Source: Acidithiobacillus ferrianus (GTDB lineage Bacteria; Pseudomonadota; Gammaproteobacteria; Acidithiobacillales; Acidithiobacillaceae). From it: 64,000 bases of DNA. The position numbers were made by a program, and so were the translations under genes. This document shows positions 1-64,000 of the stretch, piece after piece; position 1 is the first letter of the stretch, and every line of letters begins with the position of its first letter. The DNA is taken from contig NZ_WNJL01000037.1 of the NCBI RefSeq assembly GCF_010378095.1, positions 508,915 through 572,914 on the forward strand, given 5' to 3'. The notes under the pieces were generated by a model, which saw only the letters and a program-made list of their open reading frames with translations, was not told the DNA's origin and ran no database searches.

Positions 1-996
1 CAGAGAGAGGATGCGTTGATACGCAACCAGACTGAACCCCAAAGCGATGACCAGAAAAATCAGCGGGAATTGGATATATCGTTGCCACCAGTCCACCAGC
101 CACAGCCCTTCAGGAATGGAAATGAACGCGGTCAACGGGTACCGGCTCAAGCGCGTAAAGGCCCCGAACCGGTAGCTCCGCTCCACCGTGACGAGGCCCG
201 CATAAATTCCGTGACGTGCATGGGGGTCCCGCTGCAGGGCCAGTCGCAAGGCCCCACCCGCGGGGGCCGGATGGGAAAGCATCCCGGCGAGATGGCCCTG
301 GGGTACGGGCCAGCGCCCCTCGAGATAAAAGTCATTCCGGATCAGACCGACAGCCGTTCCGGGGAGTAAGGGCAAATGGCTCAGGAAGCCTTCGATGTCA
401 TGAAAGCGCAGCGGGGTGGTTACCACAAACAAGGGCTCCCCCCCTGGGGAAAATACCGTGTATCTCAGGGGGATGACCCAATGATCCACCAATGGTCCCT
501 GGATCGGGTGGTAGATCCGCATGCCGTGTACCTGCAAGCCTTTCTGGAAACCCGGCCAGATGGTCGGATTGTTGCGGAAGTCCGGCAACGGCACCCCGGC
601 CGGCGCGGTCGTGGAGGCGACCACCTGCCCATTCGGGGTGATGAGATTCGCGCTGACGATCTCCGAGAAGCTTTTCTGATAATCCAGGAGAAGCCTCCGG
701 GCACGGCGAGGATGCCGCAGCGCGCCTGCTCGCTGTAATCGCCGCCCCAAAAACTGAAGCCCGGAGGCGTGGCCGTCCAGCAGCTTTTGCGTGACCGTCG
801 CGACCATGTCGGATGCCAGCATCAGACGATGCTGGCTACCCTGTTCATAGCGGTGCCAGGAAGACCAGGCGTACCATCCGGAAAAGACCACCACCCCCAC
901 GAATGTCCCCCAAAAGGCCAGGGACATGGTCCACCGATAGGGAGGTATGGTGATGGGACGGGTGAGGAACGCGGGAATTTTCAGGGGGGTTTTCAA
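1..996 (-). CDS. membrane-anchored sensor protein, N-terminal part (runs off left edge)
   Basis: The complementary strand is open from about 996 to the window edge with no stop. Read in this frame it gives a short basic N-terminus, a first membrane segment (AFWGTFVGVVVFSGWYAW), an extracytoplasmic domain of about 220 residues, and a second membrane segment near the edge (FPLIFLVIALGFSLVAY). The extracytoplasmic part contains PNGQVVAST and a later FVVTTPLRF strand, typical of Cache-like ligand sensors. This TM-sensor-TM layout normally precedes a GGDEF/EAL, kinase or chemotaxis output domain, which would lie outside the window. The start is uncertain: TTG at 996 with GGGG upstream, or ATG at 927. 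The family is inferred from architecture only. Confidence 0.6.
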   Translation of the reverse strand, partial: MKTPLKIPAFLTRPITIPPYRWTMSLAFWGTFVGVVVFSGWYAWSSWHRYEQGSQHRLMLASDMVATVTQKLLDGHASGLQFLGRRLQRAGALRHPRRARRLLLDYQKSFSEIVSANLITPNGQVVASTTAPAGVPLPDFRNNPTIWPGFQKGLQVHGMRIYHPIQGPLVDHWVIPLRYTVFSPGGEPLFVVTTPLRFHDIEGFLSHLPLLPGTAVGLIRNDFYLEGRWPVPQGHLAGMLSHPAPAGGALRLALQRDPHARHGIYAGLVTVERSYRFGAFTRLSRYPLTAFISIPEGLWLVDWWQRYIQFPLIFLVIALGFSLVAYQRILSL

Positions 997-1217
997 ACGC
1001 CATCATCCCCGCAACCTCGAGAGCTACCGGTCATCGCCAAAGTGGCTCCGATGTCGCGCGCATTCATACCAATGCACCTCCGTATGGCCGCACGCATGCC
1101 CGAACCTTCCGCAAGGACACCGGCACCGCGGCATCCTCCCGGTCTGCGGCCGCTCACGACGCCGCTTTTCCGTTCTGGCGCTCCGCCGCCGAACGCCGCA
1201 CAACCATCTGCTTTATT

Positions 1218-1294
1218 TGGTGCGCAGTACTGGAGTCGAACCAGTGACCTTCGGCTTCGGAGGCCGACACTCTATCCAGCTGAGCTAACTGCGC
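1218..1294 (-). tRNA. tRNA-Arg (anticodon CCG)
   Basis: A 77-nt cloverleaf folds on the minus strand. The acceptor pair is GCGCAGT/ACTGCGC, followed by discriminator A and an encoded CCA. The T arm is ACTGG/CCAGT around TTCGACT. The anticodon stem is TCGGC/GCCGA with loop CTCCGAA, giving anticodon CCG, which reads the Arg codon CGG. It lies 10 nt downstream of rlmE on the same strand and could be co-transcribed or read through. Confidence 0.95.
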
Positions 1295-1304
1295 GCGCCA
1301 GGAA

Positions 1305-1964
1305 TTATAAAGAATTCTTCCCGCCGTTGTCCAACCCTTCCTGCGCAAGCCCCTGAAAATTCAACGCCAGCCAATACTGTTCCGTTGATCGCGCGCGCGA
1401 GGCTTCGGGCTTGCGCACCACCATCTTCTTGAAGTCCCGGCGCAGGGCACGGCGCAATTCCTCCGCCCCGGAACCCATAAAAACCTTCATCAGTAGCGAT
1501 CCACCCGGTTTCAGCCAGCGTTGCGCCATATTCAGCGCCAGTTCCGCGAGGTCGATGGCGCGCGCTTGATCGACGCTGGCAATACCGGACATGTTCGGCG
1601 CCATATCGCTCATGATCAAATCGGCGCCCTCCGGCAAGTGCTTCCGACAGACCGCGAGCACCGCGTCATCATACACATCGCCGCAGATCACCGTCGCACC
1701 CGCCACCGGGTCCATGGGCAGGCGATCCACCGCCACCAGCCGTCCCTTTTTACCGATCAAGGGCGCGGCGACCTGGGTCCACCCTCCGGGTGCCGCCCCC
1801 ACGTCCAGCACCTGCATGCCCGGACGGATGAGGCGATCCCGCTGCTGAATCTCCAGCAACTTATAGCTCGCCCGTGAGCGATATCCTTCTTTCGCGGCCC
1901 GCTGCACGAAGAGATCCGTGAAGTGTTCCCGCAACCATTGCTCACTGGATTTACTTCTTGCCAA
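1305..1964 (-). CDS. rlmE: 23S rRNA (uridine-2'-O)-methyltransferase RlmE (FtsJ/RrmJ)
   Basis: RlmE methylates the ribose of a conserved uridine in the 23S A-loop using SAM, in the cytoplasm on the large ribosomal subunit. The protein has the family opening SSEQWLREHFTDLFVQ, the SAM motif VLDVGAAPGGW, the catalytic-site segment LIMSDMAPN, and the C-terminal RARSTEQYWLA. The open frame extends to 2066, but that would overlap the divergent yhbY promoter and start. TTG at 1964 has GGGAG 6-7 nt upstream and gives 219 aa, close to the usual length of about 209. The neighbours rlmE and yhbY (both ribosome maturation factors) are divergent, as in many proteobacteria. Confidence 0.92.
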   Translation of the reverse strand: MARSKSSEQWLREHFTDLFVQRAAKEGYRSRASYKLLEIQQRDRLIRPGMQVLDVGAAPGGWTQVAAPLIGKKGRLVAVDRLPMDPVAGATVICGDVYDDAVLAVCRKHLPEGADLIMSDMAPNMSGIASVDQARAIDLAELALNMAQRWLKPGGSLLMKVFMGSGAEELRRALRRDFKKMVVRKPEASRARSTEQYWLALNFQGLAQEGLDNGGKNSL

Positions 1965-2052
1965 AACGCGCTCCCGGGCTTTGACCCTCGCCCCCCGCAA
2001 ACGTACACTCTGCCGTTGGACATCCCGGCACCAGACCGATAGAGAGAATAAC

Positions 2053-2337
2053 ATGCTGGACACCAAAGAAAGACAAATTCTGCGTGCTCGTGCTCACGCC
2101 CTCAAGCCGGTGGTCATGATAGGCGCCCACGGCGTCACCGATGGTGTCGTTGCCGAACTGGAGGTCGCCCTCAACGCCCACGAACTCATCAAGGTACGCC
2201 TGCCGTCCGTGCCCCACGACCAGCGGGACGCCATGACGCAGACCTTGGCCGAAACCGGCCACGCCGATATCATCGGACGCGTCGGGCGTATACTCATCCT
2301 CTATCGCCCGCGCCCGGAATCCGCGCGCAAACGCTGA
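2053..2337 (+). CDS. yhbY: YhbY-family CRM-domain RNA-binding protein
   Basis: A 94-aa single CRM domain that associates with pre-50S particles and assists ribosome assembly. It begins MLDTKERQILRARAHALKPV, has the GxxG RNA-binding-type turn (MIGAHGVTDGV), and ends with the conserved strand GRVGRILILYRP. The upstream in-frame extension to 1918 runs into rlmE on the other strand and is unlikely. ATG 2053 is preceded by an AGAGAG purine stretch. The intergenic space to the rlmE start is 88 bp and must hold both divergent promoters. Confidence 0.92.
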   Translation: MLDTKERQILRARAHALKPVVMIGAHGVTDGVVAELEVALNAHELIKVRLPSVPHDQRDAMTQTLAETGHADIIGRVGRILILYRPRPESARKR

Positions 2338-2434
2338 TCGGAATCATCCGCGTGGCAGTAGCTTGGCAGCTCACTCCCGGAGCGCTAGACTGTCTCTGAA
2401 TCGCAACACCACACACGGCCCGGAGCACATTCCA

Positions 2435-2818
2435 ATGGAAGCAGCCCCCCCCACGGAGATTCAGATCAGCGTGGAAACCCGCTATCTGCCCCAGCAATCC
2501 AGCCCCCAGCAAGAGCATTTCGCGTTCGCCTATCAGATCACCATCGAGAATCTGGGTCCGCAGACCGCCCAACTGCTCAATCGCCACTGGATCATTACCG
2601 ATGCCGAAGGCCACGCCCAGGAAGTCAAGGGGCCGGGCGTCGTCGGCGAACAACCTACCCTACACCCCGGACAGCGCTTTTGTTACACCAGCGGTGCGGT
2701 CCTCCCCACGCCCGTAGGCAGCATGCACGGCACTTTCGAATGGATCAGCGACAGTGGCGCAAGTTTCCTCGTTCCCATCCCCGCCTTTCGTTTGGCGGTC
2801 GCCACTGTCTTCCATTGA
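2435..2818 (+). CDS. apaG: ApaG domain protein
   Basis: 127 aa, the usual ApaG length. It shows an FN3-like beta fold with family motifs FAYQITIENLG, the RHWIITDA strand, the VKGPGVVGEQPTLHPG signature, and SGAVLPTPVGSMHGTFEW. ApaG proteins are linked to Co2+/Mg2+ homeostasis and Ap4A metabolism, but their biochemical role is unsettled. ATG 2435 has GGAG upstream and fits the family N-terminus better than the longer frame from 2363. Its TGA overlaps the start of the next gene. Confidence 0.9.
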   Translation: MEAAPPTEIQISVETRYLPQQSSPQQEHFAFAYQITIENLGPQTAQLLNRHWIITDAEGHAQEVKGPGVVGEQPTLHPGQRFCYTSGAVLPTPVGSMHGTFEWISDSGASFLVPIPAFRLAVATVFH

Positions 2819-3414
2819 GCCGCCAAAGCCTGCAGCGCGCCTATACCCTCTGGGCGCCCATTTACGATCGCGCCGTGCGTGGCTTCTCAGCCCCGCTGCG
2901 ACAACGCAGTCTGAGCGGCATTCCAGCCGACCCCTGCCGTATTCTCGTCGACGGTATCGGCACCGGCCTCGACATCCCCTACCTGCCACAGCATGGCGAG
3001 ATCGTCGGCATCGACATCACCCATGCCATGCTGCGCCATGCCCAAAAGCAAGGCGCGAAAATCACACTGGCACAGGCCGATGCCGAGACGCTACCCTTCC
3101 CGGACGCCTGTTTCGACATAGTGGTCATGCACCTGATCCTCGCGGTCGTCCCCCATGCTGACATGGCCCTGGCGGAAGCCAGCCGCGTCCTGCGACCGGG
3201 GGGTCGTATCTTGCTCCTTGACAAATTTTTACGACAGGGTCAACGCGCCTTCTGGCGGCGCCTGCTGACGCCCATATCCAGCGCCATCGCCACCCACACC
3301 AGCCTCGTCTTTGAAGAGATTCTGGAAAGGCGGCCAGAACTGCAAGTGATCAGCGACATCCCTACCGCGATCTCTGGCTGGTTTCGCCTCATTACGCTCG
3401 AAAAAAGCGCGTAG
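2815..3414 (+). CDS. class I SAM-dependent methyltransferase (UbiE-like)
   Basis: 199 aa from a TTG start that overlaps the apaG stop (TTGA), so translation is probably coupled. It starts LSRQSLQRAYTLWAPIYD, typical of small UbiE/COQ5-like methyltransferases. Motif I is ILVDGIGTGLDIPYL, an acidic SAM-ribose loop follows (IVGIDITHAML), then motif II (FDIVVMHLILAVV) and motif III (RVLRPGGRILLLDKF). The substrate cannot be told from sequence. The upstream part of the same open frame (2680-2814) lies inside apaG and reads as out-of-frame, so I exclude it. It converges on typA with 28 bp between them. Confidence 0.8.
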   Translation: MSRQSLQRAYTLWAPIYDRAVRGFSAPLRQRSLSGIPADPCRILVDGIGTGLDIPYLPQHGEIVGIDITHAMLRHAQKQGAKITLAQADAETLPFPDACFDIVVMHLILAVVPHADMALAEASRVLRPGGRILLLDKFLRQGQRAFWRRLLTPISSAIATHTSLVFEEILERRPELQVISDIPTAISGWFRLITLEKSA

Positions 3415-3442
3415 CGCTGACCGGTGATCACCGACACGAACC

Positions 3443-5260
3443 TCAACCGCCGCCGCGCGCGGCCTTCTTGCGTTCGTTCTCCGTCAGATAACGCTTACGG
3501 ATGCGAATGGACTGGGGCGTCGCCTCCACCAACTCGTCATCGGCAATAAACTCGACTGCCGCCTCCAGCGTCAGTTTAATCGGCGGCGTCAGCATGATGT
3601 TTTCATCGGAACCGGAGGCGCGCATGTTGGTCAGCTTCTTTTCCTTGAGGGGGTTGACCACCAGGTCGTTGTCGCGGGTATGAATGCCGATCACCATGCC
3701 CTCGTAGACCTTGTCGCCGGGGCTGACGAACATCCGGCCACGCTCCTGCAGATTGAAGAGCGCGAAACCCACCGCCTCGCCTTCTTCCGCCGAGATCAGT
3801 ACGCCATTATTGCGCGCCGGGATAGCCCCCTTGACCGGACCATAGCTGTCGAAAATATGGCTGATCACCCCGGTGCCGGAAGTCGCCGTCAGAAACTCGG
3901 TATGGAAGCCGATCAGCCCGCGCGCGGGAATCCGGTATTCCAGGCGCACCCGGCCCCGGCCATCGGGGATCATGTCCTGCAACTCGCCGCGGCGGATGCC
4001 CAGGCGCTCCATGATGGTGCCCTGATGCTGTTCTTCCACATCCACCGTCAGCGCCTCATAGGGCTCCTCCCAGACGCCGTCCACCTGGCGCTGGATCACC
4101 CGCGGCCGCGACACCGCCAGTTCGTAGCCCTCGCGGCGCATGTTCTCGATGAGGATGGTCAGGTGCAACTCGCCGCGCCCGGACACCATGAACACATCGG
4201 CGTTGTCGGTATCTTCCACCCGTAGCGCGACGTTGATCAGCAACTCGCGATAAAGACGCTCACGCAACTGGCGACTGGTGACAAACTTGCCTTCCCGACC
4301 CGCAAAGGGGCTGGTATTGACCTGAAACGTCATGTTCAGGGTGGGTTCATCGATGGGTTTCCACGGCAGCGCATCCGGCGCTTCGGGCGCCGCGATGGTG
4401 GCGCCGATGGAGGGTTCCTCAATGCCGGTTACGGCGACAATGTCACCCACCGTAGCGCTTTCCCACGGCACCCGCTTGAGGCCATCAAAGCCGAGGAGCT
4501 GCAGGATACGCGCCTTGGTCTGGGTCTGATCGACGCCGTGAATAAGGACAATATCCTGCCCCGGACGCATGCTGCCACGGCGAATGCGACCAACAGCAAT
4601 ACGTCCCACATAGCTGGAGTAATCGAGGTCGGCAATCTGCATCTGCAGGGGGCCTTCGGGATCGCCTTCGGGCGCCGCCACATGACTGAGGATCATCTCA
4701 AAGAGCGGCTTCATGTCACCGGAGCGGACTTCGGGATCTTCCCCCGCATAGCCCTGCAAACCGGAGGCGTAGATGACCGGAAAATCCAGTTGTTCTTCCG
4801 TCGCACCCAGCTTGTCGAAGAGGTCAAAGGTGGCGCTGATGACGTAATCGGCGCGGGCGCCGGGGCGATCCACCTTGTTGATGACGACGATGGGCTTGAG
4901 ACCCAGTTCCAGCGCCTTGCGGGTGACGAAACGGGTCTGCGGCATCGGGCCTTCAACGGCATCCACCAACAGCAGCACGCCGTCCACCATGCCCAGCACC
5001 CGCTCCACCTCGGCGCCAAAGTCGGCATGGCCGGGGGTGTCGACGATGTTGATGTGGGTGTCGCCCCACTGCACCGCCGTGTTCTTGGCCATGATGGTGA
5101 TGCCACGCTCTTTTTCCAGATCGTTGCTGTCCATCACCCGTTCTTCCAACTGCTGGTGGGCGGCAAAGGTACCCGACTGACGCAGGAGCTGGTCCACCAA
5201 CGTGGTTTTGCCGTGATCCACGTGGGCGATGATGGCAATGTTACGGATTTGACGAGACAC
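3443..5260 (-). CDS. typA: ribosome-associated GTPase TypA/BipA
   Basis: A translational GTPase of the EF-G/LepA family that acts on 50S assembly and stress adaptation. 605 aa, full length. G1 is [10 protein letters not shown], the switch I region carries [13 protein letters not shown]3 is [11 protein letters not shown]4 is [13 protein letters not shown]-like domain III and V follow, with the BipA C-terminal domain [13 protein letters not shown]. The open frame begins at 5416, but conservation starts at GTG 5260 ([10 protein letters not shown]), and the extra stretch is a leader rich in hairpins (see 5287-5311 and 5351-5377). The C-terminus is basic ([17 protein letters not shown]). Confidence 0.95.
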
Positions 5261-5286
5261 TAATATTCCCCAAAAACGGTCATAAG

Positions 5287-5311
5287 AAAAAACACAGGGG
5301 CCACAAGCCCC
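5287..5311 (-). terminator. terminator-like hairpin in the typA leader
   Basis: Read on the minus strand, GGGGC-TTGTG-GCCCC is followed by TGTG and six T. It sits only about 27-50 nt upstream of the typA GTG, in the sense direction. Its position suggests transcriptional attenuation rather than ending an upstream gene. No leader peptide was identified. Confidence 0.45.
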
Positions 5312-5350
5312 GCAGCGGGTTTTCTTATAAAGGTATCCACCCGAAAAAGC

Positions 5351-5377
5351 AAATAAAAACCGCCCCCGAAGGGGCGG
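5351..5377 (-). terminator. rho-independent terminator upstream of typA
   Basis: On the minus strand a 7-bp perfect GC stem, CCGCCCC with a TTCG tetraloop and GGGGCGG, is followed directly by TTTTTATTT. This is a strong intrinsic terminator. No minus-strand gene was found between it and tRNA-Gln (plus strand), so it either blocks antisense transcription from the tRNA region or belongs to a short leader or small RNA. Confidence 0.7.
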
Positions 5378-5517
5378 CAACAGGAACTGTAGAGATGCCC
5401 AGGGAACAGTGCGCATCAGGGAAAACAGCCTGGCACCGCGACATCAGGGCATCCCACCCCGTCCTATTGACAGGGGTGTCGTTTGTGGTACCGGAATCGC
5501 TCTGAAAATCCTGCTGT

Positions 5518-5547
5518 TTGACACAAACGGGCCATCACGGCTATCAT
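5518..5547 (+). promoter_or_regulatory. sigma70-type promoter of tRNA-Gln
   Basis: Consensus -35 TTGACA (5518-5523) and -10 TATCAT (5542-5547) with an 18-bp spacer. The -10 ends 13 nt before the mature 5' end of tRNA-Gln. Confidence 0.75.
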
Positions 5548-5560
5548 TTTGCCCCACCCT

Positions 5561-5634
5561 TGGGGGATCGTCTAGCGGTAGGACAGCGGACTCTGACTCC
5601 GCTAACCGTGGTTCGAATCCACGTCCCCCAGCCA
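5561..5634 (+). tRNA. tRNA-Gln (anticodon CTG)
   Basis: A 74-nt cloverleaf with acceptor TGGGGGA/TCCCCCA, discriminator G and an encoded CCA. The anticodon stem is GCGGA/TCCGC around loop CTCTGAC, giving anticodon CTG (codon CAG). An integrase remnant starts about 100 bp downstream in the same direction, the usual arrangement for an integration site at a tRNA 3' end. No second copy of the tRNA 3' end was seen in the window. Confidence 0.95.
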
Positions 5635-5737
5635 AATAAAATCAATTGATTATTAGATATTACGCAAGCTCACATTGTGTTTTCCTGCAAATATGCTGCA
5701 ATCATTATCAATGGATGTGCAGCAGGAGTGCAGCGCG

Positions 5738-6068
5738 ATGGCAAGCATCAACCCCCGCAAGGACCGCGACAGCATTTATTGGCTGGCAGGCGCAGGTTAG
5801 ACGTAAGGGCTTTTCCACACAATCCCGAACTTTTGATAAGAAAGGGTCTGCTCAGGCTTGGGCGCGACAAGTCGAAGGGGATATGGAGCGCGGGGTGTTC
5901 GTCGCCACCAATCTTGCAGACAAAACTGCCTTGGCAGACGCACTCGACCGCTATGCCAGAGAAGTCACCAGTTCGAAAAAGGGAGCCTTGCAGGAGTTCC
6001 GGCGCATAGAGCAGGCGAATGGGGTGGTAGTCTCTACTGCGGTATCCGGCATGGGCGCGTTCCAATAG
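5738..6068 (+). pseudogene. tyrosine recombinase (integrase) N-terminal remnant, frameshifted
   Basis: ATG 5738 (AGGAG 9 nt upstream) opens MASINPRKDRDSIYW, the start typical of shufflon/phage-type integrases. The frame then stops after 20 codons. One frame over, WQAQVRRKGFSTQSRTFDKK continues the arm-binding domain up to EFRRIEQ near 6020. The shift is explained by a doubled TGGC (TTGGCTGGCAG near 5780). After EFRRIEQ the match ends, and the core-binding and catalytic domains (R..HxxR..Y) are missing. This is the decayed integrase of an element that entered at the adjacent tRNA-Gln. Confidence 0.8.
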
Positions 6069-6181
6069 CAGGGTTCCTGCTTGCTATGGGGCGGCAATGG
6101 ACCTGATGACGGTTTTTGACGCGGGCTGGACGATGGGTACGGCAGGCGCGTCGTCGAGGAGAGAGACGTGGAATCGCCACC

Positions 6182-6571
6182 GTGGAACAGCAGTACAACC
6201 GGCTTCAGCAGGAAGGGCAAAGCGTAATTCAGAGCATTCAGGGGCTGGCCGGAAAGCTCAAAACCGCCGCAGACGGCGGCAGTGCCGACGCCCGCGAATG
6301 GCTGCTGGATCTCAAGGAGCTGGCCCTGAACATCCAGCAGGAACAGCAGCAGGTCATGATGCTGATGCAGGCGATGCATCAGGCCGTGCAAAATGAACTG
6401 CAGCAGTGCATACAGCCACAATCATGGCAACCGGGCTACCCGCAAACGCCACAGGCACAGCCGCAACAGGGCGGATTTTTGAACAGCCTGGAACACTCCG
6501 GTTTTGGTCAGGCGCTGATGATGGGCGCGGGCTTCGGGATTGGGGACGACTTGATCAACGCGATATTTTGA
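6182..6571 (+). CDS. hypothetical protein with Gln-rich linker and Gly-rich tail
   Basis: 129 aa, not recognised. The N-terminal 75 residues look helical (VEQQYNRLQQEGQSVIQSIQ, later LNIQQEQQQVMMLMQAMHQA), probably coiled coil. A Q/P-rich linker follows, and the tail GFGQALMMGAGFGIGDDLI is small and hydrophobic, possibly membrane-inserting. The GTG at 6182 is the likeliest start because the longer frame from 6116 is Arg-rich and looks non-coding; a GGAGAGAG lies about 17 nt upstream, which is long. Small, with no functional context. Confidence 0.5.
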   Translation: MEQQYNRLQQEGQSVIQSIQGLAGKLKTAADGGSADAREWLLDLKELALNIQQEQQQVMMLMQAMHQAVQNELQQCIQPQSWQPGYPQTPQAQPQQGGFLNSLEHSGFGQALMMGAGFGIGDDLINAIF

Positions 6572-6744
6572 TCGACGCCAAGGGCCAAGAGCATGGGTAT
6601 TGCCAAGATACTGTAGCGCTTGGATGAGGCGGTATCTCGGTGCTTTTTTCCGGTCGGGTTCGCTGGCGTTCATAAAAGCGTCATATTTGGGGTGTATTCT
6701 CGGATTCGGGCACGCCCGCCCATCAATTGACTCGGAGACCGGTC

Positions 6745-6993
6745 ATGGAACTCAACCCATTGCAAACCCGCGTGGCGCAACTCTATCAGGAGGGCCTATA
6801 TGCCAGTATCGGCACTTGGGAGGATGCCCGGCTTACCCACGACGCGCTGTTTTTGTTCCTGCTCCAGGAAGCGGAGGGGTGCGCCGACCTGGATGTCTTA
6901 GAGAGTCATGTCGCCGTGGTCAGTGAACATCTGCAGGATTTTCTGGATGAACTGGCAACGACAATAGCGAACGCCGCGGAAGATTCCCTCTGA
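6745..6993 (+). CDS. small acidic hypothetical protein
   Basis: 82 aa, starting MELNPLQTRVAQLYQEGLYA with GGAGA about 8 nt upstream. The protein is acidic and helical throughout (TWEDARLTHDALFLFLLQEA, EHLQDFLDELATTIA) with no signal peptide or membrane segment. I do not recognise the family. It sits between other small accessory ORFs on the same strand. Confidence 0.6.
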   Translation: MELNPLQTRVAQLYQEGLYASIGTWEDARLTHDALFLFLLQEAEGCADLDVLESHVAVVSEHLQDFLDELATTIANAAEDSL

Positions 6994-7047
6994 CGGCGAT
7001 CAACCCTAAGCATTGAACTCTCTTTTCCACATAGAGGAGATACACTG

Positions 7048-7261
7048 ATGTCCGAGGACAGTCAGGAAGTCCAGCATCATCAGGTAGCAGGCGAGCCACG
7101 GATGCCTGCGGAGGAACGCTACTGCATGATTGCTGAAGCCGCTTATTTCATCGCCGAGCGGGGCGGTTTCACGGGGGACGGCGAGACGTGCTGGCTGGAA
7201 GCGAGCGTGAGATCGACCGGATGCTCGGCGTAGCGGCGGACTCCCCATTCCTCACCGATTG
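7048..7261 (+). pseudogene. DUF2934-like small protein, frameshifted near its end
   Basis: ATG 7048 has GGAG upstream. The centre EERYCMIAEAAYFIAERGGF matches the small DUF2934 family (IAEAAYxxAExRGF...WLEAExEI). After CWLEA the frame drifts to SVRSTGCSA and stops at 7233. Restoring one G after GAAGC gives EREIDRMLGVAADSPFLTD and a stop at about 7261, the expected family ending. It is therefore either a recent one-base deletion or a sequence error. The family's function is unknown. Confidence 0.65.
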
Positions 7262-7357
7262 AATGGGCTATGGCTTTGTCACCGCAAACAAACAGCCAAT
7301 TGGAATGGACCATGGCGATGTTTCTCAGTGACAGATGCGACGATTTTTGTAGGTGAT

Positions 7358-8290
7358 TTACCAGGAAGACCTTAGTTCAGGCAGGGGTATTTCCAGAAGC
7401 GATTCCAGACGTTGAATGTCGGGTTCGTAGATATCCTCCAGAAATTTCCGGACGGTGGTGTCCAACATGGGTTTGGCGGCGGTCTTGAGGATCAGGTGCT
7501 GATACAGCCACCACTGTAGTGCGCGCGGCATGAGGCGGTATCCAATCCAGCGCGCCAAAGGGTTAGCTGCGCAACGACGCGCCCACGTTCCACGGGGCGC
7601 CTTGTAACCGTTATGCACCTGTGCAAGATTCATCTGCGAGAAAGGGGCGGGATCAATACCCAGATGTGTTGCGACACGCTGGAACGCGGTCTCTGGATTT
7701 CTGACCAGATTGTCAAACAGCAACACCAGGACTTGTGAGCGGCCAAATATCGCGCAATAGCGTTGCACCTGATCATGATACAGTCCGAGATCCACATAAA
7801 GGCGAGAAACGCCCCAGCCTTTTTCGACCTGTGCGAAATCACGCTTGAGCAACTCGATATTCAAGGGGATGTCTACCACGCCCTCCCGGAAATCCATCAA
7901 ATAATGGGAATGGGCACGGACGACAGGGTCTCGCAGCAGGATAATGATCCTGGCATCGGGAGAAACCGCGTGGATGCGCATAGGGGCTTCCCGATCCCAA
8001 AGGCTGGAAGTACTGGCATCCCCGACAGCGCGGAAGTCGTCTGCTCCATGATATAGTTTGAGGTAATCCGATTGGTCGCTCACATATTCGAGCAGATGCG
8101 CCTGCCCTGGTTTCGGGTGGATCTGGGCAAAATAGTGGGGTTCCTTGAATGCCGGCAAAAAGACCTCAGGATGCTGCTTAAGATGATTATATAGAGAGGT
8201 TGTGCCCCCCTTGACCGTGCCAACAATAAAAAAGTTGGGCCAGACCGTCGCGCGGGCCTGATCTGATGGTGCATCGGATTGCTGCGGCAT
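7358..8290 (-). CDS. sulfotransferase (PAPS-dependent)
   Basis: 310 aa, full length for a heparan-type bacterial sulfotransferase. It transfers sulfate from PAPS to a sugar or other hydroxyl, in the cytoplasm. The 5'-phosphosulfate loop is FFIVGTVKGGTTSLYNHL near residue 20, and the 3'-phosphate motif is IILLRDPVVRAHSHYLMDFR around residue 125. The aromatic EPHYFAQ segment that follows the first loop is also typical. ATG 8290 is chosen because GGAG lies 6-7 nt upstream; the longer frame starts at 8326 without one. The substrate is unknown, but cell-surface polysaccharide is plausible. A second sulfotransferase lies at 9866-11521. Confidence 0.85.
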   Translation of the reverse strand: MPQQSDAPSDQARATVWPNFFIVGTVKGGTTSLYNHLKQHPEVFLPAFKEPHYFAQIHPKPGQAHLLEYVSDQSDYLKLYHGADDFRAVGDASTSSLWDREAPMRIHAVSPDARIIILLRDPVVRAHSHYLMDFREGVVDIPLNIELLKRDFAQVEKGWGVSRLYVDLGLYHDQVQRYCAIFGRSQVLVLLFDNLVRNPETAFQRVATHLGIDPAPFSQMNLAQVHNGYKAPRGTWARRCAANPLARWIGYRLMPRALQWWLYQHLILKTAAKPMLDTTVRKFLEDIYEPDIQRLESLLEIPLPELRSSW

Positions 8291-8580
8291 AATATTCTCC
8301 GGTCGCTGTGGGGGTTCATGATCCACTCTTTAAAAGTATTTTGTAGGTCGCCGTCTAACGAAGCAGGGTGCTCAGCGACAATTAGCTGCTCAGCGGGCCG
8401 AGCCCGTACAGTGTCGGGTCGTGGAAACTCGCCATTCCATGCTGACGCCGCTTTGCTCCTTCTCTCCACATTGCCAGGCTCGTATGAACGTGAACACCGC
8501 CAACTACAGTCACCACACATCGTCACGTTCTTCACCGCTTCCGCCACGCAAGGATCCGCGCGGTAGCCTAAAGCAATCCT
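8291..8580. other. intergenic region without a recognisable gene
   Basis: About 290 bp between the sulfotransferase and the periplasmic protein at 8581. It must contain the sulfotransferase promoter. I see no RNA gene, repeat or convincing ORF in it. Confidence 0.5.
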
Positions 8581-8991
8581 TCAACCGAGATGAAAGCCCA
8601 CCACCTTGCCTTGGGTTTCCGTCATTTGCATGAGCAGTTGCCGACCATTATGAAGCGTGACGCGCCAGACGTAGCTGCTATAGGCGCCATCCTGTAGATG
8701 CGTCACGTAATTGGCATGCCAACCCTTCTGGAGTTGTAATTTACGGTCAAGAGTATTCGCCATGCGGGAAAAACGCCGCGCGGAAAGGCCGTTCAGGAAT
8801 GCGGTGTCGGCATCTTCGGTCCATAGGGGATAATTTTTGTGCGTCAGCGCCGCCATGAGGCGATCAAACTGCTGTTGATTCTGTCTCGGAGCCATAACGG
8901 CGCAGGACGGTTCGGAGGCGGCTAATGCAGGAGTCGCCGTCAGTAAAGTGGTGGTGGCCGCGACTGCGCGAATTATAAAGCGAATTCTCAT
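8581..8991 (-). CDS. periplasmic hypothetical protein
   Basis: 136 aa with a clear Sec signal peptide (MRIRFIIRAVAATTTLLTA, cleavage after ALA). The mature part contains QQQFDRLMAALTHKNYPLW and ends in beta strands with VWRVTLHNGRQLLMQMTET. GGGGAT precedes the ATG. The family is not recognised. A decayed paralogue with QQQFNQTMTALVHKNYALW lies at 50030-50232, so this was a duplicated or mobile gene family. It is transcribed in the same direction as, and 18 bp downstream of, the Slp lipoprotein gene, probably as one operon. Confidence 0.7.
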   Translation of the reverse strand: MRIRFIIRAVAATTTLLTATPALAASEPSCAVMAPRQNQQQFDRLMAALTHKNYPLWTEDADTAFLNGLSARRFSRMANTLDRKLQLQKGWHANYVTHLQDGAYSSYVWRVTLHNGRQLLMQMTETQGKVVGFHLG

Positions 8992-9009
8992 AAAGCCATC
9001 CCCTTTGTG

Positions 9010-9552
9010 TCACCAGCCGGGCCAATACCCCCAGCCGGGGCCATACCACCAGCCCGGGAAGTAGCCGAAGCCGCCGCCCATATAAACCTGCTCCCGAATC
9101 TGTGGCCGTGGCGGCCGGATGGGCCAGAGATAAACCGTGCTGGCCGCGAGGGTCGGATAGGCGTAATTGAACTGCCCGATCTTGCGATGCGCTATGCCTT
9201 CCACCCGTCCGATGAAAGTGATCTCACGGCCGGAGCGATACAACATGGGGTCATAGAAGCCGGGTGCGCAGGCCAGGAAGCGACCGATATGCGCTTCTCC
9301 CCGCTCCGGCTCCGGTCGACCATCACGGCGCAGGGGTTCCCCCAGCACCGTAAAGCAAGTCTCGCGCGCTTCGGGTTGGGTTTCGATCAATTTCCCTCCC
9401 CAACGGACCTGCCTTCCCTGAGCGGTGCCCGATTGCGCGGCCAGGGGTGAAATATCCGGGAATGTCCCGCTGACGGGGGTTACTGTGGCACATCCCGACA
9501 GCAATACCACGCCCGCGAGCGCCGATAGCGCGAATAGACTATCCTTCAACAT
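9010..9552 (-). CDS. slp: Slp-family outer-membrane lipoprotein
   Basis: 180 aa with lipobox LLSGC near residue 20 and an AAGGAG ribosome site. Slp-family features: the opening VSGTFPDISPLAAQ, the central VRWGGKLIETQPEARETCF, and a later ITFIGRVEGIAHRKIGQFNY. Slp proteins are starvation- or acid-inducible outer-membrane lipoproteins of unclear mechanism. The C-terminus is unusual, an aromatic Gly/Trp/Pro-rich tail (GYFPGWWYGPGWGYWPGW) resembling YXWGXW lipoproteins such as the one at 33305-33646. Confidence 0.88.
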   Translation of the reverse strand: MLKDSLFALSALAGVVLLSGCATVTPVSGTFPDISPLAAQSGTAQGRQVRWGGKLIETQPEARETCFTVLGEPLRRDGRPEPERGEAHIGRFLACAPGFYDPMLYRSGREITFIGRVEGIAHRKIGQFNYAYPTLAASTVYLWPIRPPRPQIREQVYMGGGFGYFPGWWYGPGWGYWPGW

Positions 9553-9669
9553 CGAGGCTACTCCTTGAAATGCAAATGTTTGCGCTCGTTGTGGGCGGCA
9601 TGCGCCTTGGACAAAGAGTAATGTCCGAAGGGGCAGTCCGGTCAGCTCAGTCAGCCTCAGCCGAGGGAA

Positions 9670-9873
9670 CTAAGCATTAGACCAAAATTCAGTAATTCTG
9701 TTCACGACATGCGGTTGCTTACTGTCTGCATAAGGTGATGTATGAAGTTGAGAAATTGTAAGCACAAAGCGACCGTCGGCCACGGCTACTTCCACAATGG
9801 CACATGGTTTCTGCCCCCCCAACAACCGCCTCCCTCCGTCGACTGCAACACTAAAACACCGCATGTCATTCAA
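9670..9873 (-). CDS. possible small ORF downstream of the TPR sulfotransferase
   Basis: 67 codons from a TTG that overlaps the end of the upstream sulfotransferase gene. The composition is plausible for a small beta-rich protein (CAIVEVAVADGRFVLTISQL), but no family is recognised and no ribosome site is evident. The rest of 9553-9865 holds nothing else that I can see. It may be a translated tail or non-coding. Confidence 0.25.
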   Translation of the reverse strand: MNDMRCFSVAVDGGRRLLGGQKPCAIVEVAVADGRFVLTISQLHTSPYADSKQPHVVNRITEFWSNA

Positions 9874-11521
9874 AGTCTATAATGTCCTGATACAAATGCC
9901 ACCGCCCTATCGCGGTGCGGTAAAGTGGCTGCTTGACTTGCGCGTAGCTCGAAGTGATGCAGGCCGTATTCAGCTCATGAAATCTTGTGAAATCATAGTT
10001 GGGAATTATTCCGATAAATTTAGAAATCTCCGGCATCACAGATGTGGGATAATAAACCAGACGTTCATACTCTATCGTTATGATATTTTCTGGAAACAGT
10101 AGCTTCCATCTATTCATAATCTCAATATGGGCACGGAACTGAAAAATAATATCAGAAATAGTAAACTTATATGGATGATTCCCGGAAAAGTTGTGTGCAA
10201 AACAAGAAAGCGCAACGTCTCTATAATCTCTAACAACATGAATAATTCTGGCGTCAGGAAACAATTTCACAATGAGTGGAACAAACTGATAATTGAATAA
10301 CATTTTATCAGCATGCTTTAGATTCCCTCCCACCAAACGATAGGCCGCTTTCAATCTCGTCGCCAAAGATAACACTGAGTTTTTATTTAAGTCATCTAAA
10401 AATCCAAGGTAGTTAACAACGTCACCGTTGCTGATCTGGCGGACGACACGGCCTACATAGCCTGGCTCCCCGTGTCCGAATATCTCTCCACTTTTGACAA
10501 GCATCTTTTCAATCAGAGAAGAGCCGGCTCTCGGCATGCCTACTATAAAAATATTTTCTCTATTATTGTTTATTCCACATATATTATTTGGCTCATATCT
10601 CATACACCTACCAACAAACATGGATACGGCAGATCGGTCATAACGCTCAACACAGGCAGAAGAGTTCGCCTTAATATAAAATGAATATGCCTCTTCAAAA
10701 TTTCCTAGTTTGTCAGCTAAGTCACCCAAGATAAATATTAGTGAGCTTCTATCTTGGCTTGACAATAGGAATAATTCATTTTTTGTAAGCCATTCTTTTA
10801 TTCCATTAAATGAAGAACGTCTGGTGCTTGTATCGCAATGCATAGCTGCACGTCCGTAGGCCAATGCTACTGCATGTAGATCAGTATTTGGCATGAGCCG
10901 CTCTACAGTCGCGAACGCCTCCTGATATTTTCCCTGTCTTTCCAATGCAAAAGAGCGCAACGCAGCGACTCGGTCAGAATCCCCATGGCGATTTACAATA
11001 TGGTCCAACAAAGAAATTGCTGAATCCGGATGGCCAGCGTTACTCAAAAGTGATACCTTGAGATATTTGGCTTCCACGTTGGCATCATTAACGATAATAG
11101 ACCTATCTATAAAAGCTAAAGCATCCTCACGTTTGCCAGCGACATCCGCACAAACAGCAAGCAACATGAGCACCTGATCATTGTCTGCGTCGCTAGCCAA
11201 CAATGGCAGCAATATCGCTTCGGATTTTCCATAGTGCCCCAGCATTTGATAGGATCTTGCTAACTGCAACGCAAACTTTAAACTATTTGGAACGCTTACA
11301 TGCGCCCTGTTAAATATAATTGCCGCTTCTTTAAATAATAAATTTTTATAGTAAATCATCCCAAGTAAAAAAAACCACTCAGCATCGACATTTTTGTGCG
11401 CCCGCAGATAGTCTATAGCGATTGCTTCCGCTTGACCAACATCCCTACTTCGCAACGCTCGATCAACTTCAAAAAAGACCAAGTTATTGACCTCGACAGT
11501 TATTTCAGGCATTGCTGACAA
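9866..11521 (-). CDS. TPR-repeat sulfotransferase
   Basis: 551 aa. Residues of about 30-270 are tetratricopeptide-like helix pairs (WFFLLGMIYYKNLLFKEAAI, ALQLARSYQMLGHYGKSEAI, ALRSFALERQGKYQEAFATV). From about residue 320 a sulfotransferase domain begins with the PAPS loop IFIVGMPRAGSSLIEKML, and the 3'-phosphate motif is IIHVVRDYRDVALSCF. This fusion is common in proteobacteria and modifies proteins or glycans of unknown identity. Codon use is AT-richer than its neighbours, suggesting separate acquisition. It follows a TonB receptor gene by about 90 bp with a weak terminator between them. Confidence 0.85.
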   Translation of the reverse strand: MSAMPEITVEVNNLVFFEVDRALRSRDVGQAEAIAIDYLRAHKNVDAEWFFLLGMIYYKNLLFKEAAIIFNRAHVSVPNSLKFALQLARSYQMLGHYGKSEAILLPLLASDADNDQVLMLLAVCADVAGKREDALAFIDRSIIVNDANVEAKYLKVSLLSNAGHPDSAISLLDHIVNRHGDSDRVAALRSFALERQGKYQEAFATVERLMPNTDLHAVALAYGRAAMHCDTSTRRSSFNGIKEWLTKNELFLLSSQDRSSLIFILGDLADKLGNFEEAYSFYIKANSSACVERYDRSAVSMFVGRCMRYEPNNICGINNNRENIFIVGMPRAGSSLIEKMLVKSGEIFGHGEPGYVGRVVRQISNGDVVNYLGFLDDLNKNSVLSLATRLKAAYRLVGGNLKHADKMLFNYQFVPLIVKLFPDARIIHVVRDYRDVALSCFAHNFSGNHPYKFTISDIIFQFRAHIEIMNRWKLLFPENIITIEYERLVYYPTSVMPEISKFIGIIPNYDFTRFHELNTACITSSYAQVKQPLYRTAIGRWHLYQDIIDFE

Positions 11522-11559
11522 TAAACCTCTCTTTCAGAGCCAATAAAATCCCTGAAAGG

Positions 11560-11582
11560 CCCGCCCCTAAAAATGAGGCGGG
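11560..11582 (-). terminator. weak hairpin after TonB receptor gene
   Basis: On the minus strand CCCGCCTC-ATTTTTA-GGGGCGGG forms an 8-bp stem with one wobble pair, with a short T-rich tract (ATTTTATT) about 12 nt further on. It lies between the receptor stop (11610) and the sulfotransferase start (11521). Confidence 0.4.
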
Positions 11583-11609
11583 AATCATAACGTAACAATT
11601 AGACAAGCT

Positions 11610-14003
11610 TTAGAACGCGAAACTTAGCGTACCAAACACTGCTCTGGGCGCGCCCGGATTGACAATTTCATAGCCCGCGGTATTTGTGTTAAAATACCCG
11701 CCGCCAGTAATGTCAGCAGTAGAATTATATTCTCTGTTGAATAAGTTGGTAACGTTCAGTGAGAATGCAGTGTACCGAATTCCAGGTATCAGTCCATTAA
11801 GAGCACTCGTTCGCGCATCAAGTTCCATGTTGACCACATTGTAGCCGCCAATCTTTTGGTGGAATGAAGGTGCGCCATCATTATTATTGAAGATGAATTG
11901 CGCCCCGTAATATTGATCAAAAATTGTTGCAGATACCCTGCTCCGTACAAAGTTGAGATACTTACTGTAGGTCACACCAATATTCGCAGTCACGTCAGGT
12001 GTCGCAGAAACCGGAGCTCCATTATACGATTGATTATCTGCAGTAGAAAAATACTGAGTATAATAAGCGTGAATGAATCCAACGTTGGAAAACATCGACC
12101 AGTTATGATTAATCTTTGCGTCCAACGATAGATTGACGCCATTAAGAATCGCATTCCCGTAACTGAAAATGGTATACAACGGGTTCGTGGGTGACGTAAC
12201 AGGAATCGTCTCATTGCTCAGTTGATCGTGAAAATAGTTTGCGTCAGCGAACACATCGTCAAGTCCTAAAAAACCCTTTTGATGAAACTTGACGCCTGCT
12301 TCATAATCGTCACTTTTCACCGGATACAAAGTTCCCAGCTCCGTTAGAGGACCAGCAGCCGCATTGAAGTTTCCGGCTGTTGGATTTTGATAGGTCACTG
12401 AATAATTTCCATAAATGGCAATGTTACTTAGCAGCTTATAATTGACACCAAAGGATGGCTCCCACCTCTGGTATTCTTTAGCAAGGCTGGGAGATGTACT
12501 GTATGATGCATTTGGGTACTCTGCGGCTATAGACGGTGCATTTTGAAAAAAATGCGTTTGGAAATCCATGAAATCTAGGCCAGGAACAATGGTGAGGCCA
12601 GGCAGCGGTGTGATACGATCCTGCAGGAACCCCGATGCGTAGGTTTCTACGTAGTTATGATTCGTAATTGAAGTCGGATTCCCCGGATAAGGGTTTCCAT
12701 CGATGCCAGGGATAGGATTACCTGTTAGACTATTACCGCCAAACCCATTCACGTAGGTATTCCCTGCGATGACATATCCGCCGAATGCTACTCTGTTCAT
12801 GGGCAAGTGAACCCCGAAATCTAATTTGTCTCCATAGGTGTTCGTGTGCCAATATGTTACTTCGGCTCCGGAGTTGCTATTCGGCGGATAAAAATTATTG
12901 ACTCCGTAATGGTTCAGTACGCTATTCCTGTACCACATTTCGTTCGTTAAATTAACATTACTGGCTATTTTAAGCCGTTGGCGGCCATATAGAAGAAACA
13001 TGTGATCCTGGTCAATCTTATGCCAGACAGATGTGGGTAGCGTCGAATAAAAGCCTGTCGAACTCTGGCTGTATGGCGTACCATTGGGTAAACCGCTGAG
13101 GGTTACGCCGGGGATTGGTGACAAAGGGATTTGGTTGGGTCTGTATGATTTGGCGTCGACGTAGTAAGCACCGAAGCTGTAGCTATTGCCGTGATAGTGT
13201 TTTCTAAGCTTGAAAAATAGCTCCTCACTGTGGTTGGGTAGATATGAACCTGTTCTGAAACTGTGGCCATGCGCGTAAGCGCCGGCGATGACCGCAGACC
13301 AACCATCAAATCTTCCTGTATCCGCAGATGCCGATACAATTTTAGATCCAAAACTTCCATAGGAGAAGGCCGCCTTTGCTTTGGCGTGACGACTCGGCTG
13401 CACCGGAAGAAAATTAATAGTGCCCCCAATACTGTCAAACCATCTACTTCTGGGGTTCCCAGGGCCATATATGGTGTTGATGCCGGAAATAAGCGACCCT
13501 ATGGGTGTTTCTACGGTGTGAAAGCTTTTTCCCTCATCCAGATTTTGGATGGGGATGCCGTCGAACAATCCTGTGATTCCGTTATATTCCAAATTTCCAC
13601 TATAACTCGTGACACCGACTTGTATGCCCCGTATTGAAATTGTGGATCTGTTCGAGACACCCGTACCATCTGGGCCGCTTAAGTACACTCCAGGTTGTAT
13701 GCTCAATGCCGCTGTGGAGCTGGCGTTTGGGCCGAAAATTTTAGCCTGTTTGGACGTCACTCTGGCTACACTTTGAGTCGAATTAAATATTTGATCGTTG
13801 GTTAAGAGTTTGCTCGAGAAGGATGAGCCTGCAGTTTTTTTCTTTTCGGGGTTTTTTGCCGTCTTTTTTACGTTACCAACATAATTGCCCTTTGTCGGTT
13901 GTATTGGTTTTGTTTGTGCATTGGCATCCCCTGCATAAAGAAGTACTGCGGTGGTGATGACAGCCAGCGCCAACGCTGGTTGTGGTTTATTTTTTTGCGA
14001 CAT
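11610..14003 (-). CDS. TonB-dependent outer-membrane receptor (TBDR 1)
   Basis: 797 aa with a signal peptide (LALAVITTAVLLYAGDANAQ). The plug domain has the family hallmarks ISIRGIQVGVTSYSGN, LFDGIPIQNL and INTIYGPGNPRSRWFDSIG, and a 22-strand barrel follows, ending in the outer-membrane signature FGTLSFAF. Such receptors import scarce ligands using energy from TonB-ExbBD. It belongs to the same subfamily as the receptors at 23950-26247 and 26440-28827 (shared YGPGNPxxRWxDSxGGT and GAPRAVxG ends). A Pho-box-like region precedes it (14070-14116). The ligand is unknown; an organophosphate is suggested by neighbourhood. AAGGAAA precedes ATG 14003. Confidence 0.9.
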   Translation of the reverse strand: MSQKNKPQPALALAVITTAVLLYAGDANAQTKPIQPTKGNYVGNVKKTAKNPEKKKTAGSSFSSKLLTNDQIFNSTQSVARVTSKQAKIFGPNASSTAALSIQPGVYLSGPDGTGVSNRSTISIRGIQVGVTSYSGNLEYNGITGLFDGIPIQNLDEGKSFHTVETPIGSLISGINTIYGPGNPRSRWFDSIGGTINFLPVQPSRHAKAKAAFSYGSFGSKIVSASADTGRFDGWSAVIAGAYAHGHSFRTGSYLPNHSEELFFKLRKHYHGNSYSFGAYYVDAKSYRPNQIPLSPIPGVTLSGLPNGTPYSQSSTGFYSTLPTSVWHKIDQDHMFLLYGRQRLKIASNVNLTNEMWYRNSVLNHYGVNNFYPPNSNSGAEVTYWHTNTYGDKLDFGVHLPMNRVAFGGYVIAGNTYVNGFGGNSLTGNPIPGIDGNPYPGNPTSITNHNYVETYASGFLQDRITPLPGLTIVPGLDFMDFQTHFFQNAPSIAAEYPNASYSTSPSLAKEYQRWEPSFGVNYKLLSNIAIYGNYSVTYQNPTAGNFNAAAGPLTELGTLYPVKSDDYEAGVKFHQKGFLGLDDVFADANYFHDQLSNETIPVTSPTNPLYTIFSYGNAILNGVNLSLDAKINHNWSMFSNVGFIHAYYTQYFSTADNQSYNGAPVSATPDVTANIGVTYSKYLNFVRSRVSATIFDQYYGAQFIFNNNDGAPSFHQKIGGYNVVNMELDARTSALNGLIPGIRYTAFSLNVTNLFNREYNSTADITGGGYFNTNTAGYEIVNPGAPRAVFGTLSFAF

Positions 14004-14069
14004 TGCGATTTCCTTATAGTGACTTATGGTAACTCGCTAGAGAATATCAGACTAATGTTACAGGAGTGC

Positions 14070-14116
14070 GTCACTGAGGTGACCTAAATATTTTTATTGA
14101 TTACATTAACATGACG
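14070..14116 (-). promoter_or_regulatory. Pho-box-like repeats and 14-bp palindrome before TBDR 1
   Basis: Read on the minus strand, CGTCAT (14116-14111) and TGTAAT (14105-14100) lie 11 bp apart. Downstream is the palindrome GTCACCTCAGTGAC (14083-14070). The identical 14-mer occurs at 30842-30855 ahead of the regulator/exbB operon, which argues for a shared regulator. Confidence 0.55.
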
Positions 14117-14149
14117 TAAACGGATCGCTTGGGATATTTTTCAGGATAG

Positions 14150-14640
14150 CTAATCACGAGTTCTTGGTCTTTTCCCCGTCCATGCGGCATACAGCACCGG
14201 GGCCAACCATAAGCTCATCACCGTTCTCAGTGTCAGTCCACCCATGACTGAGATGGCCAGGGGCTGCAGCAGGTCGGTTCCGCGCCCGATGCCGATGGCG
14301 AGGGGCAGAAAGTCGAAAACATCGGCCAGCATTCGTCATCAGGATGGGCCGCTGGCGCTGACGGGCAGCAAACGCTACGCTGGCAGCTTTTGGATGGTTC
14401 CCATCCAACTGGCGAGCACGGGCGAAGATCAGGATTACGTTGTTCACGGCGATGACGAAGACCAGCAAAATTCCCAGAAATGCCGTGCCGTCCAGTGACG
14501 TATGGGTGATCATCAACAGAATCAGTGCCCACGACGCCGCCAGCGCTATGGGAAAAATCGCCACCGTCGCCGCTTTCTGGCTGCCGAACTGAAAACCTAG
14601 CAGAATCAGCAGCACGCAGACTGAAATACCTGCGGCTGGG
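14150..14640 (-). pseudogene. RND efflux pump C-terminal remnant
   Basis: The frame from about 14635 to 14335 encodes the last membrane helices of an RND (HAE/AcrB-like) pump: VLLILLGFQFGSQKAATV, FPIALAASWALILLMITHT, LGILLVFVIAVNNVILIFAR, then RPILMTNAG. A frameshift near 14330 moves the final part (FDFLPLAIGIGRGTDLLQPL, then LRTVMSLWLAPVLYAAW) into another frame. Everything N-terminal to the last helices is gone. It abuts a TolC-family N-terminus (14606-14755). Confidence 0.8.
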
Positions 14641-14755
14641 TACTACACAGAGCTTCTGAAATAGCTTGGGGCAGGGTGAGGGAAACTCCATCTGCAGCCG
14701 CGACACTTGGCAAAATGCACACTATGAGAACCGTTAAATATATATGAAATATCAA
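14606..14755 (-). pseudogene. TolC-family outer-membrane factor, N-terminal remnant
   Basis: From a TTG at 14755 the frame gives a signal peptide (YLTVLIVCILPSVAAADG) followed by VSLTLPQAISEALCSTQPQ, the classic first helix of TolC-like efflux proteins (L-x-AI-x-AL-x-x-P). The frame then enters RND sequence out of frame and stops. This looks like a deletion that joined the 5' end of an outer-membrane factor gene to the 3' end of an RND pump gene. Not recognisable by simple ORF size. Confidence 0.65.
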
Positions 14756-14819
14756 TGTACATTATCCACAGCCAATCAGTCTGGCATTGATTTGCAGTCT
14801 GCAACGGCATTATCACGAA

Positions 14820-15365
14820 TCAGTTGCTGAAATTGTGCCGACGTACACAGATCGTGTCCGGGCCTTCATGACATCCAGGCATGAGACCAGCAGTCACCAC
14901 AGGTTTGTAATAACGTTTCTGTAGTACTGCGTTGCGCATCTCTTCTAACTTGAAATAGAAAATACGTAGCCCGATATACCTTTGCCCATTCGCTTCTTGA
15001 AGAAGTTCAAAAGCTAACTCCATATCCGGAGGGCTCGATCAGGGTGCGCGATAAGCTGATAACGTAGATGCAGCATCCCAAAAACTTCTGAAAGATTAAC
15101 ATCATGACCTATTAAAATCAACATGTTTGCACGAGATAAGAACTCGGAACTTGAGATGGTGCCTGATATCTATTAGTAGACCCGAGGAGGCTGACAATCA
15201 ACTTCATGACTGGCGTAGCTCCGTGCCGTGCATAATAATGATCCTCTCGCGCTATCCTGGCATACAGATTCCGAAGATACAGCATATGACTCATCACTTT
15301 CAATGAGCAAACCTTTCCCCATCCCACCTGATTGCACGGCGGCTCTTCGTCGGATCGAGTGGGTA
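14820..15365 (-). pseudogene. histidine acid phosphatase (phytase-like), C-terminal half of a split gene
   Basis: Three frames carry consecutive blocks of a histidine acid phosphatase: CNQVGWGKVCSLKVMSHMLY (about 15345), MLILIGHDVNLSEVFGMLHL with the catalytic HD (about 15100), then LAFELLQEANGQRYIGLRIF and the ending GLMPGCHEGPDTICV. The enzyme family hydrolyses phosphomonoesters such as phytate or glucose-1-phosphate in the periplasm. Two frameshifts lie near 15040 and 15115. The N-terminal half is at 18500-19217. The two halves join logically across the insert: ...ESFLMEWMESRA at 18500 continues with RSDEEPPCNQVGWG here. Confidence 0.8.
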
Positions 15366-15437
15366 GGGGGGTGGTAGAGGGCCGGGCCGAAAAGACATCA
15401 CCTGGTCGGCGGACGCTCCCGTCGACGGCTGCGCAGG

Positions 15438-15522
15438 CACAAAAACTTTATCAACATGGCCTACCTGATCCTGGGTAAACAGGATCTCAGGCTACCCACT
15501 TAAAACGTCGAGGAACCCAGGA
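15438..15522 (+). mobile_element. ISL3-family transposase C-terminal remnant (copy A)
   Basis: HKNFINMAYLILGKQDLRLP and its stop at 15501 are the end of an ISL3 transposase, followed by AAACGTCGAGGAACC, probably the IS end. A nearly identical, longer copy in the same orientation lies at 18290-18503. 15504-15633 holds nothing else. Confidence 0.75.
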
Positions 15523-15633
15523 AGTTTTACAGATTGAGCCTTTCCCGCGATTTTCTCCTTACGTCATCTCAAAATCGCGAGATAGCCGAAAACTCGCGGG
15601 AGACTTCTGAGCGATTATCGTCCCTCCGCCCGC

Positions 15634-15939
15634 TCACTTGTCAGGTGTTCTGTGATGCTGTGCCCAAGTCTTGGCAGCCAATTGGGTGTAGGTGGCTTTT
15701 TGTGCGGGATTGAGCAATGCATAGCCTTGGAGATGGTAAGGAACCATTTCCCATCCTAATCGCATTTCTGCTTTCCCAACGCGGATGATGTCACCTTTTA
15801 TCGTTGCCAAGGTCGGATGTGCGGTAGCGGCGTCCTTTTCGTACTTGTCATATGCGTGCTGCAGTGCCCTGTCATCCTCGATGGTGTGCATAGCCATCTC
15901 ATCCTTGATCTGGCTTTCCCTCTGGATTTGTCCGGGCAT
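15634..15939 (-). CDS. small Spy/CpxP-like protein without signal peptide
   Basis: 101 aa from ATG 15939 with AAGGA upstream. The C-terminal part YALLNPAQKATYTQLAAKTW resembles the LTxxQ helices of Spy/CpxP periplasmic chaperones, but there is no signal peptide and no second LTxxQ. It may be a truncated member or an unrelated helical protein. It lies in the insert that splits the phosphatase gene. Confidence 0.45.
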   Translation of the reverse strand: MPGQIQRESQIKDEMAMHTIEDDRALQHAYDKYEKDAATAHPTLATIKGDIIRVGKAEMRLGWEMVPYHLQGYALLNPAQKATYTQLAAKTWAQHHRTPDK

Positions 15940-16211
15940 TAGACAATCCTTATAACAGTAAATATCTCCAGGTAAAACTAGGAGATTTGGTTCGTGAACC
16001 GCTTAAAGCAGATTGAAGAGAAGCTAATACGCCTCCCAACCCACAGTCTAATCCAAGTCGGTTTCCTTTGCATAAAGGAGGTACAAAACGCGATATTTAG
16101 GAATCAGGCTGTGCCTGATCTCTTGATACCAATTTTCCAGTCTTCCCCACGCATGTGAGGGGAAGACGGGGGTTGCTGGGTGCTTACCATCGTTGCGTGA
16201 AGGGCGCACCC
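15940..16211. other. intergenic stretch with one hairpin
   Basis: No convincing gene. TCTTCCCC at 16141 and GGGGAAGA at 16161 form an 8-bp stem with a 10-nt loop. No T tract follows on either strand. Confidence 0.4.
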
Positions 16212-16598
16212 TTAATTGCCTACGTAACCAAATTCTCCGCGCCATTGTACATGTTTAATATCCAGACTCAGCCAGCGCGGCAGGAACGGTTCCACTCGCT
16301 TGATGGGGAAGGTTTGCAGATCGGGTACCGGTTGGTCGGATATCAGGCAGGTCTTCGTGCCGACGGCGCGGAACCCGATCCGTACTTGCTGCTCGCCGCC
16401 ATCAAGCAGGAGGGCGTCAGGATGTTCTGACTCCAGGAACAGCACCTGTTTGCGAATCATGCAACTGAACAGCAATTCGAGATGTACGAGCAATGGTGTC
16501 TCACGTTGCGCGAGCGCGCGTCGAGCGGCGGCGGTCAGGCGCAGTTCGATTGTACCGGCGAGTGTGCTGCTGGATTGCGCCGAGGTGACATCACTCAT
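16212..16598 (-). CDS. hypothetical protein, last gene of aldolase operon
   Basis: 128 aa from ATG 16598, which has GGAG upstream and overlaps the end of the CMD gene by 8 bp, so it is translationally coupled. It contains AGTIELRLTAAARRALAQRE near the start and IRKQVLFLESEHPDALLLDG centrally. No signal peptide or membrane segment. The family is not recognised. Being last in a class II aldolase/PadR/CMD operon suggests a role in the same catabolic or detoxification step. Confidence 0.65.
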   Translation of the reverse strand: MSDVTSAQSSSTLAGTIELRLTAAARRALAQRETPLLVHLELLFSCMIRKQVLFLESEHPDALLLDGGEQQVRIGFRAVGTKTCLISDQPVPDLQTFPIKRVEPFLPRWLSLDIKHVQWRGEFGYVGN

Positions 16599-16980
16599 TG
16601 GCGTTGTCTCCTGTGGATTCCCGCAGGGCCTGGCTGACCACTTGGACGCCCAGGTTGTAAGCCGGCATGCCGCCGACAATGGCTGCCGTTTCGCACACGC
16701 CGTGCAGCTCAGGCGCGTCTGCGCCTGCCTGGATTGCGGCACGTGCATGCAACAGAGCGGGTGCCTCACGGCCAAGTACCAGAAGCATACCCAGATGGAC
16801 AAGCTGCTGGGTTTTGCGTTCAAGCGGATTGTGATGGATTAACGTGTCGCGCAGGTGCTCGATGGCCTCGAGAGCGATCTCTCGGCCGGCCATGCGCGCC
16901 AGATCGATTCTCATGCGTACGCCATCGGGGATATATCCGAATAGTTCCTTGTAACGTGTCTCAACGGGAGTTTCATTCAT
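16591..16980 (-). CDS. carboxymuconolactone decarboxylase (AhpD-like) family protein
   Basis: 129 aa all-helical CMD fold. Family features are RYKELFGYIPDGVRMRIDLA, LVHLGMLLVLGREAPALLHA, and the terminal signature LHGVCETAAIVGGMPAYNLG. The peroxidatic CxxC pair of AhpD is absent (a single C in VCETA), so a peroxidase role is unlikely and a decarboxylase or accessory role is more likely. The start overlaps the padR stop (ATG/TGA overlap). Confidence 0.8.
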   Translation of the reverse strand: MNETPVETRYKELFGYIPDGVRMRIDLARMAGREIALEAIEHLRDTLIHHNPLERKTQQLVHLGMLLVLGREAPALLHARAAIQAGADAPELHGVCETAAIVGGMPAYNLGVQVVSQALRESTGDNANE

Positions 16981-17357
16981 TTAGCGGATTCCTTAAGTGC
17001 TCGTGCGTTGCGGGCCGGCAGCGCATCGTAGCGTTGGATAAAGAGATCGAAGGCTTGTCGGCGGCGCGCAATGTCCTCGCGCCAGTCTGCCAATTCGTCA
17101 AGACCCACTGGTGTGATCTGGTAAACGCGGCGTGCCGCTCCAGAACCGACAGTGCTCCACTCCGAACGCAATGTGCCGCGCGCCTCCATCTCCCGCAGCA
17201 GGCGGTACAGATTGCCGACATCCACTTTGAGCCCTTCCGGCAGCAATTTATTGATGCTGCGGTGAAGGGCCAGGCCATGTGTCGGCTCTTCTGCACAGAG
17301 GAGCAGCGCAAAACTTGCCAGGTGTCGGCCCTGGCGATTGGACTCTCTGGGTCTCAA
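16977..17357 (-). CDS. PadR-family transcriptional regulator
   Basis: 126 aa. The winged helix covers residues of about 20-95: SFALLLCAEEPTHGLALHRS, then VDVGNLYRLLREMEARGTLR and RRVYQITPVGLDELADWRED, the last two being the recognition helix and wing of PadR proteins. PadR regulators respond to small aromatic or lipophilic ligands and usually repress their neighbours. It overlaps the aldolase stop by 4 bp, so it probably autoregulates this operon. Confidence 0.85.
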   Translation of the reverse strand: MRPRESNRQGRHLASFALLLCAEEPTHGLALHRSINKLLPEGLKVDVGNLYRLLREMEARGTLRSEWSTVGSGAARRVYQITPVGLDELADWREDIARRRQAFDLFIQRYDALPARNARALKESAK

Positions 17358-18016
17358 GACGCCTTCCGAAAACGTTGCATGCGTTCCGCCACTTCGCGAT
17401 AAGCGGCATCGGGCAGTGCCTTTTCTCCGCCCAGGACGCGCGCATGCAGTACCAGCTCTGCGGCCTCTTCCAATGCCGTCAGGCGGTTCAGTGCCACTTC
17501 AGGAGTATCGCCCGTCACCAGTACGCCATGATTGGCCAGCAGCACGGCTACCGTATCGGGCCTATCGAATGCCTCGAGTATCCCATTTACCGAGGCGCTC
17601 GAACCGCGCGGCGCCCAAGCGACGACGGGCACATCGGTATGCATGCCTTGGCGCAGCATCGGTTCGTAAACTGCGGGCACGGACTGCTGGGCGACGGCGA
17701 ACGCTGTGCTGTGGGTCGGGTGGCAGTGAATGATCGCGCAGATGTCCGCACGATGCCGGTAAAGCCGGGTGTGCATCTCAATGATTTCGCGATAATTGGC
17801 ATCGAAATCAGACTGCAGACCTTCGGCCGCGACCGGAAGCCAGGAGAGGTCCTTTTCACCCAGATTGGCGACCGAACCGCCACGGGTGATAAGCAGGCGG
17901 TCGTCCTGCCGCGCAGAAAGATTGGCGTGTGCACCACGGAACAGCAGACCGCGCTCACGCAGCGCATTGGCGGTACGAATCAGTTCCTGTGCCAGATTTA
18001 GTGTGCTGTCAGTCAT
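17354..18016 (-). CDS. class II aldolase/adducin-family protein
   Basis: 220 aa, the length of fuculose-phosphate-type aldolases. These Zn-dependent cytoplasmic enzymes cleave or decarboxylate sugar-phosphate-like substrates. Zinc ligands are visible in IIHCHPTHSTAFAVA (HxH) and LLANHGVLVTGDTPEVALNR. The phosphate-loop-like segment LFRGAHANLSARQDDRLLIT and RGGSVANLGEKDL are typical. It heads a four-gene overlapping operon (aldolase, padR, CMD, unknown) that sits as cargo inside the split phosphatase gene. The substrate is unknown. Confidence 0.85.
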   Translation of the reverse strand: MTDSTLNLAQELIRTANALRERGLLFRGAHANLSARQDDRLLITRGGSVANLGEKDLSWLPVAAEGLQSDFDANYREIIEMHTRLYRHRADICAIIHCHPTHSTAFAVAQQSVPAVYEPMLRQGMHTDVPVVAWAPRGSSASVNGILEAFDRPDTVAVLLANHGVLVTGDTPEVALNRLTALEEAAELVLHARVLGGEKALPDAAYREVAERMQRFRKAS

Positions 18017-18110
18017 GAATCACCTCACAGTTAGATGTTTATTGGAAATATATGTAAATCACATATACATGGCACAAGAATACTCTTGGCTGTGAAGCAG
18101 TGCAAGCCAT

Positions 18111-18173
18111 TTAGAACGTGAGGCGCATGCCGGCGGAGATGCGGCATTTGTCGGCGGTATGAAGGTTGCCATA
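18111..18173 (-). pseudogene. outer-membrane barrel C-terminal remnant
   Basis: Twenty codons, YGNLHTADKCRISAGMRLTF then a stop, end in the aromatic-terminated beta strand of outer-membrane proteins. A stop lies two codons upstream. The remainder of the gene is missing. It is very short, so this is tentative. Confidence 0.3.
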
Positions 18174-18289
18174 ACTCGGTTAGCGGTATGGGGATCTCTC
18201 TGCAAAAAGGGTGCCAAAAATCACGCAGGAAACTCCGCATTATCCTAAATTCACAGGAGACACAAGTATTCTGGCATTCCCCGCCCCCG

Positions 18290-18503
18290 GTGTCAGATAC
18301 CGTCTTGAACCATTGGGATGGCGTGCTCCGCTGGTTCGAGAGCCAGATCAACAACGGCATTCTCGAAGGCTTCAACAGCCTCATCCAATCCGCCAAGGCC
18401 AAGGCTCGGGGTTACCGCACCCACAAAAACTTCATCAACATGGCCTACCTGATCCTGGGTAAACTGGATCTCAGGATACCCACTTAAAACGTCGAGGAAC
18501 CTG
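18290..18503 (+). mobile_element. ISL3-family transposase C-terminal remnant (copy B)
   Basis: VLRWFESQINNGILEGFNSL and IQSAKAKARGYRTHKNFINM are the conserved C-terminus of ISL3 transposases, ending at 18487, followed by the same ACGTCGAGGAACC end as copy A at 15438-15522. The N-terminal 80% of the transposase is absent. It borders the phosphatase N-terminal half exactly. Confidence 0.8.
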
Positions 18504-19217
18504 CACGGCTTTCCATCCACTCCATCAGAAAAGATTCACCCACTGCATTGGCTACGTGAAGAGCTCCATTTATGTACATGGTTTTTTATTACAACTTTGT
18601 TTGGACTATTCAGCGCACATACACAGCGACCTTTTTGTCTAAGTCAGGGCAAAGAATATTTTTTATTTCATCCATATAGATTACGTACTTATAATTATTG
18701 AGCAATGGATGTGAAATAGATTGCAGGTAGTGCTTTTCAGTAATGGATTTGTTCACAGGACATGCGTGCATTTTAACGGCATGGAACAGAGGATCCTTAC
18801 CATGAAGGACATGTCCGACTGTTACATGCTGAATTGGCCTGAATCCCTCCACAACACCGTCGCCGGTGGCGACAGTTCTTTCCATGTTATCCGCAAACAC
18901 TTTTAGCTAAAAGTGTTTGCGGATAAGCGTATATCGATTGATATAGTGCCTATAGTATGTTGAAATACCAAGACCCATCATCCTGGCTAAAAAGACCCCG
19001 TTTTCCGATAAAAACTATGTTTTATACTCCATGAAGGCCATCTATGACTCGACCACCGATCCAGTACCGCCCTGCTTTTTGTAGGAGATCGCACACTGTG
19101 GCGCATGAAAATAATTACTTTTTTAATAGTGAGGCTTGGATTACTCCTTGACGTGCTAGCGCTTTCAGTAAATAGTGATACTAACAAAAGCACAAATATA
19201 AACAACAAATTATTCAT
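18500..19217 (-). pseudogene. histidine acid phosphatase (phytase-like), N-terminal half of a split gene
   Basis: ATG 19217 (AGAGGTGG upstream) opens a signal peptide (MNNLLFIFVLLLVSLFTESA), then VIIFMRHSVRSPTKSRAVLD, containing the catalytic RHxxRxP of histidine acid phosphatases. Frameshifted continuations follow: LARMMGLGISTYYRHYINRY, then FADNMERTVATGDGVVEGFR, DPLFHAVKMHACPVNKSITE, and finally NGALHVANAVGESFLMEWME at 18500, where ISL3 copy B begins. The remainder is at 14820-15365. The gene lies 61 bp downstream of cytochrome b561 in the phosphorus locus. Confidence 0.82.
18887..18926. repeat. 40-bp perfect palindrome inside the broken phosphatase gene
   Basis: The two 20-bp arms are exact reverse complements with no spacer (centre TTTTAG|CTAAAA). 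The arm nearer 18887, read on the minus strand, encodes the natural phosphatase residues LKVFADN. The other arm is its inverted copy and creates an in-frame stop. Confidence 0.9.
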
Positions 19218-19278
19218 TACACCACCTCTCTAATATACCGCTATACTGCTGACCAATTCAGAAAAATGTCGAACCATT

Positions 19279-19860
19279 CTACCAAACTTTAAATATCTTA
19301 GGAATTCGTGGTGATCTAAAAGCATGCAATAGTGCCACACTGATGTGCACCCACCAATATACCCAGACGAATTCCGAAATATAGTCGTGAATTTTTTTAG
19401 GAATTTGATAGATATGTATCGGTGCGGAAACTCCAAAGTTTGGGATAAGAAAAAACATGGTGACGCCAGTAAATGCCATGCCTGTGACTGCAAACAATCC
19501 AAACCCTTGGACGAGGCCTGGAAGTCCTCCACGGAGTCCAGATTCTGGGAGATAACCTTTCACCATACCTGCAACGTCTGCACAAATATTTTGCAGATAA
19601 GTTCCACGATAAGGAAACAGATGAGCACGAACCTGCTCGTTATAATATATTTGTAGCCAGAAAAGCGCGATGACGACAGCCGTAGTCATTCCCACCCACA
19701 TATGTGCGTGGAAAAGAAGATGACGAAAATGAAGCTCTCCTTTCCTTTTCCAGATCGCCTTCATATCCAGTTCACTCATCAACTCGAAAGTCATAAGTAC
19801 CGCAAGACAAATGTGAAGCCACCTAGTAGTTTTTGGCCACTCTAAAGTTCCCATACTCAC
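19279..19860 (-). CDS. cytochrome b561-type membrane protein
   Basis: 193 aa with four hydrophobic segments: LHICLAVLMTFELM, LFHAHMWVGMTTAVVIALFW, FGLFAVTGMAFTGVTMFFLI and WVYWWVHISVALLHAF. Histidines in helices 1, 2 and 4 (RWLHICL, HAHMWVG, WVHISVALLHA) are placed as haem b ligands in the b561/NiFe-hydrogenase b-type family. The likely role is quinol-linked electron transfer across the inner membrane. AT-rich, with an acquired look. It lies between tonB and the phosphatase remnant. Confidence 0.75.
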   Translation of the reverse strand: MSMGTLEWPKTTRWLHICLAVLMTFELMSELDMKAIWKRKGELHFRHLLFHAHMWVGMTTAVVIALFWLQIYYNEQVRAHLFPYRGTYLQNICADVAGMVKGYLPESGLRGGLPGLVQGFGLFAVTGMAFTGVTMFFLIPNFGVSAPIHIYQIPKKIHDYISEFVWVYWWVHISVALLHAFRSPRIPKIFKVW

Positions 19861-20069
19861 TTAATTATTCTCCCTTTATATTAAAATATTTACCGCTTCA
19901 CGTGCTCAGCTGATGATCAAAGCCAGCGATAACTATACCCTTGCTTTGTGACAACCATGCGTCATTCATGATGACTATCATATACCACCAACTTGTATAA
20001 TTGCCACCAGCGCAAACTCCTCTGGTTTATTATAAAATCAGGTTCCTTACTTGATGACTATGATTATTG

Positions 20070-20783
20070 CTAAGTCTTAATGTGTACATCGACTACAAAT
20101 AAAGTATCCGTTTTCGGCATTTTTCTAGAAAATGCCGGGTATATAATGCTTCTAACGGCTTTCTCAGCGGTACGGTCCACAGCGCCGATACCGCTACTTC
20201 GTGATATTTTCGCCCACAGGACTCTGCCTTGTGGGGTCAATTCAAAGGACACCACCGTCATGCCTGAAAGACGCATCAACCGCAGTTCTTCCGGGATCCG
20301 CAAGTTAGCCTGAATTAATAACCGAACCTCTGAAACATAAAGGTCTACCGCCGACTGGCGCGCTGCCGGACTCGGTGCGGGCGGCGATGGTGGCGCGAGC
20401 GGGGTCACCGGTGGCGTGTATACCGGTGCCCGCGGTGCGGGCGTTTTGGCGAGCAGCGGTTTGGGCGGCAGCGGATGATGCGCCACCGGATGCGGAACTG
20501 GCCTCGGTATGGGTTTGGGCAGTGGTTTCGGGATCGGCTTCGGATGCACCACGGGCTTCGGTGGCGGGGGCAAAGGTTTGGGCTTGGGTGGTGCCGGTTT
20601 AATCATGTGGATCGCCATAATCTTTGGCTTTGGCTTGACCGTCACCGGCTGCGACAGATGGGAATAAATCAGTCCCCCGATCATCAGCGCCTCTATAACG
20701 GCACCAATCATCAGCGCCCTTCCGAAGTGATCCTTCTTGAACTTTGGGGACTGAACCGGGGAGGAGAGGGTAGCGGCGTTCAT
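20070..20783 (-). CDS. tonB: TonB energy-transducing protein (TonB 1)
   Basis: 237 aa. Residues 22-42 form the inner-membrane anchor (ALMIGAVIEALMIGGLIYSH), followed by about 95 residues of Pro/Lys repeats (KPKPLPPPPKPVVHPKPIPK) spanning the periplasm. The C-terminal TonB domain begins near residue 146 (IPEELRLMRLSGMTVVSFEL) and ends SRKMPKTDTLFVVDVHIKT. Its first 144 codons are identical at DNA level to the tonB at 63271-63993, while the C-terminal domains clearly differ. It lies 75 bp downstream of the phosphoesterase gene and is probably co-transcribed. Confidence 0.92.
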   Translation of the reverse strand: MNAATLSSPVQSPKFKKDHFGRALMIGAVIEALMIGGLIYSHLSQPVTVKPKPKIMAIHMIKPAPPKPKPLPPPPKPVVHPKPIPKPLPKPIPRPVPHPVAHHPLPPKPLLAKTPAPRAPVYTPPVTPLAPPSPPAPSPAARQSAVDLYVSEVRLLIQANLRIPEELRLMRLSGMTVVSFELTPQGRVLWAKISRSSGIGAVDRTAEKAVRSIIYPAFSRKMPKTDTLFVVDVHIKT

Positions 20784-20790
20784 ACGTTCT
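20350..20790. repeat. 441-bp direct repeat, copy 1 (5' part of tonB 1)
   Basis: By base-by-base reading this segment equals 63560-64000, offset 43,210. Identity includes codons 1-144 and 7 bp upstream of the ATG. It may extend further upstream in the second copy, which reaches the window edge. Confidence 0.92.
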
Positions 20791-20857
20791 CAAAATCCTT
20801 GCATAGGCCGGGTCGTGGCACGGAATATTCGGCGATTTTCGCGGTTGCACTGTTTGT

Positions 20858-23746
20858 TCAATGGAGCTTCCCTTCATTGGCTTCATAGCTGGCGATGGTC
20901 GCCCCATGGACTTGGGCATAGTGATGTAAGTAGGCCATAAAATGGTCGTAGCTTTTGACCCCCTTGCTGGCGATCCACTCCTGCTTCAACTGCTCAGGAC
21001 CGCTGACCTTGAGCAGGGAAGTGGGGGTATAGGCGTTCGCCGCACTAACCGGCGCCAGATGCCGCCCGTGGGGACCGGTATGCGCCTTCAACCATTCCGC
21101 AGTCAGCATATGACCGGTGGCCCCCGCCTCTTTTCTGAGCAAGGTCCGATTGCTGCATTTACCCGGATTGAAAGACACCGGCACCTGAATCGGAAGCACC
21201 GCCGGCGTCGGCGCGAAATCCGGATGATCTGTCCAGATGCCCGCAATGACGGAGGCATTGGCATCCCACTGGGACATGGGCGGCAGACCCAAGGCCGCTT
21301 CAATGGTTTTGACGATATTCACCTGGGAATCCAGATGCGTTTCCAGCACGCCTTTTTTGACCCAGGGGCTGATGATCAGCGCAAAAGTACGATGACCATT
21401 GATATGATCGGCGCCGGACTGCGCATCGTCCTCGGTTAGGAAAATCGCCATATGCTTCCATTGCGGCGTCGTGGACAGGTAATGGATGAATTTGGCCGTG
21501 GCGTAGTCGTTATTGGCTACGTAATAATCTGGCGCGTAATAGCAGGGATCCAAACCTGCGGTATGATCATCCGGTATCCAGATATAGATGAAATGCGGAA
21601 ATTTTACGCCCGGATGTGCCTTAAGCCAGTGTTCTGCCAGTTTCTCACGAGCCGTATCCAGAATCATCCGATCCCAATAGGGATAACGGACATCCATATG
21701 CTGCAGTAAACCAGTACGAATGACACCATCCCGCCGTCGCGTCACGTTCTCGCCAAAATCCTCAAAACTGACATGATGTTCCAAAAGATCATTAAACAAA
21801 TAGAGCTTTTCAGGATAACTGATCCAGGGATTGGTATGATCTCCCAGTGGCTGGTAGATATCATAGGGGTTGTGCGCACCTGGTGCGGCGGGCTTGAGGG
21901 AGGAGCTGCCGCCGGGACCGGCGTTCCAGAGCAAACCGCGGTTAGAATAATATTCGGGCCACAAGCGCTGCACCACATCGGAATCCGAAGCGCCATCGGT
22001 CCACTGATGACCCTGTGCGGTGACTTCCCCGTCGGCCATGAAATTCACGAACAGCGCATAATGGTGGGCCAGATTATATAAGTTGGGCAATTCTTTCTGG
22101 TTGTACAGATCAAAATGCGGATCCGCCCATTTGCCAGCCGCCGTGTAATCCCCTAAATCTTCATCAAAGGTCTTATTCTCACGCAGGATGAATACAACGT
22201 AGTGAATATACTTGCGCAGATAGGTGGTGGTTTTGACATTCTCCTTGTGACGAGCGCTGCGCTGGGCCGACGTAAAACCATCGTTGTGCAAAGACTTCTC
22301 GGTCCAATCGGCCAGATGGGCCGGGATTTCCTTGAGAGCCACCTTCTGGATCACCCCGTGCATCATATTGCCGATATACTGCCACTGCAGATTGGGCCCG
22401 GAACCCAGACCTTTGGCACAGCTGATATATAAGGCACCATTCGCCACCGTCAGGCTGGTCGGGTACCAGGCCGTGGGAATCAGACCCAGACGCTTGCCCG
22501 TGCGGATGTCATACACCGCCACATCATTATTACCGGCATTGGCGACATAGAGCCTGCCATCGGCAACCGCAAGTCCATCCGGATAGCTGCCGGGAGGGGC
22601 ATCGGGATAGGGGCTGTCATCCACCACCTGCAGCGGACGCAAGCTTTGCGTATCGACTTCCACCACCTTGTCGACATTGGCGTCGGCCACAAAGACGTCG
22701 GGACTGTCGGGCACCACAACCATCGCCGTAGGATGCACACCCGCCGCCACTGTTGACGGGCCGACCGTCGGCCCGGTGGGAATTTCCCCCATAACCTCCA
22801 GGCTTTGCCGGTCCAGCACCACAACGCCGTTGCCCGCCCAGTCGCTGACCACCAACCGCTGCCCGTTATCGGCCAGGGCCACAGCAAAGGGGTAGGCGCC
22901 GACATTGACGTATTCGGTCTTGCCACTGGCGATATTGATACGCGCCAGACTGTTGGAGAGCATCCCCGTCACATAGAGATGCTTATTCTGGGGACCGACG
23001 ACCACCGAGTCCGGATAAAAGAGATATTGCTTCTGCTGATTCCCCTGATACTGATAGGGATACTGATCCTTCGGAAAAGCCTGCCACTGCAAAGGATACC
23101 GATGAATCACCTCAACCTTGCCCTGCACACTGCGCAAAGCCACCACCTGATCAGAATCACCTCCTGTAGCGTAGAAGGTACCATCCGGACCGGCAGTAAG
23201 CCCTTGGAAAAAGTCGCTGTGCGAAATGACCGAAGTGGGAATGGCTTGGGGATCGCTCTCGGCGGCAAGTGTGGCTTTGGCCTGGGCAATTTTAAGTGCA
23301 GCGCCTTCTTTTGGAACATACACAACACCTGCCGCACCCGCATGTTGCGGATTGATCGCGATACCACTACCACCGAGTGTTGCATGAGCCACCGGTTTAA
23401 CGGGCGCCACTCTCGAAAACGCTACTAGCCGATCTACCCGCTGAAGATCCTTTCCGTCATAAAACGTGATGCTTTGAAAAGGTGTTGCACCGTTAGCCAT
23501 CACGGCAATACGGTTTTCATCTGCTGCTACCACCGTGGGGAAATTCGGGGTGCCGTTAATGACACCGGTCGGCGTCACTATGCGGCCCGTGGGCAATGTG
23601 GCTGTGTAATTTACTCTATTTTGTGAATCAAGTTGAACCGAACTTAAAACATGCCGATTCAGGGGTGTGGCCAGGGCAGAAGGTAAGTAGCATAACGATC
23701 CTGCAACTATGACGCTGATAACTGTCTTCCTAGTCATATTATTCAT
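20858..23746 (-). CDS. beta-propeller/phosphoesterase fusion (YncE + PF04185-like), secreted
   Basis: 962 aa with a signal peptide (KTVISVIVAGSLCYLPSALA). Residues of about 60-500 are YVTN/YncE-like propeller repeats (GPQNKHLYVTGMLSNSLARI, VALADNGQRLVVSDWAGNGV, DGLAVADGRLYVANAGNNDV). The C-terminal half is a phosphoesterase/phospholipase C-type domain with FILRENKTFDEDLGDYTAAG, MADGEVTAQGHQWTDGASDS and the metal-site segment FLTEDDAQSGADHINGHRTF. It should hydrolyse phosphoesters in the periplasm or at the surface. ATG 23746 is chosen for GGAG 8 nt upstream. It precedes tonB 1 and follows TBDR 2. A 55-residue C-terminal paralogue fragment lies at 43825-43992. Confidence 0.88.
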   Translation of the reverse strand: MNNMTRKTVISVIVAGSLCYLPSALATPLNRHVLSSVQLDSQNRVNYTATLPTGRIVTPTGVINGTPNFPTVVAADENRIAVMANGATPFQSITFYDGKDLQRVDRLVAFSRVAPVKPVAHATLGGSGIAINPQHAGAAGVVYVPKEGAALKIAQAKATLAAESDPQAIPTSVISHSDFFQGLTAGPDGTFYATGGDSDQVVALRSVQGKVEVIHRYPLQWQAFPKDQYPYQYQGNQQKQYLFYPDSVVVGPQNKHLYVTGMLSNSLARINIASGKTEYVNVGAYPFAVALADNGQRLVVSDWAGNGVVVLDRQSLEVMGEIPTGPTVGPSTVAAGVHPTAMVVVPDSPDVFVADANVDKVVEVDTQSLRPLQVVDDSPYPDAPPGSYPDGLAVADGRLYVANAGNNDVAVYDIRTGKRLGLIPTAWYPTSLTVANGALYISCAKGLGSGPNLQWQYIGNMMHGVIQKVALKEIPAHLADWTEKSLHNDGFTSAQRSARHKENVKTTTYLRKYIHYVVFILRENKTFDEDLGDYTAAGKWADPHFDLYNQKELPNLYNLAHHYALFVNFMADGEVTAQGHQWTDGASDSDVVQRLWPEYYSNRGLLWNAGPGGSSSLKPAAPGAHNPYDIYQPLGDHTNPWISYPEKLYLFNDLLEHHVSFEDFGENVTRRRDGVIRTGLLQHMDVRYPYWDRMILDTAREKLAEHWLKAHPGVKFPHFIYIWIPDDHTAGLDPCYYAPDYYVANNDYATAKFIHYLSTTPQWKHMAIFLTEDDAQSGADHINGHRTFALIISPWVKKGVLETHLDSQVNIVKTIEAALGLPPMSQWDANASVIAGIWTDHPDFAPTPAVLPIQVPVSFNPGKCSNRTLLRKEAGATGHMLTAEWLKAHTGPHGRHLAPVSAANAYTPTSLLKVSGPEQLKQEWIASKGVKSYDHFMAYLHHYAQVHGATIASYEANEGKLH

Positions 23747-23949
23747 TAATCCGGCTCCTAAAAACGCATGTTGGCAGAAACAAAGAGTGACGCTAAGACG
23801 TAGAGTTGGTGATAACTCTGTTTCAATAATCTCCCAATATCGCCCTTTCATGCGTGTTAAAACTTGAGTGAAACCTCACCTAAAAACCTGCAATGGAGCA
23901 CTGGGATAAGCAAAAAGTGAAGGCTGTTCATCAGACTGATATCCCACAA

Positions 23950-26247
23950 TTATAAATACGCTGTTAGAGATCCATATACTGCTCTCGGCGCACCTGGATC
24001 AGCCAGTACGGCACCAGCACTATTTGGACCCAGCTCACCTCCGCTGGAAATATAAGCCATACTGTTGTAATGACGATTGAAGAGGTTAAAAATCTGCAGC
24101 GAAAATTTTATTTTATGAAACCCAGGCACCAGATGCATGGCGGTGGTTACAGAGAGTCCGAGATCGACAATATTATATGCAGGATTTTGTGCATTCGTCG
24201 GTTCATTGGTGATATTGGAAAACAAGGTTGTGGAGGAGGTATAGGTATCGGAGAGGCGAGCATTCCAGAGTGCCGCTATTTGATACCAGCGGTAGCCGAC
24301 TCCAAAGGATAGCGACGTCGTTGGCACGTTAGGCATGCGTGCTCCATACAAAGGCATCCCAGAGGCGGGCCGATAGGTGGGGTAATAGGCATGCTCGAGG
24401 GTGTCGTTGGTGAACAACTGCACACCCAATCGTTTACCATAGTTCGCGCTAAAATTCACCCCATTATAGATGGCGCTTACCTGATCTAATTCGGTGATCA
24501 GCAGGGAGGGAATAAAACTACTCAGCACGGCGTTGGTCAGATGTTGGTGGAAGGCGCTGACTGTGCCGTCCCATGGGCCAATATCCCATTTTACTCCGCC
24601 GATGTAGCTGTTAATGGAAGTTGGGTTTCTTGGCACAACCACTGTGGCCTGATCATAGTTGCCATAAGCGTCCGCAGAGGGAGTCTGGAAGTTCTGTGAC
24701 CAGGTAGCAAAAAGATGCAATCCCTGCAGGACACGATAGTTTATGCCCAAACTCGGGATGAGTTTTGTATAATTGCTAACATTATTGGCAGCCAGGTTGC
24801 GAACTATATATGGTGTAGCTCCGACCGGAATCGTAGCATTGGAATTATTGACGAACTGGACTCGATAGCTCATTAAGGCCAAGCCTGGCGTAATATGTAG
24901 TCCCGCCAATGGCGTGATGGTATCCTGAGTAAAAATGTTTGCGCCTTCCCAATCATCATAGTAGCCAGCCACAAAAATAGGATTCGCAGGACTGCTCGCA
25001 AATACGGCAGGATTATAGCCGAGATAGGTGTTGTGATTACGCTCGTCCATGATGTAGCCGCCTACCTGAAGGTGGTTCCATGGGAGTGCGGCAGAAAGCA
25101 CCAGCTTGTCCCCTAGTGTAGCAGTGGTGTTGGTAAAATCTTCCGTGTTCACAAGATGGAAATAATAATTATTTGGACGGTTGTGGTGCCGATATCCGTT
25201 TCGATACCAGAGCAGATTATCCATGTGAATATTGCTTGCGAGTCGCAGATGGAGTTTGGCATAGCCGAGGAACATATGGGCTGTGTCATTTTTGAAGTAT
25301 AAGGAAGTGGGTATGGTATAGGTATAGCCGGTTGTCTGTTCGCTGTAAGCGGGGCCGGGTTGCTGATATCCATTGACCGAAACCCCTGGAATGGGAGAGA
25401 CGGGAATATACATGGGGCGATATTCGCTCGTCCGGCTGAAGTAGAGCCCGACGCTGGCATGCCCGCCGGTGAAATCCTTGCGGGTTTTCATATAGAAGGC
25501 AGCACCCTCGTTAGGCGCATAGTAAGGATCGGAGCGGAAACCATTGCTGCGCGTGTACCCTGCAGCAAAGACTGTACTCCAGCCAGACAAGTCACCGGTG
25601 CGAAACACGGCCGCCGCAGAAGGGGAAGAAAAGCTGCCATAGCCCAGAGCGACCTCGCCTCCCATATGCTTGCCAGGTTCCTGAGGGATAAGATTTACAG
25701 TGCCACCCATGCTGTCATACCAGCGGTTATCTGGATTACCTGGGCCTTGTGTGACCCGAATGCCAGAAAATATGTTAGAGATTGGGGTTTCCGAGCTTTC
25801 CCATCCATCCCAGTTCGATAAAGGGTTGTTCATGGGCACACCATCAAAAGATACCGCGATGCCATTTTTTTCCGGATTACCTGCGCTCAAAGCCCACCCT
25901 GTCTGGATGCCATTGATGCGAATCTGGTAGCGGGCGGCACCGTTACCCGAGCCATATCCATTGATGTGTACGCCCGGCGCAACGGTAAGGGCGTCGACAA
26001 TGGTGCCACCCGGAGCCACCTCGTTGGCGATTTTGGCTGCACTGATATAAGTAGATGGGGTATTACTGCGCAACAATCTTGCCACTATTTTCTTAGCATT
26101 TGTTGAAGACGTTTCTGCGCTACTTTGTGAAACATTCCCAATATTTATTGGGCTATTATTGTCTGAGTAAGCATTGCTAGATATGGTTAATGCTGCCAGT
26201 GCGCATGTTGAATGAAGCAGGTTTTTAGTGCCAGGTGCCAAGAGCAT
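23950..26247 (-). CDS. TonB-dependent outer-membrane receptor (TBDR 2)
   Basis: 765 aa with a signal peptide (LHSTCALAALTISSNAYS). The plug has YQIRINGIQTGWALSAGNPE, VSFDGVPMNNPLSNWDGWES and IRVTQGPGNPDNRWYDSMGG; the barrel ends GAPRAVYGSLTAYL. It is closest in layout to TBDR 3. AAAGGAG lies 10 nt before ATG 26247. Its leader carries the remnant of an exbD C-terminus (26261-26332), showing that the gene arose by duplication of an exbD-receptor unit. The phosphoesterase gene follows after 203 bp. The ligand is not determinable from sequence. Confidence 0.9.
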   Translation of the reverse strand: MLLAPGTKNLLHSTCALAALTISSNAYSDNNSPINIGNVSQSSAETSSTNAKKIVARLLRSNTPSTYISAAKIANEVAPGGTIVDALTVAPGVHINGYGSGNGAARYQIRINGIQTGWALSAGNPEKNGIAVSFDGVPMNNPLSNWDGWESSETPISNIFSGIRVTQGPGNPDNRWYDSMGGTVNLIPQEPGKHMGGEVALGYGSFSSPSAAAVFRTGDLSGWSTVFAAGYTRSNGFRSDPYYAPNEGAAFYMKTRKDFTGGHASVGLYFSRTSEYRPMYIPVSPIPGVSVNGYQQPGPAYSEQTTGYTYTIPTSLYFKNDTAHMFLGYAKLHLRLASNIHMDNLLWYRNGYRHHNRPNNYYFHLVNTEDFTNTTATLGDKLVLSAALPWNHLQVGGYIMDERNHNTYLGYNPAVFASSPANPIFVAGYYDDWEGANIFTQDTITPLAGLHITPGLALMSYRVQFVNNSNATIPVGATPYIVRNLAANNVSNYTKLIPSLGINYRVLQGLHLFATWSQNFQTPSADAYGNYDQATVVVPRNPTSINSYIGGVKWDIGPWDGTVSAFHQHLTNAVLSSFIPSLLITELDQVSAIYNGVNFSANYGKRLGVQLFTNDTLEHAYYPTYRPASGMPLYGARMPNVPTTSLSFGVGYRWYQIAALWNARLSDTYTSSTTLFSNITNEPTNAQNPAYNIVDLGLSVTTAMHLVPGFHKIKFSLQIFNLFNRHYNSMAYISSGGELGPNSAGAVLADPGAPRAVYGSLTAYL

Positions 26248-26260
26248 GTCATCTTCTCCT

Positions 26261-26332
26261 TTATATCAGTTGGATTTTTCGGGAAACACCAATATCAGTG
26301 ATCCCTGCCTTCTGACAGATTACGGCGCTCAT
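26261..26332 (-). pseudogene. exbD C-terminal remnant in the TBDR 2 leader
   Basis: CQKAGITDIGVSRKI then a stop reads in the gap before TBDR 2. The intact ExbD at 28846 ends CQKAGVSDIGIAAKPR. Both are followed within 20 bp by a TonB receptor gene. This is a fossil of the duplicated junction. DNA similarity is also visible (CTGATATTGGTG against CTGATATCGGTA-type sequence). Confidence 0.7.
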
Positions 26333-26439
26333 TCGGCCACTTTATAACTAAAAACATCTAATATCCGGAAAAACATGATTGGCTGTGAACATATAGGTTC
26401 TCCGTAAACTAATTATCACGAAAATCTCTTGCATTCAAG

Positions 26440-28827
26440 CTAAAACTTTGCGGAAACGGCAACATAATACTGACGGGGAGCGCCCGGATCCGCCAAGATA
26501 GCCCCAGCGCTGTTTCCGCCAAAGTACCCGCCACTGGTGATATACTCGATCGGATTATATTTGCGCCCCAAGAGATTCGTCACTCCGACAGAAAGCGACA
26601 CCGCCTTGAGAGTGGGGACGTACCGGTTAAGCTTGTCCGTTTTGAATGCAATCCCCGCATTTAACACATTGTACCCGGACATTTTTTGCTGAGATGGTAA
26701 TCCCGTGAGGTTGTCGAACAAGTATTGCGAGCTCGTGTACTGGTCCACGAGATTGGGAGATATCAGCACTCCATCGACATACGCCCGATAGTAGGCGCCT
26801 GCGGTAAGCGTCATATTGGGATTGTAGGAGACCGGCAATCCAGAAGTCGATATCCCTCCTCCTGATGGCGTATAAGAATTAAAGTAATTATGGCTCAAGC
26901 CTAAATTGGCATAGAGATGCCAATGCCAGCTTGGGTTATCCGCAACGGTCAGGTTCACTCCATTTAGTGTGGCATCGGCTCCAGCAAATTTCTGCGTACC
27001 GTTGGCCAACGCAATAGGAACGGTCTCATTGCTCAGGTAATCATGGTAGTAGTTTACGTTGAAGGTGAAGTCATGGAGAAACATAAAGTTTTTTATCAGG
27101 AACTTGGCGCCAACCTCATAGTCCGTACTTTTCACTGGTTTAAGGGTGCTATAATTAACGATACTCGCATTGTAAGCACCGAATGCCCCATTGATAGGGT
27201 TCTGATAGGTCAGCGCATAATTGCCATATAATGCCCCCCACTTCACTGGAGCATATCTAAAACCAACCGAGGGTTCCAGCTTGGTGAATGTTTTGGAACT
27301 GTTGGATGTGGCGGTGAAGTTGGTGGCGCCCTGCGTCACATAGGGAATTCCCTGTGCCCCATTATTGTAGAACTGTGTGGCAAATTCTACCGCCGAAAGG
27401 CCCGGCGTGATCTTTAATCCGGAAATTGGCGTGATGGTGTCCTGAATAAATCCGGCCAGATAGGTGGTATTTGTTGTATCGTTATTATAGTCTACTGTAG
27501 GATTGGTAACGCTGGCAATGGCGGTCTGTGGAATATCATTATTCGGGGTCATAGATATCAAGGTATTATATTGTTGCTGTATCCAGTAACCTCCTGCTTT
27601 TACGGTGTTGTATGGCAGTTTCCAATCAAAATACAGTTTGTCTCCGAAGGTTTCACTATTGGGATAATAATACTCGGTAGTGTTCCCTGGTTGGAAATTA
27701 TTAATTCTGTTGTGTATCCGATGTCCATGTCGATACCATAGCATCTCATGCAGTCCCACATGCCTATCCAACCTCAGATGCAACTTCGAGTAGAGCAGGT
27801 AATCTTGAACGGTGATCTGCTTGAACCAGACGGATTCCGGCAAAGAATAATAGTACCCGCTCGTGGTTTGACTGTACAGCGGGGCATTCGCATTCAGACC
27901 TTGAGTGGTGATTCCTTGGATTGGTGAAACTGGAATAAAGTTCGGTCTAAATTCGTTCGCGCTATTGACATAGCCACCGATGCTGAAGGTACCTGATCTG
28001 AAGGTTTTTACCACCTTACCAAAATAGGCGAACGCCTTACTTGGTGCATTAAATGATCCGGTACGGAACGTGTTGTTTTGGGTATATCCTCCAGCCAACA
28101 CGGCAGACCAGCCATCCATTGCCCCCGTTTTTACATTGAAGTGCAACCCATACGTTCCATTGCTGCCAAAAAATGTTCCAACCTCAGCACTTGGTTTCAA
28201 GGACGGTTGTACGGGTACAAAATTAATCGTCCCACCAAGACTATCAAACCATCTCGATGCCGGGTTCCCTGGGCCGTATATCACGTTGATGCCACTGATC
28301 ATCTGGAGAATGGGTATTTCATTGGAATCCCACGAACCGTTGTTTTGTACAAGACCGTTCATGGGTATCCCATCAAACAAGATAGATATCCCACTTCTTT
28401 CCGGATCTCCGGCAACCGAAGCCCAACCCACCTTGACGCCGCGAACTGAAATTGAGTAGCGCCCCGTGCTGGCGATACCTGCATAGCCACGGACCGCAAT
28501 TCCTGGGGCTGTAGAAAGCGCTTGGGCAGCGCCTGATGCCGGACCTAGCGCTTGCATCTGTTTTTTGGATATTACGGTTTCTGACTGTGTCGATTGGAAT
28601 ATCTTCTTCTTGGTCAGTTTTTCATTGGTTGATGCCAGCAGTTTTCCTGATTCCGTTAGTATGCCTGATGACGCATTGACCTTGCCGACATTCACGGTGT
28701 CGTTTGTTGCGGCAGAAGTGGTTGGCGCGGTGACCCCGGCTTGAGCCGCGGCCACGACGGTAATGTTCCATGCGCCCGTGGCAGCAATAGCCACTAGCAG
28801 AGGTTTTAACGGCAGTTTCTTGTACAT
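26440..28827 (-). CDS. TonB-dependent outer-membrane receptor (TBDR 3)
   Basis: 795 aa. A signal peptide is followed by an N-terminal region with FQSTQSETVISKKQMQALGP, which contains the likely TonB box (ETVIS). The plug has RYSISVRGVKVGWASVAGDP, ILFDGIPMNGLVQN and INVIYGPGNPASRWFDSLGG; the barrel ends APRQYYVAVSAKF. It starts 18 bp after exbD and is the last gene of the regulator-exbB-exbD-receptor operon, so transducer and receptor are made together. Similar in subfamily to TBDR 1 and 2. The ligand is inferred to be an organophosphate from context only. Confidence 0.9.
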   Translation of the reverse strand: MYKKLPLKPLLVAIAATGAWNITVVAAAQAGVTAPTTSAATNDTVNVGKVNASSGILTESGKLLASTNEKLTKKKIFQSTQSETVISKKQMQALGPASGAAQALSTAPGIAVRGYAGIASTGRYSISVRGVKVGWASVAGDPERSGISILFDGIPMNGLVQNNGSWDSNEIPILQMISGINVIYGPGNPASRWFDSLGGTINFVPVQPSLKPSAEVGTFFGSNGTYGLHFNVKTGAMDGWSAVLAGGYTQNNTFRTGSFNAPSKAFAYFGKVVKTFRSGTFSIGGYVNSANEFRPNFIPVSPIQGITTQGLNANAPLYSQTTSGYYYSLPESVWFKQITVQDYLLYSKLHLRLDRHVGLHEMLWYRHGHRIHNRINNFQPGNTTEYYYPNSETFGDKLYFDWKLPYNTVKAGGYWIQQQYNTLISMTPNNDIPQTAIASVTNPTVDYNNDTTNTTYLAGFIQDTITPISGLKITPGLSAVEFATQFYNNGAQGIPYVTQGATNFTATSNSSKTFTKLEPSVGFRYAPVKWGALYGNYALTYQNPINGAFGAYNASIVNYSTLKPVKSTDYEVGAKFLIKNFMFLHDFTFNVNYYHDYLSNETVPIALANGTQKFAGADATLNGVNLTVADNPSWHWHLYANLGLSHNYFNSYTPSGGGISTSGLPVSYNPNMTLTAGAYYRAYVDGVLISPNLVDQYTSSQYLFDNLTGLPSQQKMSGYNVLNAGIAFKTDKLNRYVPTLKAVSLSVGVTNLLGRKYNPIEYITSGGYFGGNSAGAILADPGAPRQYYVAVSAKF

Positions 28828-28845
28828 CTCGTACTCTCCTTTATT

Positions 28846-29247
28846 TCAACGGGGTTTTGCGGCAATACCGATATCACTGACCCCTGCCTTCTGGCAGGCA
28901 TCCATGACGTGAACAAAATCTTGAAACGGCACCCCCTTGTCGGCCGCTATGGTGATCTGGGTCTTGCCCGGATCACTGTCGTGCGCCAGCATTTTTTGTA
29001 GCGCGTTCAAGTCATAGCGATGACCTTTCACCCGCACCGTCCCATCTTTTTCAATATTGATGGTGTAATGCGGATGCGGCAGCATCTTCGCCTGACTGGA
29101 TGCCGGCAACTGGAGGTTCAGTCCCTTGTCCGGGATCATCTGCAGCGTGATCATGATGAAAAACACCAGCAGGAAAAGCATGATGTCGATCATCGGGATG
29201 ATCTCCACCCGCCCCTTCCTCTGCTCGAAGTAACGCCGTTCCATCAA
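28846..29247 (-). CDS. exbD: ExbD/TolR-family proton-channel subunit
   Basis: 133 aa. One N-terminal membrane helix (IPMIDIMLFLLVFFIMITLQ) contains the essential Asp (MIDIM) that carries protons for TonB energisation. A periplasmic domain follows with ITIAADKGVPFQDFVHVMDA and the ending CQKAGVSDIGIAAKPR. The ATG overlaps the exbB stop (ATGA). With ExbB it forms the inner-membrane motor for TonB. Confidence 0.93.
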   Translation of the reverse strand: MMERRYFEQRKGRVEIIPMIDIMLFLLVFFIMITLQMIPDKGLNLQLPASSQAKMLPHPHYTINIEKDGTVRVKGHRYDLNALQKMLAHDSDPGKTQITIAADKGVPFQDFVHVMDACQKAGVSDIGIAAKPR

Positions 29248-29933
29248 CCCGCCCTCGCCACGGCCGCCGCCATCTTCGGCATCGCGGTCTGGATGTTTCC
29301 CTCGCCATCGGTGATCGGGTGTCCATCCATCCGGTTGAGCAGCATGGTCTTCACTGAATCCATCTGCAGCAGGATCTGCCGCACCTGGTTATTGAAGGCG
29401 TTGAAAGCCACCAGGCCGGTCATGGCGATGAACAGGCCGGTGGCGGTGGCGACCAGGGCGTCCGCCACTCCCCCCGTCACCGCCGTCGGCGCGTGCCCTG
29501 GCGCGGCCAGGACGGAAAAAGCGTGGAACATGCCGATGATGGTGCCGAAAAGCCCCAGCAACGGCGCCAGGGTGATGATGGTATCCAACATCCACAAGCG
29601 ACGATCCAGTTGCGGCGCCATGACCAGAATGCTCTCCTCCAGGCGGCTGGCAAGGGGATCGCCCTGCACATATCCGGAATGATCCGCCGCCGTTTTCAAC
29701 AACGCCGCCTCCGGCAGGTCGCCGGCGTCATCCGCGAGGGTCTGCAAGGCATCCCGGTCCAATCGCCCGTGCTGGGCGAGTTCCCGTACAAAAACGGTGC
29801 CGCGCAGGATGGTGCGGCGCAGGTACCAGAAGCGGTCGACAATGACGCCCAGGGCGATCACCAGAAGACCGGCCAGTACATAAAGCACACCATCGGAGTA
29901 GTTGGCGAGATGGATGAGGTAGGCGGTATTCAT
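29244..29933 (-). CDS. exbB: ExbB/TolQ-family proton-channel subunit
   Basis: 229 aa with three membrane helices: LYVLAGLLVIALGVIVDRFW near the start, then the ExbB/TolQ signature from about residue 130 (LDTIITLAPLLGLFGTIIGM) and VADALVATATGLFIAMTGLV. AGGAG 8 nt before ATG 29933 fixes the start; the longer frame from 30089 lies in the upstream regulator. It is followed by exbD with a 4-bp overlap. Together they convert proton-motive force to TonB movement. Confidence 0.93.
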   Translation of the reverse strand: MNTAYLIHLANYSDGVLYVLAGLLVIALGVIVDRFWYLRRTILRGTVFVRELAQHGRLDRDALQTLADDAGDLPEAALLKTAADHSGYVQGDPLASRLEESILVMAPQLDRRLWMLDTIITLAPLLGLFGTIIGMFHAFSVLAAPGHAPTAVTGGVADALVATATGLFIAMTGLVAFNAFNNQVRQILLQMDSVKTMLLNRMDGHPITDGEGNIQTAMPKMAAAVARAG

Positions 29934-29952
29934 CAATAAAACTCCTGAAACT

Positions 29953-30732
29953 CTAGAAAGAGGCGGCACCGAAGCGGCGCGCGGAAGAAGAAAGACCAGC
30001 GAAGGGGATGTGGTTCCCCGCAGGACGGACGATCGTCCTGCCGTGGTGCTGGAACGTATCGGGGGGAATGAACTGGTAACCGCGTCCACGGAGGGTGATG
30101 ATACAGTCGTCGAAACCCAAAAAGCTCAGACGGCTGCGTAACGCGCTGACGGCCCTGATCGCCTCCATGGCGAGGGTCGACCCCGCTGACGCCAGAACCT
30201 TCTGCAGGAGGGCTACCGGCAAGACCCGCTGCGGGTGGCCCCAAAACAACAGCAACAGGTTAAACAGCGCTTCCTTCAGCGCCACGGAGCGCCCCGCCGC
30301 ACTCAGCATTTTTTGGGATCGGTCCAGATGCAGCGGGCCATAAGCGAGGGTGGTCACCGCGACCTGCTCGATCCACGCCTGGATGCGGCGCGCGACATCC
30401 CCGGAGTCCTGCTGAATGCCCCGGGATCTTAAAAAAGAAGGCGCGGTGGATTCTCTCGGCAAGTCCACGGCCATCATGGGACAGACGGCATGGGTCATGG
30501 ACTTGACCTGCGCGCCCCAGTCGCTCCAGTCACTTTCCAGCGGTTTGCCCGCGAGAAAGAGGACCGGGGTGCGCCGTTGCGCACCCAAGACGACCTGGCA
30601 GCGGTGCAGGTCACTGACCCGAAAGACCGGTCCGGTATAGGTGGACAACCGGTCGAGCAGGGCCCGGGTAATCAATCCGTTCCGCTCCAGCACCACCAAT
30701 GGGTGTGCCGAGCTTTGTATCGCGGCGTTCAT
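29953..30732 (-). CDS. OmpR-type winged-helix regulator with degenerate receiver (regulator 1)
   Basis: 259 aa. Residues of about 150-240 form a Trans_reg_C winged helix (KEALFNLLLLFWGHPQRVLP, EAIRAVSALRSRLSFLGFDD, CIITLRGRGYQFIPP). The N-terminal 130 residues have a receiver-like strand/helix pattern (PLVVLERNGLITRALLDRLS, RTPVLFLAGKPLESDWSDWG) but no Asp-pair in strand 1 and no phospho-acceptor Asp at strand 3. AGAGG precedes the ATG. First gene of the regulator-exbB-exbD-TBDR 3 operon, preceded by a four-unit 11-bp repeat. It is likely to control TonB uptake without a classical phosphorelay. Confidence 0.75.
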   Translation of the reverse strand: MNAAIQSSAHPLVVLERNGLITRALLDRLSTYTGPVFRVSDLHRCQVVLGAQRRTPVLFLAGKPLESDWSDWGAQVKSMTHAVCPMMAVDLPRESTAPSFLRSRGIQQDSGDVARRIQAWIEQVAVTTLAYGPLHLDRSQKMLSAAGRSVALKEALFNLLLLFWGHPQRVLPVALLQKVLASAGSTLAMEAIRAVSALRSRLSFLGFDDCIITLRGRGYQFIPPDTFQHHGRTIVRPAGNHIPFAGLSSSARRFGAASF

Positions 30733-30828
30733 GCGGCTACCTCTTAATTTATGCGCCGGGATATATCCGGCGTCACCAAAAGTGGAGGTCTTTGCCCCCT
30801 AAAACTATCTCTATGCTAACAGCCCAAT

Positions 30829-30867
30829 GTGACGTCCATGTGTCACTGAGGTGACCTTTTTATGACG
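30829..30867 (-). promoter_or_regulatory. Pho-box-like array before regulator 1/exbB operon
   Basis: On the minus strand four hexamers start at exact 11-bp steps: CGTCAT (30867), GGTCAC (30856), TGACAC (30845), CGTCAC (30834), with an A tract after the first. This is the geometry of PhoB-type boxes. It contains the 14-bp palindrome also found before TBDR 1 and overlaps the end of regulator 2. Confidence 0.65.
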
Positions 30868-31706
30868 TTTTGCAAACCCTGCGGAGGTGAAAAGCGGTAT
30901 CCGAAGCTATGCACGGTCTCCAGCCAGCCTCTGGCCCCCGCACTTTCCAAGATCTTGCGTAAACGATAAATCTTGACCACCAAGGTATTGGGAGCGAGGT
31001 AGGCGCCCCTCCCTCCCCACAGGATGTCGGCGATCTGTTCGTTGGAGATGACTTCATCCGGATGCAGGACGAAATAGTGGAGCAGGGAGAAGAGCCGTCG
31101 CGGCAAATGGATCTCCTGTCCCAATACCCAAACCCGCAGTGACGCGAGATCGATGCAGAGGCTTTCCTCTTCTCCCATCCGGACAGGCGTCTGTGTGCGC
31201 ACCTTTTTAAGTACGTTGCGCACTTGGGCGGTCAGCGGCTCGAATCCCATGCTGGCGGGGAGGTAGGCTTGCGCGCCCGCCTCCAGCGCCGCCACGGCAT
31301 CCGCCCTTTCGTGATTTTCCAACCCGCTGCTGACGACCAGGAAAGGCAAATCATCCTGATCTGCTGCGAATGGCCATCGTTGCAGCCAGTCGCCTGTCGC
31401 GGCGGACCATCCGAGCAGGACCAACACCTCCGGGTCCCAGCGCTGCACCCACTGTTCAGCTTCGGTCCGCTCCGTGGCCCGGCGCACCCGACCGCCGGTA
31501 CGCTTCAGTGCCGTTTCAACGGAGGCGATCGTTTTAGCGCCGGTTCGCGCATTCACCAGCAGCAGGATGCGTGGGCCTTCCGGCAGCGAGGTCCGGATAG
31601 GCAACTGCGTCCGCATCTGTGCGCACATTACCGCCCGCAACACATGCACGGTGTGCACACCGATACTATCCAAGAGGATCCAGAACATAGGGGAATTGCT
31701 CCACAT
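30843..31706 (-). CDS. OmpR-type winged-helix regulator with Asp-less receiver (regulator 2)
   Basis: Up to 287 aa; the start is uncertain (ATG 31706, or ATG 31688 with GGAG 10 nt upstream). A receiver-like domain covers about residues 45-160: strand 1 PRILLLVNARTG lacks the acidic pair, and strand 3 PEVLVLLGWSAATG has Gly where the phospho-acceptor Asp belongs. The C-terminal winged helix is standard (LPRRLFSLLHYFVLHPDEVI, VVKIYRLRKILESAGARGWL, ETVHSFGYRFS). It follows the phosphate-type MFS gene by 8 bp. It may bind DNA constitutively or with a ligand instead of phosphorylation. Confidence 0.8.
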   Translation of the reverse strand: MWSNSPMFWILLDSIGVHTVHVLRAVMCAQMRTQLPIRTSLPEGPRILLLVNARTGAKTIASVETALKRTGGRVRRATERTEAEQWVQRWDPEVLVLLGWSAATGDWLQRWPFAADQDDLPFLVVSSGLENHERADAVAALEAGAQAYLPASMGFEPLTAQVRNVLKKVRTQTPVRMGEEESLCIDLASLRVWVLGQEIHLPRRLFSLLHYFVLHPDEVISNEQIADILWGGRGAYLAPNTLVVKIYRLRKILESAGARGWLETVHSFGYRFSPPQGLQNVIKRSPQ

Positions 31707-31714
31707 CGAAGAGG

Positions 31715-33172
31715 TTATGAGCGTGAACCACTCTCTATCGGCTGGCCGGAACGGTCGGAGATCTTGACCACGGGTTGGGGGGGCACGCCGCCTTCCCCTT
31801 CCAGATCTTCCAGCGTCTGGCCACTCGGCTCCGGCAGCGTCAACCTGCTCAACCCCGCCCCCACCACCGATACCCCCGCGGAAAAGAGCATTGCACCCTT
31901 GATGCCGCCAGCGGCGCTGATGAAGGGAAAAACGAAGGTGCCGACGAAGGCCCCGAATTTACCGATACCCGCCGCAATGCCGTGACCGGTGGTGCGGATA
32001 CTGGTGGGGAACACTTCGGCCGGCATGACGAACGTGGTGCAGTTAGGTCCGAACTCGACGAAGAAGAAGCTGATGCCGTACAGCAGCAGGAAGGGCGCGA
32101 CCGCATGGGTAATTCCAGGCACCAGGGCGATCGTGGCGAAAGCGAACGCCATGATGCTGAACCCGATGATTTGCAATCGGCGATGACCAATGGCATCCAT
32201 GAAGAAAATGGAGGCGAGGTAGCCCGGGATGGCGAAGACCACGAACGTGATCAGGGCCCAGGAACTGATGGTCATCGTGCTGGTGCTGGGCGCCAGGAGG
32301 TTGAGGATCTCTGGGGTGGAGATGGCGTTCCCATAAAAAGCGTAGTCGTTGAGAAACCATGCGCCGCCAGTACCGAGGATCAGCACCAGGTATTTGGGAC
32401 TGGTCAGCATCGTCCACAACGAGATGCGCCTGGGGCTGGTTTTCTGCGTGCTGTGGGGGAGCACCTGGCCGCTCGAATAGCGCGCCATATCGTTGGCGGC
32501 TTCCTCGCTTTTTCCACGGACGAGGACTTTATAGCGAGGGGATTCGGGCATGCTGCGGCGGAGATAGAGCACCGCGAGAGGGGGCAGTGCCCCGAGACCC
32601 AGCATGATGCGCCAAATGGAATCCGGCGGCAGTCCCGAGGCCTCCAGAGTGAGGGCGACCACGGGGCCAAAGGCCAATCCCAGCCCCTGCATGCCGAACA
32701 CCAGCGAAGTCAACGCGCCGCGCTTTTTGGCATTGGCATATTCGGACATCAGCACCGCGCTCATGGGGTAGTCTCCGCCAATGCCGATGCCGAGAATCAC
32801 CCGAAAAAGCAGCAGCCAGATAAAACTCGGCGCAAAGGCGCAGGCGATGGCACCGACCGCCATGAGCAACGCTTCGATGCCATATATCCGTTTGCGCCCC
32901 AGCACATCGGCCAAACGCCCAAAAATCATGGCACCCAGGAAAGCGGCTATCAGCGAGATACTCGAAAGAAAAGCGATCTGGCCGTTGCCCAGGTGCCATT
33001 CCGGCTTGATGTACACCAGAGCGGAGCCAATGATGAATAGGTCGTAGGCATCGGTAAAAAATCCCATACCCGCCGTGAACGCGGCGCGCAAATGGAAAAA
33101 ACTCACCGGGGCGTTGTTGAGAGAATCGATGACACTAAACTGGGGTACGTGCGTGCCCGTAGACTGACTCAT
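31715..33172 (-). CDS. MFS transporter of the phosphate:H+ symporter type
   Basis: 485 aa with about 12 membrane helices. The opening FTAGMGFFTDAYDLFIIGSA and the loops GRLADVLGRKRIYG and GIGIGGDYPMSAVLMSEYAN are hallmarks of the PHS (Pho84-like) and related sugar/aromatic-acid MFS families. The second-half segment FVMPAEVFPTSIRTTGHGIA is also typical. AAGGAG precedes ATG 33172. The predicted substrate is inorganic phosphate. The four-unit Pho-box-like repeat upstream (33229-33267) and the phosphatase/receptor genes downstream support this. It forms an operon with regulator 2. Confidence 0.82.
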   Translation of the reverse strand: MSQSTGTHVPQFSVIDSLNNAPVSFFHLRAAFTAGMGFFTDAYDLFIIGSALVYIKPEWHLGNGQIAFLSSISLIAAFLGAMIFGRLADVLGRKRIYGIEALLMAVGAIACAFAPSFIWLLLFRVILGIGIGGDYPMSAVLMSEYANAKKRGALTSLVFGMQGLGLAFGPVVALTLEASGLPPDSIWRIMLGLGALPPLAVLYLRRSMPESPRYKVLVRGKSEEAANDMARYSSGQVLPHSTQKTSPRRISLWTMLTSPKYLVLILGTGGAWFLNDYAFYGNAISTPEILNLLAPSTSTMTISSWALITFVVFAIPGYLASIFFMDAIGHRRLQIIGFSIMAFAFATIALVPGITHAVAPFLLLYGISFFFVEFGPNCTTFVMPAEVFPTSIRTTGHGIAAGIGKFGAFVGTFVFPFISAAGGIKGAMLFSAGVSVVGAGLSRLTLPEPSGQTLEDLEGEGGVPPQPVVKISDRSGQPIESGSRS

Positions 33173-33228
33173 ACAGGTCTCCTTATGGAGCTATAGTATT
33201 GCGGCTCCGATCAGGATAACGGATTTGT

Positions 33229-33267
33229 GTGACACTAGTGTGAAGATTACATGACGTTTTTATGACG
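33229..33267 (-). promoter_or_regulatory. Pho-box-like array before the MFS phosphate symporter
   Basis: On the minus strand CGTCAT (33267), CGTCAT (33256), CTTCAC (33245) and TGTCAC (33234) start at exact 11-bp intervals, the first separated by AAAAA. This matches the PhoB box pattern (TGTCA repeats every 11 bp) more clearly than any other site in the window. It ends about 57 bp before the ATG. Confidence 0.7.
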
Positions 33268-33304
33268 ATTCACGCGGACGCTTCCTTCACGACAGAGAGA
33301 GGCG

Positions 33305-33646
33305 CTAACGCCGCATCCAATGGCCACGGCCCCAGAACCAGCGCCCATCCCTATGCCACCAGTGCCCCGGCACCCAGCGAGTGTAGGGATGGGGCGGGTA
33401 GGCCCAGTGTCCCGGTCCCCATATCCAGCGTCCCCGCCAAATCCAGGTTCCGGGTACCCATACCATACCCACCGCCGGAGCCGGCGGGGCCACTATCGTA
33501 GGCAAAGGGGGCGGCGGCCCAGGCACGATGACCGCCCCAGGCACCGGCCCTCCCACATAAGCGGGGCCAGGTGCCACCACGCAACCGCTCAGGATGACGA
33601 GCCATCCCGCCGCCCACGCTATCCGCCATCCCCTATACCCCCTCAT
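33305..33646 (-). CDS. YXWGXW-repeat lipoprotein
   Basis: 113 aa with lipobox VILSGC at about residue 22. A Pro/Gly/Val-rich linker (PGPAYVGGPVPGAVIVPGPP) is followed by aromatic repeats VWVPGTWIWRGRWIWGPGHW and RWVPGHWWHRDGRWFWGRGH. This is the YXWGXW/BcpO-related repeat family of small outer-membrane lipoproteins with unknown function. Its ATG overlaps the TGA of the SHOCT gene (ATGA), so the two are co-translated. Confidence 0.85.
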   Translation of the reverse strand: MRGYRGWRIAWAAGWLVILSGCVVAPGPAYVGGPVPGAVIVPGPPPPLPTIVAPPAPAVGMVWVPGTWIWRGRWIWGPGHWAYPPHPYTRWVPGHWWHRDGRWFWGRGHWMRR

Positions 33647-34059
33647 TTCTCCAGATCTCCCCGCTTTTCAAGGTATTCCTCACGCTGAATCTCACCACGC
33701 GCATAACGCTCGTCCAGGAGCTTGAGGGCGGCGACACCTCCATTAGCGGCCGCACCACCCCTGCATCCGTGGCGATGCCTGCAGACGAAGGCCCCGCGGA
33801 TCAAGAACGCAATACCGCCTATGATCCCCGCGACGACCAGCAGGCACAACAACCCCCAAAATAGTGCGAAAGCACCCATCATTCCGGGACCCCAGCCGCC
33901 CATCATGTCTGGACCGGAATAAAAATCCACCGCCGAGCCGGGCACGGTGGCAACGGTCGTTTCCGCCAGGGCCCAAACAGGCGCCATCGTCGCCGGAAAG
34001 CCCGCCAGGATGGCCATCCGGATGCCCCTTCCCCGTTGTGATGTCTCTGTACGCAGCAT
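33643..34059 (-). CDS. membrane protein with C-terminal SHOCT motif
   Basis: 138 aa from ATG 34059, which has GAGGAGG 7 nt upstream. One N-terminal hydrophobic segment (ILAGFPATMAPVWALAETT) may be a signal. A second one is LFWGLLCLLVVAGIIGGIAF. The C-terminus LKLLDERYARGEIQREEYLE is a SHOCT motif (short oligomerisation helix). A Met/Gly cluster (GPDMMGGWGPGMMGAF) could bind metal. Function unknown; often found near copper and cation genes, but no such gene is adjacent here. Confidence 0.75.
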   Translation of the reverse strand: MLRTETSQRGRGIRMAILAGFPATMAPVWALAETTVATVPGSAVDFYSGPDMMGGWGPGMMGAFALFWGLLCLLVVAGIIGGIAFLIRGAFVCRHRHGCRGGAAANGGVAALKLLDERYARGEIQREEYLEKRGDLEK

Positions 34060-34308
34060 CAGCCCACCTCCTCTCGCGGAAAACCTTCCCTCACTGCAAG
34101 TGTAGCCCAAGTTCTGCTCCGCAGTTTTGTGCCAGGAGAGCTGACAACGCGGGGTAACCTTGCTGGGTTGTCTCGCCGTTGGATTTTACCACGGCACCGA
34201 AGTTGGATGTGCCAGAAGGTTCGTCAAGTCTTTACATCGCGTTAATAAACAAATCTAATGGTCTTGTGCCAAGAAAGCGCTGCCTCAGCTTGCAGCCGGG
34301 AGATCTCG

Positions 34309-35283
34309 ATGAACCGATTCGAGCAGTTCCATGAATCGCGGAAAGACTTGCTGGCCCTTCTTGGAGGTATCGTCGATGCGGTGGCGGTGCCAACTCTACT
34401 GCAGCAGAACCACAAGGAACGGCATCGTATCCTGACCACTCTGATAGAAGGTCATTCGTTCCTAGATCTCTGCTACCTTCTCGATGCGGAAGGCCTACAG
34501 ATTGGCGATAACGCGGCAGCGTCCAGACGCCGAGAAAAGATAGGAGGAGACCGGATTGACCGAAGCCATCGCCCCTATTACCGCCTCGCGTTCACTGCCG
34601 ATGAACCGATACTCACCGAACCTTATCTCTCCTTGGCAAATGGCCACGTTTGCATCACCGTTGCCGCCCCCATAAGAGACAAGGCCGGAACGCTGTTGGG
34701 CATGGTGGTCGCTGATAGCGAACTGGATCGTGCATTGGCACTACTGGAAGAAGACGACGTGCGTCGGGGCTTCGAACCCTACTTCAAGGCGTTCTATGCC
34801 GCGCTGTCGGCAGGACTGCTCATGGTCAGCCTGTCATTGGGGTTACATGCCCTCGTGTCGCTCAATCCGGTCTGGTCTACCGCCATAACCTATGGAGATT
34901 TTAGCGCCCCTTTCCAGGCGACCATTCTCTTCACGGTGGCTTTGGCGGTTTTCGACCTATCAAAAACCATTTTTGAAGAGGAGGTGCTGCTTCGCAAAGA
35001 TATCCGTCGGCACAGTGCAACCCGTCGCACGCTGACCAGATTTTTTGCGGCCATACTCATTGCCGTATCCATAGAAGGCCTGATGCTAGTATTCAAATTC
35101 GCCTTGGGGGAACCCGGTAATTTAATGATCGCGGCCATACTGCTGCTTACCGCCGCGGCGATGATGGTGGCGCTGGGCATTTATGTCTATTTAGGGGCTC
35201 AAGCAGAAGTTTTGCTCATAAAGGCGAGCGTCACGAGAAAACATCACGAGGGGGCGTCGCATCCTAACAACCAGGGCTCATAA
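34309..35283 (+). CDS. orphan membrane sensor: PDC/Cache-like domain followed by four membrane helices
   Basis: 324 aa from ATG 34309 (GGGAG upstream). Residues 1-150 form a soluble domain with RPYYRLAFTADEPILTEPYL and VCITVAAPIRDKAGTLLGMV, the strand pattern of PDC/Cache sensors (YYxxA... ExY...DxxGxLxGVVxxD). About four membrane helices follow (AALSAGLLMVSLSLGLHALV, ATILFTVALAVFDLS, FFAAILIAVSIEGLMLVF, AAILLLTAAAMMVALGIYVY). No kinase, cyclase or chemotaxis output domain is present, so signalling must go through a partner. The arrangement is odd because the sensor precedes all helices. Confidence 0.65.
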   Translation: MNRFEQFHESRKDLLALLGGIVDAVAVPTLLQQNHKERHRILTTLIEGHSFLDLCYLLDAEGLQIGDNAAASRRREKIGGDRIDRSHRPYYRLAFTADEPILTEPYLSLANGHVCITVAAPIRDKAGTLLGMVVADSELDRALALLEEDDVRRGFEPYFKAFYAALSAGLLMVSLSLGLHALVSLNPVWSTAITYGDFSAPFQATILFTVALAVFDLSKTIFEEEVLLRKDIRRHSATRRTLTRFFAAILIAVSIEGLMLVFKFALGEPGNLMIAAILLLTAAAMMVALGIYVYLGAQAEVLLIKASVTRKHHEGASHPNNQGS

Positions 35284-35326
35284 AACATGGATGGACCTGG
35301 CGCCACACCTCCTTGTGCCCCCACGG

Positions 35327-35773
35327 TCACACCCCGAACTGCCGCTGCAGGATCGTACTGGTCGCCTCGCACAGAGGGCCATCTTCAGCCGCACAGAGAT
35401 GTCGAATGACATGGAAAGGAATCCCCGCATCCCACAAAGAGAAGCCGCAAGCCATGATACAAGCACCCGTCCGGCTCCCTACCAGGCCCCATTCCGTTAT
35501 TTCTGTAAATTCACGCAAGACAGCTATCGCCGCCTGATTCAATCCATAACCCGGCTTGTCGATGATCACTTCGTGCCCCACGTCAATCAACGATCCGCCA
35601 TCATTGCCGTCATTCATGCGGGTTCTGAACAGGCTGCCGGGCGGATTGCAAAACCGGGTAGCCACGACCACCGAATAATCTTGCGCGGCATCCCGGATGC
35701 GCTCCACCAGGTCAGGTTTGGGGGAAAATCCGTACTGCAGGTCAATGATCAGTAATCCACTGCGTTGTGGCAT
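35327..35773 (-). CDS. cysteine hydrolase (isochorismatase-like)
   Basis: 148 aa. The catalytic Asp is in SGLLIIDLQYGFSPKPDLVE and the nucleophilic Cys in GSRTGACIMACGFSLWDAG. The segment VVVATRFCNPPGSLF and the Lys in VIIDKPGYGLNQ complete the usual D-K-C layout. ATG 35773 (AGAGGATC upstream) fits the family start. Shorter than the typical 180-200 aa, but the core looks complete. The substrate (an amide or vinyl ether) is unknown. The neighbours give no pathway. Confidence 0.75.
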   Translation of the reverse strand: MPQRSGLLIIDLQYGFSPKPDLVERIRDAAQDYSVVVATRFCNPPGSLFRTRMNDGNDGGSLIDVGHEVIIDKPGYGLNQAAIAVLREFTEITEWGLVGSRTGACIMACGFSLWDAGIPFHVIRHLCAAEDGPLCEATSTILQRQFGV

Positions 35774-35799
35774 GGGGCGATCCTCTTGCAGGAGTGAAA

Positions 35800-35983
35800 C
35801 GGTGCAACGGCACCCGCTTCCGCCAATCGTAACCAATCCCAGGGCTCAACGCCAAATTTCGGGCAGCGGACCGGGTTGGGCACCACCCGGCTGGTGCCCG
35901 GTCAACCCATCGAATACGCCCAGCGCCTTACCGCGGCCACCTCACCGGTGCAGGAAGAAGCTCAATACCTCACGCTGACTTAG
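35800..35983 (+). pseudogene. unrecognised C-terminal coding remnant
   Basis: A frame ending at TAG 35983 reads GLGTTRLVPGQPIEYAQRLT then SPVQEEAQYLTLT. It looks coding, lacks a start, and overlaps the HiPIP stop on the other strand. It could be the tail of a gene upstream of the eroded pilus locus. No family is assigned. Confidence 0.3.
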
Positions 35984-36242
35984 GCACAAAGGCGATGCAC
36001 CAGCCATTTGGGCTGATGTTGCCGGCAACCACCTTGCAACTATGGGGGGCGATGAAGTTTGCGCACGTCGAACAGCGATCCTTTCCCTTAGGGGTATCCT
36101 GATACTGCACCGCCGCCTTGGCCATCACTCCAGCATCCGCCACGCCAACCCCCATCATCGTGGTGACGGCCACCGCTCCGGCACCGGCAACCATGTTTTT
36201 CAGCATGTCGCGACGCGTAATCGTTTTGCTCTTTTCATTCAT
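35970..36242 (-). CDS. high-potential iron-sulfur protein (HiPIP/Iro-like)
   Basis: 90 aa. A Tat-type signal (TRRDMLKNMVAGAGAVAVTT) exports the folded protein. The mature part has four cluster ligands C57, C60, C69 and C82 in CSTCANFIAPHSCKVVAGN and ISPNGWCIAF, the HiPIP pattern with GWC near the end. It carries electrons through a [4Fe-4S] cluster in the periplasm. The same type in Acidithiobacillus (Iro) is linked to iron or sulfur oxidation. AAGGAG precedes ATG 36242. It is monocistronic, divergent from the pilus remnant. Confidence 0.9.
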   Translation of the reverse strand: MNEKSKTITRRDMLKNMVAGAGAVAVTTMMGVGVADAGVMAKAAVQYQDTPKGKDRCSTCANFIAPHSCKVVAGNISPNGWCIAFVPKSA

Positions 36243-36367
36243 GACCTTCTCCTTGGTATTTTGTGATTTGCGCTGGTAGTGTACCACAAAGTTGGCGGCA
36301 ACCACCGGATAGTTGGCCGAATAGCGTGAAAATCCTGTGTTGACGGCAGCCGCCACGCTGCTCCAAA

Positions 36368-36862
36368 ATGCCGAACAAAAGGCCGCTGTGGCTCCCCGAG
36401 CGGAGATTGCGGCGCAACCGCGAGATCCTGCGCATGCTGCCCATCTATCTCGACTACCTGACCCTCGCGGTGGAAGCGGGTCTCAATTTCACCAGCGCGC
36501 TTGGTCAGGCCATCGACAATGGACCGGTGGACATGCTCCGCCAGGAATTGGGTCTGGTGCAGCGGGACATCAAAGCCGGGGTGCCGCGCAGCAAGGCGCT
36601 GCGCCGGTTGCATGAGCGCGTGGCGGTGCCGGAGATCGGCGCCCTGGTCGCAGCGGTCAACCAGGCCGAGCAAAGCGGTGGCAGCCTCGGCAAGATCCTG
36701 CGGGCACAGGCCGAACGGGCGCGCTCGGAGGGCTTTCAGCGCGCCGAAAAGGCGGCGATGGAGGCCCCGGTCAAGTTGATCGGACCTCTGGTGATGTTCA
36801 TCTTTCCGGTCAGCTTCCTTATCATCGCTTTTCCCATCGTCATGATGCTGCTCCACCCATGA
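36368..36862 (+). CDS. TadC-like type II secretion F-domain protein, truncated
   Basis: 164 aa consisting only of a T2SSF domain: LRMLPIYLDYLTLAVEAGLN, then AVNQAEQSGGSLGKILRAQA and a terminal membrane helix LIGPLVMFIFPVSFLIIAFP. Full TadB/TadC inner-membrane platform proteins are about 290-320 aa with extra helices before the domain, so the N-terminal part is missing here. It is followed with a 4-bp overlap by a DUF192 gene, an arrangement seen in Tad pilus loci. Other Tad-type remnants lie at 38890-39485. Confidence 0.7.
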   Translation: MPNKRPLWLPERRLRRNREILRMLPIYLDYLTLAVEAGLNFTSALGQAIDNGPVDMLRQELGLVQRDIKAGVPRSKALRRLHERVAVPEIGALVAAVNQAEQSGGSLGKILRAQAERARSEGFQRAEKAAMEAPVKLIGPLVMFIFPVSFLIIAFPIVMMLLHP

Positions 36863-37209
36863 AGGGACTGCCGGAAATGGGCCTGTGGCGGGAAGACGAG
36901 CGGATTCTGCAACTGTTCGTGGCGGAGACCTGGTGGTCCCGTGCCCGGGGGTTGCTCGGCCGTCCGCACCTCGCGTCCGATCAGGGGCTGTGGATTGCGC
37001 CCTGCGCCTCGGTGCATGGACTCGGCATGAGTTACCCCATCGATGTCGTTTTTCTGGATGCCGCGCAACGCATCCGCCGCTGTGCCCGGTTGCAACCCTG
37101 GGGGATGGCGCTGTGCCGCGACGCCGCCATTACCATCGAGATAGCCGCCGGCGCTTGCCATCGGCTGGCCCTGGAGCCGGGGCAACATCTGCGCCGGGGA
37201 CCCCTATGA
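36859..37209 (+). CDS. DUF192 family protein
   Basis: 116 aa. The DUF192 core shows WWSRARGLLGRPHLASDQGL, SVHGLGMSYPIDVVFLDAAQ and AAGACHRLALEPGQHL, the usual GL-x-GR, HxxxMxxPIDVxFLD and A-G blocks. Function unknown; small secreted or cytosolic barrel proteins frequently encoded next to Tad/secretion genes. The start overlaps the TadC-like stop and its stop overlaps the next ATG (ATGA twice), indicating one translationally coupled operon. Confidence 0.8.
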   Translation: MKGLPEMGLWREDERILQLFVAETWWSRARGLLGRPHLASDQGLWIAPCASVHGLGMSYPIDVVFLDAAQRIRRCARLQPWGMALCRDAAITIEIAAGACHRLALEPGQHLRRGPL

Positions 37210-37580
37210 AAAGGGTTTGGCTGGGCACCGCCTTCGCTGTCCTGACCGGCGGAATGGCGGGCCGCGCGACCTCCGGCCATCTGCGGGATGCTCCCCGCAT
37301 TCCGGATCCCGCCCGCGCAGGCAGCGGCCATTCGGGGAAATACCGCCTTGTGGCGCCGGGTTTTTGGGGTTACGCCGATGATACTGTACCCGAGCGCGAC
37401 GAGGATACGCGGACTCTTCTCGCTGCCGGACCCTCAGCAATTGCGCCAGGTCTTCCGAGCTGCACGGGCGGCAAAAGTCACAGTACCATGAGGACCATCA
37501 CTCACTGCATCCCGGACATGCCGCCCGGAGGATACCGCATCAAGCACCCGGCCAGAGAATCTAATGCTGCGGCGGAATGA
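37206..37580 (+). CDS. possible exported protein in the pilus-locus remnant
   Basis: 124 codons. The N-terminus MKRVWLGTAFAVLTGGMAGR looks like a signal peptide, and the ATG overlaps the DUF192 stop. From about 37300 the alternative frame (SATRIRGLFSLPDPQQLRQV, ending AKVTVP at 37491) looks more protein-like than the annotated one, so a frameshift is likely. No family recognised. Confidence 0.35.
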   Translation: MKRVWLGTAFAVLTGGMAGRATSGHLRDAPRIPDPARAGSGHSGKYRLVAPGFWGYADDTVPERDEDTRTLLAAGPSAIAPGLPSCTGGKSHSTMRTITHCIPDMPPGGYRIKHPARESNAAAE

Positions 37581-38271
37581 CGACGCCAGCGCGGGCCTCC
37601 TTGGCTATCATTTTGGCGACGCCGACCTTCATGGCCGCCAAGTCCGCATTGGCTTGCGCTATCTCTGCAGACATTTCCTTTTTGGTTTGCGTCGCTTCAG
37701 CCGTGGACTTCGCGGCCGCCGCTTGAATGGCCAGCATTCGCCGGGATGGAGTGGAGGACTGCGTTGCCAGGGGCGGATGTGCCAGGCAGACAGGGCTGAT
37801 CCAGACACCCCTCATGACGTTTGTGGTAACCTGCTTTTGGCCATTCGATATCTGCGAAACCACATAGTGCCATCGCATATGATAATCTTTCCCGGAGCCG
37901 GTATAGACAACATGCAGCACGTTCGTAGTCGTCTCGTGCCGGCCATGGAGTTCTGCGGTTTCGTTTACCACGGTTTCGTGTTTCGAGACATGCACCACAG
38001 TGCCGTGCATAGAACCTGGCGTGCTGCCGGGCAAGATTCCCGAGTCTTGCGTCTGCGCCAACTCAGGGGAGTGATAGCATTTCATAAAAGTGGATGTCTG
38101 TGTGCCGAAAACGTCCGTGGTCGTGCTGTGGATACGCCATTCCCCCGGCCGGAATCCGTAGGCACCCTGCGACACATGGGCAACCGCTTCCTGCATCCAA
38201 ACCACGTCGACTAGGGTTACCCCCAGCACAAAAGCCAGGGTGCCGAGAATTCTGGTCTTGACCGTTGACAT
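37561..38271 (-). CDS. periplasmic DUF3617-like protein
   Basis: 236 aa with a signal peptide (ILGTLAFVLGVTLVDVVWM). The mature start GFRPGEWRIHSTTTDVFGTQ with a following CYHSPE resembles DUF3617 proteins (PGLWE...C). The C-terminal 70 residues are an Ala/Glu/Lys-rich helix (TAEATQTKKEMSAEIAQANA), probably coiled coil. Function unknown. It is divergent from a second protein of the same type at 38377, sharing a 105-bp intergenic region. Confidence 0.6.
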   Translation of the reverse strand: MSTVKTRILGTLAFVLGVTLVDVVWMQEAVAHVSQGAYGFRPGEWRIHSTTTDVFGTQTSTFMKCYHSPELAQTQDSGILPGSTPGSMHGTVVHVSKHETVVNETAELHGRHETTTNVLHVVYTGSGKDYHMRWHYVVSQISNGQKQVTTNVMRGVWISPVCLAHPPLATQSSTPSRRMLAIQAAAAKSTAEATQTKKEMSAEIAQANADLAAMKVGVAKMIAKEARAGVVIPPQH

Positions 38272-38376
38272 GCGCCTCTCTCCTTCGGTGTCTAGCCAAC
38301 AGGGACGCCGGCTTTAGCTAAACCTCATGACTATGATAATAATGCATTTATAATTTTATTGTCCGGGAGGTTCTTC

Positions 38377-38811
38377 ATGCGATTCATCCAAACTGCGCTC
38401 ATCATGCTCGCTCTTGCCGGTCCCGTGCCGGTCCATGCCTCAGCCCTGCACCGCGGGGAATGGAAGGCCACGACGCGCACAGCCCAAGGGGTTCAGGAAA
38501 CCTATACCTATTGTGACCGTGGGCGGGGATGGTCCGAACTGATCAATCATGATACCGGCGCATCCTGCTCGATCTCCCACCCAGTCGTCATACGCTCCGG
38601 CGGACATGTGCAGTTCACAGACAAATGCCTGTTGCGCACCCCGCCAAACGGCGAGACCACGACACAAATGCACATAGATATGCAAATGGGTAACGGCGGT
38701 CGCGCGTTCCATGCGACGATCACGGGTACCGGCACTGCGGGTGGCTATCAATTCCCCATCAGTGAACAGGTGTCCGGTCATTACATCGGTGCCTGCCACC
38801 AAGGCGGCTGA
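38377..38811 (+). CDS. periplasmic DUF3617-like protein
   Basis: 144 aa from ATG 38377, which has GGGAGG 6 nt upstream. Signal peptide FIQTALIMLALAGPVPVHA. The mature part starts HRGEWKATTRTAQGVQETYT with YCDRG following, and ends in beta strands FHATITGTGTAGGYQFPISE. The same overall pattern as the divergent neighbour (GEW...C near position 50), so the two are probably distant paralogues. Function unknown. Confidence 0.65.
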   Translation: MRFIQTALIMLALAGPVPVHASALHRGEWKATTRTAQGVQETYTYCDRGRGWSELINHDTGASCSISHPVVIRSGGHVQFTDKCLLRTPPNGETTTQMHIDMQMGNGGRAFHATITGTGTAGGYQFPISEQVSGHYIGACHQGG

Positions 38812-38889
38812 TCGCGACGAAGGCGTTCAAAAACATAAATGTAAAGACTACGCCCGTGCCCGTTGATCCACCTGTTGACACGCCTATAA

Positions 38890-39110
38890 ATTATCATCAC
38901 CGCGTTGATTGCCGTCGCCGCCATCACTGTGTTCGCGTTTTTCGGGCAGACGATTCCAATCAGATCGCGGGGCTTGCGCAAGAGGTCTCCGGCCAGTCCG
39001 CGCAAACGGCGATTGGCCAGGCACAAACATCGGCGACTACCGCCCAAACCGACGCCGACAAACAAAAGAATCTTTCCACGTACACCAACGCCAGCGCCGC
39101 GCCGGCCAAT
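38890..39110 (+). pseudogene. Tad/Flp-type pilin-like remnant, frameshifted
   Basis: One frame reads ITALIAVAAITVFAFFGQTI, a pilin-type hydrophobic helix. The next frame continues NQIAGLAQEVSGQSAQTAIG and QTSATTAQTDADKQKNLSTY. A one-base loss near 38955 separates them. A stop lies directly before the helix and the prepilin leader is missing. It is followed by further Tad-type fragments. Confidence 0.6.
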
Positions 39111-39142
39111 AGTCGCCGGGTCAAACAGCCGAGATACCCGTC

Positions 39143-39485
39143 TTGTCCGGGAATGGACAGGGCGAGCGGGGGCAGGCGGCGGTTGCACTGCTCTATAACA
39201 GCGGCAGGCTGACCCTTGCCAAGACACTCGCCCCAGGCCGGGCAGTCTCTGGTCGAAACGACCCTCCTCGGGATCTTCGTGCTGGTTCCGCTGTTTCTGG
39301 TTACGCCGCTGCTGGGCAAGTATGTCGATCTCCAGGACAGCACCCTGCAGGCGACCAGAAACGCGGCCTTCGAACGCACCGTCTGGTCCGAAACGGGCCA
39401 GCGGGACGGGATGACGACGGCACAGGAGGGCAATGTGTTGCCGCACCCCCAGGTGGTCAGTTTTAAATGCGCGCCAACAACCTGA
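39143..39485 (+). pseudogene. TadG/TadE-like minor pilin remnants
   Basis: GERGQAAV joined to ALLYNSGRLTLAKT looks like a TadG-type protein whose middle was deleted. From 39216 an overlapping frame gives AGQSLVETTLLGIFVLVPLF and GKYVDLQDSTLQATRNAAFE, the start of a TadE-like pseudopilin, truncated at 39485. Together with the TadC-like and pilin fragments this marks a decayed Tad pilus cluster. Confidence 0.6.
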
Positions 39486-39608
39486 TCTATGCCGCGCGAC
39501 CGGCCCCAGGGCCGAGGAGACCCTAGGGTTGCATAATCGCTCCCCCGGTTCTACCGGGGAGCCAGCGCACGCCTATCTTCCTTGAAGGCGATCAACGTTT
39601 ATACCTAC

Positions 39609-39646
39609 TTTATCATAGTTAGCAAAATATGGTAATGTTTGATAAA
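39609..39646. promoter_or_regulatory. inverted repeat upstream of the AAA ATPase
   Basis: TTTATCA (39609) and TGATAAA (39640) are 7-bp inverted arms, with TTA/TAA pairing inside. The AT-rich element ends 24 bp before ATG 39671 and may be an operator. Confidence 0.4.
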
Positions 39647-39670
39647 TTCGGTATGCGGGAGAGGATCGAA

Positions 39671-40873
39671 ATGGACCCAAGACGTAACCCTTATGCGCCT
39701 GGAGCGGGCAGCGCCCCGCCGGAACTGGCTGGACGAGATGAGGTGCTGGAGAGGACGTCCATCATGCTGGATCGGCTGGTGGCGCGCCACCCCACGAGGG
39801 GGTTCATTTTCTATGGACTGCGCGGTGTCGGGAAAACCGTGCTGTTGCAACGTGTCCTGCTCGATGCGGAGGTGAGCGGGATGGCCGTCGTGGAGATCGA
39901 GGCACCTGAAGACCAATCGTTGCCCGCCATGCTCGCCCCGGCTCTACGCGCGACACTGATCAGAATGAGCAAGGGCAAGATGGCCAAGGCCATGGTACGA
40001 CGTGCGTTGGGCGTACTGGCGGCCTTCGTGCGCGCGGCGAAGATAAAATATGAAGACGTGGAAATCAGCATGGACTTCATCGGCGAAGAGGGCATGGCAG
40101 ACAGTGGAGACCTCGAGTTGGATTTGGGGGATCTGTTGATCGCCGTGGGTGAAGCCGCCGCGGAGCACCATACGGCAGCGGTCCTGTTCATCGATGAACT
40201 CCAGTATGTGAAGGAAAAACAATTGGCGGCCCTGACCAGGGCGCTGCACAAAACCTCCCAGAGGCGATTGCCTATCACCCTTGTGGCCGCGGGGTTGCCG
40301 CAATTGCTGGCACAGATGGGCCGGGCCAAATCCTACACGGAACGATTATTCGAGTTCGTGGAAATAGGGCCGTTGGATGAAGCGGATGGCATGCGGGCGC
40401 TGCGCGTGCCCGCCGCCAAGGAACAAGTGGAATTCAGTGACGATGCGTTGCGGACCATTCTCTCCCAGACGCAGGGGTACCCGTATTTCATACAGGAGTG
40501 GGGGAAACAGGCGTGGAACACGGCCAGACAATCCCCCATTTCCCGGCGTGACGCGCTCACGGCGGGCACCATCGCCTTGGCCGATCTGGATGCCAGTTTC
40601 TTTCGCGTGAGGTTCGATCGCCTGGCGCCGGCGGAAAAACGCTACGCTCGCGCCATGGCGACCTTGGGACAGGGGCCGTATCGGACGGGAGACATCGCCA
40701 GAGTTCTTGAGGAAAAAACGACCACGGTCGGGCCAATCCGCGCCAGGCTCATCAAGAAGGGCATGGTCTATAGCCCCTCCCACGGGGATACGGCATTCAC
40801 GGTCCCGTTGTTCGCCGACTTTTTGGAGCGGACCATGCCCTGGCGACCCGCACCGGACGGCGGCGCGGACTAG
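39671..40873 (+). CDS. AAA-family ATPase (Orc1/Cdc6-like P-loop protein)
   Basis: 400 aa from ATG 39671 with GAGAGG upstream. N-terminal P-loop: FIFYGLRGVGKTVLLQRVLL (Walker A), VLFIDELQYVKEKQLAALTR (Walker B), PITLVAAGLPQLLAQMGRAK (sensor 1-like). A winged-helix-like C-terminus follows (TLGQGPYRTGDIARVLEEKT, GPIRARLIKKGMVYSPSHGD). Such stand-alone ATPases occur in mobile or defence-associated islands and their targets are unknown. No partner gene is adjacent. Confidence 0.8.
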   Translation: MDPRRNPYAPGAGSAPPELAGRDEVLERTSIMLDRLVARHPTRGFIFYGLRGVGKTVLLQRVLLDAEVSGMAVVEIEAPEDQSLPAMLAPALRATLIRMSKGKMAKAMVRRALGVLAAFVRAAKIKYEDVEISMDFIGEEGMADSGDLELDLGDLLIAVGEAAAEHHTAAVLFIDELQYVKEKQLAALTRALHKTSQRRLPITLVAAGLPQLLAQMGRAKSYTERLFEFVEIGPLDEADGMRALRVPAAKEQVEFSDDALRTILSQTQGYPYFIQEWGKQAWNTARQSPISRRDALTAGTIALADLDASFFRVRFDRLAPAEKRYARAMATLGQGPYRTGDIARVLEEKTTTVGPIRARLIKKGMVYSPSHGDTAFTVPLFADFLERTMPWRPAPDGGAD

Positions 40874-40966
40874 GGGCAAGACCCGCGACTCGTCGCCGAG
40901 CTGCCCTGCCCTGGATCTTCCGCTAAGGATTACACCGGGTTCAAGGCGGCGCTGGACCTACCTGCT

Positions 40967-43327
40967 TCAACCCGCTTCCAGCGCCTGTGCCACCGCCTCT
41001 TCCACCCGCTCTATCCAGATGAAGGTGAGTTGTTGCCGGGCGTTCTCGGGGATGTCTTCGTAATCCCGGCGATTGCGCACCGGCAATAGGACGGTGTGAA
41101 TGCCCGCACGCAAGGCCGCCAGAACCTTTTCCTTGATCCCGCCCACAGGCAGGACCAGACCGCGCAGGCTGATCTCTCCAGTCATGGCCACGTCCGGTCG
41201 CACCTTGCGGCCGGTCAGCAGAGAAATCAGCGCGACGGTAAGGGTCACTCCGGCGCTGGGTCCATCCTTGGGGATGGCGCCGGCGGGGATGTGGATATGA
41301 ATATCGCTCTTGTCGATGCCCTCCTGGGCAATCTGCCAGTCCGCCGCCCGCGCCTTGACCAGGCTCATAGCCGCCTGGGCGCTCTCCTTCATGACATCGC
41401 CGAGTTGGCCGGTCAGGATGAGGCGGCCGTTACCAGGACTTTTGCTGGCCTCGATAAAAAGGATATCTCCGCCCACCGGCGTCCAAGCCAGGCCGGTGGC
41501 CACGCCGGGCAAGGCTACCCGCGAGGCGACTTCGTTTTCGAAGTGCTGAGGACCGAGAATCGTCGCCAAGTCGTCGGGACGGATCCGCATCCCGCCGCTG
41601 CTGCCCTCGGCGATACGCACCGCCACCCAGCGGCAGATGGCCCCCAGTTCGCGCTCCAGACTGCGGCAACCGGCCTCGCGAGTATAACCGCGGATAAGGG
41701 CTGGCAGCGTCTCCTCTTCCAGCACCAGTTGCTCCGCCGTCAGACCCGCCGCCTCCCGTTGCCGGGGCAGGAGATAGCGACTGGCGATATGCATCTTGTC
41801 CTCCTCCGTATAACCCGAGAGCGTGATGATTTCCATACGGTCTCGCAGGGGGCCGGGGATGGTATCCAGGACGTTGGCCGTGGCGATGAAAAAAACGTGG
41901 CTGAGATCAAAGGGCAGGGCCAGATAGGTGTCCCGAAACGTGCGGTTTTGCTCCGGGTCCAGCACCTCCAGCAGGGCGGCGGCGGGATCACCCTGGAAAC
42001 CGCCCGCGCCGAGCTTATCGATCTCGTCCAGGAGCATCACCGGATTGCGCACCTCCACCTTGCCCAGGGCCTGGAGGACATGGCCTGGGAGGGCGCCGAT
42101 ATAGGTGCGCCGATGACCGCGGATCTCCGCCTCGTCATGCACGCCGCCCAGGCTCACGCGCGCAAACTTGCGGCCCATGGCGCGGGCGATGCTCTGGCCC
42201 AGGGAAGTCTTGCCCACCCCGGGCGGACCGACGAAGCAAAGAATGGGACTCTTGCCGTCGGGGTTCAGGCGATGCACCGCCAAATGCTCCAGAATACGCC
42301 GTTTGATCTTGTCGAGGTCGTAGTGATCCTCGTCGAGGATACTTCGTGCTTCACCGATATCGATGCGCTCCGGTGTCTCCTTGCTCCAGGGCAGGGCCAG
42401 GATGGCGTCCACATAACTGCGCACCATGCCATACTCGCCGGCCCCTTCGGGCATCCGTTGCAGACGACGCAACTCCTTGCGGGCCACGGCCTCCACCTCG
42501 GTCGGCAATTCCGCCTCGTCAATGGCATGGCTCAGGGCCTCCAGCTCCCCGTTGTCGCCCTCCTCTCCCTCCCCCAACTCCTGCTGGATCGCTTTGAGCT
42601 GCTCGCGCAGGAGGAATTCACGCTGGCGGCGATCCATGACCTCCTTGGTCTGCTCGCCGATCTTCCGGGAGAGCTTCATGACCTCGATACGGTAACTCAG
42701 GAACTGCGAGACCTGTTCCAGGCGACTGCGCACATCGAGATTCTCCAGAATTTGCTGGCGTTCCTCCGCCTTGAGATCCAGAAAATTGGCAATCAAATCG
42801 GCCAGGGCCCCGGGCTGCTCCACATGGGCGATGGCCTGGGCGAGTTCCTGAGGTACCTGAGGCAAAAGGGACAGGGCTTCACCGGCCTGCTGGCGCAAGT
42901 GCAGGACGCGGGCATCCAGCTCCGAACTGGTCACCGTAACCTCTTCCAGGCGTTCGATACGAGCCGCCAGGAAAGGATAACCCGGCAAAAACTCGCGCAC
43001 CCGGAAACGGCCTTCTCCTTGAGCGATGAGATGGTGGCCGCCATCCCCCGTAGTCACGTAACGCAATACGCTGGCCACCGTACCCACCGGATACAAGTCC
43101 TCAGGGCCGGGAGCACTGTTGTCGGGATCTTTTTGCAGGAGCACGGCAATGGGACATTCCTGGCGGATGGCCTCCTGGGCCGCCGCTATCGACTGTGCGC
43201 GTCCCACCCCGAGGGGCAGGACCACCCCCGGGAATAAGACAAGATTACGCATGGGCAATACCGGCAGGACATTGTCGGGCAGCACCGGTGTGCTGCTCGC
43301 GTGCGCCTCCACATGCGTGTCGCTCAT
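40967..43327 (-). CDS. lon: ATP-dependent protease Lon
   Basis: 786 aa, full-length LonA. The N-terminal substrate domain starts [20 protein letters not shown], the AAA+ domain has [20 protein letters not shown] and [20 protein letters not shown], and the protease domain has the catalytic Ser in [18 protein letters not shown] and Lys in [14 protein letters not shown]. It degrades misfolded and regulatory proteins in the cytoplasm. ATG 43327 (GGAGAGATG upstream) overlaps the hsp20 stop (ATGA). It may be an accessory second copy, since it lies in an accessory region coupled to hsp20. Confidence 0.95.
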
Positions 43328-43728
43328 TTCATCTCTCCTTGCTGGCGAAAGGACAAATGGAGGCAACCGTCCCGCATTTCCCAGCCTTGCAGGACCAATC
43401 CATCGGGAACCTGCAAACGCCGGTCAAAAGCGCCGTAAGGGATCTCCAGACGATGGATATGCCCCGTTTGCAACTCCGCGGGGAGTCGGCGCTGGCCACT
43501 CACCACCAAGACGTTGCCACTGAAGACCACCCGTACCGCTTCCGGACCAACACCGGGCAAAGCCACGACAATCCGCAACCCCCCCTGGGTCTCAAAAACA
43601 TCCAGGGGAGGTCGCCAAACCGGCCGGCGATCCGACAGCGCAGGCTGAAAGAAGTGCCGCTGCAAGCGTTCCGCACGCTCCAGCATGTCTATGGCCTGCA
43701 TCCACATGAGATCTTCCAGATCGCGCAT
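43324..43728 (-). CDS. Hsp20/alpha-crystallin small heat-shock protein
   Basis: 134 aa. The alpha-crystallin domain shows PPLDVFETQGGLRIVVALPG, VRVVFSGNVLVVSGQRRLPA and RLEIPYGAFDRRLQVP, matching the family's beta strands. ATG 43728 has AAGGAG 7 nt upstream. It holds unfolded proteins in the cytoplasm for refolding or for degradation; coupling to lon with a 4-bp overlap fits handover to the protease. A TACAAT -10-like hexamer lies about 25 bp upstream. Confidence 0.9.
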   Translation of the reverse strand: MRDLEDLMWMQAIDMLERAERLQRHFFQPALSDRRPVWRPPLDVFETQGGLRIVVALPGVGPEAVRVVFSGNVLVVSGQRRLPAELQTGHIHRLEIPYGAFDRRLQVPDGLVLQGWEMRDGCLHLSFRQQGEMK

Positions 43729-43824
43729 CCCCAACTCCTTGCACAAGGGCTTTTAGTATTGTAGCGCAAATCCGCTCACCCCCACCCCCCAGGATCGATT
43801 ACCGCTGAAGCATCTCAAATAGCT

Positions 43825-43992
43825 TCATTCTTTTTCACCGGCCTGATAGGCGTTTAGCGGCGCGTCTTTTTGCGCGGAATAGGCATTGAGGTAAGCCATG
43901 ACCCGCGCGTAGGATTTGACCCCCTTGCTGGCGATCCATTCCTGTTTCATCTGTTCGGGACCAGGAACCTTGAGCAGCGTGGTCGGCGTATA
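43825..43992 (-). pseudogene. phosphoesterase C-terminal remnant (paralogue of 20858-23746)
   Basis: 55 codons reading TPTTLLKVPGPEQMKQEWIA then SKGVKSYARVMAYLNAYSA to a stop at 43825. The intact gene ends TPTSLLKVSGPEQLKQEWIA SKGVKSYDHFMAYLHHYA. The fragment is cut at 43992 where IS5-like sequence begins. A second full phosphoesterase once stood here. Confidence 0.85.
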
Positions 43993-44049
43993 ACTATCGT
44001 GACTTCACGGCTTGACGAATCAAAGAAATGGGAGTTGCACCTAAATCCA

Positions 44050-44436
44050 AGGGGATTTGGCAAACTGATGGGACGATGATCGGACTGACGGCGCAGCAAG
44101 CATTGCCTGCCGAGCGTTATAGCAGTTCCAGTGCGATTCATGCCCGCTTCCTGGAGTTGGGAGAAAGCCGGCTTGCTTGAAACCTTGTGGAAGGCGGGTC
44201 TTGCCGAATACGACGATGAAGGCATTGCCTGGCGCTGGCAAAGCATCGACAGGGCGATGATGAAAGCCCCCTGGCGCAGTCGAGCGTGGGATCCAACCCA
44301 ACGGATCGGGAAAAATGACAGCAAGCGCCACGTGCTGGTGGACGGTCGTGGCGTCCCGTTGTCGCTCAGCGTGACCGGGGCGAACCGGCATGATGTCTCT
44401 TCAACTGGAGGCGGTACCAGCGGCGCAGCTCCGTAA
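44050..44436 (+). mobile_element. IS5-family transposase remnant
   Basis: Frames carry LLETLWKAGLAEYDDEGIAW, RWQSIDRAMMKAPWRS and GKNDSKRHVLVDGRGVPLSL, conserved in IS5-type transposases, with frameshifts before and after. The DDE catalytic end is missing. It truncates the phosphoesterase fragment at 43825-43992. Confidence 0.75.
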
Positions 44437-44504
44437 ACTGCTAATGTGACACGAAAAACTGGATCTCCGCTTCCTTGCGCCAAACCACCTGGCCGCCGTT
44501 ATCA

Positions 44505-44536
44505 CGGCAATCAAATCCAACTGGATTTGATTGCCG
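44505..44536. repeat. 14-bp perfect hairpin (possible bidirectional terminator)
   Basis: CGGCAATCAAATCC and its exact complement flank an AACT loop. A short T run (five T) follows six bases later on the plus strand. It may be an IS-end hairpin or a terminator. Confidence 0.55.
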
Positions 44537-44656
44537 AAACTTTTTCCAAGAAGCAATGTCAAACCACTCGCTAAGGATTTTAGCCATTCGGTATCCTTGT
44601 GATTAATATATCTCGTTCTTAGGTAAAATTACACTAACCAGGTCGTAAGGATGGTT

Positions 44657-44839
44657 ATGAAACCGTTATACATGAGTGCGATAAATCAAACTGCCAAAGA
44701 TGACCTGGGTAGATTCCTGCTTGCCAAGAATGCTGAGGTGAGGTCTCGTGTTGTAGTGTTAGTAACTAATCACATCAAAAAGCAGATTAAAAAGCCCGAA
44801 ACTTGGCAAGGCTATCTTCGTAAGAAACAACCTGTTTAA
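44657..44839 (+). CDS. small basic hypothetical protein
   Basis: 60 aa, MKPLYMSAINQTAKDDLGRF onward, with RSRVVVLVTNHIKKQIKKPE. Lys-rich and helical, with a weak AAGGAT site upstream. It resembles a small DNA-binding or antitoxin-type protein in size and charge only. No partner toxin is seen. Surrounding 44437-44656 has only the hairpin. Confidence 0.4.
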   Translation: MKPLYMSAINQTAKDDLGRFLLAKNAEVRSRVVVLVTNHIKKQIKKPETWQGYLRKKQPV

Positions 44840-45037
44840 TCATAAGGTGTCAAGCCAAACAAATTTTTGAGTCTTTCCCGGAACATTCTACGCAACTATG
44901 TATTGACTTCCTATAGGTACTAATGTGGATGCTCCACTTTTAACGGAAAATTCATAAATTACTCCGACGGCAATACCACTGGTAAACAGGTGGAAGCAGT
45001 TCCTTCTTTCCTGATAGACATGTTACAAGGAGAAACT

Positions 45038-46222
45038 ATGTTATCTGAATCTGTAGAAATGACTCGTATTTCTAATTTATTGTCACCGATAAAAGCATCA
45101 GATGCAGGCTCTAAACTGTGGATTATTTTTTTGACCTCTGGCGCCTTTCTCGTGTGGTATATTTTTCGTACGGAATTTTGGATGTGGCAGTTTATCACTC
45201 TTAGTCTGTGGTATGCTGGGCTAATGTGGGCCGGCCTGCGCTGGCCTGCTTTTAGGACATTATTTCTGGTTATAATTGGGATCGCCGCTATCGGCGTTGG
45301 CCTCTATCAGTTTGGCTATACTGCCTCCGACAGCGTGGCCTTGTATTTTTTCTTCCAAAGTAGCGCCATGGTCTATTGGATGAGTGCGGCTATAGTTTTC
45401 AGTGCGGCCGGTTATTATTGGTATTTGTTCTCTGGCAACGAAGCCAGCGGTGACTGGGGGCATAAATTTGCTTGGGTGGCAGTCACATTAGGGTATGCGG
45501 CGCTTGCGATTCGCTGGCAACAAACTTATATCGGTCATCCATCATGGGGCCATATCCCAGTAACCAACATGTATGATGTGATGGTCCTATTCTGCGCAAC
45601 CACCGCCTTGTTCTATCTTTATTACGAGTCTCTTGGCCGAACGCGCGGGCTTGGAGCCTTTGCAATGCCCATGATATTAGTGGCCGCTATTTTTTTGGTT
45701 TGGGTGGGCTTTGCCTACCACCAGAACAAAATACAACCGATCATTCCTGCATTGCAAAGCTTCTGGTTAAAGATCCATATTCCTATGGAGTTTGTTGCTT
45801 ATGCTAATTTTTATCTGGCTGGCATGGTAGGTGTTTCCTACCTCCTAAAAAATCGATCTGAAAATATTGGTAGTAGTTTATCTAAACGATTACCTAGTTT
45901 GAATGAACTTGAACATATCATGGTATCCATGGTCATGTTTGGTTTTTTATTTTTTACTGCAGGTACCATTTTAGGGGCGGTATGGGCGGCTAAAGCATGG
46001 GGAGGATTTTGGTCTTGGGACCCCAAGGAAACATGGGCACTCATTGTTTGGTTAAATTATGCTGCATACCTGCACATGAGAAGTAATAATACATTTTCAA
46101 CCAGACCAGATAAAGGTGTAAAATTGGCCTGGTGGGCCGCATTAAGCCTAATTACGGTCACCTTCTGTTTTGTCGGAGTAGATCTTTTCTTGGGTGGTTT
46201 ACATTCTTACGCTAAGTTATAG
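45038..46222 (+). CDS. ccsA: CcsA/ResC-type cytochrome c assembly protein
   Basis: 394 aa with many membrane helices. The haem-handling WWD motif is WGGFWSWDPKETWALIVW near residue 330; haem-ligand histidines lie in HPSWGHIPVTNMYDVMVLF and LKIHIPMEFVAYANF. It delivers and attaches haem to c-type apocytochromes outside the inner membrane (System II). AAGGAG 7 nt before ATG 45038 fixes the start. The partner ccs1/resB is not in the window. The coding sequence is AT-richer than the neighbouring genes. Confidence 0.9.
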   Translation: MLSESVEMTRISNLLSPIKASDAGSKLWIIFLTSGAFLVWYIFRTEFWMWQFITLSLWYAGLMWAGLRWPAFRTLFLVIIGIAAIGVGLYQFGYTASDSVALYFFFQSSAMVYWMSAAIVFSAAGYYWYLFSGNEASGDWGHKFAWVAVTLGYAALAIRWQQTYIGHPSWGHIPVTNMYDVMVLFCATTALFYLYYESLGRTRGLGAFAMPMILVAAIFLVWVGFAYHQNKIQPIIPALQSFWLKIHIPMEFVAYANFYLAGMVGVSYLLKNRSENIGSSLSKRLPSLNELEHIMVSMVMFGFLFFTAGTILGAVWAAKAWGGFWSWDPKETWALIVWLNYAAYLHMRSNNTFSTRPDKGVKLAWWAALSLITVTFCFVGVDLFLGGLHSYAKL

Positions 46223-46276
46223 GGGTAGCCCCAACTAACCAGTACCCCGAGTGCAGAAACTACAAGCTCGTAAGTT

Positions 46277-46744
46277 ATGGGTTCCGTCCGGAACGCTCCA
46301 CAGCGGACGCAGCAGAGGCATGTTTTAAGGCCCCCGCAGGAAAGCATCCCCAAAATGGATACTGGAAGGGGATATTCAAGGCTGCTTTGACAACATCAGC
46401 CATGACTGGATGATTGCGAATATCTCTATGGATAAAGTGATATCTTAAGGATAATGGCTTAAGGCTGGATTCATGGATAATGGCGCACTCTTCCCCACGG
46501 AAGCGGGTGCGCCACAAGGGAGGATTATCTCTCCCCAACGTTGGCAAACACGGCGCTGGATGGTCTGGAACAACTATTGCGCAAAGAAATTCAGCGTAAT
46601 ACACATACCGGCAAGAGAGTGAACATGGTGCGATACGCAGACGACTTTATTATCACCGGAAAAATCGAAAGATCTCCTGGAAAACGAGGCCAAACCGCTG
46701 GTTGAACAGTTTTTAAAGGAAAGAGGCTTAGTGCTCTCGGTATA
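46277..46744 (+). pseudogene. group II intron reverse transcriptase (LtrA-like) remnant
   Basis: Several frames hold pieces of a retron/LtrA-type polymerase: YGFRPERSTADAAEA, IQGCFDNISHDWMIANISMD, ALDGLEQLLRKEIQ and VNMVRYADDFIITGKIE with the catalytic YADD. Multiple frameshifts and a missing 5' half and maturase show it is dead. It abuts the phosphoketolase gene. Confidence 0.85.
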
Positions 46745-46840
46745 ATGAACTACACTGAACACAGTCGCGACATGGTTTCCATTTCACGGTACCATGACCC
46801 TCAATCCCACAGCTTTTTAGACGATGGAGGACATCCCGCT

Positions 46841-49285
46841 ATGGTCACTTCCGCTAAAACAGCGACGACGGCTTACGAAGGCGAGAACCTCAGCGCTTAT
46901 GGGCCGGTTCGCGCAACCGTCCAAGGAACTCCGCTCGCCCCGGATGAGTTGCGCACAACCGATGCCTACTGGCGAGCCAGTCTCTATCTGTGCCTGGGGA
47001 TGTTGTACCTCAGGAGCAATCCATTGCTCCAGGAACCGCTGCGACTAGAACACATAAAACCGCGCTTGCTAGGCCATTGGGGATCGGACGCAGGCCAGAG
47101 CTTCACCTATATCCACTTTAACCGGCTGATCAACAAGTACGACTTGAACGCAATCTACATCTCCGGACCCGGTCACGGAGCACCGGCGGTACTGTCCCAG
47201 GCATATCTTGAAGGAACTTATTCCGAGATTTATCCGGACATCCGTGAAGATCTGACAGGCATGCAGCGCTTCTTCAAGCAGTTTTCCTTCCCTGGGGGCA
47301 TCGGTAGCCACGCGACCCCGGAAACCCCCGGCAGCATTCATGAGGGCGGAGAGCTCGGCTACAGTGTTTCTCACGCATTTGGAACCGTCTACGATAACCC
47401 CGATCTGATCACCCTGGTCATGGTCGGCGATGGCGAGGCGGAGACCGGCCCCTTGGCCACAAGTTGGCATAGCAACAAATTCCTCAATCCGATTACCGAT
47501 GGGGCGGTCCTGCCGGTGCTTCATCTCAATGGTTATAAAATCAACAACCCCACCATTCTGGCGCGCATTAGTCATGCGGAGTTGGAGGCGCTATTCGTCG
47601 GTTATGGGTATACCCCCTACTTCGTGGAGGGCAGCGATCCAGAGGGCATGCATCAGGCGATGGCCGCCACCATGGAACACTGTATCCTGGAGATTCGCAA
47701 GTTCCAGGAAAAGGCCCGGCAGACCGGTGCGGCTTACCGCCCCCGCTGGCCGATGATCATTCTTCGAAGTCCCAAAGGCTGGACGGCCCCCCGGAAGGTG
47801 GACGGGCATTATCTGGAAGGTTTCTGGCGAGCCCATCAAATCCCCCTCCCGGACGTGGCCACCAACCCGGCCCATCTGAGTCTGTTGGAATCATGGATGC
47901 GCAGCTACCAACCGGAAAAACACTTTGATGCGCAAGGGCGACTGATCCCTGAATTGCAGGCTTTGGCACCCAAGGGGCGGCGGCGCATGAGTGCCAACCC
48001 CGTGGCCAATGGGGGTCTGCTGCGCCGCCCTCTGGATATGCCTGACTTCCGCACGTTCTCCGTGGAGATCGAAAAAGCCGGAGGAACCCTGGCTGGCAAC
48101 GTGCCCACGCTGGGAAATTTCCTTCGGGAGGTCATGCGGCTGAATATGCAGAACTTCCGCGTCTTCGGTCCGGACGAGACCCAATCCAACAAACTCACAG
48201 CCCTTTATGCGGTCACCCAAAAAGTCTGGCTCGGGGAATATTTCCCGGAAGATGCCGACGGCGGCGAGTTGGCTTTGCAGGGACGGGTCATGGAAATGCT
48301 CAGCGAGCATACCATAGAGGGATGGCTGGAGGGTTATCTGCTAAGCGGTCGGCACGGCCTCATCAATAGCTACGAGCCGTTCATCCACATCATTGATTCC
48401 ATGTTCAACCAGCACGCCAAATGGCTGGAAAAATGTAACGCACTGCCCTGGCGGGCCGATGTGGCGTCACTCAACCTGCTGATGACCGGACTGGTCTGGC
48501 GACAGGACCACAATGGTTTCACGCATCAGGATCCCGGCTTTCTCGACGTGGTGGCTAACAAGAGCCCCAGCGTGGTGCGCATCTATCTTCCGCCGGATGC
48601 CAACTGCCTGCTTTCCGTCGCCGATCATTGCCTGAAAAGCGTTAATTATGTCAATGTGATCGTCGCGGACAAGCAAAAGAATCTGCAGTACCTGGACATG
48701 GAGGCGGCGGTGGCGCACTGCACAAAGGGCGCTGGCATCTGGAGCTGGGCGAGCAATGACCAGGGGGTTGAACCTGATGTGGTCATGGTGAGTTGCGGTG
48801 ACGTGCCGACTCTGGAGTCTCTGGCCGCCACCGCCCTACTGCGTCAACACGTGCCCGACATCAAGGTTCGATTCGTGAATGTGGTGGACTTGTTCAAATT
48901 GGTACCACATACCGAACACGCACACGGGATGACGGATCGTGAGTTCGAGGCGCTGTTCACTTCCAGCAAACCGGTGATCTTCAATTTCCACTCTTACCCG
49001 TGGCTCATCCACCGATTAACCTACCGGCGACCCGGACAGCATCATATTCATGTGCGTGGTTACAAAGAGAAAGGCAATATCAGCACGCCCCTGGAACTCG
49101 CGATCCTGAATCAAACGGACCGTTTTAGCCTGGCCATTGACGCCATTGACCGGATACCCCGCCTCTGCGATATGGGGTCCAATGTGCGAGAGGCGCTGCT
49201 TGATCAACAGTTCGCCTGTAAGAACCATGCCTACGAGTTTGGGGTGGATCGACAAAATATCACGGATTGGAAGTGGCCATTTTGA
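46841..49285 (+). CDS. xfp: phosphoketolase (xylulose-5-phosphate/fructose-6-phosphate)
   Basis: 814 aa, the usual length. A thiamine-diphosphate enzyme that splits xylulose-5-P (or fructose-6-P) with phosphate to acetyl-phosphate and a triose- or tetrose-phosphate. Conserved blocks: [60 protein letters not shown], and [23 protein letters not shown] 46841 has GGAGG upstream; the longer frame to 46745 overlaps the intron remnant. In an autotroph it would link the Calvin cycle to acetyl-CoA without CO2 loss. It stands alone between mobile remnants; acetate kinase is not in the window. Confidence 0.95.
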
Positions 49286-49309
49286 TAATGGCTGAAATAT
49301 TGATAGTGC

Positions 49310-49796
49310 GATCAGCCATTGCGGGCCGTAACTTCCCCATCCGCCTCTCCGCACTGAAAGGAGCGTTCAGGGGGCCAGTTCGTGTGATGGCGGGGGCGCA
49401 CCACGATGAGTCGAAAGACCTTGTGCGTGGCCTCCATGCTATGCACGGTCTCCGCCACGGCACAGTCCGCATAGCGGGTCCAGGCGGATTCGGGAATCGC
49501 GGCGATAGCCACCAGGGTCGGGGCATCCAGCCTGCCGCCGATGGCGAAAGTCCTGCCGGTCTCTTCGCAGTAATTGAAGAGATCGGCCTGATAGCTGGCA
49601 GAATCAGCGGCAGCACATGTTCTGTGGCGGTATAGGCATGGCCACTGCCGGGTTTGGGCATCTCCCGTTCCAGCCAGCGATGCAGACCCGCACCTTGGGC
49701 AAACTCGCCCAATAACACCAGCCCCGATTGTGCCATCATGGATTCTTCCGTCGCGGCAAGCTTGAAAGGCAGCACGGTTCGTGCCATTTTCTGCAT
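49310..49796 (-). pseudogene. IS1380-type transposase remnant
   Basis: One frame has the N-terminus ARTVLPFKLAATEESMMAQS then GLVLLGEFAQGAGLHRWLER. Another, downstream, has IAAIPESAWTRYADCAVAET and ATHKVFRLIVVRPRHHTNWP. The catalytic middle is reduced and frames are broken. About 200 bp of non-coding sequence with an IS-end-like CCTATACAGATAGGGGCC follows to 49995. Confidence 0.75.
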
Positions 49797-50029
49797 CGGT
49801 CCCTCCTGTAAATCTCCCGGTAGGTGAATCTTTTCGTCAAGACCATTATACTGGAAACCCTATACAGATAGGGGCCTTCAACTGTTTTCGACTCTATCCA
49901 ATCGCGGGAATAGGGATACCTTTTGAATGCAAATTGTCATATATATGGCATACCACCTTCATCGTACTGTCACATTTCGTCTGTATGTTTAGGGATTGTT
50001 GAAAGCTAATGGCAAAGAGACGACATGGC

Positions 50030-50232
50030 CACATCACTTGGCTACGGCGGCTACCGGGAGCCACTGTGTGGTAACTGCCCAAAGATATAGTCAGCAACAG
50101 TTCAACCAGACGATGACGGCCCTGGTACATAAAAATTATGCCCTGTGGACCGAGAATGCTGCCCGCATTTTACAGGTAGTGAACCCTGCCTGCGTGAACA
50201 CGAGACGACGCGGCGTTCTGCGGTTGATTTAG
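50030..50232 (+). pseudogene. remnant paralogue of the periplasmic protein at 8581-8991
   Basis: Reads CVVTAQRYSQQQFNQTMTAL then VHKNYALWTENA before losing similarity; the intact protein has CAVMAPRQNQQQFDRLMAAL THKNYPLWTEDA. The signal peptide and the C-terminal half are lost. Confidence 0.7.
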
Positions 50233-50262
50233 GGTGTGGATGCATAGTAAGAGGGCAAAACA

Positions 50263-51186
50263 ATGTCTGCTGGAATCCAGTCTAATATGGCAGTTAATGC
50301 TCAGGATCACCTCCTGTACTGCAATCACCTAGGCAAATGCTTCGCTAATAAAGAAGTGCTTCGTGATATTCAGTTAACGGCAGAACCAGGCGAGATTGTG
50401 GCCCTATTGGGACCCAATGGCGCAGGTAAATCAACATTGATGGGCTGCCTTATCGGTCTGCTGGAACCCAGCACAGGGCAGGCCCTGGTTTTTGGCAAGC
50501 CCGCGACCGAACTTTCAGAAGAAGATCGATCCAGAATGGGATATGTCCCGCAGAGTTTTCAAGGATTCTCTTGGCTGCGGGTGCAAGAATTGATTGAGTA
50601 TCTGGGACAATTCTATCCCAAGGCTAGACGCGCTCTGTCACCCACATTGCACGCGTGGGCTGACCTGGATCCTAAGACGCGCATCAAAAATCTCTCTGGT
50701 GGTCAGCGACAACGCCTGTCTATCCTGCTTGCGCTGCGCCATCAGCCGGACCTCCTCATTCTGGATGAGCCGGTCGCCAGCCTCGATCCCGTTGGACGGC
50801 GTGACTTTCTCCAATTGCTGCGCGACTACCTTCGCGATCGACAAGCCACAGCGCTGATTTCATCCCATATTCTTTCAGATCTGGAACCGGTCGCCACGCA
50901 GACGGTGATCATGCTCAATGGCGCGATGCATGCGCAGCTGTCCATGATTCAATTCCGGGAACAGACGCGCTGGATCCGGCGCGATGATGCTGAACCATGG
51001 TCTCAGCCGCTACCTGAGGGGCTGCAGGTACTGGCTACCGGCGGGGATCAGTACGCCGTGTTAGTCGCTAATTGGAATAGCGCTTGGGCATCCCGTCTCG
51101 CCAACCAGGAGTCATCGGAAATTGTGGTTACCGCTCCGGCAACTCTCGAATCTGCATTCCTGGCTATGGTAGGTACCGCAGCATGA
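50263..51186 (+). CDS. ABC transporter ATP-binding protein
   Basis: 307 aa. Walker A is ALLGPNGAGKSTLMGCLIGL, the Q loop VPQSFQGFSWLRV, the signature NLSGGQRQRLSILLALR, and Walker B LLILDEPVASLDPVGRRDF, with the switch His in LISSHILSDLE. The C-terminal 80 residues are an extra domain typical of NatA/CcmA-like exporters. The stop overlaps the start of the permease gene (ATGA). The substrate is unknown. Confidence 0.88.
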   Translation: MSAGIQSNMAVNAQDHLLYCNHLGKCFANKEVLRDIQLTAEPGEIVALLGPNGAGKSTLMGCLIGLLEPSTGQALVFGKPATELSEEDRSRMGYVPQSFQGFSWLRVQELIEYLGQFYPKARRALSPTLHAWADLDPKTRIKNLSGGQRQRLSILLALRHQPDLLILDEPVASLDPVGRRDFLQLLRDYLRDRQATALISSHILSDLEPVATQTVIMLNGAMHAQLSMIQFREQTRWIRRDDAEPWSQPLPEGLQVLATGGDQYAVLVANWNSAWASRLANQESSEIVVTAPATLESAFLAMVGTAA

Positions 51187-52619
51187 ATAAGAATCCGAGC
51201 CTGCGCAGCTATATCGGCATGCACCTGTTTCGCGATAACCCTTTGGCTGCCATTAGCGCGCTATTTCTCATCCCTTTTGGGGTGCTGCTGGCACTTCCTG
51301 CCCATACTATTGATTCCCACCATCCCCAACATGCCTGGGCCCAGCATGGTTTCCGTTTCATCCTGATCATGTTCTGTGTGTATCTGTATGGCGGACTATT
51401 GCTCCACTACTGGCGCCAAGTCACGGAACCTCTGGCAGTGGCCGTACCGGGATTTATTCGCCTGCATCGCCAGACGGCACGATGGCTTATTTTGGGTGCG
51501 AGTACGTTGCCCTTCCTAGCACTGCTTAGCTTCCATGCACCGTGGCCGGGAGCCTTGGTTTTGACGGGTCTTTTTACGCTCCTCGGTACAGGATTTGGCG
51601 GACTTCGCGTCCCCTGGAAAAAGCGGCGGTGGTTGCAATACGTCCTACACGGATTGTTGCTTCTTTTTTATATACCGCTGCTGGTCAGCGGATCGCTCTA
51701 CTGGGATATTGGCACGTTACCGCTGCTCTGGGCGTTACCCATAGCGGTGATTCTTTGGTCGTCGATCATGGCCACCCTGTTCTTCCGACCCGAGCGGTTA
51801 CGCTCCTTGGTTGAAACGCAGGAGACACGATTCGATGCGCAGACGCACGATCAGCCTGCCAAAACACGCTGGTCTGTCTCCCGGAATTGGCGGGCGTTGG
51901 CCCGATGGACTCCACAGACGTGGAGAAACCCGCTTGTTTTGTACCCCATGGGGGTTCCCAGCGTCCTTCTGATAGGGACGGCGGGGGTGCTAGTGACATT
52001 ACTCACTTCGGTGATCGGCAAACAAATGACGCATCCCAAGCTCTCTGCCATTTTTATGCATCATGCCGCTATCCTGAGTGTGGGTATGGGCGGGACATTA
52101 ACCGTTTTGCTCGTCAGTGCGGCGAACGGTCATTGGATTCAGCAGGACGCAGACTGGCGAACGGTTTTCCTGACCGGGCTATGGGGAAGCAAAACGCGAT
52201 TCTGCCAGCAAGCCATGCGCCATCATGCACGTCAGAGCATTTTCTTGGCCGGAGTGCTTGCGCTGACGATACTCGCCCTATCAACTTCGCTTCTGTCGTT
52301 ACAGATTCTACAGGGCATAGCGCTCATGGCATTTCTATTTACGACGACACTTTGGTTGAGCTACGCCTTTTTCTTCGCCTATATGTTCGGCTTGCGCATT
52401 GCTGCTCAAAAAAAGATCATCCAATCGCTGGTATTCGGATTAGCCTACCTTCTGGTAAACCTCGGCCTGCTAGCGCTGCTGCAGTCATCAACCGGTTTCA
52501 TGCTTTGGTTCTTGGGACTTTGCATGCCCTTGTTACTGGTTATCTGGGTGTTTTTCACCCATCGGCAGGCAGTGCGCCAAATGGGGCGGGAAGACTGGGT
52601 GCTTGATACCACACCTTAA
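51183..52619 (+). CDS. ABC transporter permease
   Basis: 478 aa with about 10-12 hydrophobic helices (NPLAAISALFLIPFGVLLAL, FILIMFCVYLYGGLLLHYW, PLLVSGSLYWDIGTLPLLWA, LLLVIWVFFTHRQAV). Begins at ATG 51183 overlapping the ATPase stop. It is the membrane partner of the preceding gene and together they form a two-gene export-type ABC system. No substrate-binding protein or other subunit is nearby. The transported compound cannot be predicted. Confidence 0.8.
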   Translation: MNKNPSLRSYIGMHLFRDNPLAAISALFLIPFGVLLALPAHTIDSHHPQHAWAQHGFRFILIMFCVYLYGGLLLHYWRQVTEPLAVAVPGFIRLHRQTARWLILGASTLPFLALLSFHAPWPGALVLTGLFTLLGTGFGGLRVPWKKRRWLQYVLHGLLLLFYIPLLVSGSLYWDIGTLPLLWALPIAVILWSSIMATLFFRPERLRSLVETQETRFDAQTHDQPAKTRWSVSRNWRALARWTPQTWRNPLVLYPMGVPSVLLIGTAGVLVTLLTSVIGKQMTHPKLSAIFMHHAAILSVGMGGTLTVLLVSAANGHWIQQDADWRTVFLTGLWGSKTRFCQQAMRHHARQSIFLAGVLALTILALSTSLLSLQILQGIALMAFLFTTTLWLSYAFFFAYMFGLRIAAQKKIIQSLVFGLAYLLVNLGLLALLQSSTGFMLWFLGLCMPLLLVIWVFFTHRQAVRQMGREDWVLDTTP

Positions 52620-52649
52620 GGGCATTTGCACTTATTAATTATCATATTT

Positions 52650-53372
52650 CAGTGAATAACGTTACCTCGGTTACGGCACCCAGTCTTTTTCCGGGTGACG
52701 GCGTCGGATCCTTCCCGGCGGTGGCGGGAGATACGGCCAACTTTACCAAACTCGCTCCGAGTCTTGCACTGAATGCGGCCATTACACCGGGAATACACGC
52801 CTTTGCCACTGGTCGCAAAACTTTCAGACCCAGATTGACAGCGCTTATGGAGAAGAAGCTTCCCATCCCGTCATTGCACCGACGGAGCCGGCAAAAATCA
52901 ATTTTTATATGGTATTTTGCATGGATCTGAAAATACCATAAATGCTTCTGGTAATCCGGTAAATGGCGCCAGAGTGACGGGGCTTCCTACCTATAACATC
53001 AATTTCGGTCTTGGCTACCGTATGTATGCGTCGCGTACTCTCTGGAGCGCAATGGTTCTGGACAATTATCAGTCTGCTACATATTTGTCCAGCGACATCA
53101 GTGCGGCACCCACTAGTCTGAAATTACCGTTTTCGGCGGTTAATCTCGTAAACTTGTCACTTTCGGCACGTACGACGATATTCGATCAGGATGTCCCGGG
53201 ATTGAAGCTCATGCGGGTATCGCTTATGTTGGATAACCTTCTGAATCGTGAATATAACGTACAAGGCTACGTGTCTGCGGGTGGCAACTATGGCCCGGGC
53301 AGTGTGGGCACAATTCTGGCCAGCCCAGGTACGCCAAGAGCGGTTTACGCATCTCTGACGGCGATGTTTTAG
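52650..53372 (+). pseudogene. TonB-dependent receptor, C-terminal remnant
   Basis: The early part reads FTKLAPSLALNAAITPGIHA then FATG and, one frame on, SQNFQTQIDSAYGEE, which parallels TBDR 2 (FATWSQNFQTP). From 52917 the last barrel strands are intact: YNINFGLGYRMYASRTLWSA, MRVSLMLDNLLNREYNVQGY and the ending GTPRAVYASLTAMF. The 5' two thirds are deleted and a small internal deletion lies near 52915. It is adjacent to an MFS remnant and the C-P lyase operon. Confidence 0.85.
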
Positions 53373-53380
53373 GGCTGGTC

Positions 53381-53490
53381 ATGCAGAACATTCACACCCA
53401 CTTCGACAACCGCAGCGTCCATTCCCGTCACCGTCGCATTGTCATGGCAGCAGGATTGGGGATGTTCGTCATTGGGGGCCTTCCAGACGG
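53381..53490 (+). pseudogene. MFS transporter N-terminal remnant
   Basis: MQNIHTHFDNRSVHSRHRRI then VMAAGLGMFVIGG matches the N-terminus of the MFS gene at 61156-62553 (MHTIHALFDDLKINKQHRRI VLAAGLGIFLDGY). It breaks off within the first helix. A second copy of that transporter gene once stood at this end of the phn operon. Confidence 0.75.
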
Positions 53491-53532
53491 AATTCCTGCC
53501 CGGAGCTGGGGGCAGGGGGCTCGTTGTTGTCC

Positions 53533-54285
53533 TCACCCCGGTTCATACACCAATCGCACACGGGAAGCAGGATAGATAACCGTTGAGAACTCTATGCCCA
53601 CACCTTCCGGGTCGATGTTCACGTTCTCGCAGATAAAAACGGGATCGGACTTGTCTATGGCCAGCAACTGTTGTTCCCTGGCTTGGGGCAATACAGCCGA
53701 GACGGAGGATTTCAGTCGCGTATAATCACTCACGCCCCGTTTTTTGAGCGACACCGTGATCCCCAGCCCCTGTTGCAGATCATCCACCAGGGCTAACAGG
53801 CGCTCACCAAAAAACAGGTGACGCGCGATGGATACGGGGTGCTCGCCAAGTTTGCCCAGTGTTTCAACCATTGCCACGTTCGGATAGGCGGGAAACACTT
53901 CGTAGCGGAGAATACGCGGTAATTCGGGTAGATCCTGCAGGGGTATGATGGCCGCCTCCAGCACCTCAGAAGAGCCTGGCCGGTTGTACTTCTTGATCCA
54001 TTCAGAGAACCTCGGGCGTTCTTCCAGCTGGTAATCAAAGACTGTAGACGCTACAAAAGAACCGCGGCCATGGGCAATACGCAGTCTTCCGATCGCGGCA
54101 AGTTCTTGCAGTGCTCGCCGAATCGTATGCCGGTTAACGCCATAGGTCGATGCCAAAGCCCCTTCGCTGGGCAGTTTCTCGCCGGGCCGCATCTCGCCTC
54201 TGTCCATCCGCTGCTGGATGTCATCGACGATCTGCTTCCAGACAGTGATGCCAGGTGCGTAAGGCACTTTGGTGATATTTGTCAT
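53533..54285 (-). CDS. phnF: PhnF-like GntR/HutC-family regulator
   Basis: 250 aa. The N-terminal winged helix is VWKQIVDDIQQRMDRGEMRP, GEKLPSEGALASTYGVNRHT, IRRALQELAAIGRLRIAHGR; the C-terminal UTRA ligand domain includes LFFGERLLALVDDLQQGLGI and ends FSTVIYPASRVRLVYEP. It is the last gene of the phn operon, with a 4-bp overlap with phnN. It probably represses phn transcription; a perfect palindrome before phnG (61080-61093) is the best candidate operator. Confidence 0.9.
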   Translation of the reverse strand: MTNITKVPYAPGITVWKQIVDDIQQRMDRGEMRPGEKLPSEGALASTYGVNRHTIRRALQELAAIGRLRIAHGRGSFVASTVFDYQLEERPRFSEWIKKYNRPGSSEVLEAAIIPLQDLPELPRILRYEVFPAYPNVAMVETLGKLGEHPVSIARHLFFGERLLALVDDLQQGLGITVSLKKRGVSDYTRLKSSVSAVLPQAREQQLLAIDKSDPVFICENVNIDPEGVGIEFSTVIYPASRVRLVYEPG

Positions 54286-54827
54286 ACTTCCGTGGTAAAA
54301 CGAAAAATGGTTGTCCGGAACTGAGTGGCGGCCTCCGCCAGGGTGCCATCGTTCTGTATGGTGGTCATCGGTACGTCCTCTGGTAACAAAACTTTTCGCG
54401 ACAGCCGCTCCTCGATATCGTTTGACATCTCCCGATCTCTCAAATGCAGACGTTCTCGGATGTGGCTATCCGAAGCGTTAATGAACACCACATGGCTAGG
54501 ATATTGAGCAGAGATGGCCGGGATAACGATACGCGATACACTCGCTATGATGACCTGCACCATGCCATCGGGCAAGAGCTCTTCCCGGGGAAGCCCGTAC
54601 ATCAGACCGTGGGCCGCCCAGTCAAACGCCAAACCGCCCTCGGCTTTCAGTTTCTCAAAAGCGGGCACGCTGACCAACCGTTCGCCGGGACTCTGCGCGT
54701 CACGGGTGACCACACGGCGGGCGAAGTAAATCCGCGCGTCAGAGGCCAACAAGGGACGACAGGCATTGATTATCGAGTCCTTTCCCGCACCGGAGGGCCC
54801 CGCGACCAGTATGAGGGTGTTAGGCAT
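54282..54827 (-). CDS. phnN: ribose 1,5-bisphosphokinase PhnN
   Basis: 181 aa guanylate-kinase-like fold. P-loop LVAGPSGAGKDSIINACRPL, then RRVVTRDAQSPGERLVSVPA and LAFDWAAHGLMYGLPREELL, the PhnN pattern. It phosphorylates ribose 1,5-bisphosphate to PRPP, finishing the C-P lyase pathway. The start overlaps the preceding DUF1045 gene by 8 bp. PhnP, the cyclic phosphodiesterase normally acting before it, is not in the window. Confidence 0.9.
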   Translation of the reverse strand: MPNTLILVAGPSGAGKDSIINACRPLLASDARIYFARRVVTRDAQSPGERLVSVPAFEKLKAEGGLAFDWAAHGLMYGLPREELLPDGMVQVIIASVSRIVIPAISAQYPSHVVFINASDSHIRERLHLRDREMSNDIEERLSRKVLLPEDVPMTTIQNDGTLAEAATQFRTTIFRFTTEV

Positions 54828-55497
54828 GCGTACTACTGCCGCCAGCGAGAGGAATACGGCTGATCAAAATAAAATCCTGCTGTGGCTCTGGTTCCACAAA
54901 AACTCCCACCGCACTGATTCGGCGGGCGCGCGTCGCACTCTCTGCAAAAAAATCGCAGGCCATCCTGAAGATATGGTCATCGGGTTGCCGGTCGCTGAGG
55001 GTCATGTGAAAAACCCATTCCGAAAAAACATAGGGGTATCCCCAACGCTTCAGATTGGCGAGGTTCTGAGCGGTGAGTTCTGAAGACGCCCGGATCTGCT
55101 CCTCCGCTACCGCCGTGTAGGGCACCCGAAAATCGTCCAAATCCCGCACACACCGATCGGCCAGATCCGCGAGACGCGGACAAGGCGTACCGAGACGGAG
55201 CGCCACAAAGCCATCCTCCAGGGTCAGCTGCAACGGTGGTAGAAAAAATGGGGCGGTCGTAGACAGGGATGCTTTAATGGCGTCGACCAGCTCCGCCAGC
55301 GGCTTTCGAATCGGCATGGGCGCTTTGAGCGTCGCGTGAAAGCCATAGCGGCTGGCTTTTCGGGTGGCCTGCGCCAAGCCGGGGACCGGTGGCCGCTCAA
55401 GAGTTTCACCGGATTCAGGATCGCGTCCCAACCAGCGGGTGCCCGCTGTCCACAGGGTGTCCTGACGATCTGGCACGTAATAAATCGCAACCCTCAC
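54820..55497 (-). CDS. DUF1045 2H phosphoesterase of phn operon
   Basis: 225 aa from GTG 55497 (AGGGG upstream), which restores the family N-terminus VRVAIYYVPDRQDTLW. Two HxT motifs typical of 2H phosphoesterases are visible: YGFHATLKAPMPI and EWVFHMTLSDRQPDDH. Such proteins are found almost only in C-P lyase operons and may hydrolyse the cyclic ribose phosphate, replacing PhnP, which is absent here. The longer open frame to 55611 overlaps phnM and is rejected. Confidence 0.82.
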   Translation of the reverse strand: MRVAIYYVPDRQDTLWTAGTRWLGRDPESGETLERPPVPGLAQATRKASRYGFHATLKAPMPIRKPLAELVDAIKASLSTTAPFFLPPLQLTLEDGFVALRLGTPCPRLADLADRCVRDLDDFRVPYTAVAEEQIRASSELTAQNLANLKRWGYPYVFSEWVFHMTLSDRQPDDHIFRMACDFFAESATRARRISAVGVFVEPEPQQDFILISRIPLAGGSSTHA

Positions 55498-55504
55498 GAT
55501 CCCC

Positions 55505-56641
55505 TCACGCGATCCGCAGACCAGCCTTCCAGACCGATCGGATGATCGGGTGTCCATCCACGAGCTGGATGCGGACCAGATCACCGCGCAGATCGACACG
55601 AATGGCGCCACGATCCGGTAGACCCAACATGTGCGCCGGGGCCGCAGTGATCATCCGCACCGCTTCGGGCAGCGCGAGAAGACCATCATCCACCATTCGG
55701 AAAGCCGCTTCACACAACGCATTGGGCACATAGTCCGAGGCCAGGACATCCACACACCGGGCTTTGACCAGATCGCTGACGGCCACGTTACCAGAATGGG
55801 ATCCACCGCGCACCACGTTGGGGGCTCCTACCACAATCGCCATACCCTGTTGACGAGCCGTTCGCGCCGCCTCCATGGACACCGGGAACTCAGCGACTTT
55901 GATGCCATCCTGGGCGTTGCGAAGGACCTCCGCCTCGGTGCGGTCATCATGGCTCGCCAGAACCAGAGGCGAGTATTTGAGTTGCTCCAACAGATAGCCG
56001 CGGTTTTTCTCGCTGTAGGCATGACGTCGCGCCTGAGCTTCGCCGATCATGCCCTCCAGTTCCTCGGACGAGTATCCCTCGTCGCGCCGACTTTTTCGAA
56101 ACTTGTCCAGATTAGCGTACTGTCCGACACCAGGGGTGTGATCCATCAGGCTTACCATTTGGAGCTTGGCATGGTCCATGACCGCCTCAAAAAGTTCCTG
56201 CATATTAGGCGCCGAGAGTTCGCAACGCAGATGGAGCACATGATCGGCGCGCAACGATCCACTAGCATCCAAGGCCGCCAAGTCTACCACCGCATTTTTC
56301 AGAGTTTGGATGCGCTCGCTTTCAAAGCCGGCGTCGCCCACATACAAGGCATTGGCGACGGTGGTGATGCCCATCGCCGCGCATTGGGCGTCATGGGCCA
56401 GAAAAGCCGAGCGCGATGGCCAGTGGACATGTCTGCGCGGCTGCACCTGGCGCTCCAGATTGTCCGTATGCACATCCACAAAACCTGGCAGAAGAAAATC
56501 GCCGGCGCAGTCCTCGGTGCCCGGGATGGGGGACGTTTCCCCAAGGATATCCGCAATGTTGCCTCCCGCACCCAGGAGCACCGCCCCATGCAACACGACA
56601 TCCTCCAACACGATCCGCGCGTTGCTGAAACCCTGCATCAT
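55505..56641 (-). CDS. phnM: triphosphoribosyl phosphonate diphosphatase PhnM
   Basis: 378 aa amidohydrolase-fold enzyme that removes diphosphate from alkylphosphonate ribose triphosphate. Metal site block LLPGFVDVHTDNLERQVQPR, second metal region MVSLMDHTPGVGQYANLDKF, then LASHDDRTEAEVLRNAQDG and VLASDYVPNALCEAAFRMVD. The ATG overlaps phnL by 4 bp (ATGA). Complete and unremarkable. Confidence 0.93.
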   Translation of the reverse strand: MMQGFSNARIVLEDVVLHGAVLLGAGGNIADILGETSPIPGTEDCAGDFLLPGFVDVHTDNLERQVQPRRHVHWPSRSAFLAHDAQCAAMGITTVANALYVGDAGFESERIQTLKNAVVDLAALDASGSLRADHVLHLRCELSAPNMQELFEAVMDHAKLQMVSLMDHTPGVGQYANLDKFRKSRRDEGYSSEELEGMIGEAQARRHAYSEKNRGYLLEQLKYSPLVLASHDDRTEAEVLRNAQDGIKVAEFPVSMEAARTARQQGMAIVVGAPNVVRGGSHSGNVAVSDLVKARCVDVLASDYVPNALCEAAFRMVDDGLLALPEAVRMITAAPAHMLGLPDRGAIRVDLRGDLVRIQLVDGHPIIRSVWKAGLRIA

Positions 56642-57336
56642 CTGTCATTCTCCGTTAGAGAAGTTATTGGAATCTGGCGATCGGCCACGCGCGCGGTCAT
56701 GTCCGGATCATGGAAGGTGCTGACAATGGCGCGACCCGCGCGTTTCGCTTCCTGGATCAGGGACAGCACCACTGCGGCATTTTCGGCATCGAGAGAAGCC
56801 GTCGGCTCATCCAACAGCAACACCGGATGGTCATTGACCAGGGCGCGCGCCAGATTGACTCGCTGTTGCTCGCCCCCGGAGAAGGTCGCCGGAGGCAAGT
56901 CGTGAAAACGCAAAGGAATCTTCAAAGTCAACAAGATGGCCTCGGCGCGTGCGTCCGCGTCTGCCGAACGCACGCCCTGATCCTTCAGCACATTGGCCAC
57001 GATAGCGCGTGTAGAGACCCTTGGAATCACCCGCAGAAACTGGCTCACATAGGCTATGCTGTGCCGACGAATCACCAGCAATTGTTGCGGCGGCACTCGG
57101 GTCAGATCCACCAGTTCGCCGTCGTGCATGACCGTCACCGAACCGCTTTCGGCGCGATAATTCCCATAAATAGTGCGCAGTAAAGTGGATTTACCGGCGC
57201 CAGAGGGCCCAACGAGCGCGACACATTCGCCCGCCGCTACAGAAAAAGAGATATTACGGAGTACAGCCAGTTGCAATCCGCCCCGCAGGTGCAAGGTGAA
57301 GGTTTTGCGGAGGTCTTTCACTTCGAGCAGATTCAT
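56638..57336 (-). CDS. phnL: C-P lyase system ATP-binding protein PhnL
   Basis: 232 aa ABC-type ATPase. Walker A VALVGPSGAGKSTLLRTIYG, signature FSGGEQQRVNLARALV, Walker B VLLLDEPTASLDAENAAVV. PhnL is not a transporter subunit; it associates with the C-P lyase core complex together with PhnK. Both ends overlap neighbours by 4 bp. Confidence 0.93.
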   Translation of the reverse strand: MNLLEVKDLRKTFTLHLRGGLQLAVLRNISFSVAAGECVALVGPSGAGKSTLLRTIYGNYRAESGSVTVMHDGELVDLTRVPPQQLLVIRRHSIAYVSQFLRVIPRVSTRAIVANVLKDQGVRSADADARAEAILLTLKIPLRFHDLPPATFSGGEQQRVNLARALVNDHPVLLLDEPTASLDAENAAVVLSLIQEAKRAGRAIVSTFHDPDMTARVADRQIPITSLTENDR

Positions 57337-58115
57337 GCAGGCAACACCGAACTGACCAGGAGCTGGGTATAAGGATGCTGGGGATCATCGAGGACCTGAT
57401 CGGTCACTCCTGTCTCAATAATGCGTCCGCGCTGCATAACGGCAACGCGCCCGGCCAACAACCGGGCCACCGCCAGATCATGAGTCACCAAAATCACCGC
57501 CATTCTCTGCTCCGACACCAGATTACGCAGTAAATCCAGAAAACCCGCCTGCACCGAGACATCCAGCCCACTGGTCGGCTCGTCCATGAAAAGTAGATAG
57601 GGATGGCTGATCAGGGTTCTGGCGATCTGCAGTCGTTGCTGCATCCCGCCCGAGAAGGTTCCCGGCAAATCGTCGATGCGTTTGGGATCGATTTCTACTT
57701 TCTGAAGCCAGAACAGGGCCTTTTCGCGTAGCGTGCCATAGTGCCTTTCACCGGCGGCCATGAGCCTTTCGACGATATTGCCACCCGCCGTAATCTCCAT
57801 GCGCAACGCGTCGCGGGGATTCTGGTGGACATAACCCCAGGCAGAACGATGCAGATGCCGCAATTGCTGACGCGGAAGCGCCTGCACGCAACGGTCTAAC
57901 TCCCCGTTCTCACCGAAACGGACCTCGCCAGCGTCCGGGGCCAGCGCCCCATAAAGGGCGTTCAGCAGGGTTGTTTTGCCGGAACCGCTCTCCCCGACAA
58001 TGGCCAGCACCTCGCCGGGATGAATCTCCAAAGACACGGATTCCAGGGCACACAGTGCGCCAAAGGACAGGGTCAGATCGCGCGCTATCAGTATGGGAGC
58101 GGGACTGTAATTCAT
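57333..58115 (-). CDS. phnK: C-P lyase core ATP-binding protein PhnK
   Basis: 260 aa ABC-type ATPase. Walker A AIVGESGSGKTTLLNALYGA, the PhnK-type segment RSAWGYVHQNPRDALRMEIT, signature FSGGMQQRLQIARTLI and Walker B LLFMDEPTSGLDVSVQAGFL. It binds PhnGHIJ as the nucleotide-dependent module of C-P lyase. The ATG overlaps phnJ by 4 bp. Confidence 0.94.
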   Translation of the reverse strand: MNYSPAPILIARDLTLSFGALCALESVSLEIHPGEVLAIVGESGSGKTTLLNALYGALAPDAGEVRFGENGELDRCVQALPRQQLRHLHRSAWGYVHQNPRDALRMEITAGGNIVERLMAAGERHYGTLREKALFWLQKVEIDPKRIDDLPGTFSGGMQQRLQIARTLISHPYLLFMDEPTSGLDVSVQAGFLDLLRNLVSEQRMAVILVTHDLAVARLLAGRVAVMQRGRIIETGVTDQVLDDPQHPYTQLLVSSVLPA

Positions 58116-58936
58116 CGACGTTGCCCGCAGAAATCGGTATCTGAGCAGATGAACTGACGGTTGCCTGCGTCATCGATCACGATCTCATCCTTGTAAGACT
58201 CCACCGCGCCGCAGAGCGCGCAGGGCTGCCGGGTATTGACCGGATCAAAGGGGTAGTCGGTGAAGTCGAGCGGTATAACCCGCGTGTACGGGGGAATCGC
58301 ATAAAGGCGCTTTTCCCGGCCCGCGCCAAATAGCTGTAGCGCCGGACTCATATGCATTTTTGGCACATCATAGGCGGGGATCGGGGACGGCGACGTAAGA
58401 TAGCGATCATGGACGATAACCGGATATTCGTAACCGATGGCGATGCGGCCATAGCGAGTGATCTGATCATAGAGCTTCAGATACATGAGGCTATAATCGG
58501 CCATGGCGTGTAGGGCGATGGTTTCGGAAACCCGGGGCTCCAGCTTGAACAGGGGTTCCGGCATCGGCACCTGATAGACCAATATCTGTCCCGCATGCAG
58601 GGGTGTTTCCGGGATCCGGTGACGGGTCTGAATCAAGGTTGCTTCCCGGGTCAAGGTGGTGGTCCGCACTCCCGTGGCACTCCGGAAGAAGCTGCGGATG
58701 GAGACCGCGTTGGTCGTATCATCGGAGCCCTGATCGATCACCTTGAGGATATCCTCAGGGCCAATAACGGCGGCCGTCACCTGGATGCCGCCGGTCCCCC
58801 AGCCGTAAGGCAAAGGCATTTCCCGGGAGGCGAAGGGGATTTGGTGACCGGGGATGGCCACGGCTTTGAGCAGGGTTCGTCGTATTTTCTTCTTCGTCCC
58901 CTCATCGAGATAGGCGAAATTATAGTAGATCGTCAT
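58112..58936 (-). CDS. phnJ: C-P lyase radical SAM subunit PhnJ
   Basis: 274 aa. The catalytic subunit that breaks the C-P bond of ribosylated phosphonate. The N-terminus MTIYYNFAYLDEGTKKKIRR and MPLPYGWGTGGIQVTAAVIG are conserved. The non-canonical [4Fe-4S] ligands are C239, C242, C264 and C270 (CALC, then ICSDTDFC), with the same x2/x21/x5 spacing as the E. coli enzyme. The active-site Gly/Cys regions are intact, so it should be functional. Confidence 0.95.
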   Translation of the reverse strand: MTIYYNFAYLDEGTKKKIRRTLLKAVAIPGHQIPFASREMPLPYGWGTGGIQVTAAVIGPEDILKVIDQGSDDTTNAVSIRSFFRSATGVRTTTLTREATLIQTRHRIPETPLHAGQILVYQVPMPEPLFKLEPRVSETIALHAMADYSLMYLKLYDQITRYGRIAIGYEYPVIVHDRYLTSPSPIPAYDVPKMHMSPALQLFGAGREKRLYAIPPYTRVIPLDFTDYPFDPVNTRQPCALCGAVESYKDEIVIDDAGNRQFICSDTDFCGQRR

Positions 58937-58939
58937 ACC

Positions 58940-60028
58940 TTATGCTCCGTCTTTTGCCGCCGTCTTGCGCAGATGCCGCAAGGTTTGAATCTCACTCTGG
59001 AAATCCACGTAGTGCGGGAGTTTCAGATGCTCTACGAAGCCCGTCGCCTCGACGTTGTCGCAGTGACTCAGGACGAATTGCTCGTCCTGCGCCGGGGAAA
59101 GCGATTCTTCACCCAACTCCCCGGCCCGTAGCGCCCGATCCACTAGAGCCATGGCGATGGCCTTACGCTCACTATGGCCGAAGACCAGGCCGTAACCGCG
59201 GCTAAAGGCGGCTTCTTCCGGACTCTTGGCCTGAAACTGATTGATCATCTGGCACTCGGTGACGGTAATGGTCCCGATTCCGATGGAAAACCCCAACTCC
59301 GGCGGGGTGATCTCCACGGTCACATCCCCCATGCGCAACTCTGCGATAAAGGGGTGATTTTGGCCGTAGCCCCTTTGGGTGGAATAGGCCATGGAGAGCA
59401 GGAACCCTTCATCGCCGCGAGCCAGGGACTGTAAGCGTTGCGCACGACTGGCCGGGAAAAGCAGGGGGTGCTGCGTGATGTCTTGCTGCGTGTTCTCTGC
59501 CGATGGCTCACAGGCTGCGGCTGGCTCCATCAAACCTTCTTTTTCCAAGAGGCCCATAACGCTGGTCATTGGCTCCGGCGGGACTTCGGCTTTGCCGGAC
59601 TCGACTTCGGACGCTGTCTCCAGGCGGTCAAAATAGCCGAAGAGCCGGTGAGAATAGTCATAAGTCTGACCCAGTTGTTGGCCGCCGGGCAAATCCTTGA
59701 AGGCTGCGGAGATTCGCCGCTGCACCCGCATGGCATCCATCGCGAGCGGCGTAGAATCCAGAAACCGGGTTAGAGTGGCGCGATAGGCACGCAGTAAAAA
59801 TATCGCCTCGATCATGTCGCCCTGCGCCTGCAGCATGGCCCTGGCCGCCAAATCCACGTCGTAGAGAGAGGCTTCGGCCATGACACGATCCACGCCCAGA
59901 TGCATTTGCTCGCATATTTGCCGGGGAGTGATTTCAGGAGCATCGGGATCACCCCGCATCCGTTTGCGCACGAGGCGATGGGCGGCCCGAATGGCGGCGG
60001 AACCTCCTTTGACTGCCACGTAAGACAT
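58940..60028 (-). CDS. phnI: C-P lyase core subunit PhnI
   Basis: 362 aa, full length. PhnI is a nucleosidase that, with PhnG/H/L, attaches phosphonate to the ribose of ATP. Conserved blocks: MSYVAVKGGSAAIRAAHRLV at the start, LSMAYSTQRGYGQNHPFIAE, and FSRGYGLVFGHSERKAIAMA. It lies 3 bp after phnH and 3 bp before phnJ. Confidence 0.94.
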   Translation of the reverse strand: MSYVAVKGGSAAIRAAHRLVRKRMRGDPDAPEITPRQICEQMHLGVDRVMAEASLYDVDLAARAMLQAQGDMIEAIFLLRAYRATLTRFLDSTPLAMDAMRVQRRISAAFKDLPGGQQLGQTYDYSHRLFGYFDRLETASEVESGKAEVPPEPMTSVMGLLEKEGLMEPAAACEPSAENTQQDITQHPLLFPASRAQRLQSLARGDEGFLLSMAYSTQRGYGQNHPFIAELRMGDVTVEITPPELGFSIGIGTITVTECQMINQFQAKSPEEAAFSRGYGLVFGHSERKAIAMALVDRALRAGELGEESLSPAQDEQFVLSHCDNVEATGFVEHLKLPHYVDFQSEIQTLRHLRKTAAKDGA

Positions 60029-60031
60029 CGC

Positions 60032-60574
60032 TTAGGCCTCCTCTATTTCCGTGGTTCTCGGCAGGCAGAGAAAATCCCGGCCACTGCACAATATCAGGTC
60101 GATGCCCCGGGGATAGAGGGCATGATTATGTTGCGAGAAGGGTAAAAATCCGGCGCCAATCTCAGGCGCAATAGTCCGCGTGCTCTGAATACCCGGTCCT
60201 CTCAGGATCAGATTCGGCCCGCCTTGCAGGGTGGGGATCTCGATGATCAGTGTGGCGCTATTCTCTGGTTCCTCCTCAGTCCCGATGGGGAAAACATGTT
60301 CCTCCCAAGGCCAATCCGTCGCGACAGCAAAGACAGCATCTTTGGGAGGGACCACCAGGGCATAACAGCGCGTTCTCAGCCAATGCTCCGCTGCGGCATC
60401 GGGGTGCGCCAGGGCAACCGGGGTATCCGCATCCAGCAGGGTATGTATGATGGCTGTGCAGGCAGGCCGGAAAGGCGACTCCTCAGCCGAGTCCGGCAGC
60501 GTCATGTGTTGTCCCGGGCAGGACATAGCCTCTAGGAGCATCCGAAAGGTCCTTTGGCCATCCAATGTCATCAT
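60032..60574 (-). CDS. phnH: C-P lyase core subunit PhnH
   Basis: 180 aa, slightly shorter than the common 190-200. Begins MMTLDGQRTFRMLLEAMSCP with GQ following, typical of PhnH, and contains LRGPGIQSTRTIAPEI and the ending region YPRGIDLILCSGRDFLCLPR. Structural subunit of the PhnGHIJ complex. The ATG overlaps phnG by 4 bp. Confidence 0.92.
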   Translation of the reverse strand: MMTLDGQRTFRMLLEAMSCPGQHMTLPDSAEESPFRPACTAIIHTLLDADTPVALAHPDAAAEHWLRTRCYALVVPPKDAVFAVATDWPWEEHVFPIGTEEEPENSATLIIEIPTLQGGPNLILRGPGIQSTRTIAPEIGAGFLPFSQHNHALYPRGIDLILCSGRDFLCLPRTTEIEEA

Positions 60575-61059
60575 GAGCGCATGGTTTCCATTGTGAAGAA
60601 CTGCACACGACTATTTTGATTTTCCTGCTTTGTCTGCGCTTCGCGGTCTGTACGAAGGATCATGAGCGGGACGATGATTCGGTCCCATAAGGACGATTGC
60701 CACTCCGGATGTTGAAGCAGGGCATCCAGTTTGGCGGCGATTTCCGCATGGGCAAGACTGTCGCCGAGGACATAGGCCAAACCCATGTAACCTTGATCGT
60801 CCTGCACCGTACAGCGGGTGACCGTACTTTCTCCTAAAGGAAAGGGATCACCCAGACCGCCCATGCGTCCATGGACCATGATCAAGCCAGTTTCCGGCGA
60901 ATTGATGGAAGTAAACTCCGGCCAGCGTTCGACACCCGCCACAGCATCCGCCACAGCATCCGCCAAGTCGGAGAACATCGCGTGAGCGAGTTCCGATATC
61001 CAGTGCGCGCGCATGCTGGTCAGATTGGTGGAGTTGGCCGATGTTTCGTCGAATCTCAT
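60571..61059 (-). CDS. phnG: C-P lyase core subunit PhnG
   Basis: 162 aa from ATG 61059. Conserved parts: INSPETGLIMVHGRMGGLGD, PFPLGESTVTRCTVQDD and YMGLAYVLGDSLAHAEIAAK. First gene of the phnGHIJKLM-DUF1045-phnN-phnF operon, all with 4-8 bp overlaps or very short gaps. The frame can be opened to 61122, but that runs across the palindromic operator; 61059 gives the family N-terminus. A weak GGAA lies upstream. Confidence 0.92.
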   Translation of the reverse strand: MRFDETSANSTNLTSMRAHWISELAHAMFSDLADAVADAVAGVERWPEFTSINSPETGLIMVHGRMGGLGDPFPLGESTVTRCTVQDDQGYMGLAYVLGDSLAHAEIAAKLDALLQHPEWQSSLWDRIIVPLMILRTDREAQTKQENQNSRVQFFTMETMRS

Positions 61060-61079
61060 CTTAAAGTATTCCAGACATG

Positions 61080-61093
61080 TATAGACGTCTATA
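61080..61093. promoter_or_regulatory. perfect palindrome upstream of phnG, candidate PhnF operator
   Basis: TATAGACGTCTATA is a perfect 14-bp palindrome 20 bp upstream of the phnG ATG, with AT-rich TATCATATAG following on the plus strand. GntR/HutC regulators bind short GT/AT palindromes of this type, and PhnF operators with TATAGAC-like half-sites are known in other bacteria. Confidence 0.6.
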
Positions 61094-61155
61094 TCATATA
61101 GTATGCGAACACACCGCGTCAAGCATCTGAGATCCAGCCTTGCATTCCCTAAGCG

Positions 61156-62553
61156 CTAATCCGCTATGGCCGCGATCACAGGGGCATTAGGCTCCGCTAC
61201 TTCTGAAATCTCCTCTAGACTACGGATGCCGGGCTCCACATCGCGACCCAGCAACAAGGTCACCAGCAAACCCATCAGCGCCGTAGCCGCCAGAATCAGC
61301 ATCAGCCAACCATTACCTACCGCCGCATGCACGCTGGGCAGCAGAAAAACGGAGGTCGCCGCTGCCACGCGGGAACAGGCCGTCGCCAGGCCATGGGCTG
61401 AGGCGCGCAGATCCGTTGGGAAAATCTCTACTGGCAGGAGCCAGGTCGTGGTGGATGGCCCGAAATTGTTAAAGAAGGTGTATCCGAAGATGGTGACAAC
61501 GAGCAGCCAGATTGGGGGCTGCGTGTAGAGTGCCACCAGACCCAGGGCACCCAGGAAAAAAGCATTCAGCGCAAAACCCGCGAGTTGCGGAAAGACTCTA
61601 CCAATCCGCCGCGTGGCCATCGCTAGGGACGCGATACCGCCCAGACCGATGAGATCGAAAAGCACATTCCACAGCAAGGCATCCGTGTGGGAGTGGATGC
61701 CGAAGCTCCCCAGCAATATGGGCAGATAGACGACCAAGCCGAACGTACTGACATCCATCAGCATCCAGGGGATAACCACCAGCAACGTGCGCCCTAACCA
61801 CAGCGGAGCAAACAGGGTAGCCCAAGCACGCATTTGGACGGGTTCTGGTGTCTGTTTTTGAAGGGTCTCCTGCAGGCTCTGCGCATCCACATTTGGTGAC
61901 ATGCTCTGGAGCACCTGGATTGCCTCTTCCGGTCGATTATGCGCGATATACCAGCGTGGAGTCTCAGGAAGGTTGCGCCGCAACCAGAGTACCGCTAAGG
62001 CTGGAACAGCCCCACTGATGAACATCCAGCGCCAGGCATCCGGACCGGTCTGCAACAGTGCTAATCCGACCACGGCGGAGCTTGTAGTACCAACCATGAA
62101 TAAACCAAATGCCCAGGAAAGTCCGGAACCACGCTGCGCTTTGGGCATGAACTCCGCGATGTAGCTCGAACTCAAGGGATAATCCATACCTACACCGATA
62201 CCCAAAAGAACACGGAAAATGATCAGGGAGGTCACATCCCAAGCGATACCGGAGAGCAAAGCCGCTATTAAAAATGCTGCTATGTCGATTAGATAAAGCA
62301 CTTTGCGACCGAAAAGATCCGCAATGCGCCCACCAATCAAGCCACCGAGTGCCGCCCCAGCCAGCGTCGCCGCGCCTAGCAAACCGGTGGCCACTGCCGA
62401 CAGATGCCAGTCAGGCTTCAGCAAAAGCAAGGCGACGGCAATGATGGACAAATCATAGCCATCGAGAAAAATGCCCAAACCAGCGGCCAGAACGATTCGG
62501 CGGTGTTGTTTGTTGATCTTCAGGTCATCAAATAACGCATGGATTGTGTGCAT
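61156..62553 (-). CDS. MFS transporter, candidate phosphonate importer
   Basis: 465 aa with about 12 membrane helices. Loops GGRIADLFGRKVLYLI and GIGVGMDYPLSSSYIAEFMP are MFS hallmarks; the first helix is IVLAAGLGIFLDGYDLSIIA. The start is ATG 62553 with AAGGAAA upstream. It sits 97 bp before phnG and 38 bp after the HD gene. The operon has no phnCDE ABC importer, so this carrier is the best candidate for phosphonate entry. A truncated second copy of its 5' end lies at 53381. The family includes sugar and organic acid carriers, so the substrate is inferred. Confidence 0.8.
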   Translation of the reverse strand: MHTIHALFDDLKINKQHRRIVLAAGLGIFLDGYDLSIIAVALLLLKPDWHLSAVATGLLGAATLAGAALGGLIGGRIADLFGRKVLYLIDIAAFLIAALLSGIAWDVTSLIIFRVLLGIGVGMDYPLSSSYIAEFMPKAQRGSGLSWAFGLFMVGTTSSAVVGLALLQTGPDAWRWMFISGAVPALAVLWLRRNLPETPRWYIAHNRPEEAIQVLQSMSPNVDAQSLQETLQKQTPEPVQMRAWATLFAPLWLGRTLLVVIPWMLMDVSTFGLVVYLPILLGSFGIHSHTDALLWNVLFDLIGLGGIASLAMATRRIGRVFPQLAGFALNAFFLGALGLVALYTQPPIWLLVVTIFGYTFFNNFGPSTTTWLLPVEIFPTDLRASAHGLATACSRVAAATSVFLLPSVHAAVGNGWLMLILAATALMGLLVTLLLGRDVEPGIRSLEEISEVAEPNAPVIAAIAD

Positions 62554-62591
62554 GGAGATTTCCTTAATCGCTGAAGGGGATGCGACAGTCG

Positions 62592-63191
62592 CTATATGGC
62601 GGGAACGTGGACGCTGCGTATGATGTAAGCCATGACATCCTGGAAATCCGGCAGCGGCTTTTCGGGGTCTTTGGCGTGATCGTCCCATCGGCGCAGGCGA
62701 ATGGCATCGGCACTAAAACGCATTTTCTCAAAGGCCATGCACTCTCCTGCGAACATCACTCCGCCCTGGAGTGCCAGGCTTCGCTGAGAAACCAGGGAGA
62801 GGGACGCATGATAGCTCGGCTCGGTCGCGCACAAGTAACGTTTTGCTGCAACATGCCAACGAATCGGTTCCGTTACCGAGGGCGGAAACCACTGCCCCAA
62901 CCAGTTGGCTCCGACCTCCTCATGCTGGGCATCGCTGCCACTCTGAAATTTGTCTCGCCCATTCAGATCGATGAGATGGCCAATATCATGGAGGAATGCG
63001 GCGCTTACCAGACGCTCCTCCGCACCCGTCGCAATGGCGTTCTGCGCACATTGCAGGGCATGCCGCGTCTGCGATACAGCTTCGTAACCGTCGTACCATT
63101 GCCGGCTGCCATGGCCCTCGAAAAGCGTGCGAATGTGATCGGCAATAACCTGGCGTGCGGCGGCGTCATTTTCAGTAGCAGATGCTTCCAT
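62592..63191 (-). CDS. PhnZ-like HD-domain phosphonate oxygenase
   Basis: 199 aa from ATG 63191 (GGAGG upstream). The family of HD proteins linked to phosphonate operons has an N-terminal YxxE...H pattern, here YDGYEAVSQTRHALQCA, and the HD pair H68-D69 in AAFLHDIGHLIDLNG, with later metal-ligand His in DAQHEEVGANWL and IRWHVAAKRYL. Known members are mixed-valent di-iron oxygenases cleaving 2-amino-1-hydroxyethylphosphonate. The partner 2OG hydroxylase (PhnY) is not in the window. The position next to C-P lyase suggests two routes of phosphonate breakdown. Confidence 0.8.
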   Translation of the reverse strand: MEASATENDAAARQVIADHIRTLFEGHGSRQWYDGYEAVSQTRHALQCAQNAIATGAEERLVSAAFLHDIGHLIDLNGRDKFQSGSDAQHEEVGANWLGQWFPPSVTEPIRWHVAAKRYLCATEPSYHASLSLVSQRSLALQGGVMFAGECMAFEKMRFSADAIRLRRWDDHAKDPEKPLPDFQDVMAYIIRSVHVPAI

Positions 63192-63270
63192 GTCAGCCTC
63201 CAAAAACCAAAAAGTGAGGGAGCGCCGCGCACCCGAAAGTCGTCCGGGACCGTGGGTGCGACCTTTTCCC

Positions 63271-63993
63271 TTAACTACCGTGAGCGGAGAGATGCACCGA
63301 CACATCGAACGTCATGGGATGTTTGGGCATCTTTTTGGTAAACGGTGGGAAGCGGGTGTCCTCCACGGTCTTCAGGGCGGCGCGGTTGATGGCGCCGATA
63401 CCGCTGCTCTGGGCAACCTGCGCGGAAAGCAGATGACCCGACGGCGTCAGGCGAAAGGAAATCACGGCGGTTCCTCCGACATGCATCATCCGGACGGAAT
63501 CCGGCACGTGGGCATTGGCCTGTACCCGCGTACGCAGCATGGCCGCGTAGGTGTCCATGGCCGACTGGCGCGCTGCCGGACTCGGTGCGGGCGGCGATGG
63601 TGGCGCGAGCGGGGTCACCGGTGGCGTGTATACCGGTGCCCGCGGTGCGGGCGTTTTGGCGAGCAGCGGTTTGGGCGGCAGCGGATGATGCGCCACCGGA
63701 TGCGGAACTGGCCTCGGTATGGGTTTGGGCAGTGGTTTCGGGATCGGCTTCGGATGCACCACGGGCTTCGGTGGCGGGGGCAAAGGTTTGGGCTTGGGTG
63801 GTGCCGGTTTAATCATGTGGATCGCCATAATCTTTGGCTTTGGCTTGACCGTCACCGGCTGCGACAGATGGGAATAAATCAGTCCCCCGATCATCAGCGC
63901 CTCTATAACGGCACCAATCATCAGCGCCCTTCCGAAGTGATCCTTCTTGAACTTTGGGGACTGAACCGGGGAGGAGAGGGTAGCGGCGTTCAT
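63271..63993 (-). CDS. tonB: TonB energy-transducing protein (TonB 2)
   Basis: 240 aa. Anchor and Pro/Lys-rich spacer (residues 1-144) are identical to TonB 1 at DNA level. The C-terminal domain differs: RVQANAHVPDSVRMMHVGGT then AVISFRLTPSGHLLSAQVA, ending MTFDVSVHLSAHGS. TonB 1 has IPEELRLMRLSGMTVVSFEL at the same place. The domain contacts receptor TonB boxes, so the two proteins likely serve different receptors. It lies 80 bp upstream of the HD gene in the phosphonate cluster. Confidence 0.92.
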   Translation of the reverse strand: MNAATLSSPVQSPKFKKDHFGRALMIGAVIEALMIGGLIYSHLSQPVTVKPKPKIMAIHMIKPAPPKPKPLPPPPKPVVHPKPIPKPLPKPIPRPVPHPVAHHPLPPKPLLAKTPAPRAPVYTPPVTPLAPPSPPAPSPAARQSAMDTYAAMLRTRVQANAHVPDSVRMMHVGGTAVISFRLTPSGHLLSAQVAQSSGIGAINRAALKTVEDTRFPPFTKKMPKHPMTFDVSVHLSAHGS

Positions 63994-64000
63994 ACGTTCT
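63560..64000. repeat. 441-bp direct repeat, copy 2 (5' part of tonB 2)
   Basis: Equal to 20350-20790 over all bases I compared. The match starts 9 nt after divergent C-terminal coding sequence and runs to the window edge, so its full length is unknown. Confidence 0.92.

Follow-up and report, generated by a model that had tools for sequence, protein, structure and literature searches.

A TonB gene run with pst-like Pho boxes in Acidithiobacillus ferrianus, probably a phosphorus-scavenging system

Closest described systems

Clusters that combine TonB genes with phosphate genes have been described in Acidithiobacillus and Leptospirillum by Osorio et al. (2008; PMC2631029), who pointed out how many TonB receptors Acidithiobacilli possess although soluble iron is plentiful, and who interpreted the clusters as serving Fe(III)-phosphate uptake. 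The locus presented here lies in a window, by which we mean the whole 64,000-nt stretch of DNA analysed, from A. ferrianus (GCF_010378095.1, NZ_WNJL01000037.1, forward-strand positions 508,915-572,914; all positions are window-based). Common to both are a TonB receptor, ExbBD-TonB, phosphatases, an MFS phosphate/phosphonate transporter, a PhoB-like regulator and phn genes, and the published clusters also list a surface-layer protein among the matching parts (PMC2631029). An earlier note on this DNA had held that no acidophile system of such composition was described; this was wrong, because Osorio et al. (2008; PMC2631029) describe such clusters in Acidithiobacilli, and the gene-set composition itself is not new. 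The regulatory evidence differs: that paper gives Fur boxes and suggests PhoB control, the term "Pho box" not occurring in its main text, whereas the promoters here carry pst-like Pho boxes (PMC2631029).

In Caulobacter crescentus, in a likeness to the present locus, TonB receptors of the PhoB regulon have been proposed to import phosphate-containing compounds, and the regulon also has a phytase, phosphatases and a phosphodiesterase (PMC11208175). That regulon is transcriptome-based, and the consulted sections of the report mention neither a dedicated ExbBD-TonB-phosphoesterase-symporter run nor a C-P lyase link (PMC11208175). One stalk receptor of Caulobacter, with a phosphate-starvation gene nearby, was constitutive (PMC2996285), which counts against the reading proposed below. 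The PusCD TonB transporters of Flavobacterium are induced by low phosphate and lie, as here, beside phosphomono- and phosphodiesterases, phosphonate genes and inner-membrane transporters (PMC8115612). They differ in belonging to Bacteroidetes and in having a SusD-type lipoprotein partner (PMC8115612), whereas no SusD-type match was found among the 20 window proteins scanned.

The minus-strand run and its Pho boxes

Between 33.2 and 20.1 kb the minus strand carries an MFS transporter, two regulators (reg1 and reg2), exbB, exbD, TonB receptors 1 and 2, a propeller/PF04185 phosphoesterase (PE) and tonB1, with gaps of at most about 0.2 kb between genes (Table 1). These members of the one-strand gene set put forward in the earlier note stand, while its two further members fall away. 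Receptor 3 lies 6 kb past tonB1, behind gene debris, and is therefore not part of the run; the interval holds the broken end of AcrB, a gene for a class II aldolase and a transposase-like fragment (the fragment by eye). The supposed phytase-like phosphatase consists of two broken pieces, both below the family cut-off, and the histidine acid phosphatase family has no match in 15 of the 17 genus genomes.

Table 1. Features of the window discussed in the text
Feature	Position	Strand	Evidence
TonB-dependent receptor 3	11610..14003	-	PF00593 99.9 bits
Putative decayed regulator-type Pho element 5' of receptor 3	14057..14084	-	26/28 bases shared with C29:117442 box
Broken histidine acid phosphatase	18613..19229 (pieces 19229-18990 and 18906-18613)	-	PF00328 11.7 / 12.9 bits, cut-off 23.6
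Cytochrome b561-type membrane protein, 3' of tonB1	19279..19860	-	PF01292 44 bits
tonB1	20070..20783	-	PF03544 34.4 bits
PE, beta-propeller + PF04185 phosphoesterase	20858..23746	-	PF04185 35.3 bits (cut-off 23); YVTN repeats
TonB-dependent receptor 2	23950..26247	-	PF00593 88.4, Plug 26.8 bits
TonB-dependent receptor 1	26440..28827	-	PF00593 85.4, Plug 41.8 bits
exbD	28846..29247	-	PF02472 106.4 bits
exbB	29244..29933	-	PF01618 94.4 bits
reg2, second, more divergent winged-helix regulator	29953..30732	-	PF00486 25.2 bits, cut-off 26.2 narrowly missed
Four-unit Pho box 5' of reg2-exbB-exbD-receptors	30829..30868	-	18-mer 20.0, four-unit 21.4
reg1, PhoB-like winged-helix regulator	30843..31706	-	PF00486 61.6 bits
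MFS transporter, phosphate:H+ symporter type	31715..33172	-	TIGR00887 305.6 bits (best NCBIfam match), below cut-off 610.3
Four-unit Pho box, 11-bp pitch, MFS promoter	33229..33268	-	18-mer 24.1, four-unit 28.0
phnG, H, I, J, K, L, M, TIGR03223 gene, phnN candidate, GntR/UTRA regulator	53533..61122	-	
MFS2, between HD gene and phnG	61156..62688	-	TIGR00895 186.3, TIGR00887 149.3 bits, both below cut-off
Phosphonate-degradation HD-domain oxygenase	62592..63305	-	TIGR03276 252.8 bits, cut-off 214.6
tonB2, contig end, ahead of phn genes	63271..63993	-	C-terminal 90/95 residues as A. ferrivorans tonB

The MFS protein scores half the curated TIGR00887 cut-off, and the six solved structures most closely related to it are phosphate transporters (best E 1.3e-76), so that it resembles a phosphate:H+ symporter without formal TIGR00887 membership. 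The DNA-binding domain of reg1 is nearest to E. coli PhoB (1gxp, E 5.9e-14) and its receiver domain falls below the family cut-off (PF00072, 12.7 bits vs 30.2); for reg2 the best NCBIfam match is PhoB, at 26.0 bits and below cut-off. The exbB start was picked by homology, the longer frame starting at 30089. By profile matches and the receptor model the TonB-dependent uptake system is complete, comprising plug-barrel receptor, TonB, ExbB and ExbD. The cytochrome b561-type gene beyond tonB1 likewise follows tonB in L054, L062 and L063.

Pho boxes were scored with a model derived from pst promoters. Its training set comprised 20 distinct 18-mers, taken at 26 of 30 pst loci and selected with an E. 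coli-style consensus; omitted were L109, L114 and L117, which had no pair scoring at least 10, and L115, whose pair of 12.75 could have stayed. The model replaced a strict pattern (first base C or G) that performed near chance, with 8 sites vs 5 in the control, and missed the MFS box. Pst-like 7-bp tandem repeats at 11-bp pitch are present at the MFS and reg2 promoters. Both four-unit scores exceed the maximum of 15.2 over 100 Markov-random windows, which served as chance level, and by 18-mer score the two promoters rank first and second in the window; such 18-mer values occur 0 and 0.04 times per random window, respectively, the random maximum being 23.7. The MFS box lies 57 bp upstream of the start codon and the reg2 box overlaps the 3' end of reg1; by eye, a -10-like sequence (TTATCC and TTAGCA, respectively) stands 9 bp past the last unit of each, which is the spacing at the genome's own pst promoter. 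Thus two of the three Pho-box-like promoters claimed earlier hold up. At the third, that of receptor 3 (about 14050-14117), the score on the pst-trained model is not above chance. A 28-bp stretch there, picked after its likeness to the C29:117442 element had been noticed, was matched in 0 of 100 shuffles and looks like a decayed relative of that type of Pho box.

The genome encodes a true PhoB (C16:105479-106150; 300 bits, cut-off 296.2) and has 18 four-unit Pho sites, against 0 for a reversed-pattern control. Of these, 11 have a TonB receptor or PF04185 gene at most 5 kb away (binomial p 8.6e-10), the count being 9 at 3 kb and 12 at 10 kb; the pattern-found site at C21:17099 scores below 17 on the pst model. 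Across the genus all 17 genomes have sites, 129 in total (control 6), and paralogues and relatives of the run carry Pho boxes at matching places. Four-unit-type Pho promoters precede 9 of the 16 receptors of the genome. Around the six unboxed receptors (five stretches, 83.8 kb, overlaps included) no Pho site was found at thresholds of at least 15 (four-unit) and at least 17 (18-mer). Receptor by receptor, a Pho site and a PF04185 gene within 5 kb showed no significant association (Fisher p 0.12, n=16).

Receptors, phosphoesterases and the C-P lyase genes

In the receptor tree, where the "Pho" label took in receptor 3 as "weak", eight Pho-promoter receptors and receptor 3 form one group (93/99) on a branch drawn open; their clustering was equalled in 2 of 500 shuffles. 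Identity to receptor 1 is 35% for receptor 2 and 39% for receptor 3. The C29_32k receptor is boxed, yet clusters with unboxed receptors, and the own box of C24_316k is weak (17.9) and absent from the two-mismatch list. Unboxed C23_58k has an opposite-strand 18-mer of 16.7 and adjoins two phosphorylase-family genes, and in L065 a receptor with a phosphorylase-family gene adjoins PE, so the division into boxed and unboxed is not clean; charge and pI did not separate the two classes either. Two of the six unboxed receptors adjoin FecCD/PBP/ABC genes or MarC-malate dehydrogenase. The siderophore receptor model TIGR01783 gave no match to receptors 1-3 and matched three of five unboxed receptors scanned at 93-108.5 bits, below its cut-off of 223.5.

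The predicted structure of receptor 1 is a barrel plus plug (pTM 0.79). All 50 structure matches listed are TonB receptors at 13-17% identity, the best being siderophore receptors, and among the matches listed the fold search returned generic TonB receptors only. Searching the PDB by sequence gave no match for receptor 1 or C29_180k, and weak matches only for C29_162k (E 0.003-0.006). Relatives of receptor 1 at E 1e-60 in 398 genomes of the phylum came, among the matches listed and with at most two candidates scored each, from its own genome only.

PE belongs to PF04185 at the sequence level, by family score and by invariant acidic/His motifs (ENKTFDE, NFMADGE, PDDHTAG and EDDAQSGADH), kept in 13 of 13 aligned relatives. 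It is probably exported: its start was placed where, by eye, the N-terminus resembles a signal (the longer frame starts at 23851). In the structure model (mean pLDDT 45.1) the propeller part alone folded and the enzyme domain did not. Of the seven PF04185 genes of the genome, five have a receptor at most 5 kb away, and one receptor-adjacent member, which is preceded by a Pho box, is a curated phospholipase C. In named genomes a receptor is found within 10 kb at 37 of 80 PE loci (the best 80 of 164), and this count alone was used, since PE and PF04185b labels overlap in the survey; a Pho site lies within 600 bp upstream at 3 of the same best 80 of 164 loci.

At the right end of the window, at 53.5-64.0 kb, are C-P lyase genes and a second tonB that the earlier note had missed. 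The operon gene set phnG-M is present, with ABC proteins standing where phnK and phnL would be expected; these two were named by position, as was the phnN candidate, which has no Pfam match. PhnG (155 bits), PhnH (184), PhnM (401.5) and the TIGR03223 protein (258.6) score above cut-off, and PhnI, PhnJ, GntR and UTRA score 515.6, 462.6, 69.5 and 45.4 bits. A perfect 441-bp repeat makes tonB1 identical to tonB2 at 20790-20350, while their C-terminal parts differ. The neighbourhood check that the earlier note had proposed supports conservation: the gene order recurs in paralogues and several species, and in A. ferrivorans it is collinear as MFS-reg1-reg2-exbB-exbD-receptor-PE-tonB-HD-MFS2-phnG..F. 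There exbD is split over two frames, and the MFS box alone scores at least 15; the reg2 box does not.

The phn operon for C-P lyase in A. ferrooxidans was reportedly treated by Vera et al. in 2008. According to a genome paper (2008; PMC2621215), that species, like this one, has genes for C-P lyase, but no typical phosphonate permease was found in it, though phosphonate use is reported. Here, in contrast to the A. ferrooxidans phn operon, the phn genes are linked, in a set gene order, with a TonB system and two MFS genes, and these are candidates for the missing phosphonate import route.

Proposed function and alternatives

We consider it likely that the run is a Pho-regulon TonB system for phosphorus scavenging. 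The earlier proposal to this effect finds good support in regulation and neighbourhood, namely in pst-like Pho boxes, adjacent phosphoesterases and an A. ferrivorans run that continues into C-P lyase; the phytase is lost from it. From the computed gene set, Pho boxes, conservation and neighbourhood we infer PhoB binding, enzyme activity, transport direction and, above all, cargo. Upon phosphate shortage PhoB, perhaps along with reg1 and reg2, would bind the tandem Pho boxes and bring about transcription of the MFS gene and of the regulator-exbB-exbD-receptor genes. The receptors, powered by TonB-ExbBD, would draw phosphorus compounds through the outer membrane, candidate cargo being phosphate mono- and diesters and phosphonates, possibly metal-bound. 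PE, if exported, would free phosphate either periplasmically or on the cell surface, and the phosphate:H+-type symporter would move it inward. In relatives, and probably also in the ancestral state of this locus, phosphonates left uncleaved would pass on to C-P lyase, whose genes run in the same orientation.

The published reading of such clusters, for which Osorio et al. (2008; PMC2631029) predicted Fur boxes, is that phosphate freed by phosphatases chelates Fe(III) and that the receptors import ferric-phosphate for iron, under Fur and PhoB. The receptor fold, as modelled, is siderophore-type, some relatives carry the JGI name "iron complex outermembrane receptor protein", and in Nodularia methylphosphonate raised TonB receptors along with iron-siderophore permeases (PMC5955973). 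In a Fur consensus scan, which did not separate boxed from unboxed receptors, boxed C29_32k and C29_122k, at other loci, reach the 99% null value of 13/19, whereas the window promoters reach 11-12/19; the latter is a weak point against iron, as unboxed receptors score the same. The pst-type Pho boxes argue against iron as the purpose, and no FecBCD-type gene was found among the window proteins scanned (one unboxed receptor has FecCD-type neighbours). Moreover, we know of no iron role for C-P lyase or phospholipase C. Ferric uptake seems to us unlikely.

The habitat is low in pH and rich in metals, and the receptors might take metal-phosphate or metal-organophosphate complexes for their phosphorus, the metal being by-catch or a supply of phosphoesterase cofactor. 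Pho boxes suit a phosphorus purpose and the predicted fold would suit chelates; the results of the analysis include no metal site, and such mixed cargo appears to us rather doubtful. It is very improbable that independent genes with separate roles were simply gathered by repeats and mobile debris: while the debris, the perfect repeat at both tonB genes and the 43 of 80 PE loci (best 80 of 164) with no receptor within 10 kb would fit, many of these loci end at contig ends, and the recurring gene order, with boxes at matching places, speaks against it.

For the phosphorus-scavenging reading, the new element is the pst-like Pho-box evidence, which assigns these "siderophore receptors" to the response to phosphate starvation; the receptors themselves may be specific for phosphorus compounds. 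More broadly, and with somewhat less than even confidence, we suggest that about half of Acidithiobacillus TonB receptors, hitherto named siderophore receptors, form one acidophile-centred, phosphate-starvation-induced organophosphorus family, feeding exported phosphoesterases and, via MFS carriers, C-P lyase. If true, this would account for why TonB receptors are in surplus in iron-rich acid water and for the route, so far missing, by which phosphonates are imported. Pho-regulated receptors by phosphoesterases and C-P lyase would answer the two with a single testable idea, and many receptors of biomining and mine-drainage bacteria that are now labelled "iron" receptors would be annotated differently.

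Composition of the gene run and its promoters

In the 3.17-Mb genome (window G000:C31:508915-572914), the minus strand carries, in this order, MFS (phosphate:H+-symporter type), the PhoB-like winged-helix regulator genes reg1 and reg2, exbB, exbD, TonB-dependent receptors 1 and 2, PE (a PF04185 phosphoesterase with a beta-propeller), tonB1 and a cytochrome b561-type gene. Phosphate transporters are the six best solved relatives of MFS, which scores under the curated TIGR00887 cut-off. The DNA-binding domain of reg1 is that of PhoB, and its receiver domain scores below the family cut-off. The named relatives closest to PE come from Acidithiobacillus and acid-habitat metagenome genomes, and on this ground Acidithiobacillus is assumed as the genus. 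Two members listed by the earlier note fall away: receptor 3 lies 6 kb past tonB1, with remnants in between, and the "phytase-like phosphatase" is a broken histidine acid phosphatase, a family with any match in 2 of 17 genus genomes, one of these being the window remnant. The PE and receptor pieces in the table are perhaps debris of another module copy.

We trained a Pho-box model on 20 distinct 18-mers from pst promoters; of the 30 pst loci in 17 genus genomes, 26 contributed, and the 18-mers were chosen with an E. coli-style half-site. Across 100 Markov-random windows, 18-mer scores peaked at 23.7 and reached at least 20.0 at 0.04 per window, and no four-unit site (four tandem repeat units) scored above 15.2. 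Three Pho-box-like promoters had been claimed: those of MFS and reg2 stand above the random windows in four-unit score, and that of receptor 3 gave no scoring site on the pst-trained model. The receptor 3 promoter matches GGTCACCTCAGTGACGCACTGCTGTCAC of C29:117442 at 26 of 28 positions, the stretch having been picked after the likeness was seen. By eye, a -10-like hexamer follows the last unit after 9 bp at the MFS and reg2 promoters, as it does at the genome's own pst promoter.

Coordinates of the features (window positions unless a locus, L, is named)
Feature	Position	Strand	Remark
Two sulfotransferase genes, Slp-type lipoprotein gene	7358-11521		adjoin receptor 3; one sulfotransferase with TPR repeats
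PE	20858-23746	-	
MFS	31715-33172	-	
MFS2	61156-62688	-	
MFS 18-mer	33251-33268		best, 24.1
reg2 18-mer	30851-30868		second, 20.0
Pho-like 18-mer	6667-6684	+	third, 19.2; only short frames behind it
Four-unit site	49934-49973	+	strongest, 28.6
MFS four-unit site	33229-33268		second, 28.0
reg2 four-unit site	30829-30868		third, 21.4
ABC ATPase gene	50263-51186		behind strongest site
Hydrophobic-protein gene	51084-52619		behind strongest site; no Pfam or NCBIfam match
PE C-terminus	43831-44022		broken piece
Receptor C-terminus	52917-53372		by eye; no Pfam match
441-bp perfect repeat	20350-20790, 63560-64000		common to tonB1 and tonB2; holds contig end
phn genes	53.5-61.1 kb		behind MFS2, HD oxygenase, tonB2
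exbB, exbD	29933-28846		
exbB, exbD of C29 paralogue	L054 7705-8969		
Pho box, phospholipase C, receptor	L217 702-5423		in a row; phosphocholine-specific (TIGR03396, 764.8 bits)
OprD-like porin	L218 634-2055		behind zero-mismatch four-unit Pho box
Receptor, phosphorylase-family (PNP_UDP_1) gene	L065 6391-12783		PE there too
Receptor, phosphorylase-family (PNP_UDP_1) gene	L258 8874-13547		

Pho sites and receptors in the genome and genus

At two or fewer mismatches the genome holds 18 four-unit sites, and the reversed control none. We assigned two of them to MFS promoters, three to regulator-type promoters and four to receptor promoters. One each falls to a phospholipase C-receptor pair, an exbB-exbD-acid phosphatase run, the vicinity of an opposite-strand receptor, pst, an OprD-like porin and an ABC transporter, and three are unclear. 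A receptor or PF04185 gene lies within 5 kb of 11 of the 18; such zones occupy 6.1% of the genome (p 8.6e-10). When receptors were taken one by one, a Pho site and a PF04185 gene within 5 kb were not significantly linked (p 0.12). Across the genus, at one mismatch, all 17 genomes carry sites (129 vs 6 in the control, 5 of those 6 in one genome). Boxes near-identical to the strongest window site occur in three other genus genomes (G002, G006, G007). The OprD-like porin is a candidate phosphate-starvation porin.

Sixteen receptor genes are known in the genome, 15 from a PF00593 search and one beside the phospholipase C. Counting operon partners, 9 of the 16 have a predicted pst-like Pho-type promoter ahead of them: receptors 1 and 2 and, named by contig and approximate position, C29_119k, C29_122k, C16_192k, C31_76k, C24_316k (weak), C31_296k and C29_32k. 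In the receptor tree one group (93/99, drawn open) comprises eight of these plus receptor 3, leaving C29_32k and six unboxed receptors outside; this clustering of labels was equalled in 2 of 500 shuffles. Around the six, five stretches (83.8 kb, overlaps included) held no site of at least 15 (four-unit) or at least 17 (18-mer); an 18-mer of 16.7 lies near C23_58k on the other strand. Neighbours were assigned for three of them: C24_150k adjoins FecCD, periplasmic binding protein and ABC ATPase genes, C23_58k two phosphorylase-family genes, and C29_180k MarC and malate dehydrogenase genes, as in Osorio et al.'s citrate-linked cluster (PMC2631029). The split is not clean, because the receptor of locus L065, with its phosphorylase-family gene, adjoins PE. 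The receptors of L065 and L258 are possibly of a nucleoside-linked type. Relatives of receptor 1, among 120 listed of 170, include Acidithiobacillus, Acidiphilium, Acidihalobacter, Acidiferrobacter, Acidocella and Acididesulfobacter, most rows being nameless and metagenome genomes named by larger group only.

Relatives, tonB copies and the C-P lyase genes

Of the 17 genus genomes, 13 carry a PE-like gene of full or near-full length, two more have fragments and the other two distant relatives only. A. ferrivorans DSM 22755 has a single collinear run: MFS, reg1, reg2, exbB, exbD (split over two frames in this draft assembly), receptor, PE and tonB, followed by HD oxygenase, MFS2, phnG-M, further phn genes and a GntR-type regulator. 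Its MFS box scores, and no reg2 box reaches 15. A. ferruginosus CF3 has exbB, PE and tonB, then the phn (C-P lyase) run as in A. ferrivorans. Elsewhere in the genus, Pho boxes precede sets in which phospholipase C or acid phosphatase is combined with receptors or ExbBD. Outside the genus, PE often stands alone. Among the best 80 of 164 PE loci (genus included, many contig-limited), a receptor lies within 10 kb in 37; 22 of these 80 have any Pho-like site, and in 3 such a site lies no more than 600 bp upstream of PE.

The C-terminus of A. ferrivorans type is matched at 90/95 by tonB2, which precedes the phn genes, and at 40/90 by tonB1. The TonB and phn halves were separated either by rearrangement or by assembly. 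ExbB and ExbD are identical over aligned residues to those of the C29 paralogue while receptors and PE differ, so we consider the energy module recently copied.

Earlier descriptions and a proposed mechanism

The composition, which the earlier note held to be undescribed in acidophiles, was published in 2008 and interpreted as an iron system (PMC2631029). Caulobacter is reported to have TonB receptors under PhoB control (PMC11208175), one stalk receptor being constitutive in an earlier paper (PMC2996285), and Flavobacterium to have low-phosphate TonB systems (PMC8115612). At title and abstract level, with few subscription papers, Pho boxes at these receptors were found neither in literature on Acidithiobacillus with TonB-phosphate, C-P lyase or Pho regulon nor in that on TonB with Pho regulon or organic phosphorus.

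Computation supports the regulation and composition of the system; what the receptors carry, where PE is located and what the two PhoB-like proteins do is our inference. Most likely, phosphate shortage would lead PhoB to occupy the boxes, and the TonB-powered receptors would take in organophosphorus compounds. PE would then release phosphate, MFS would bring it inward, and phosphonates would pass to C-P lyase.
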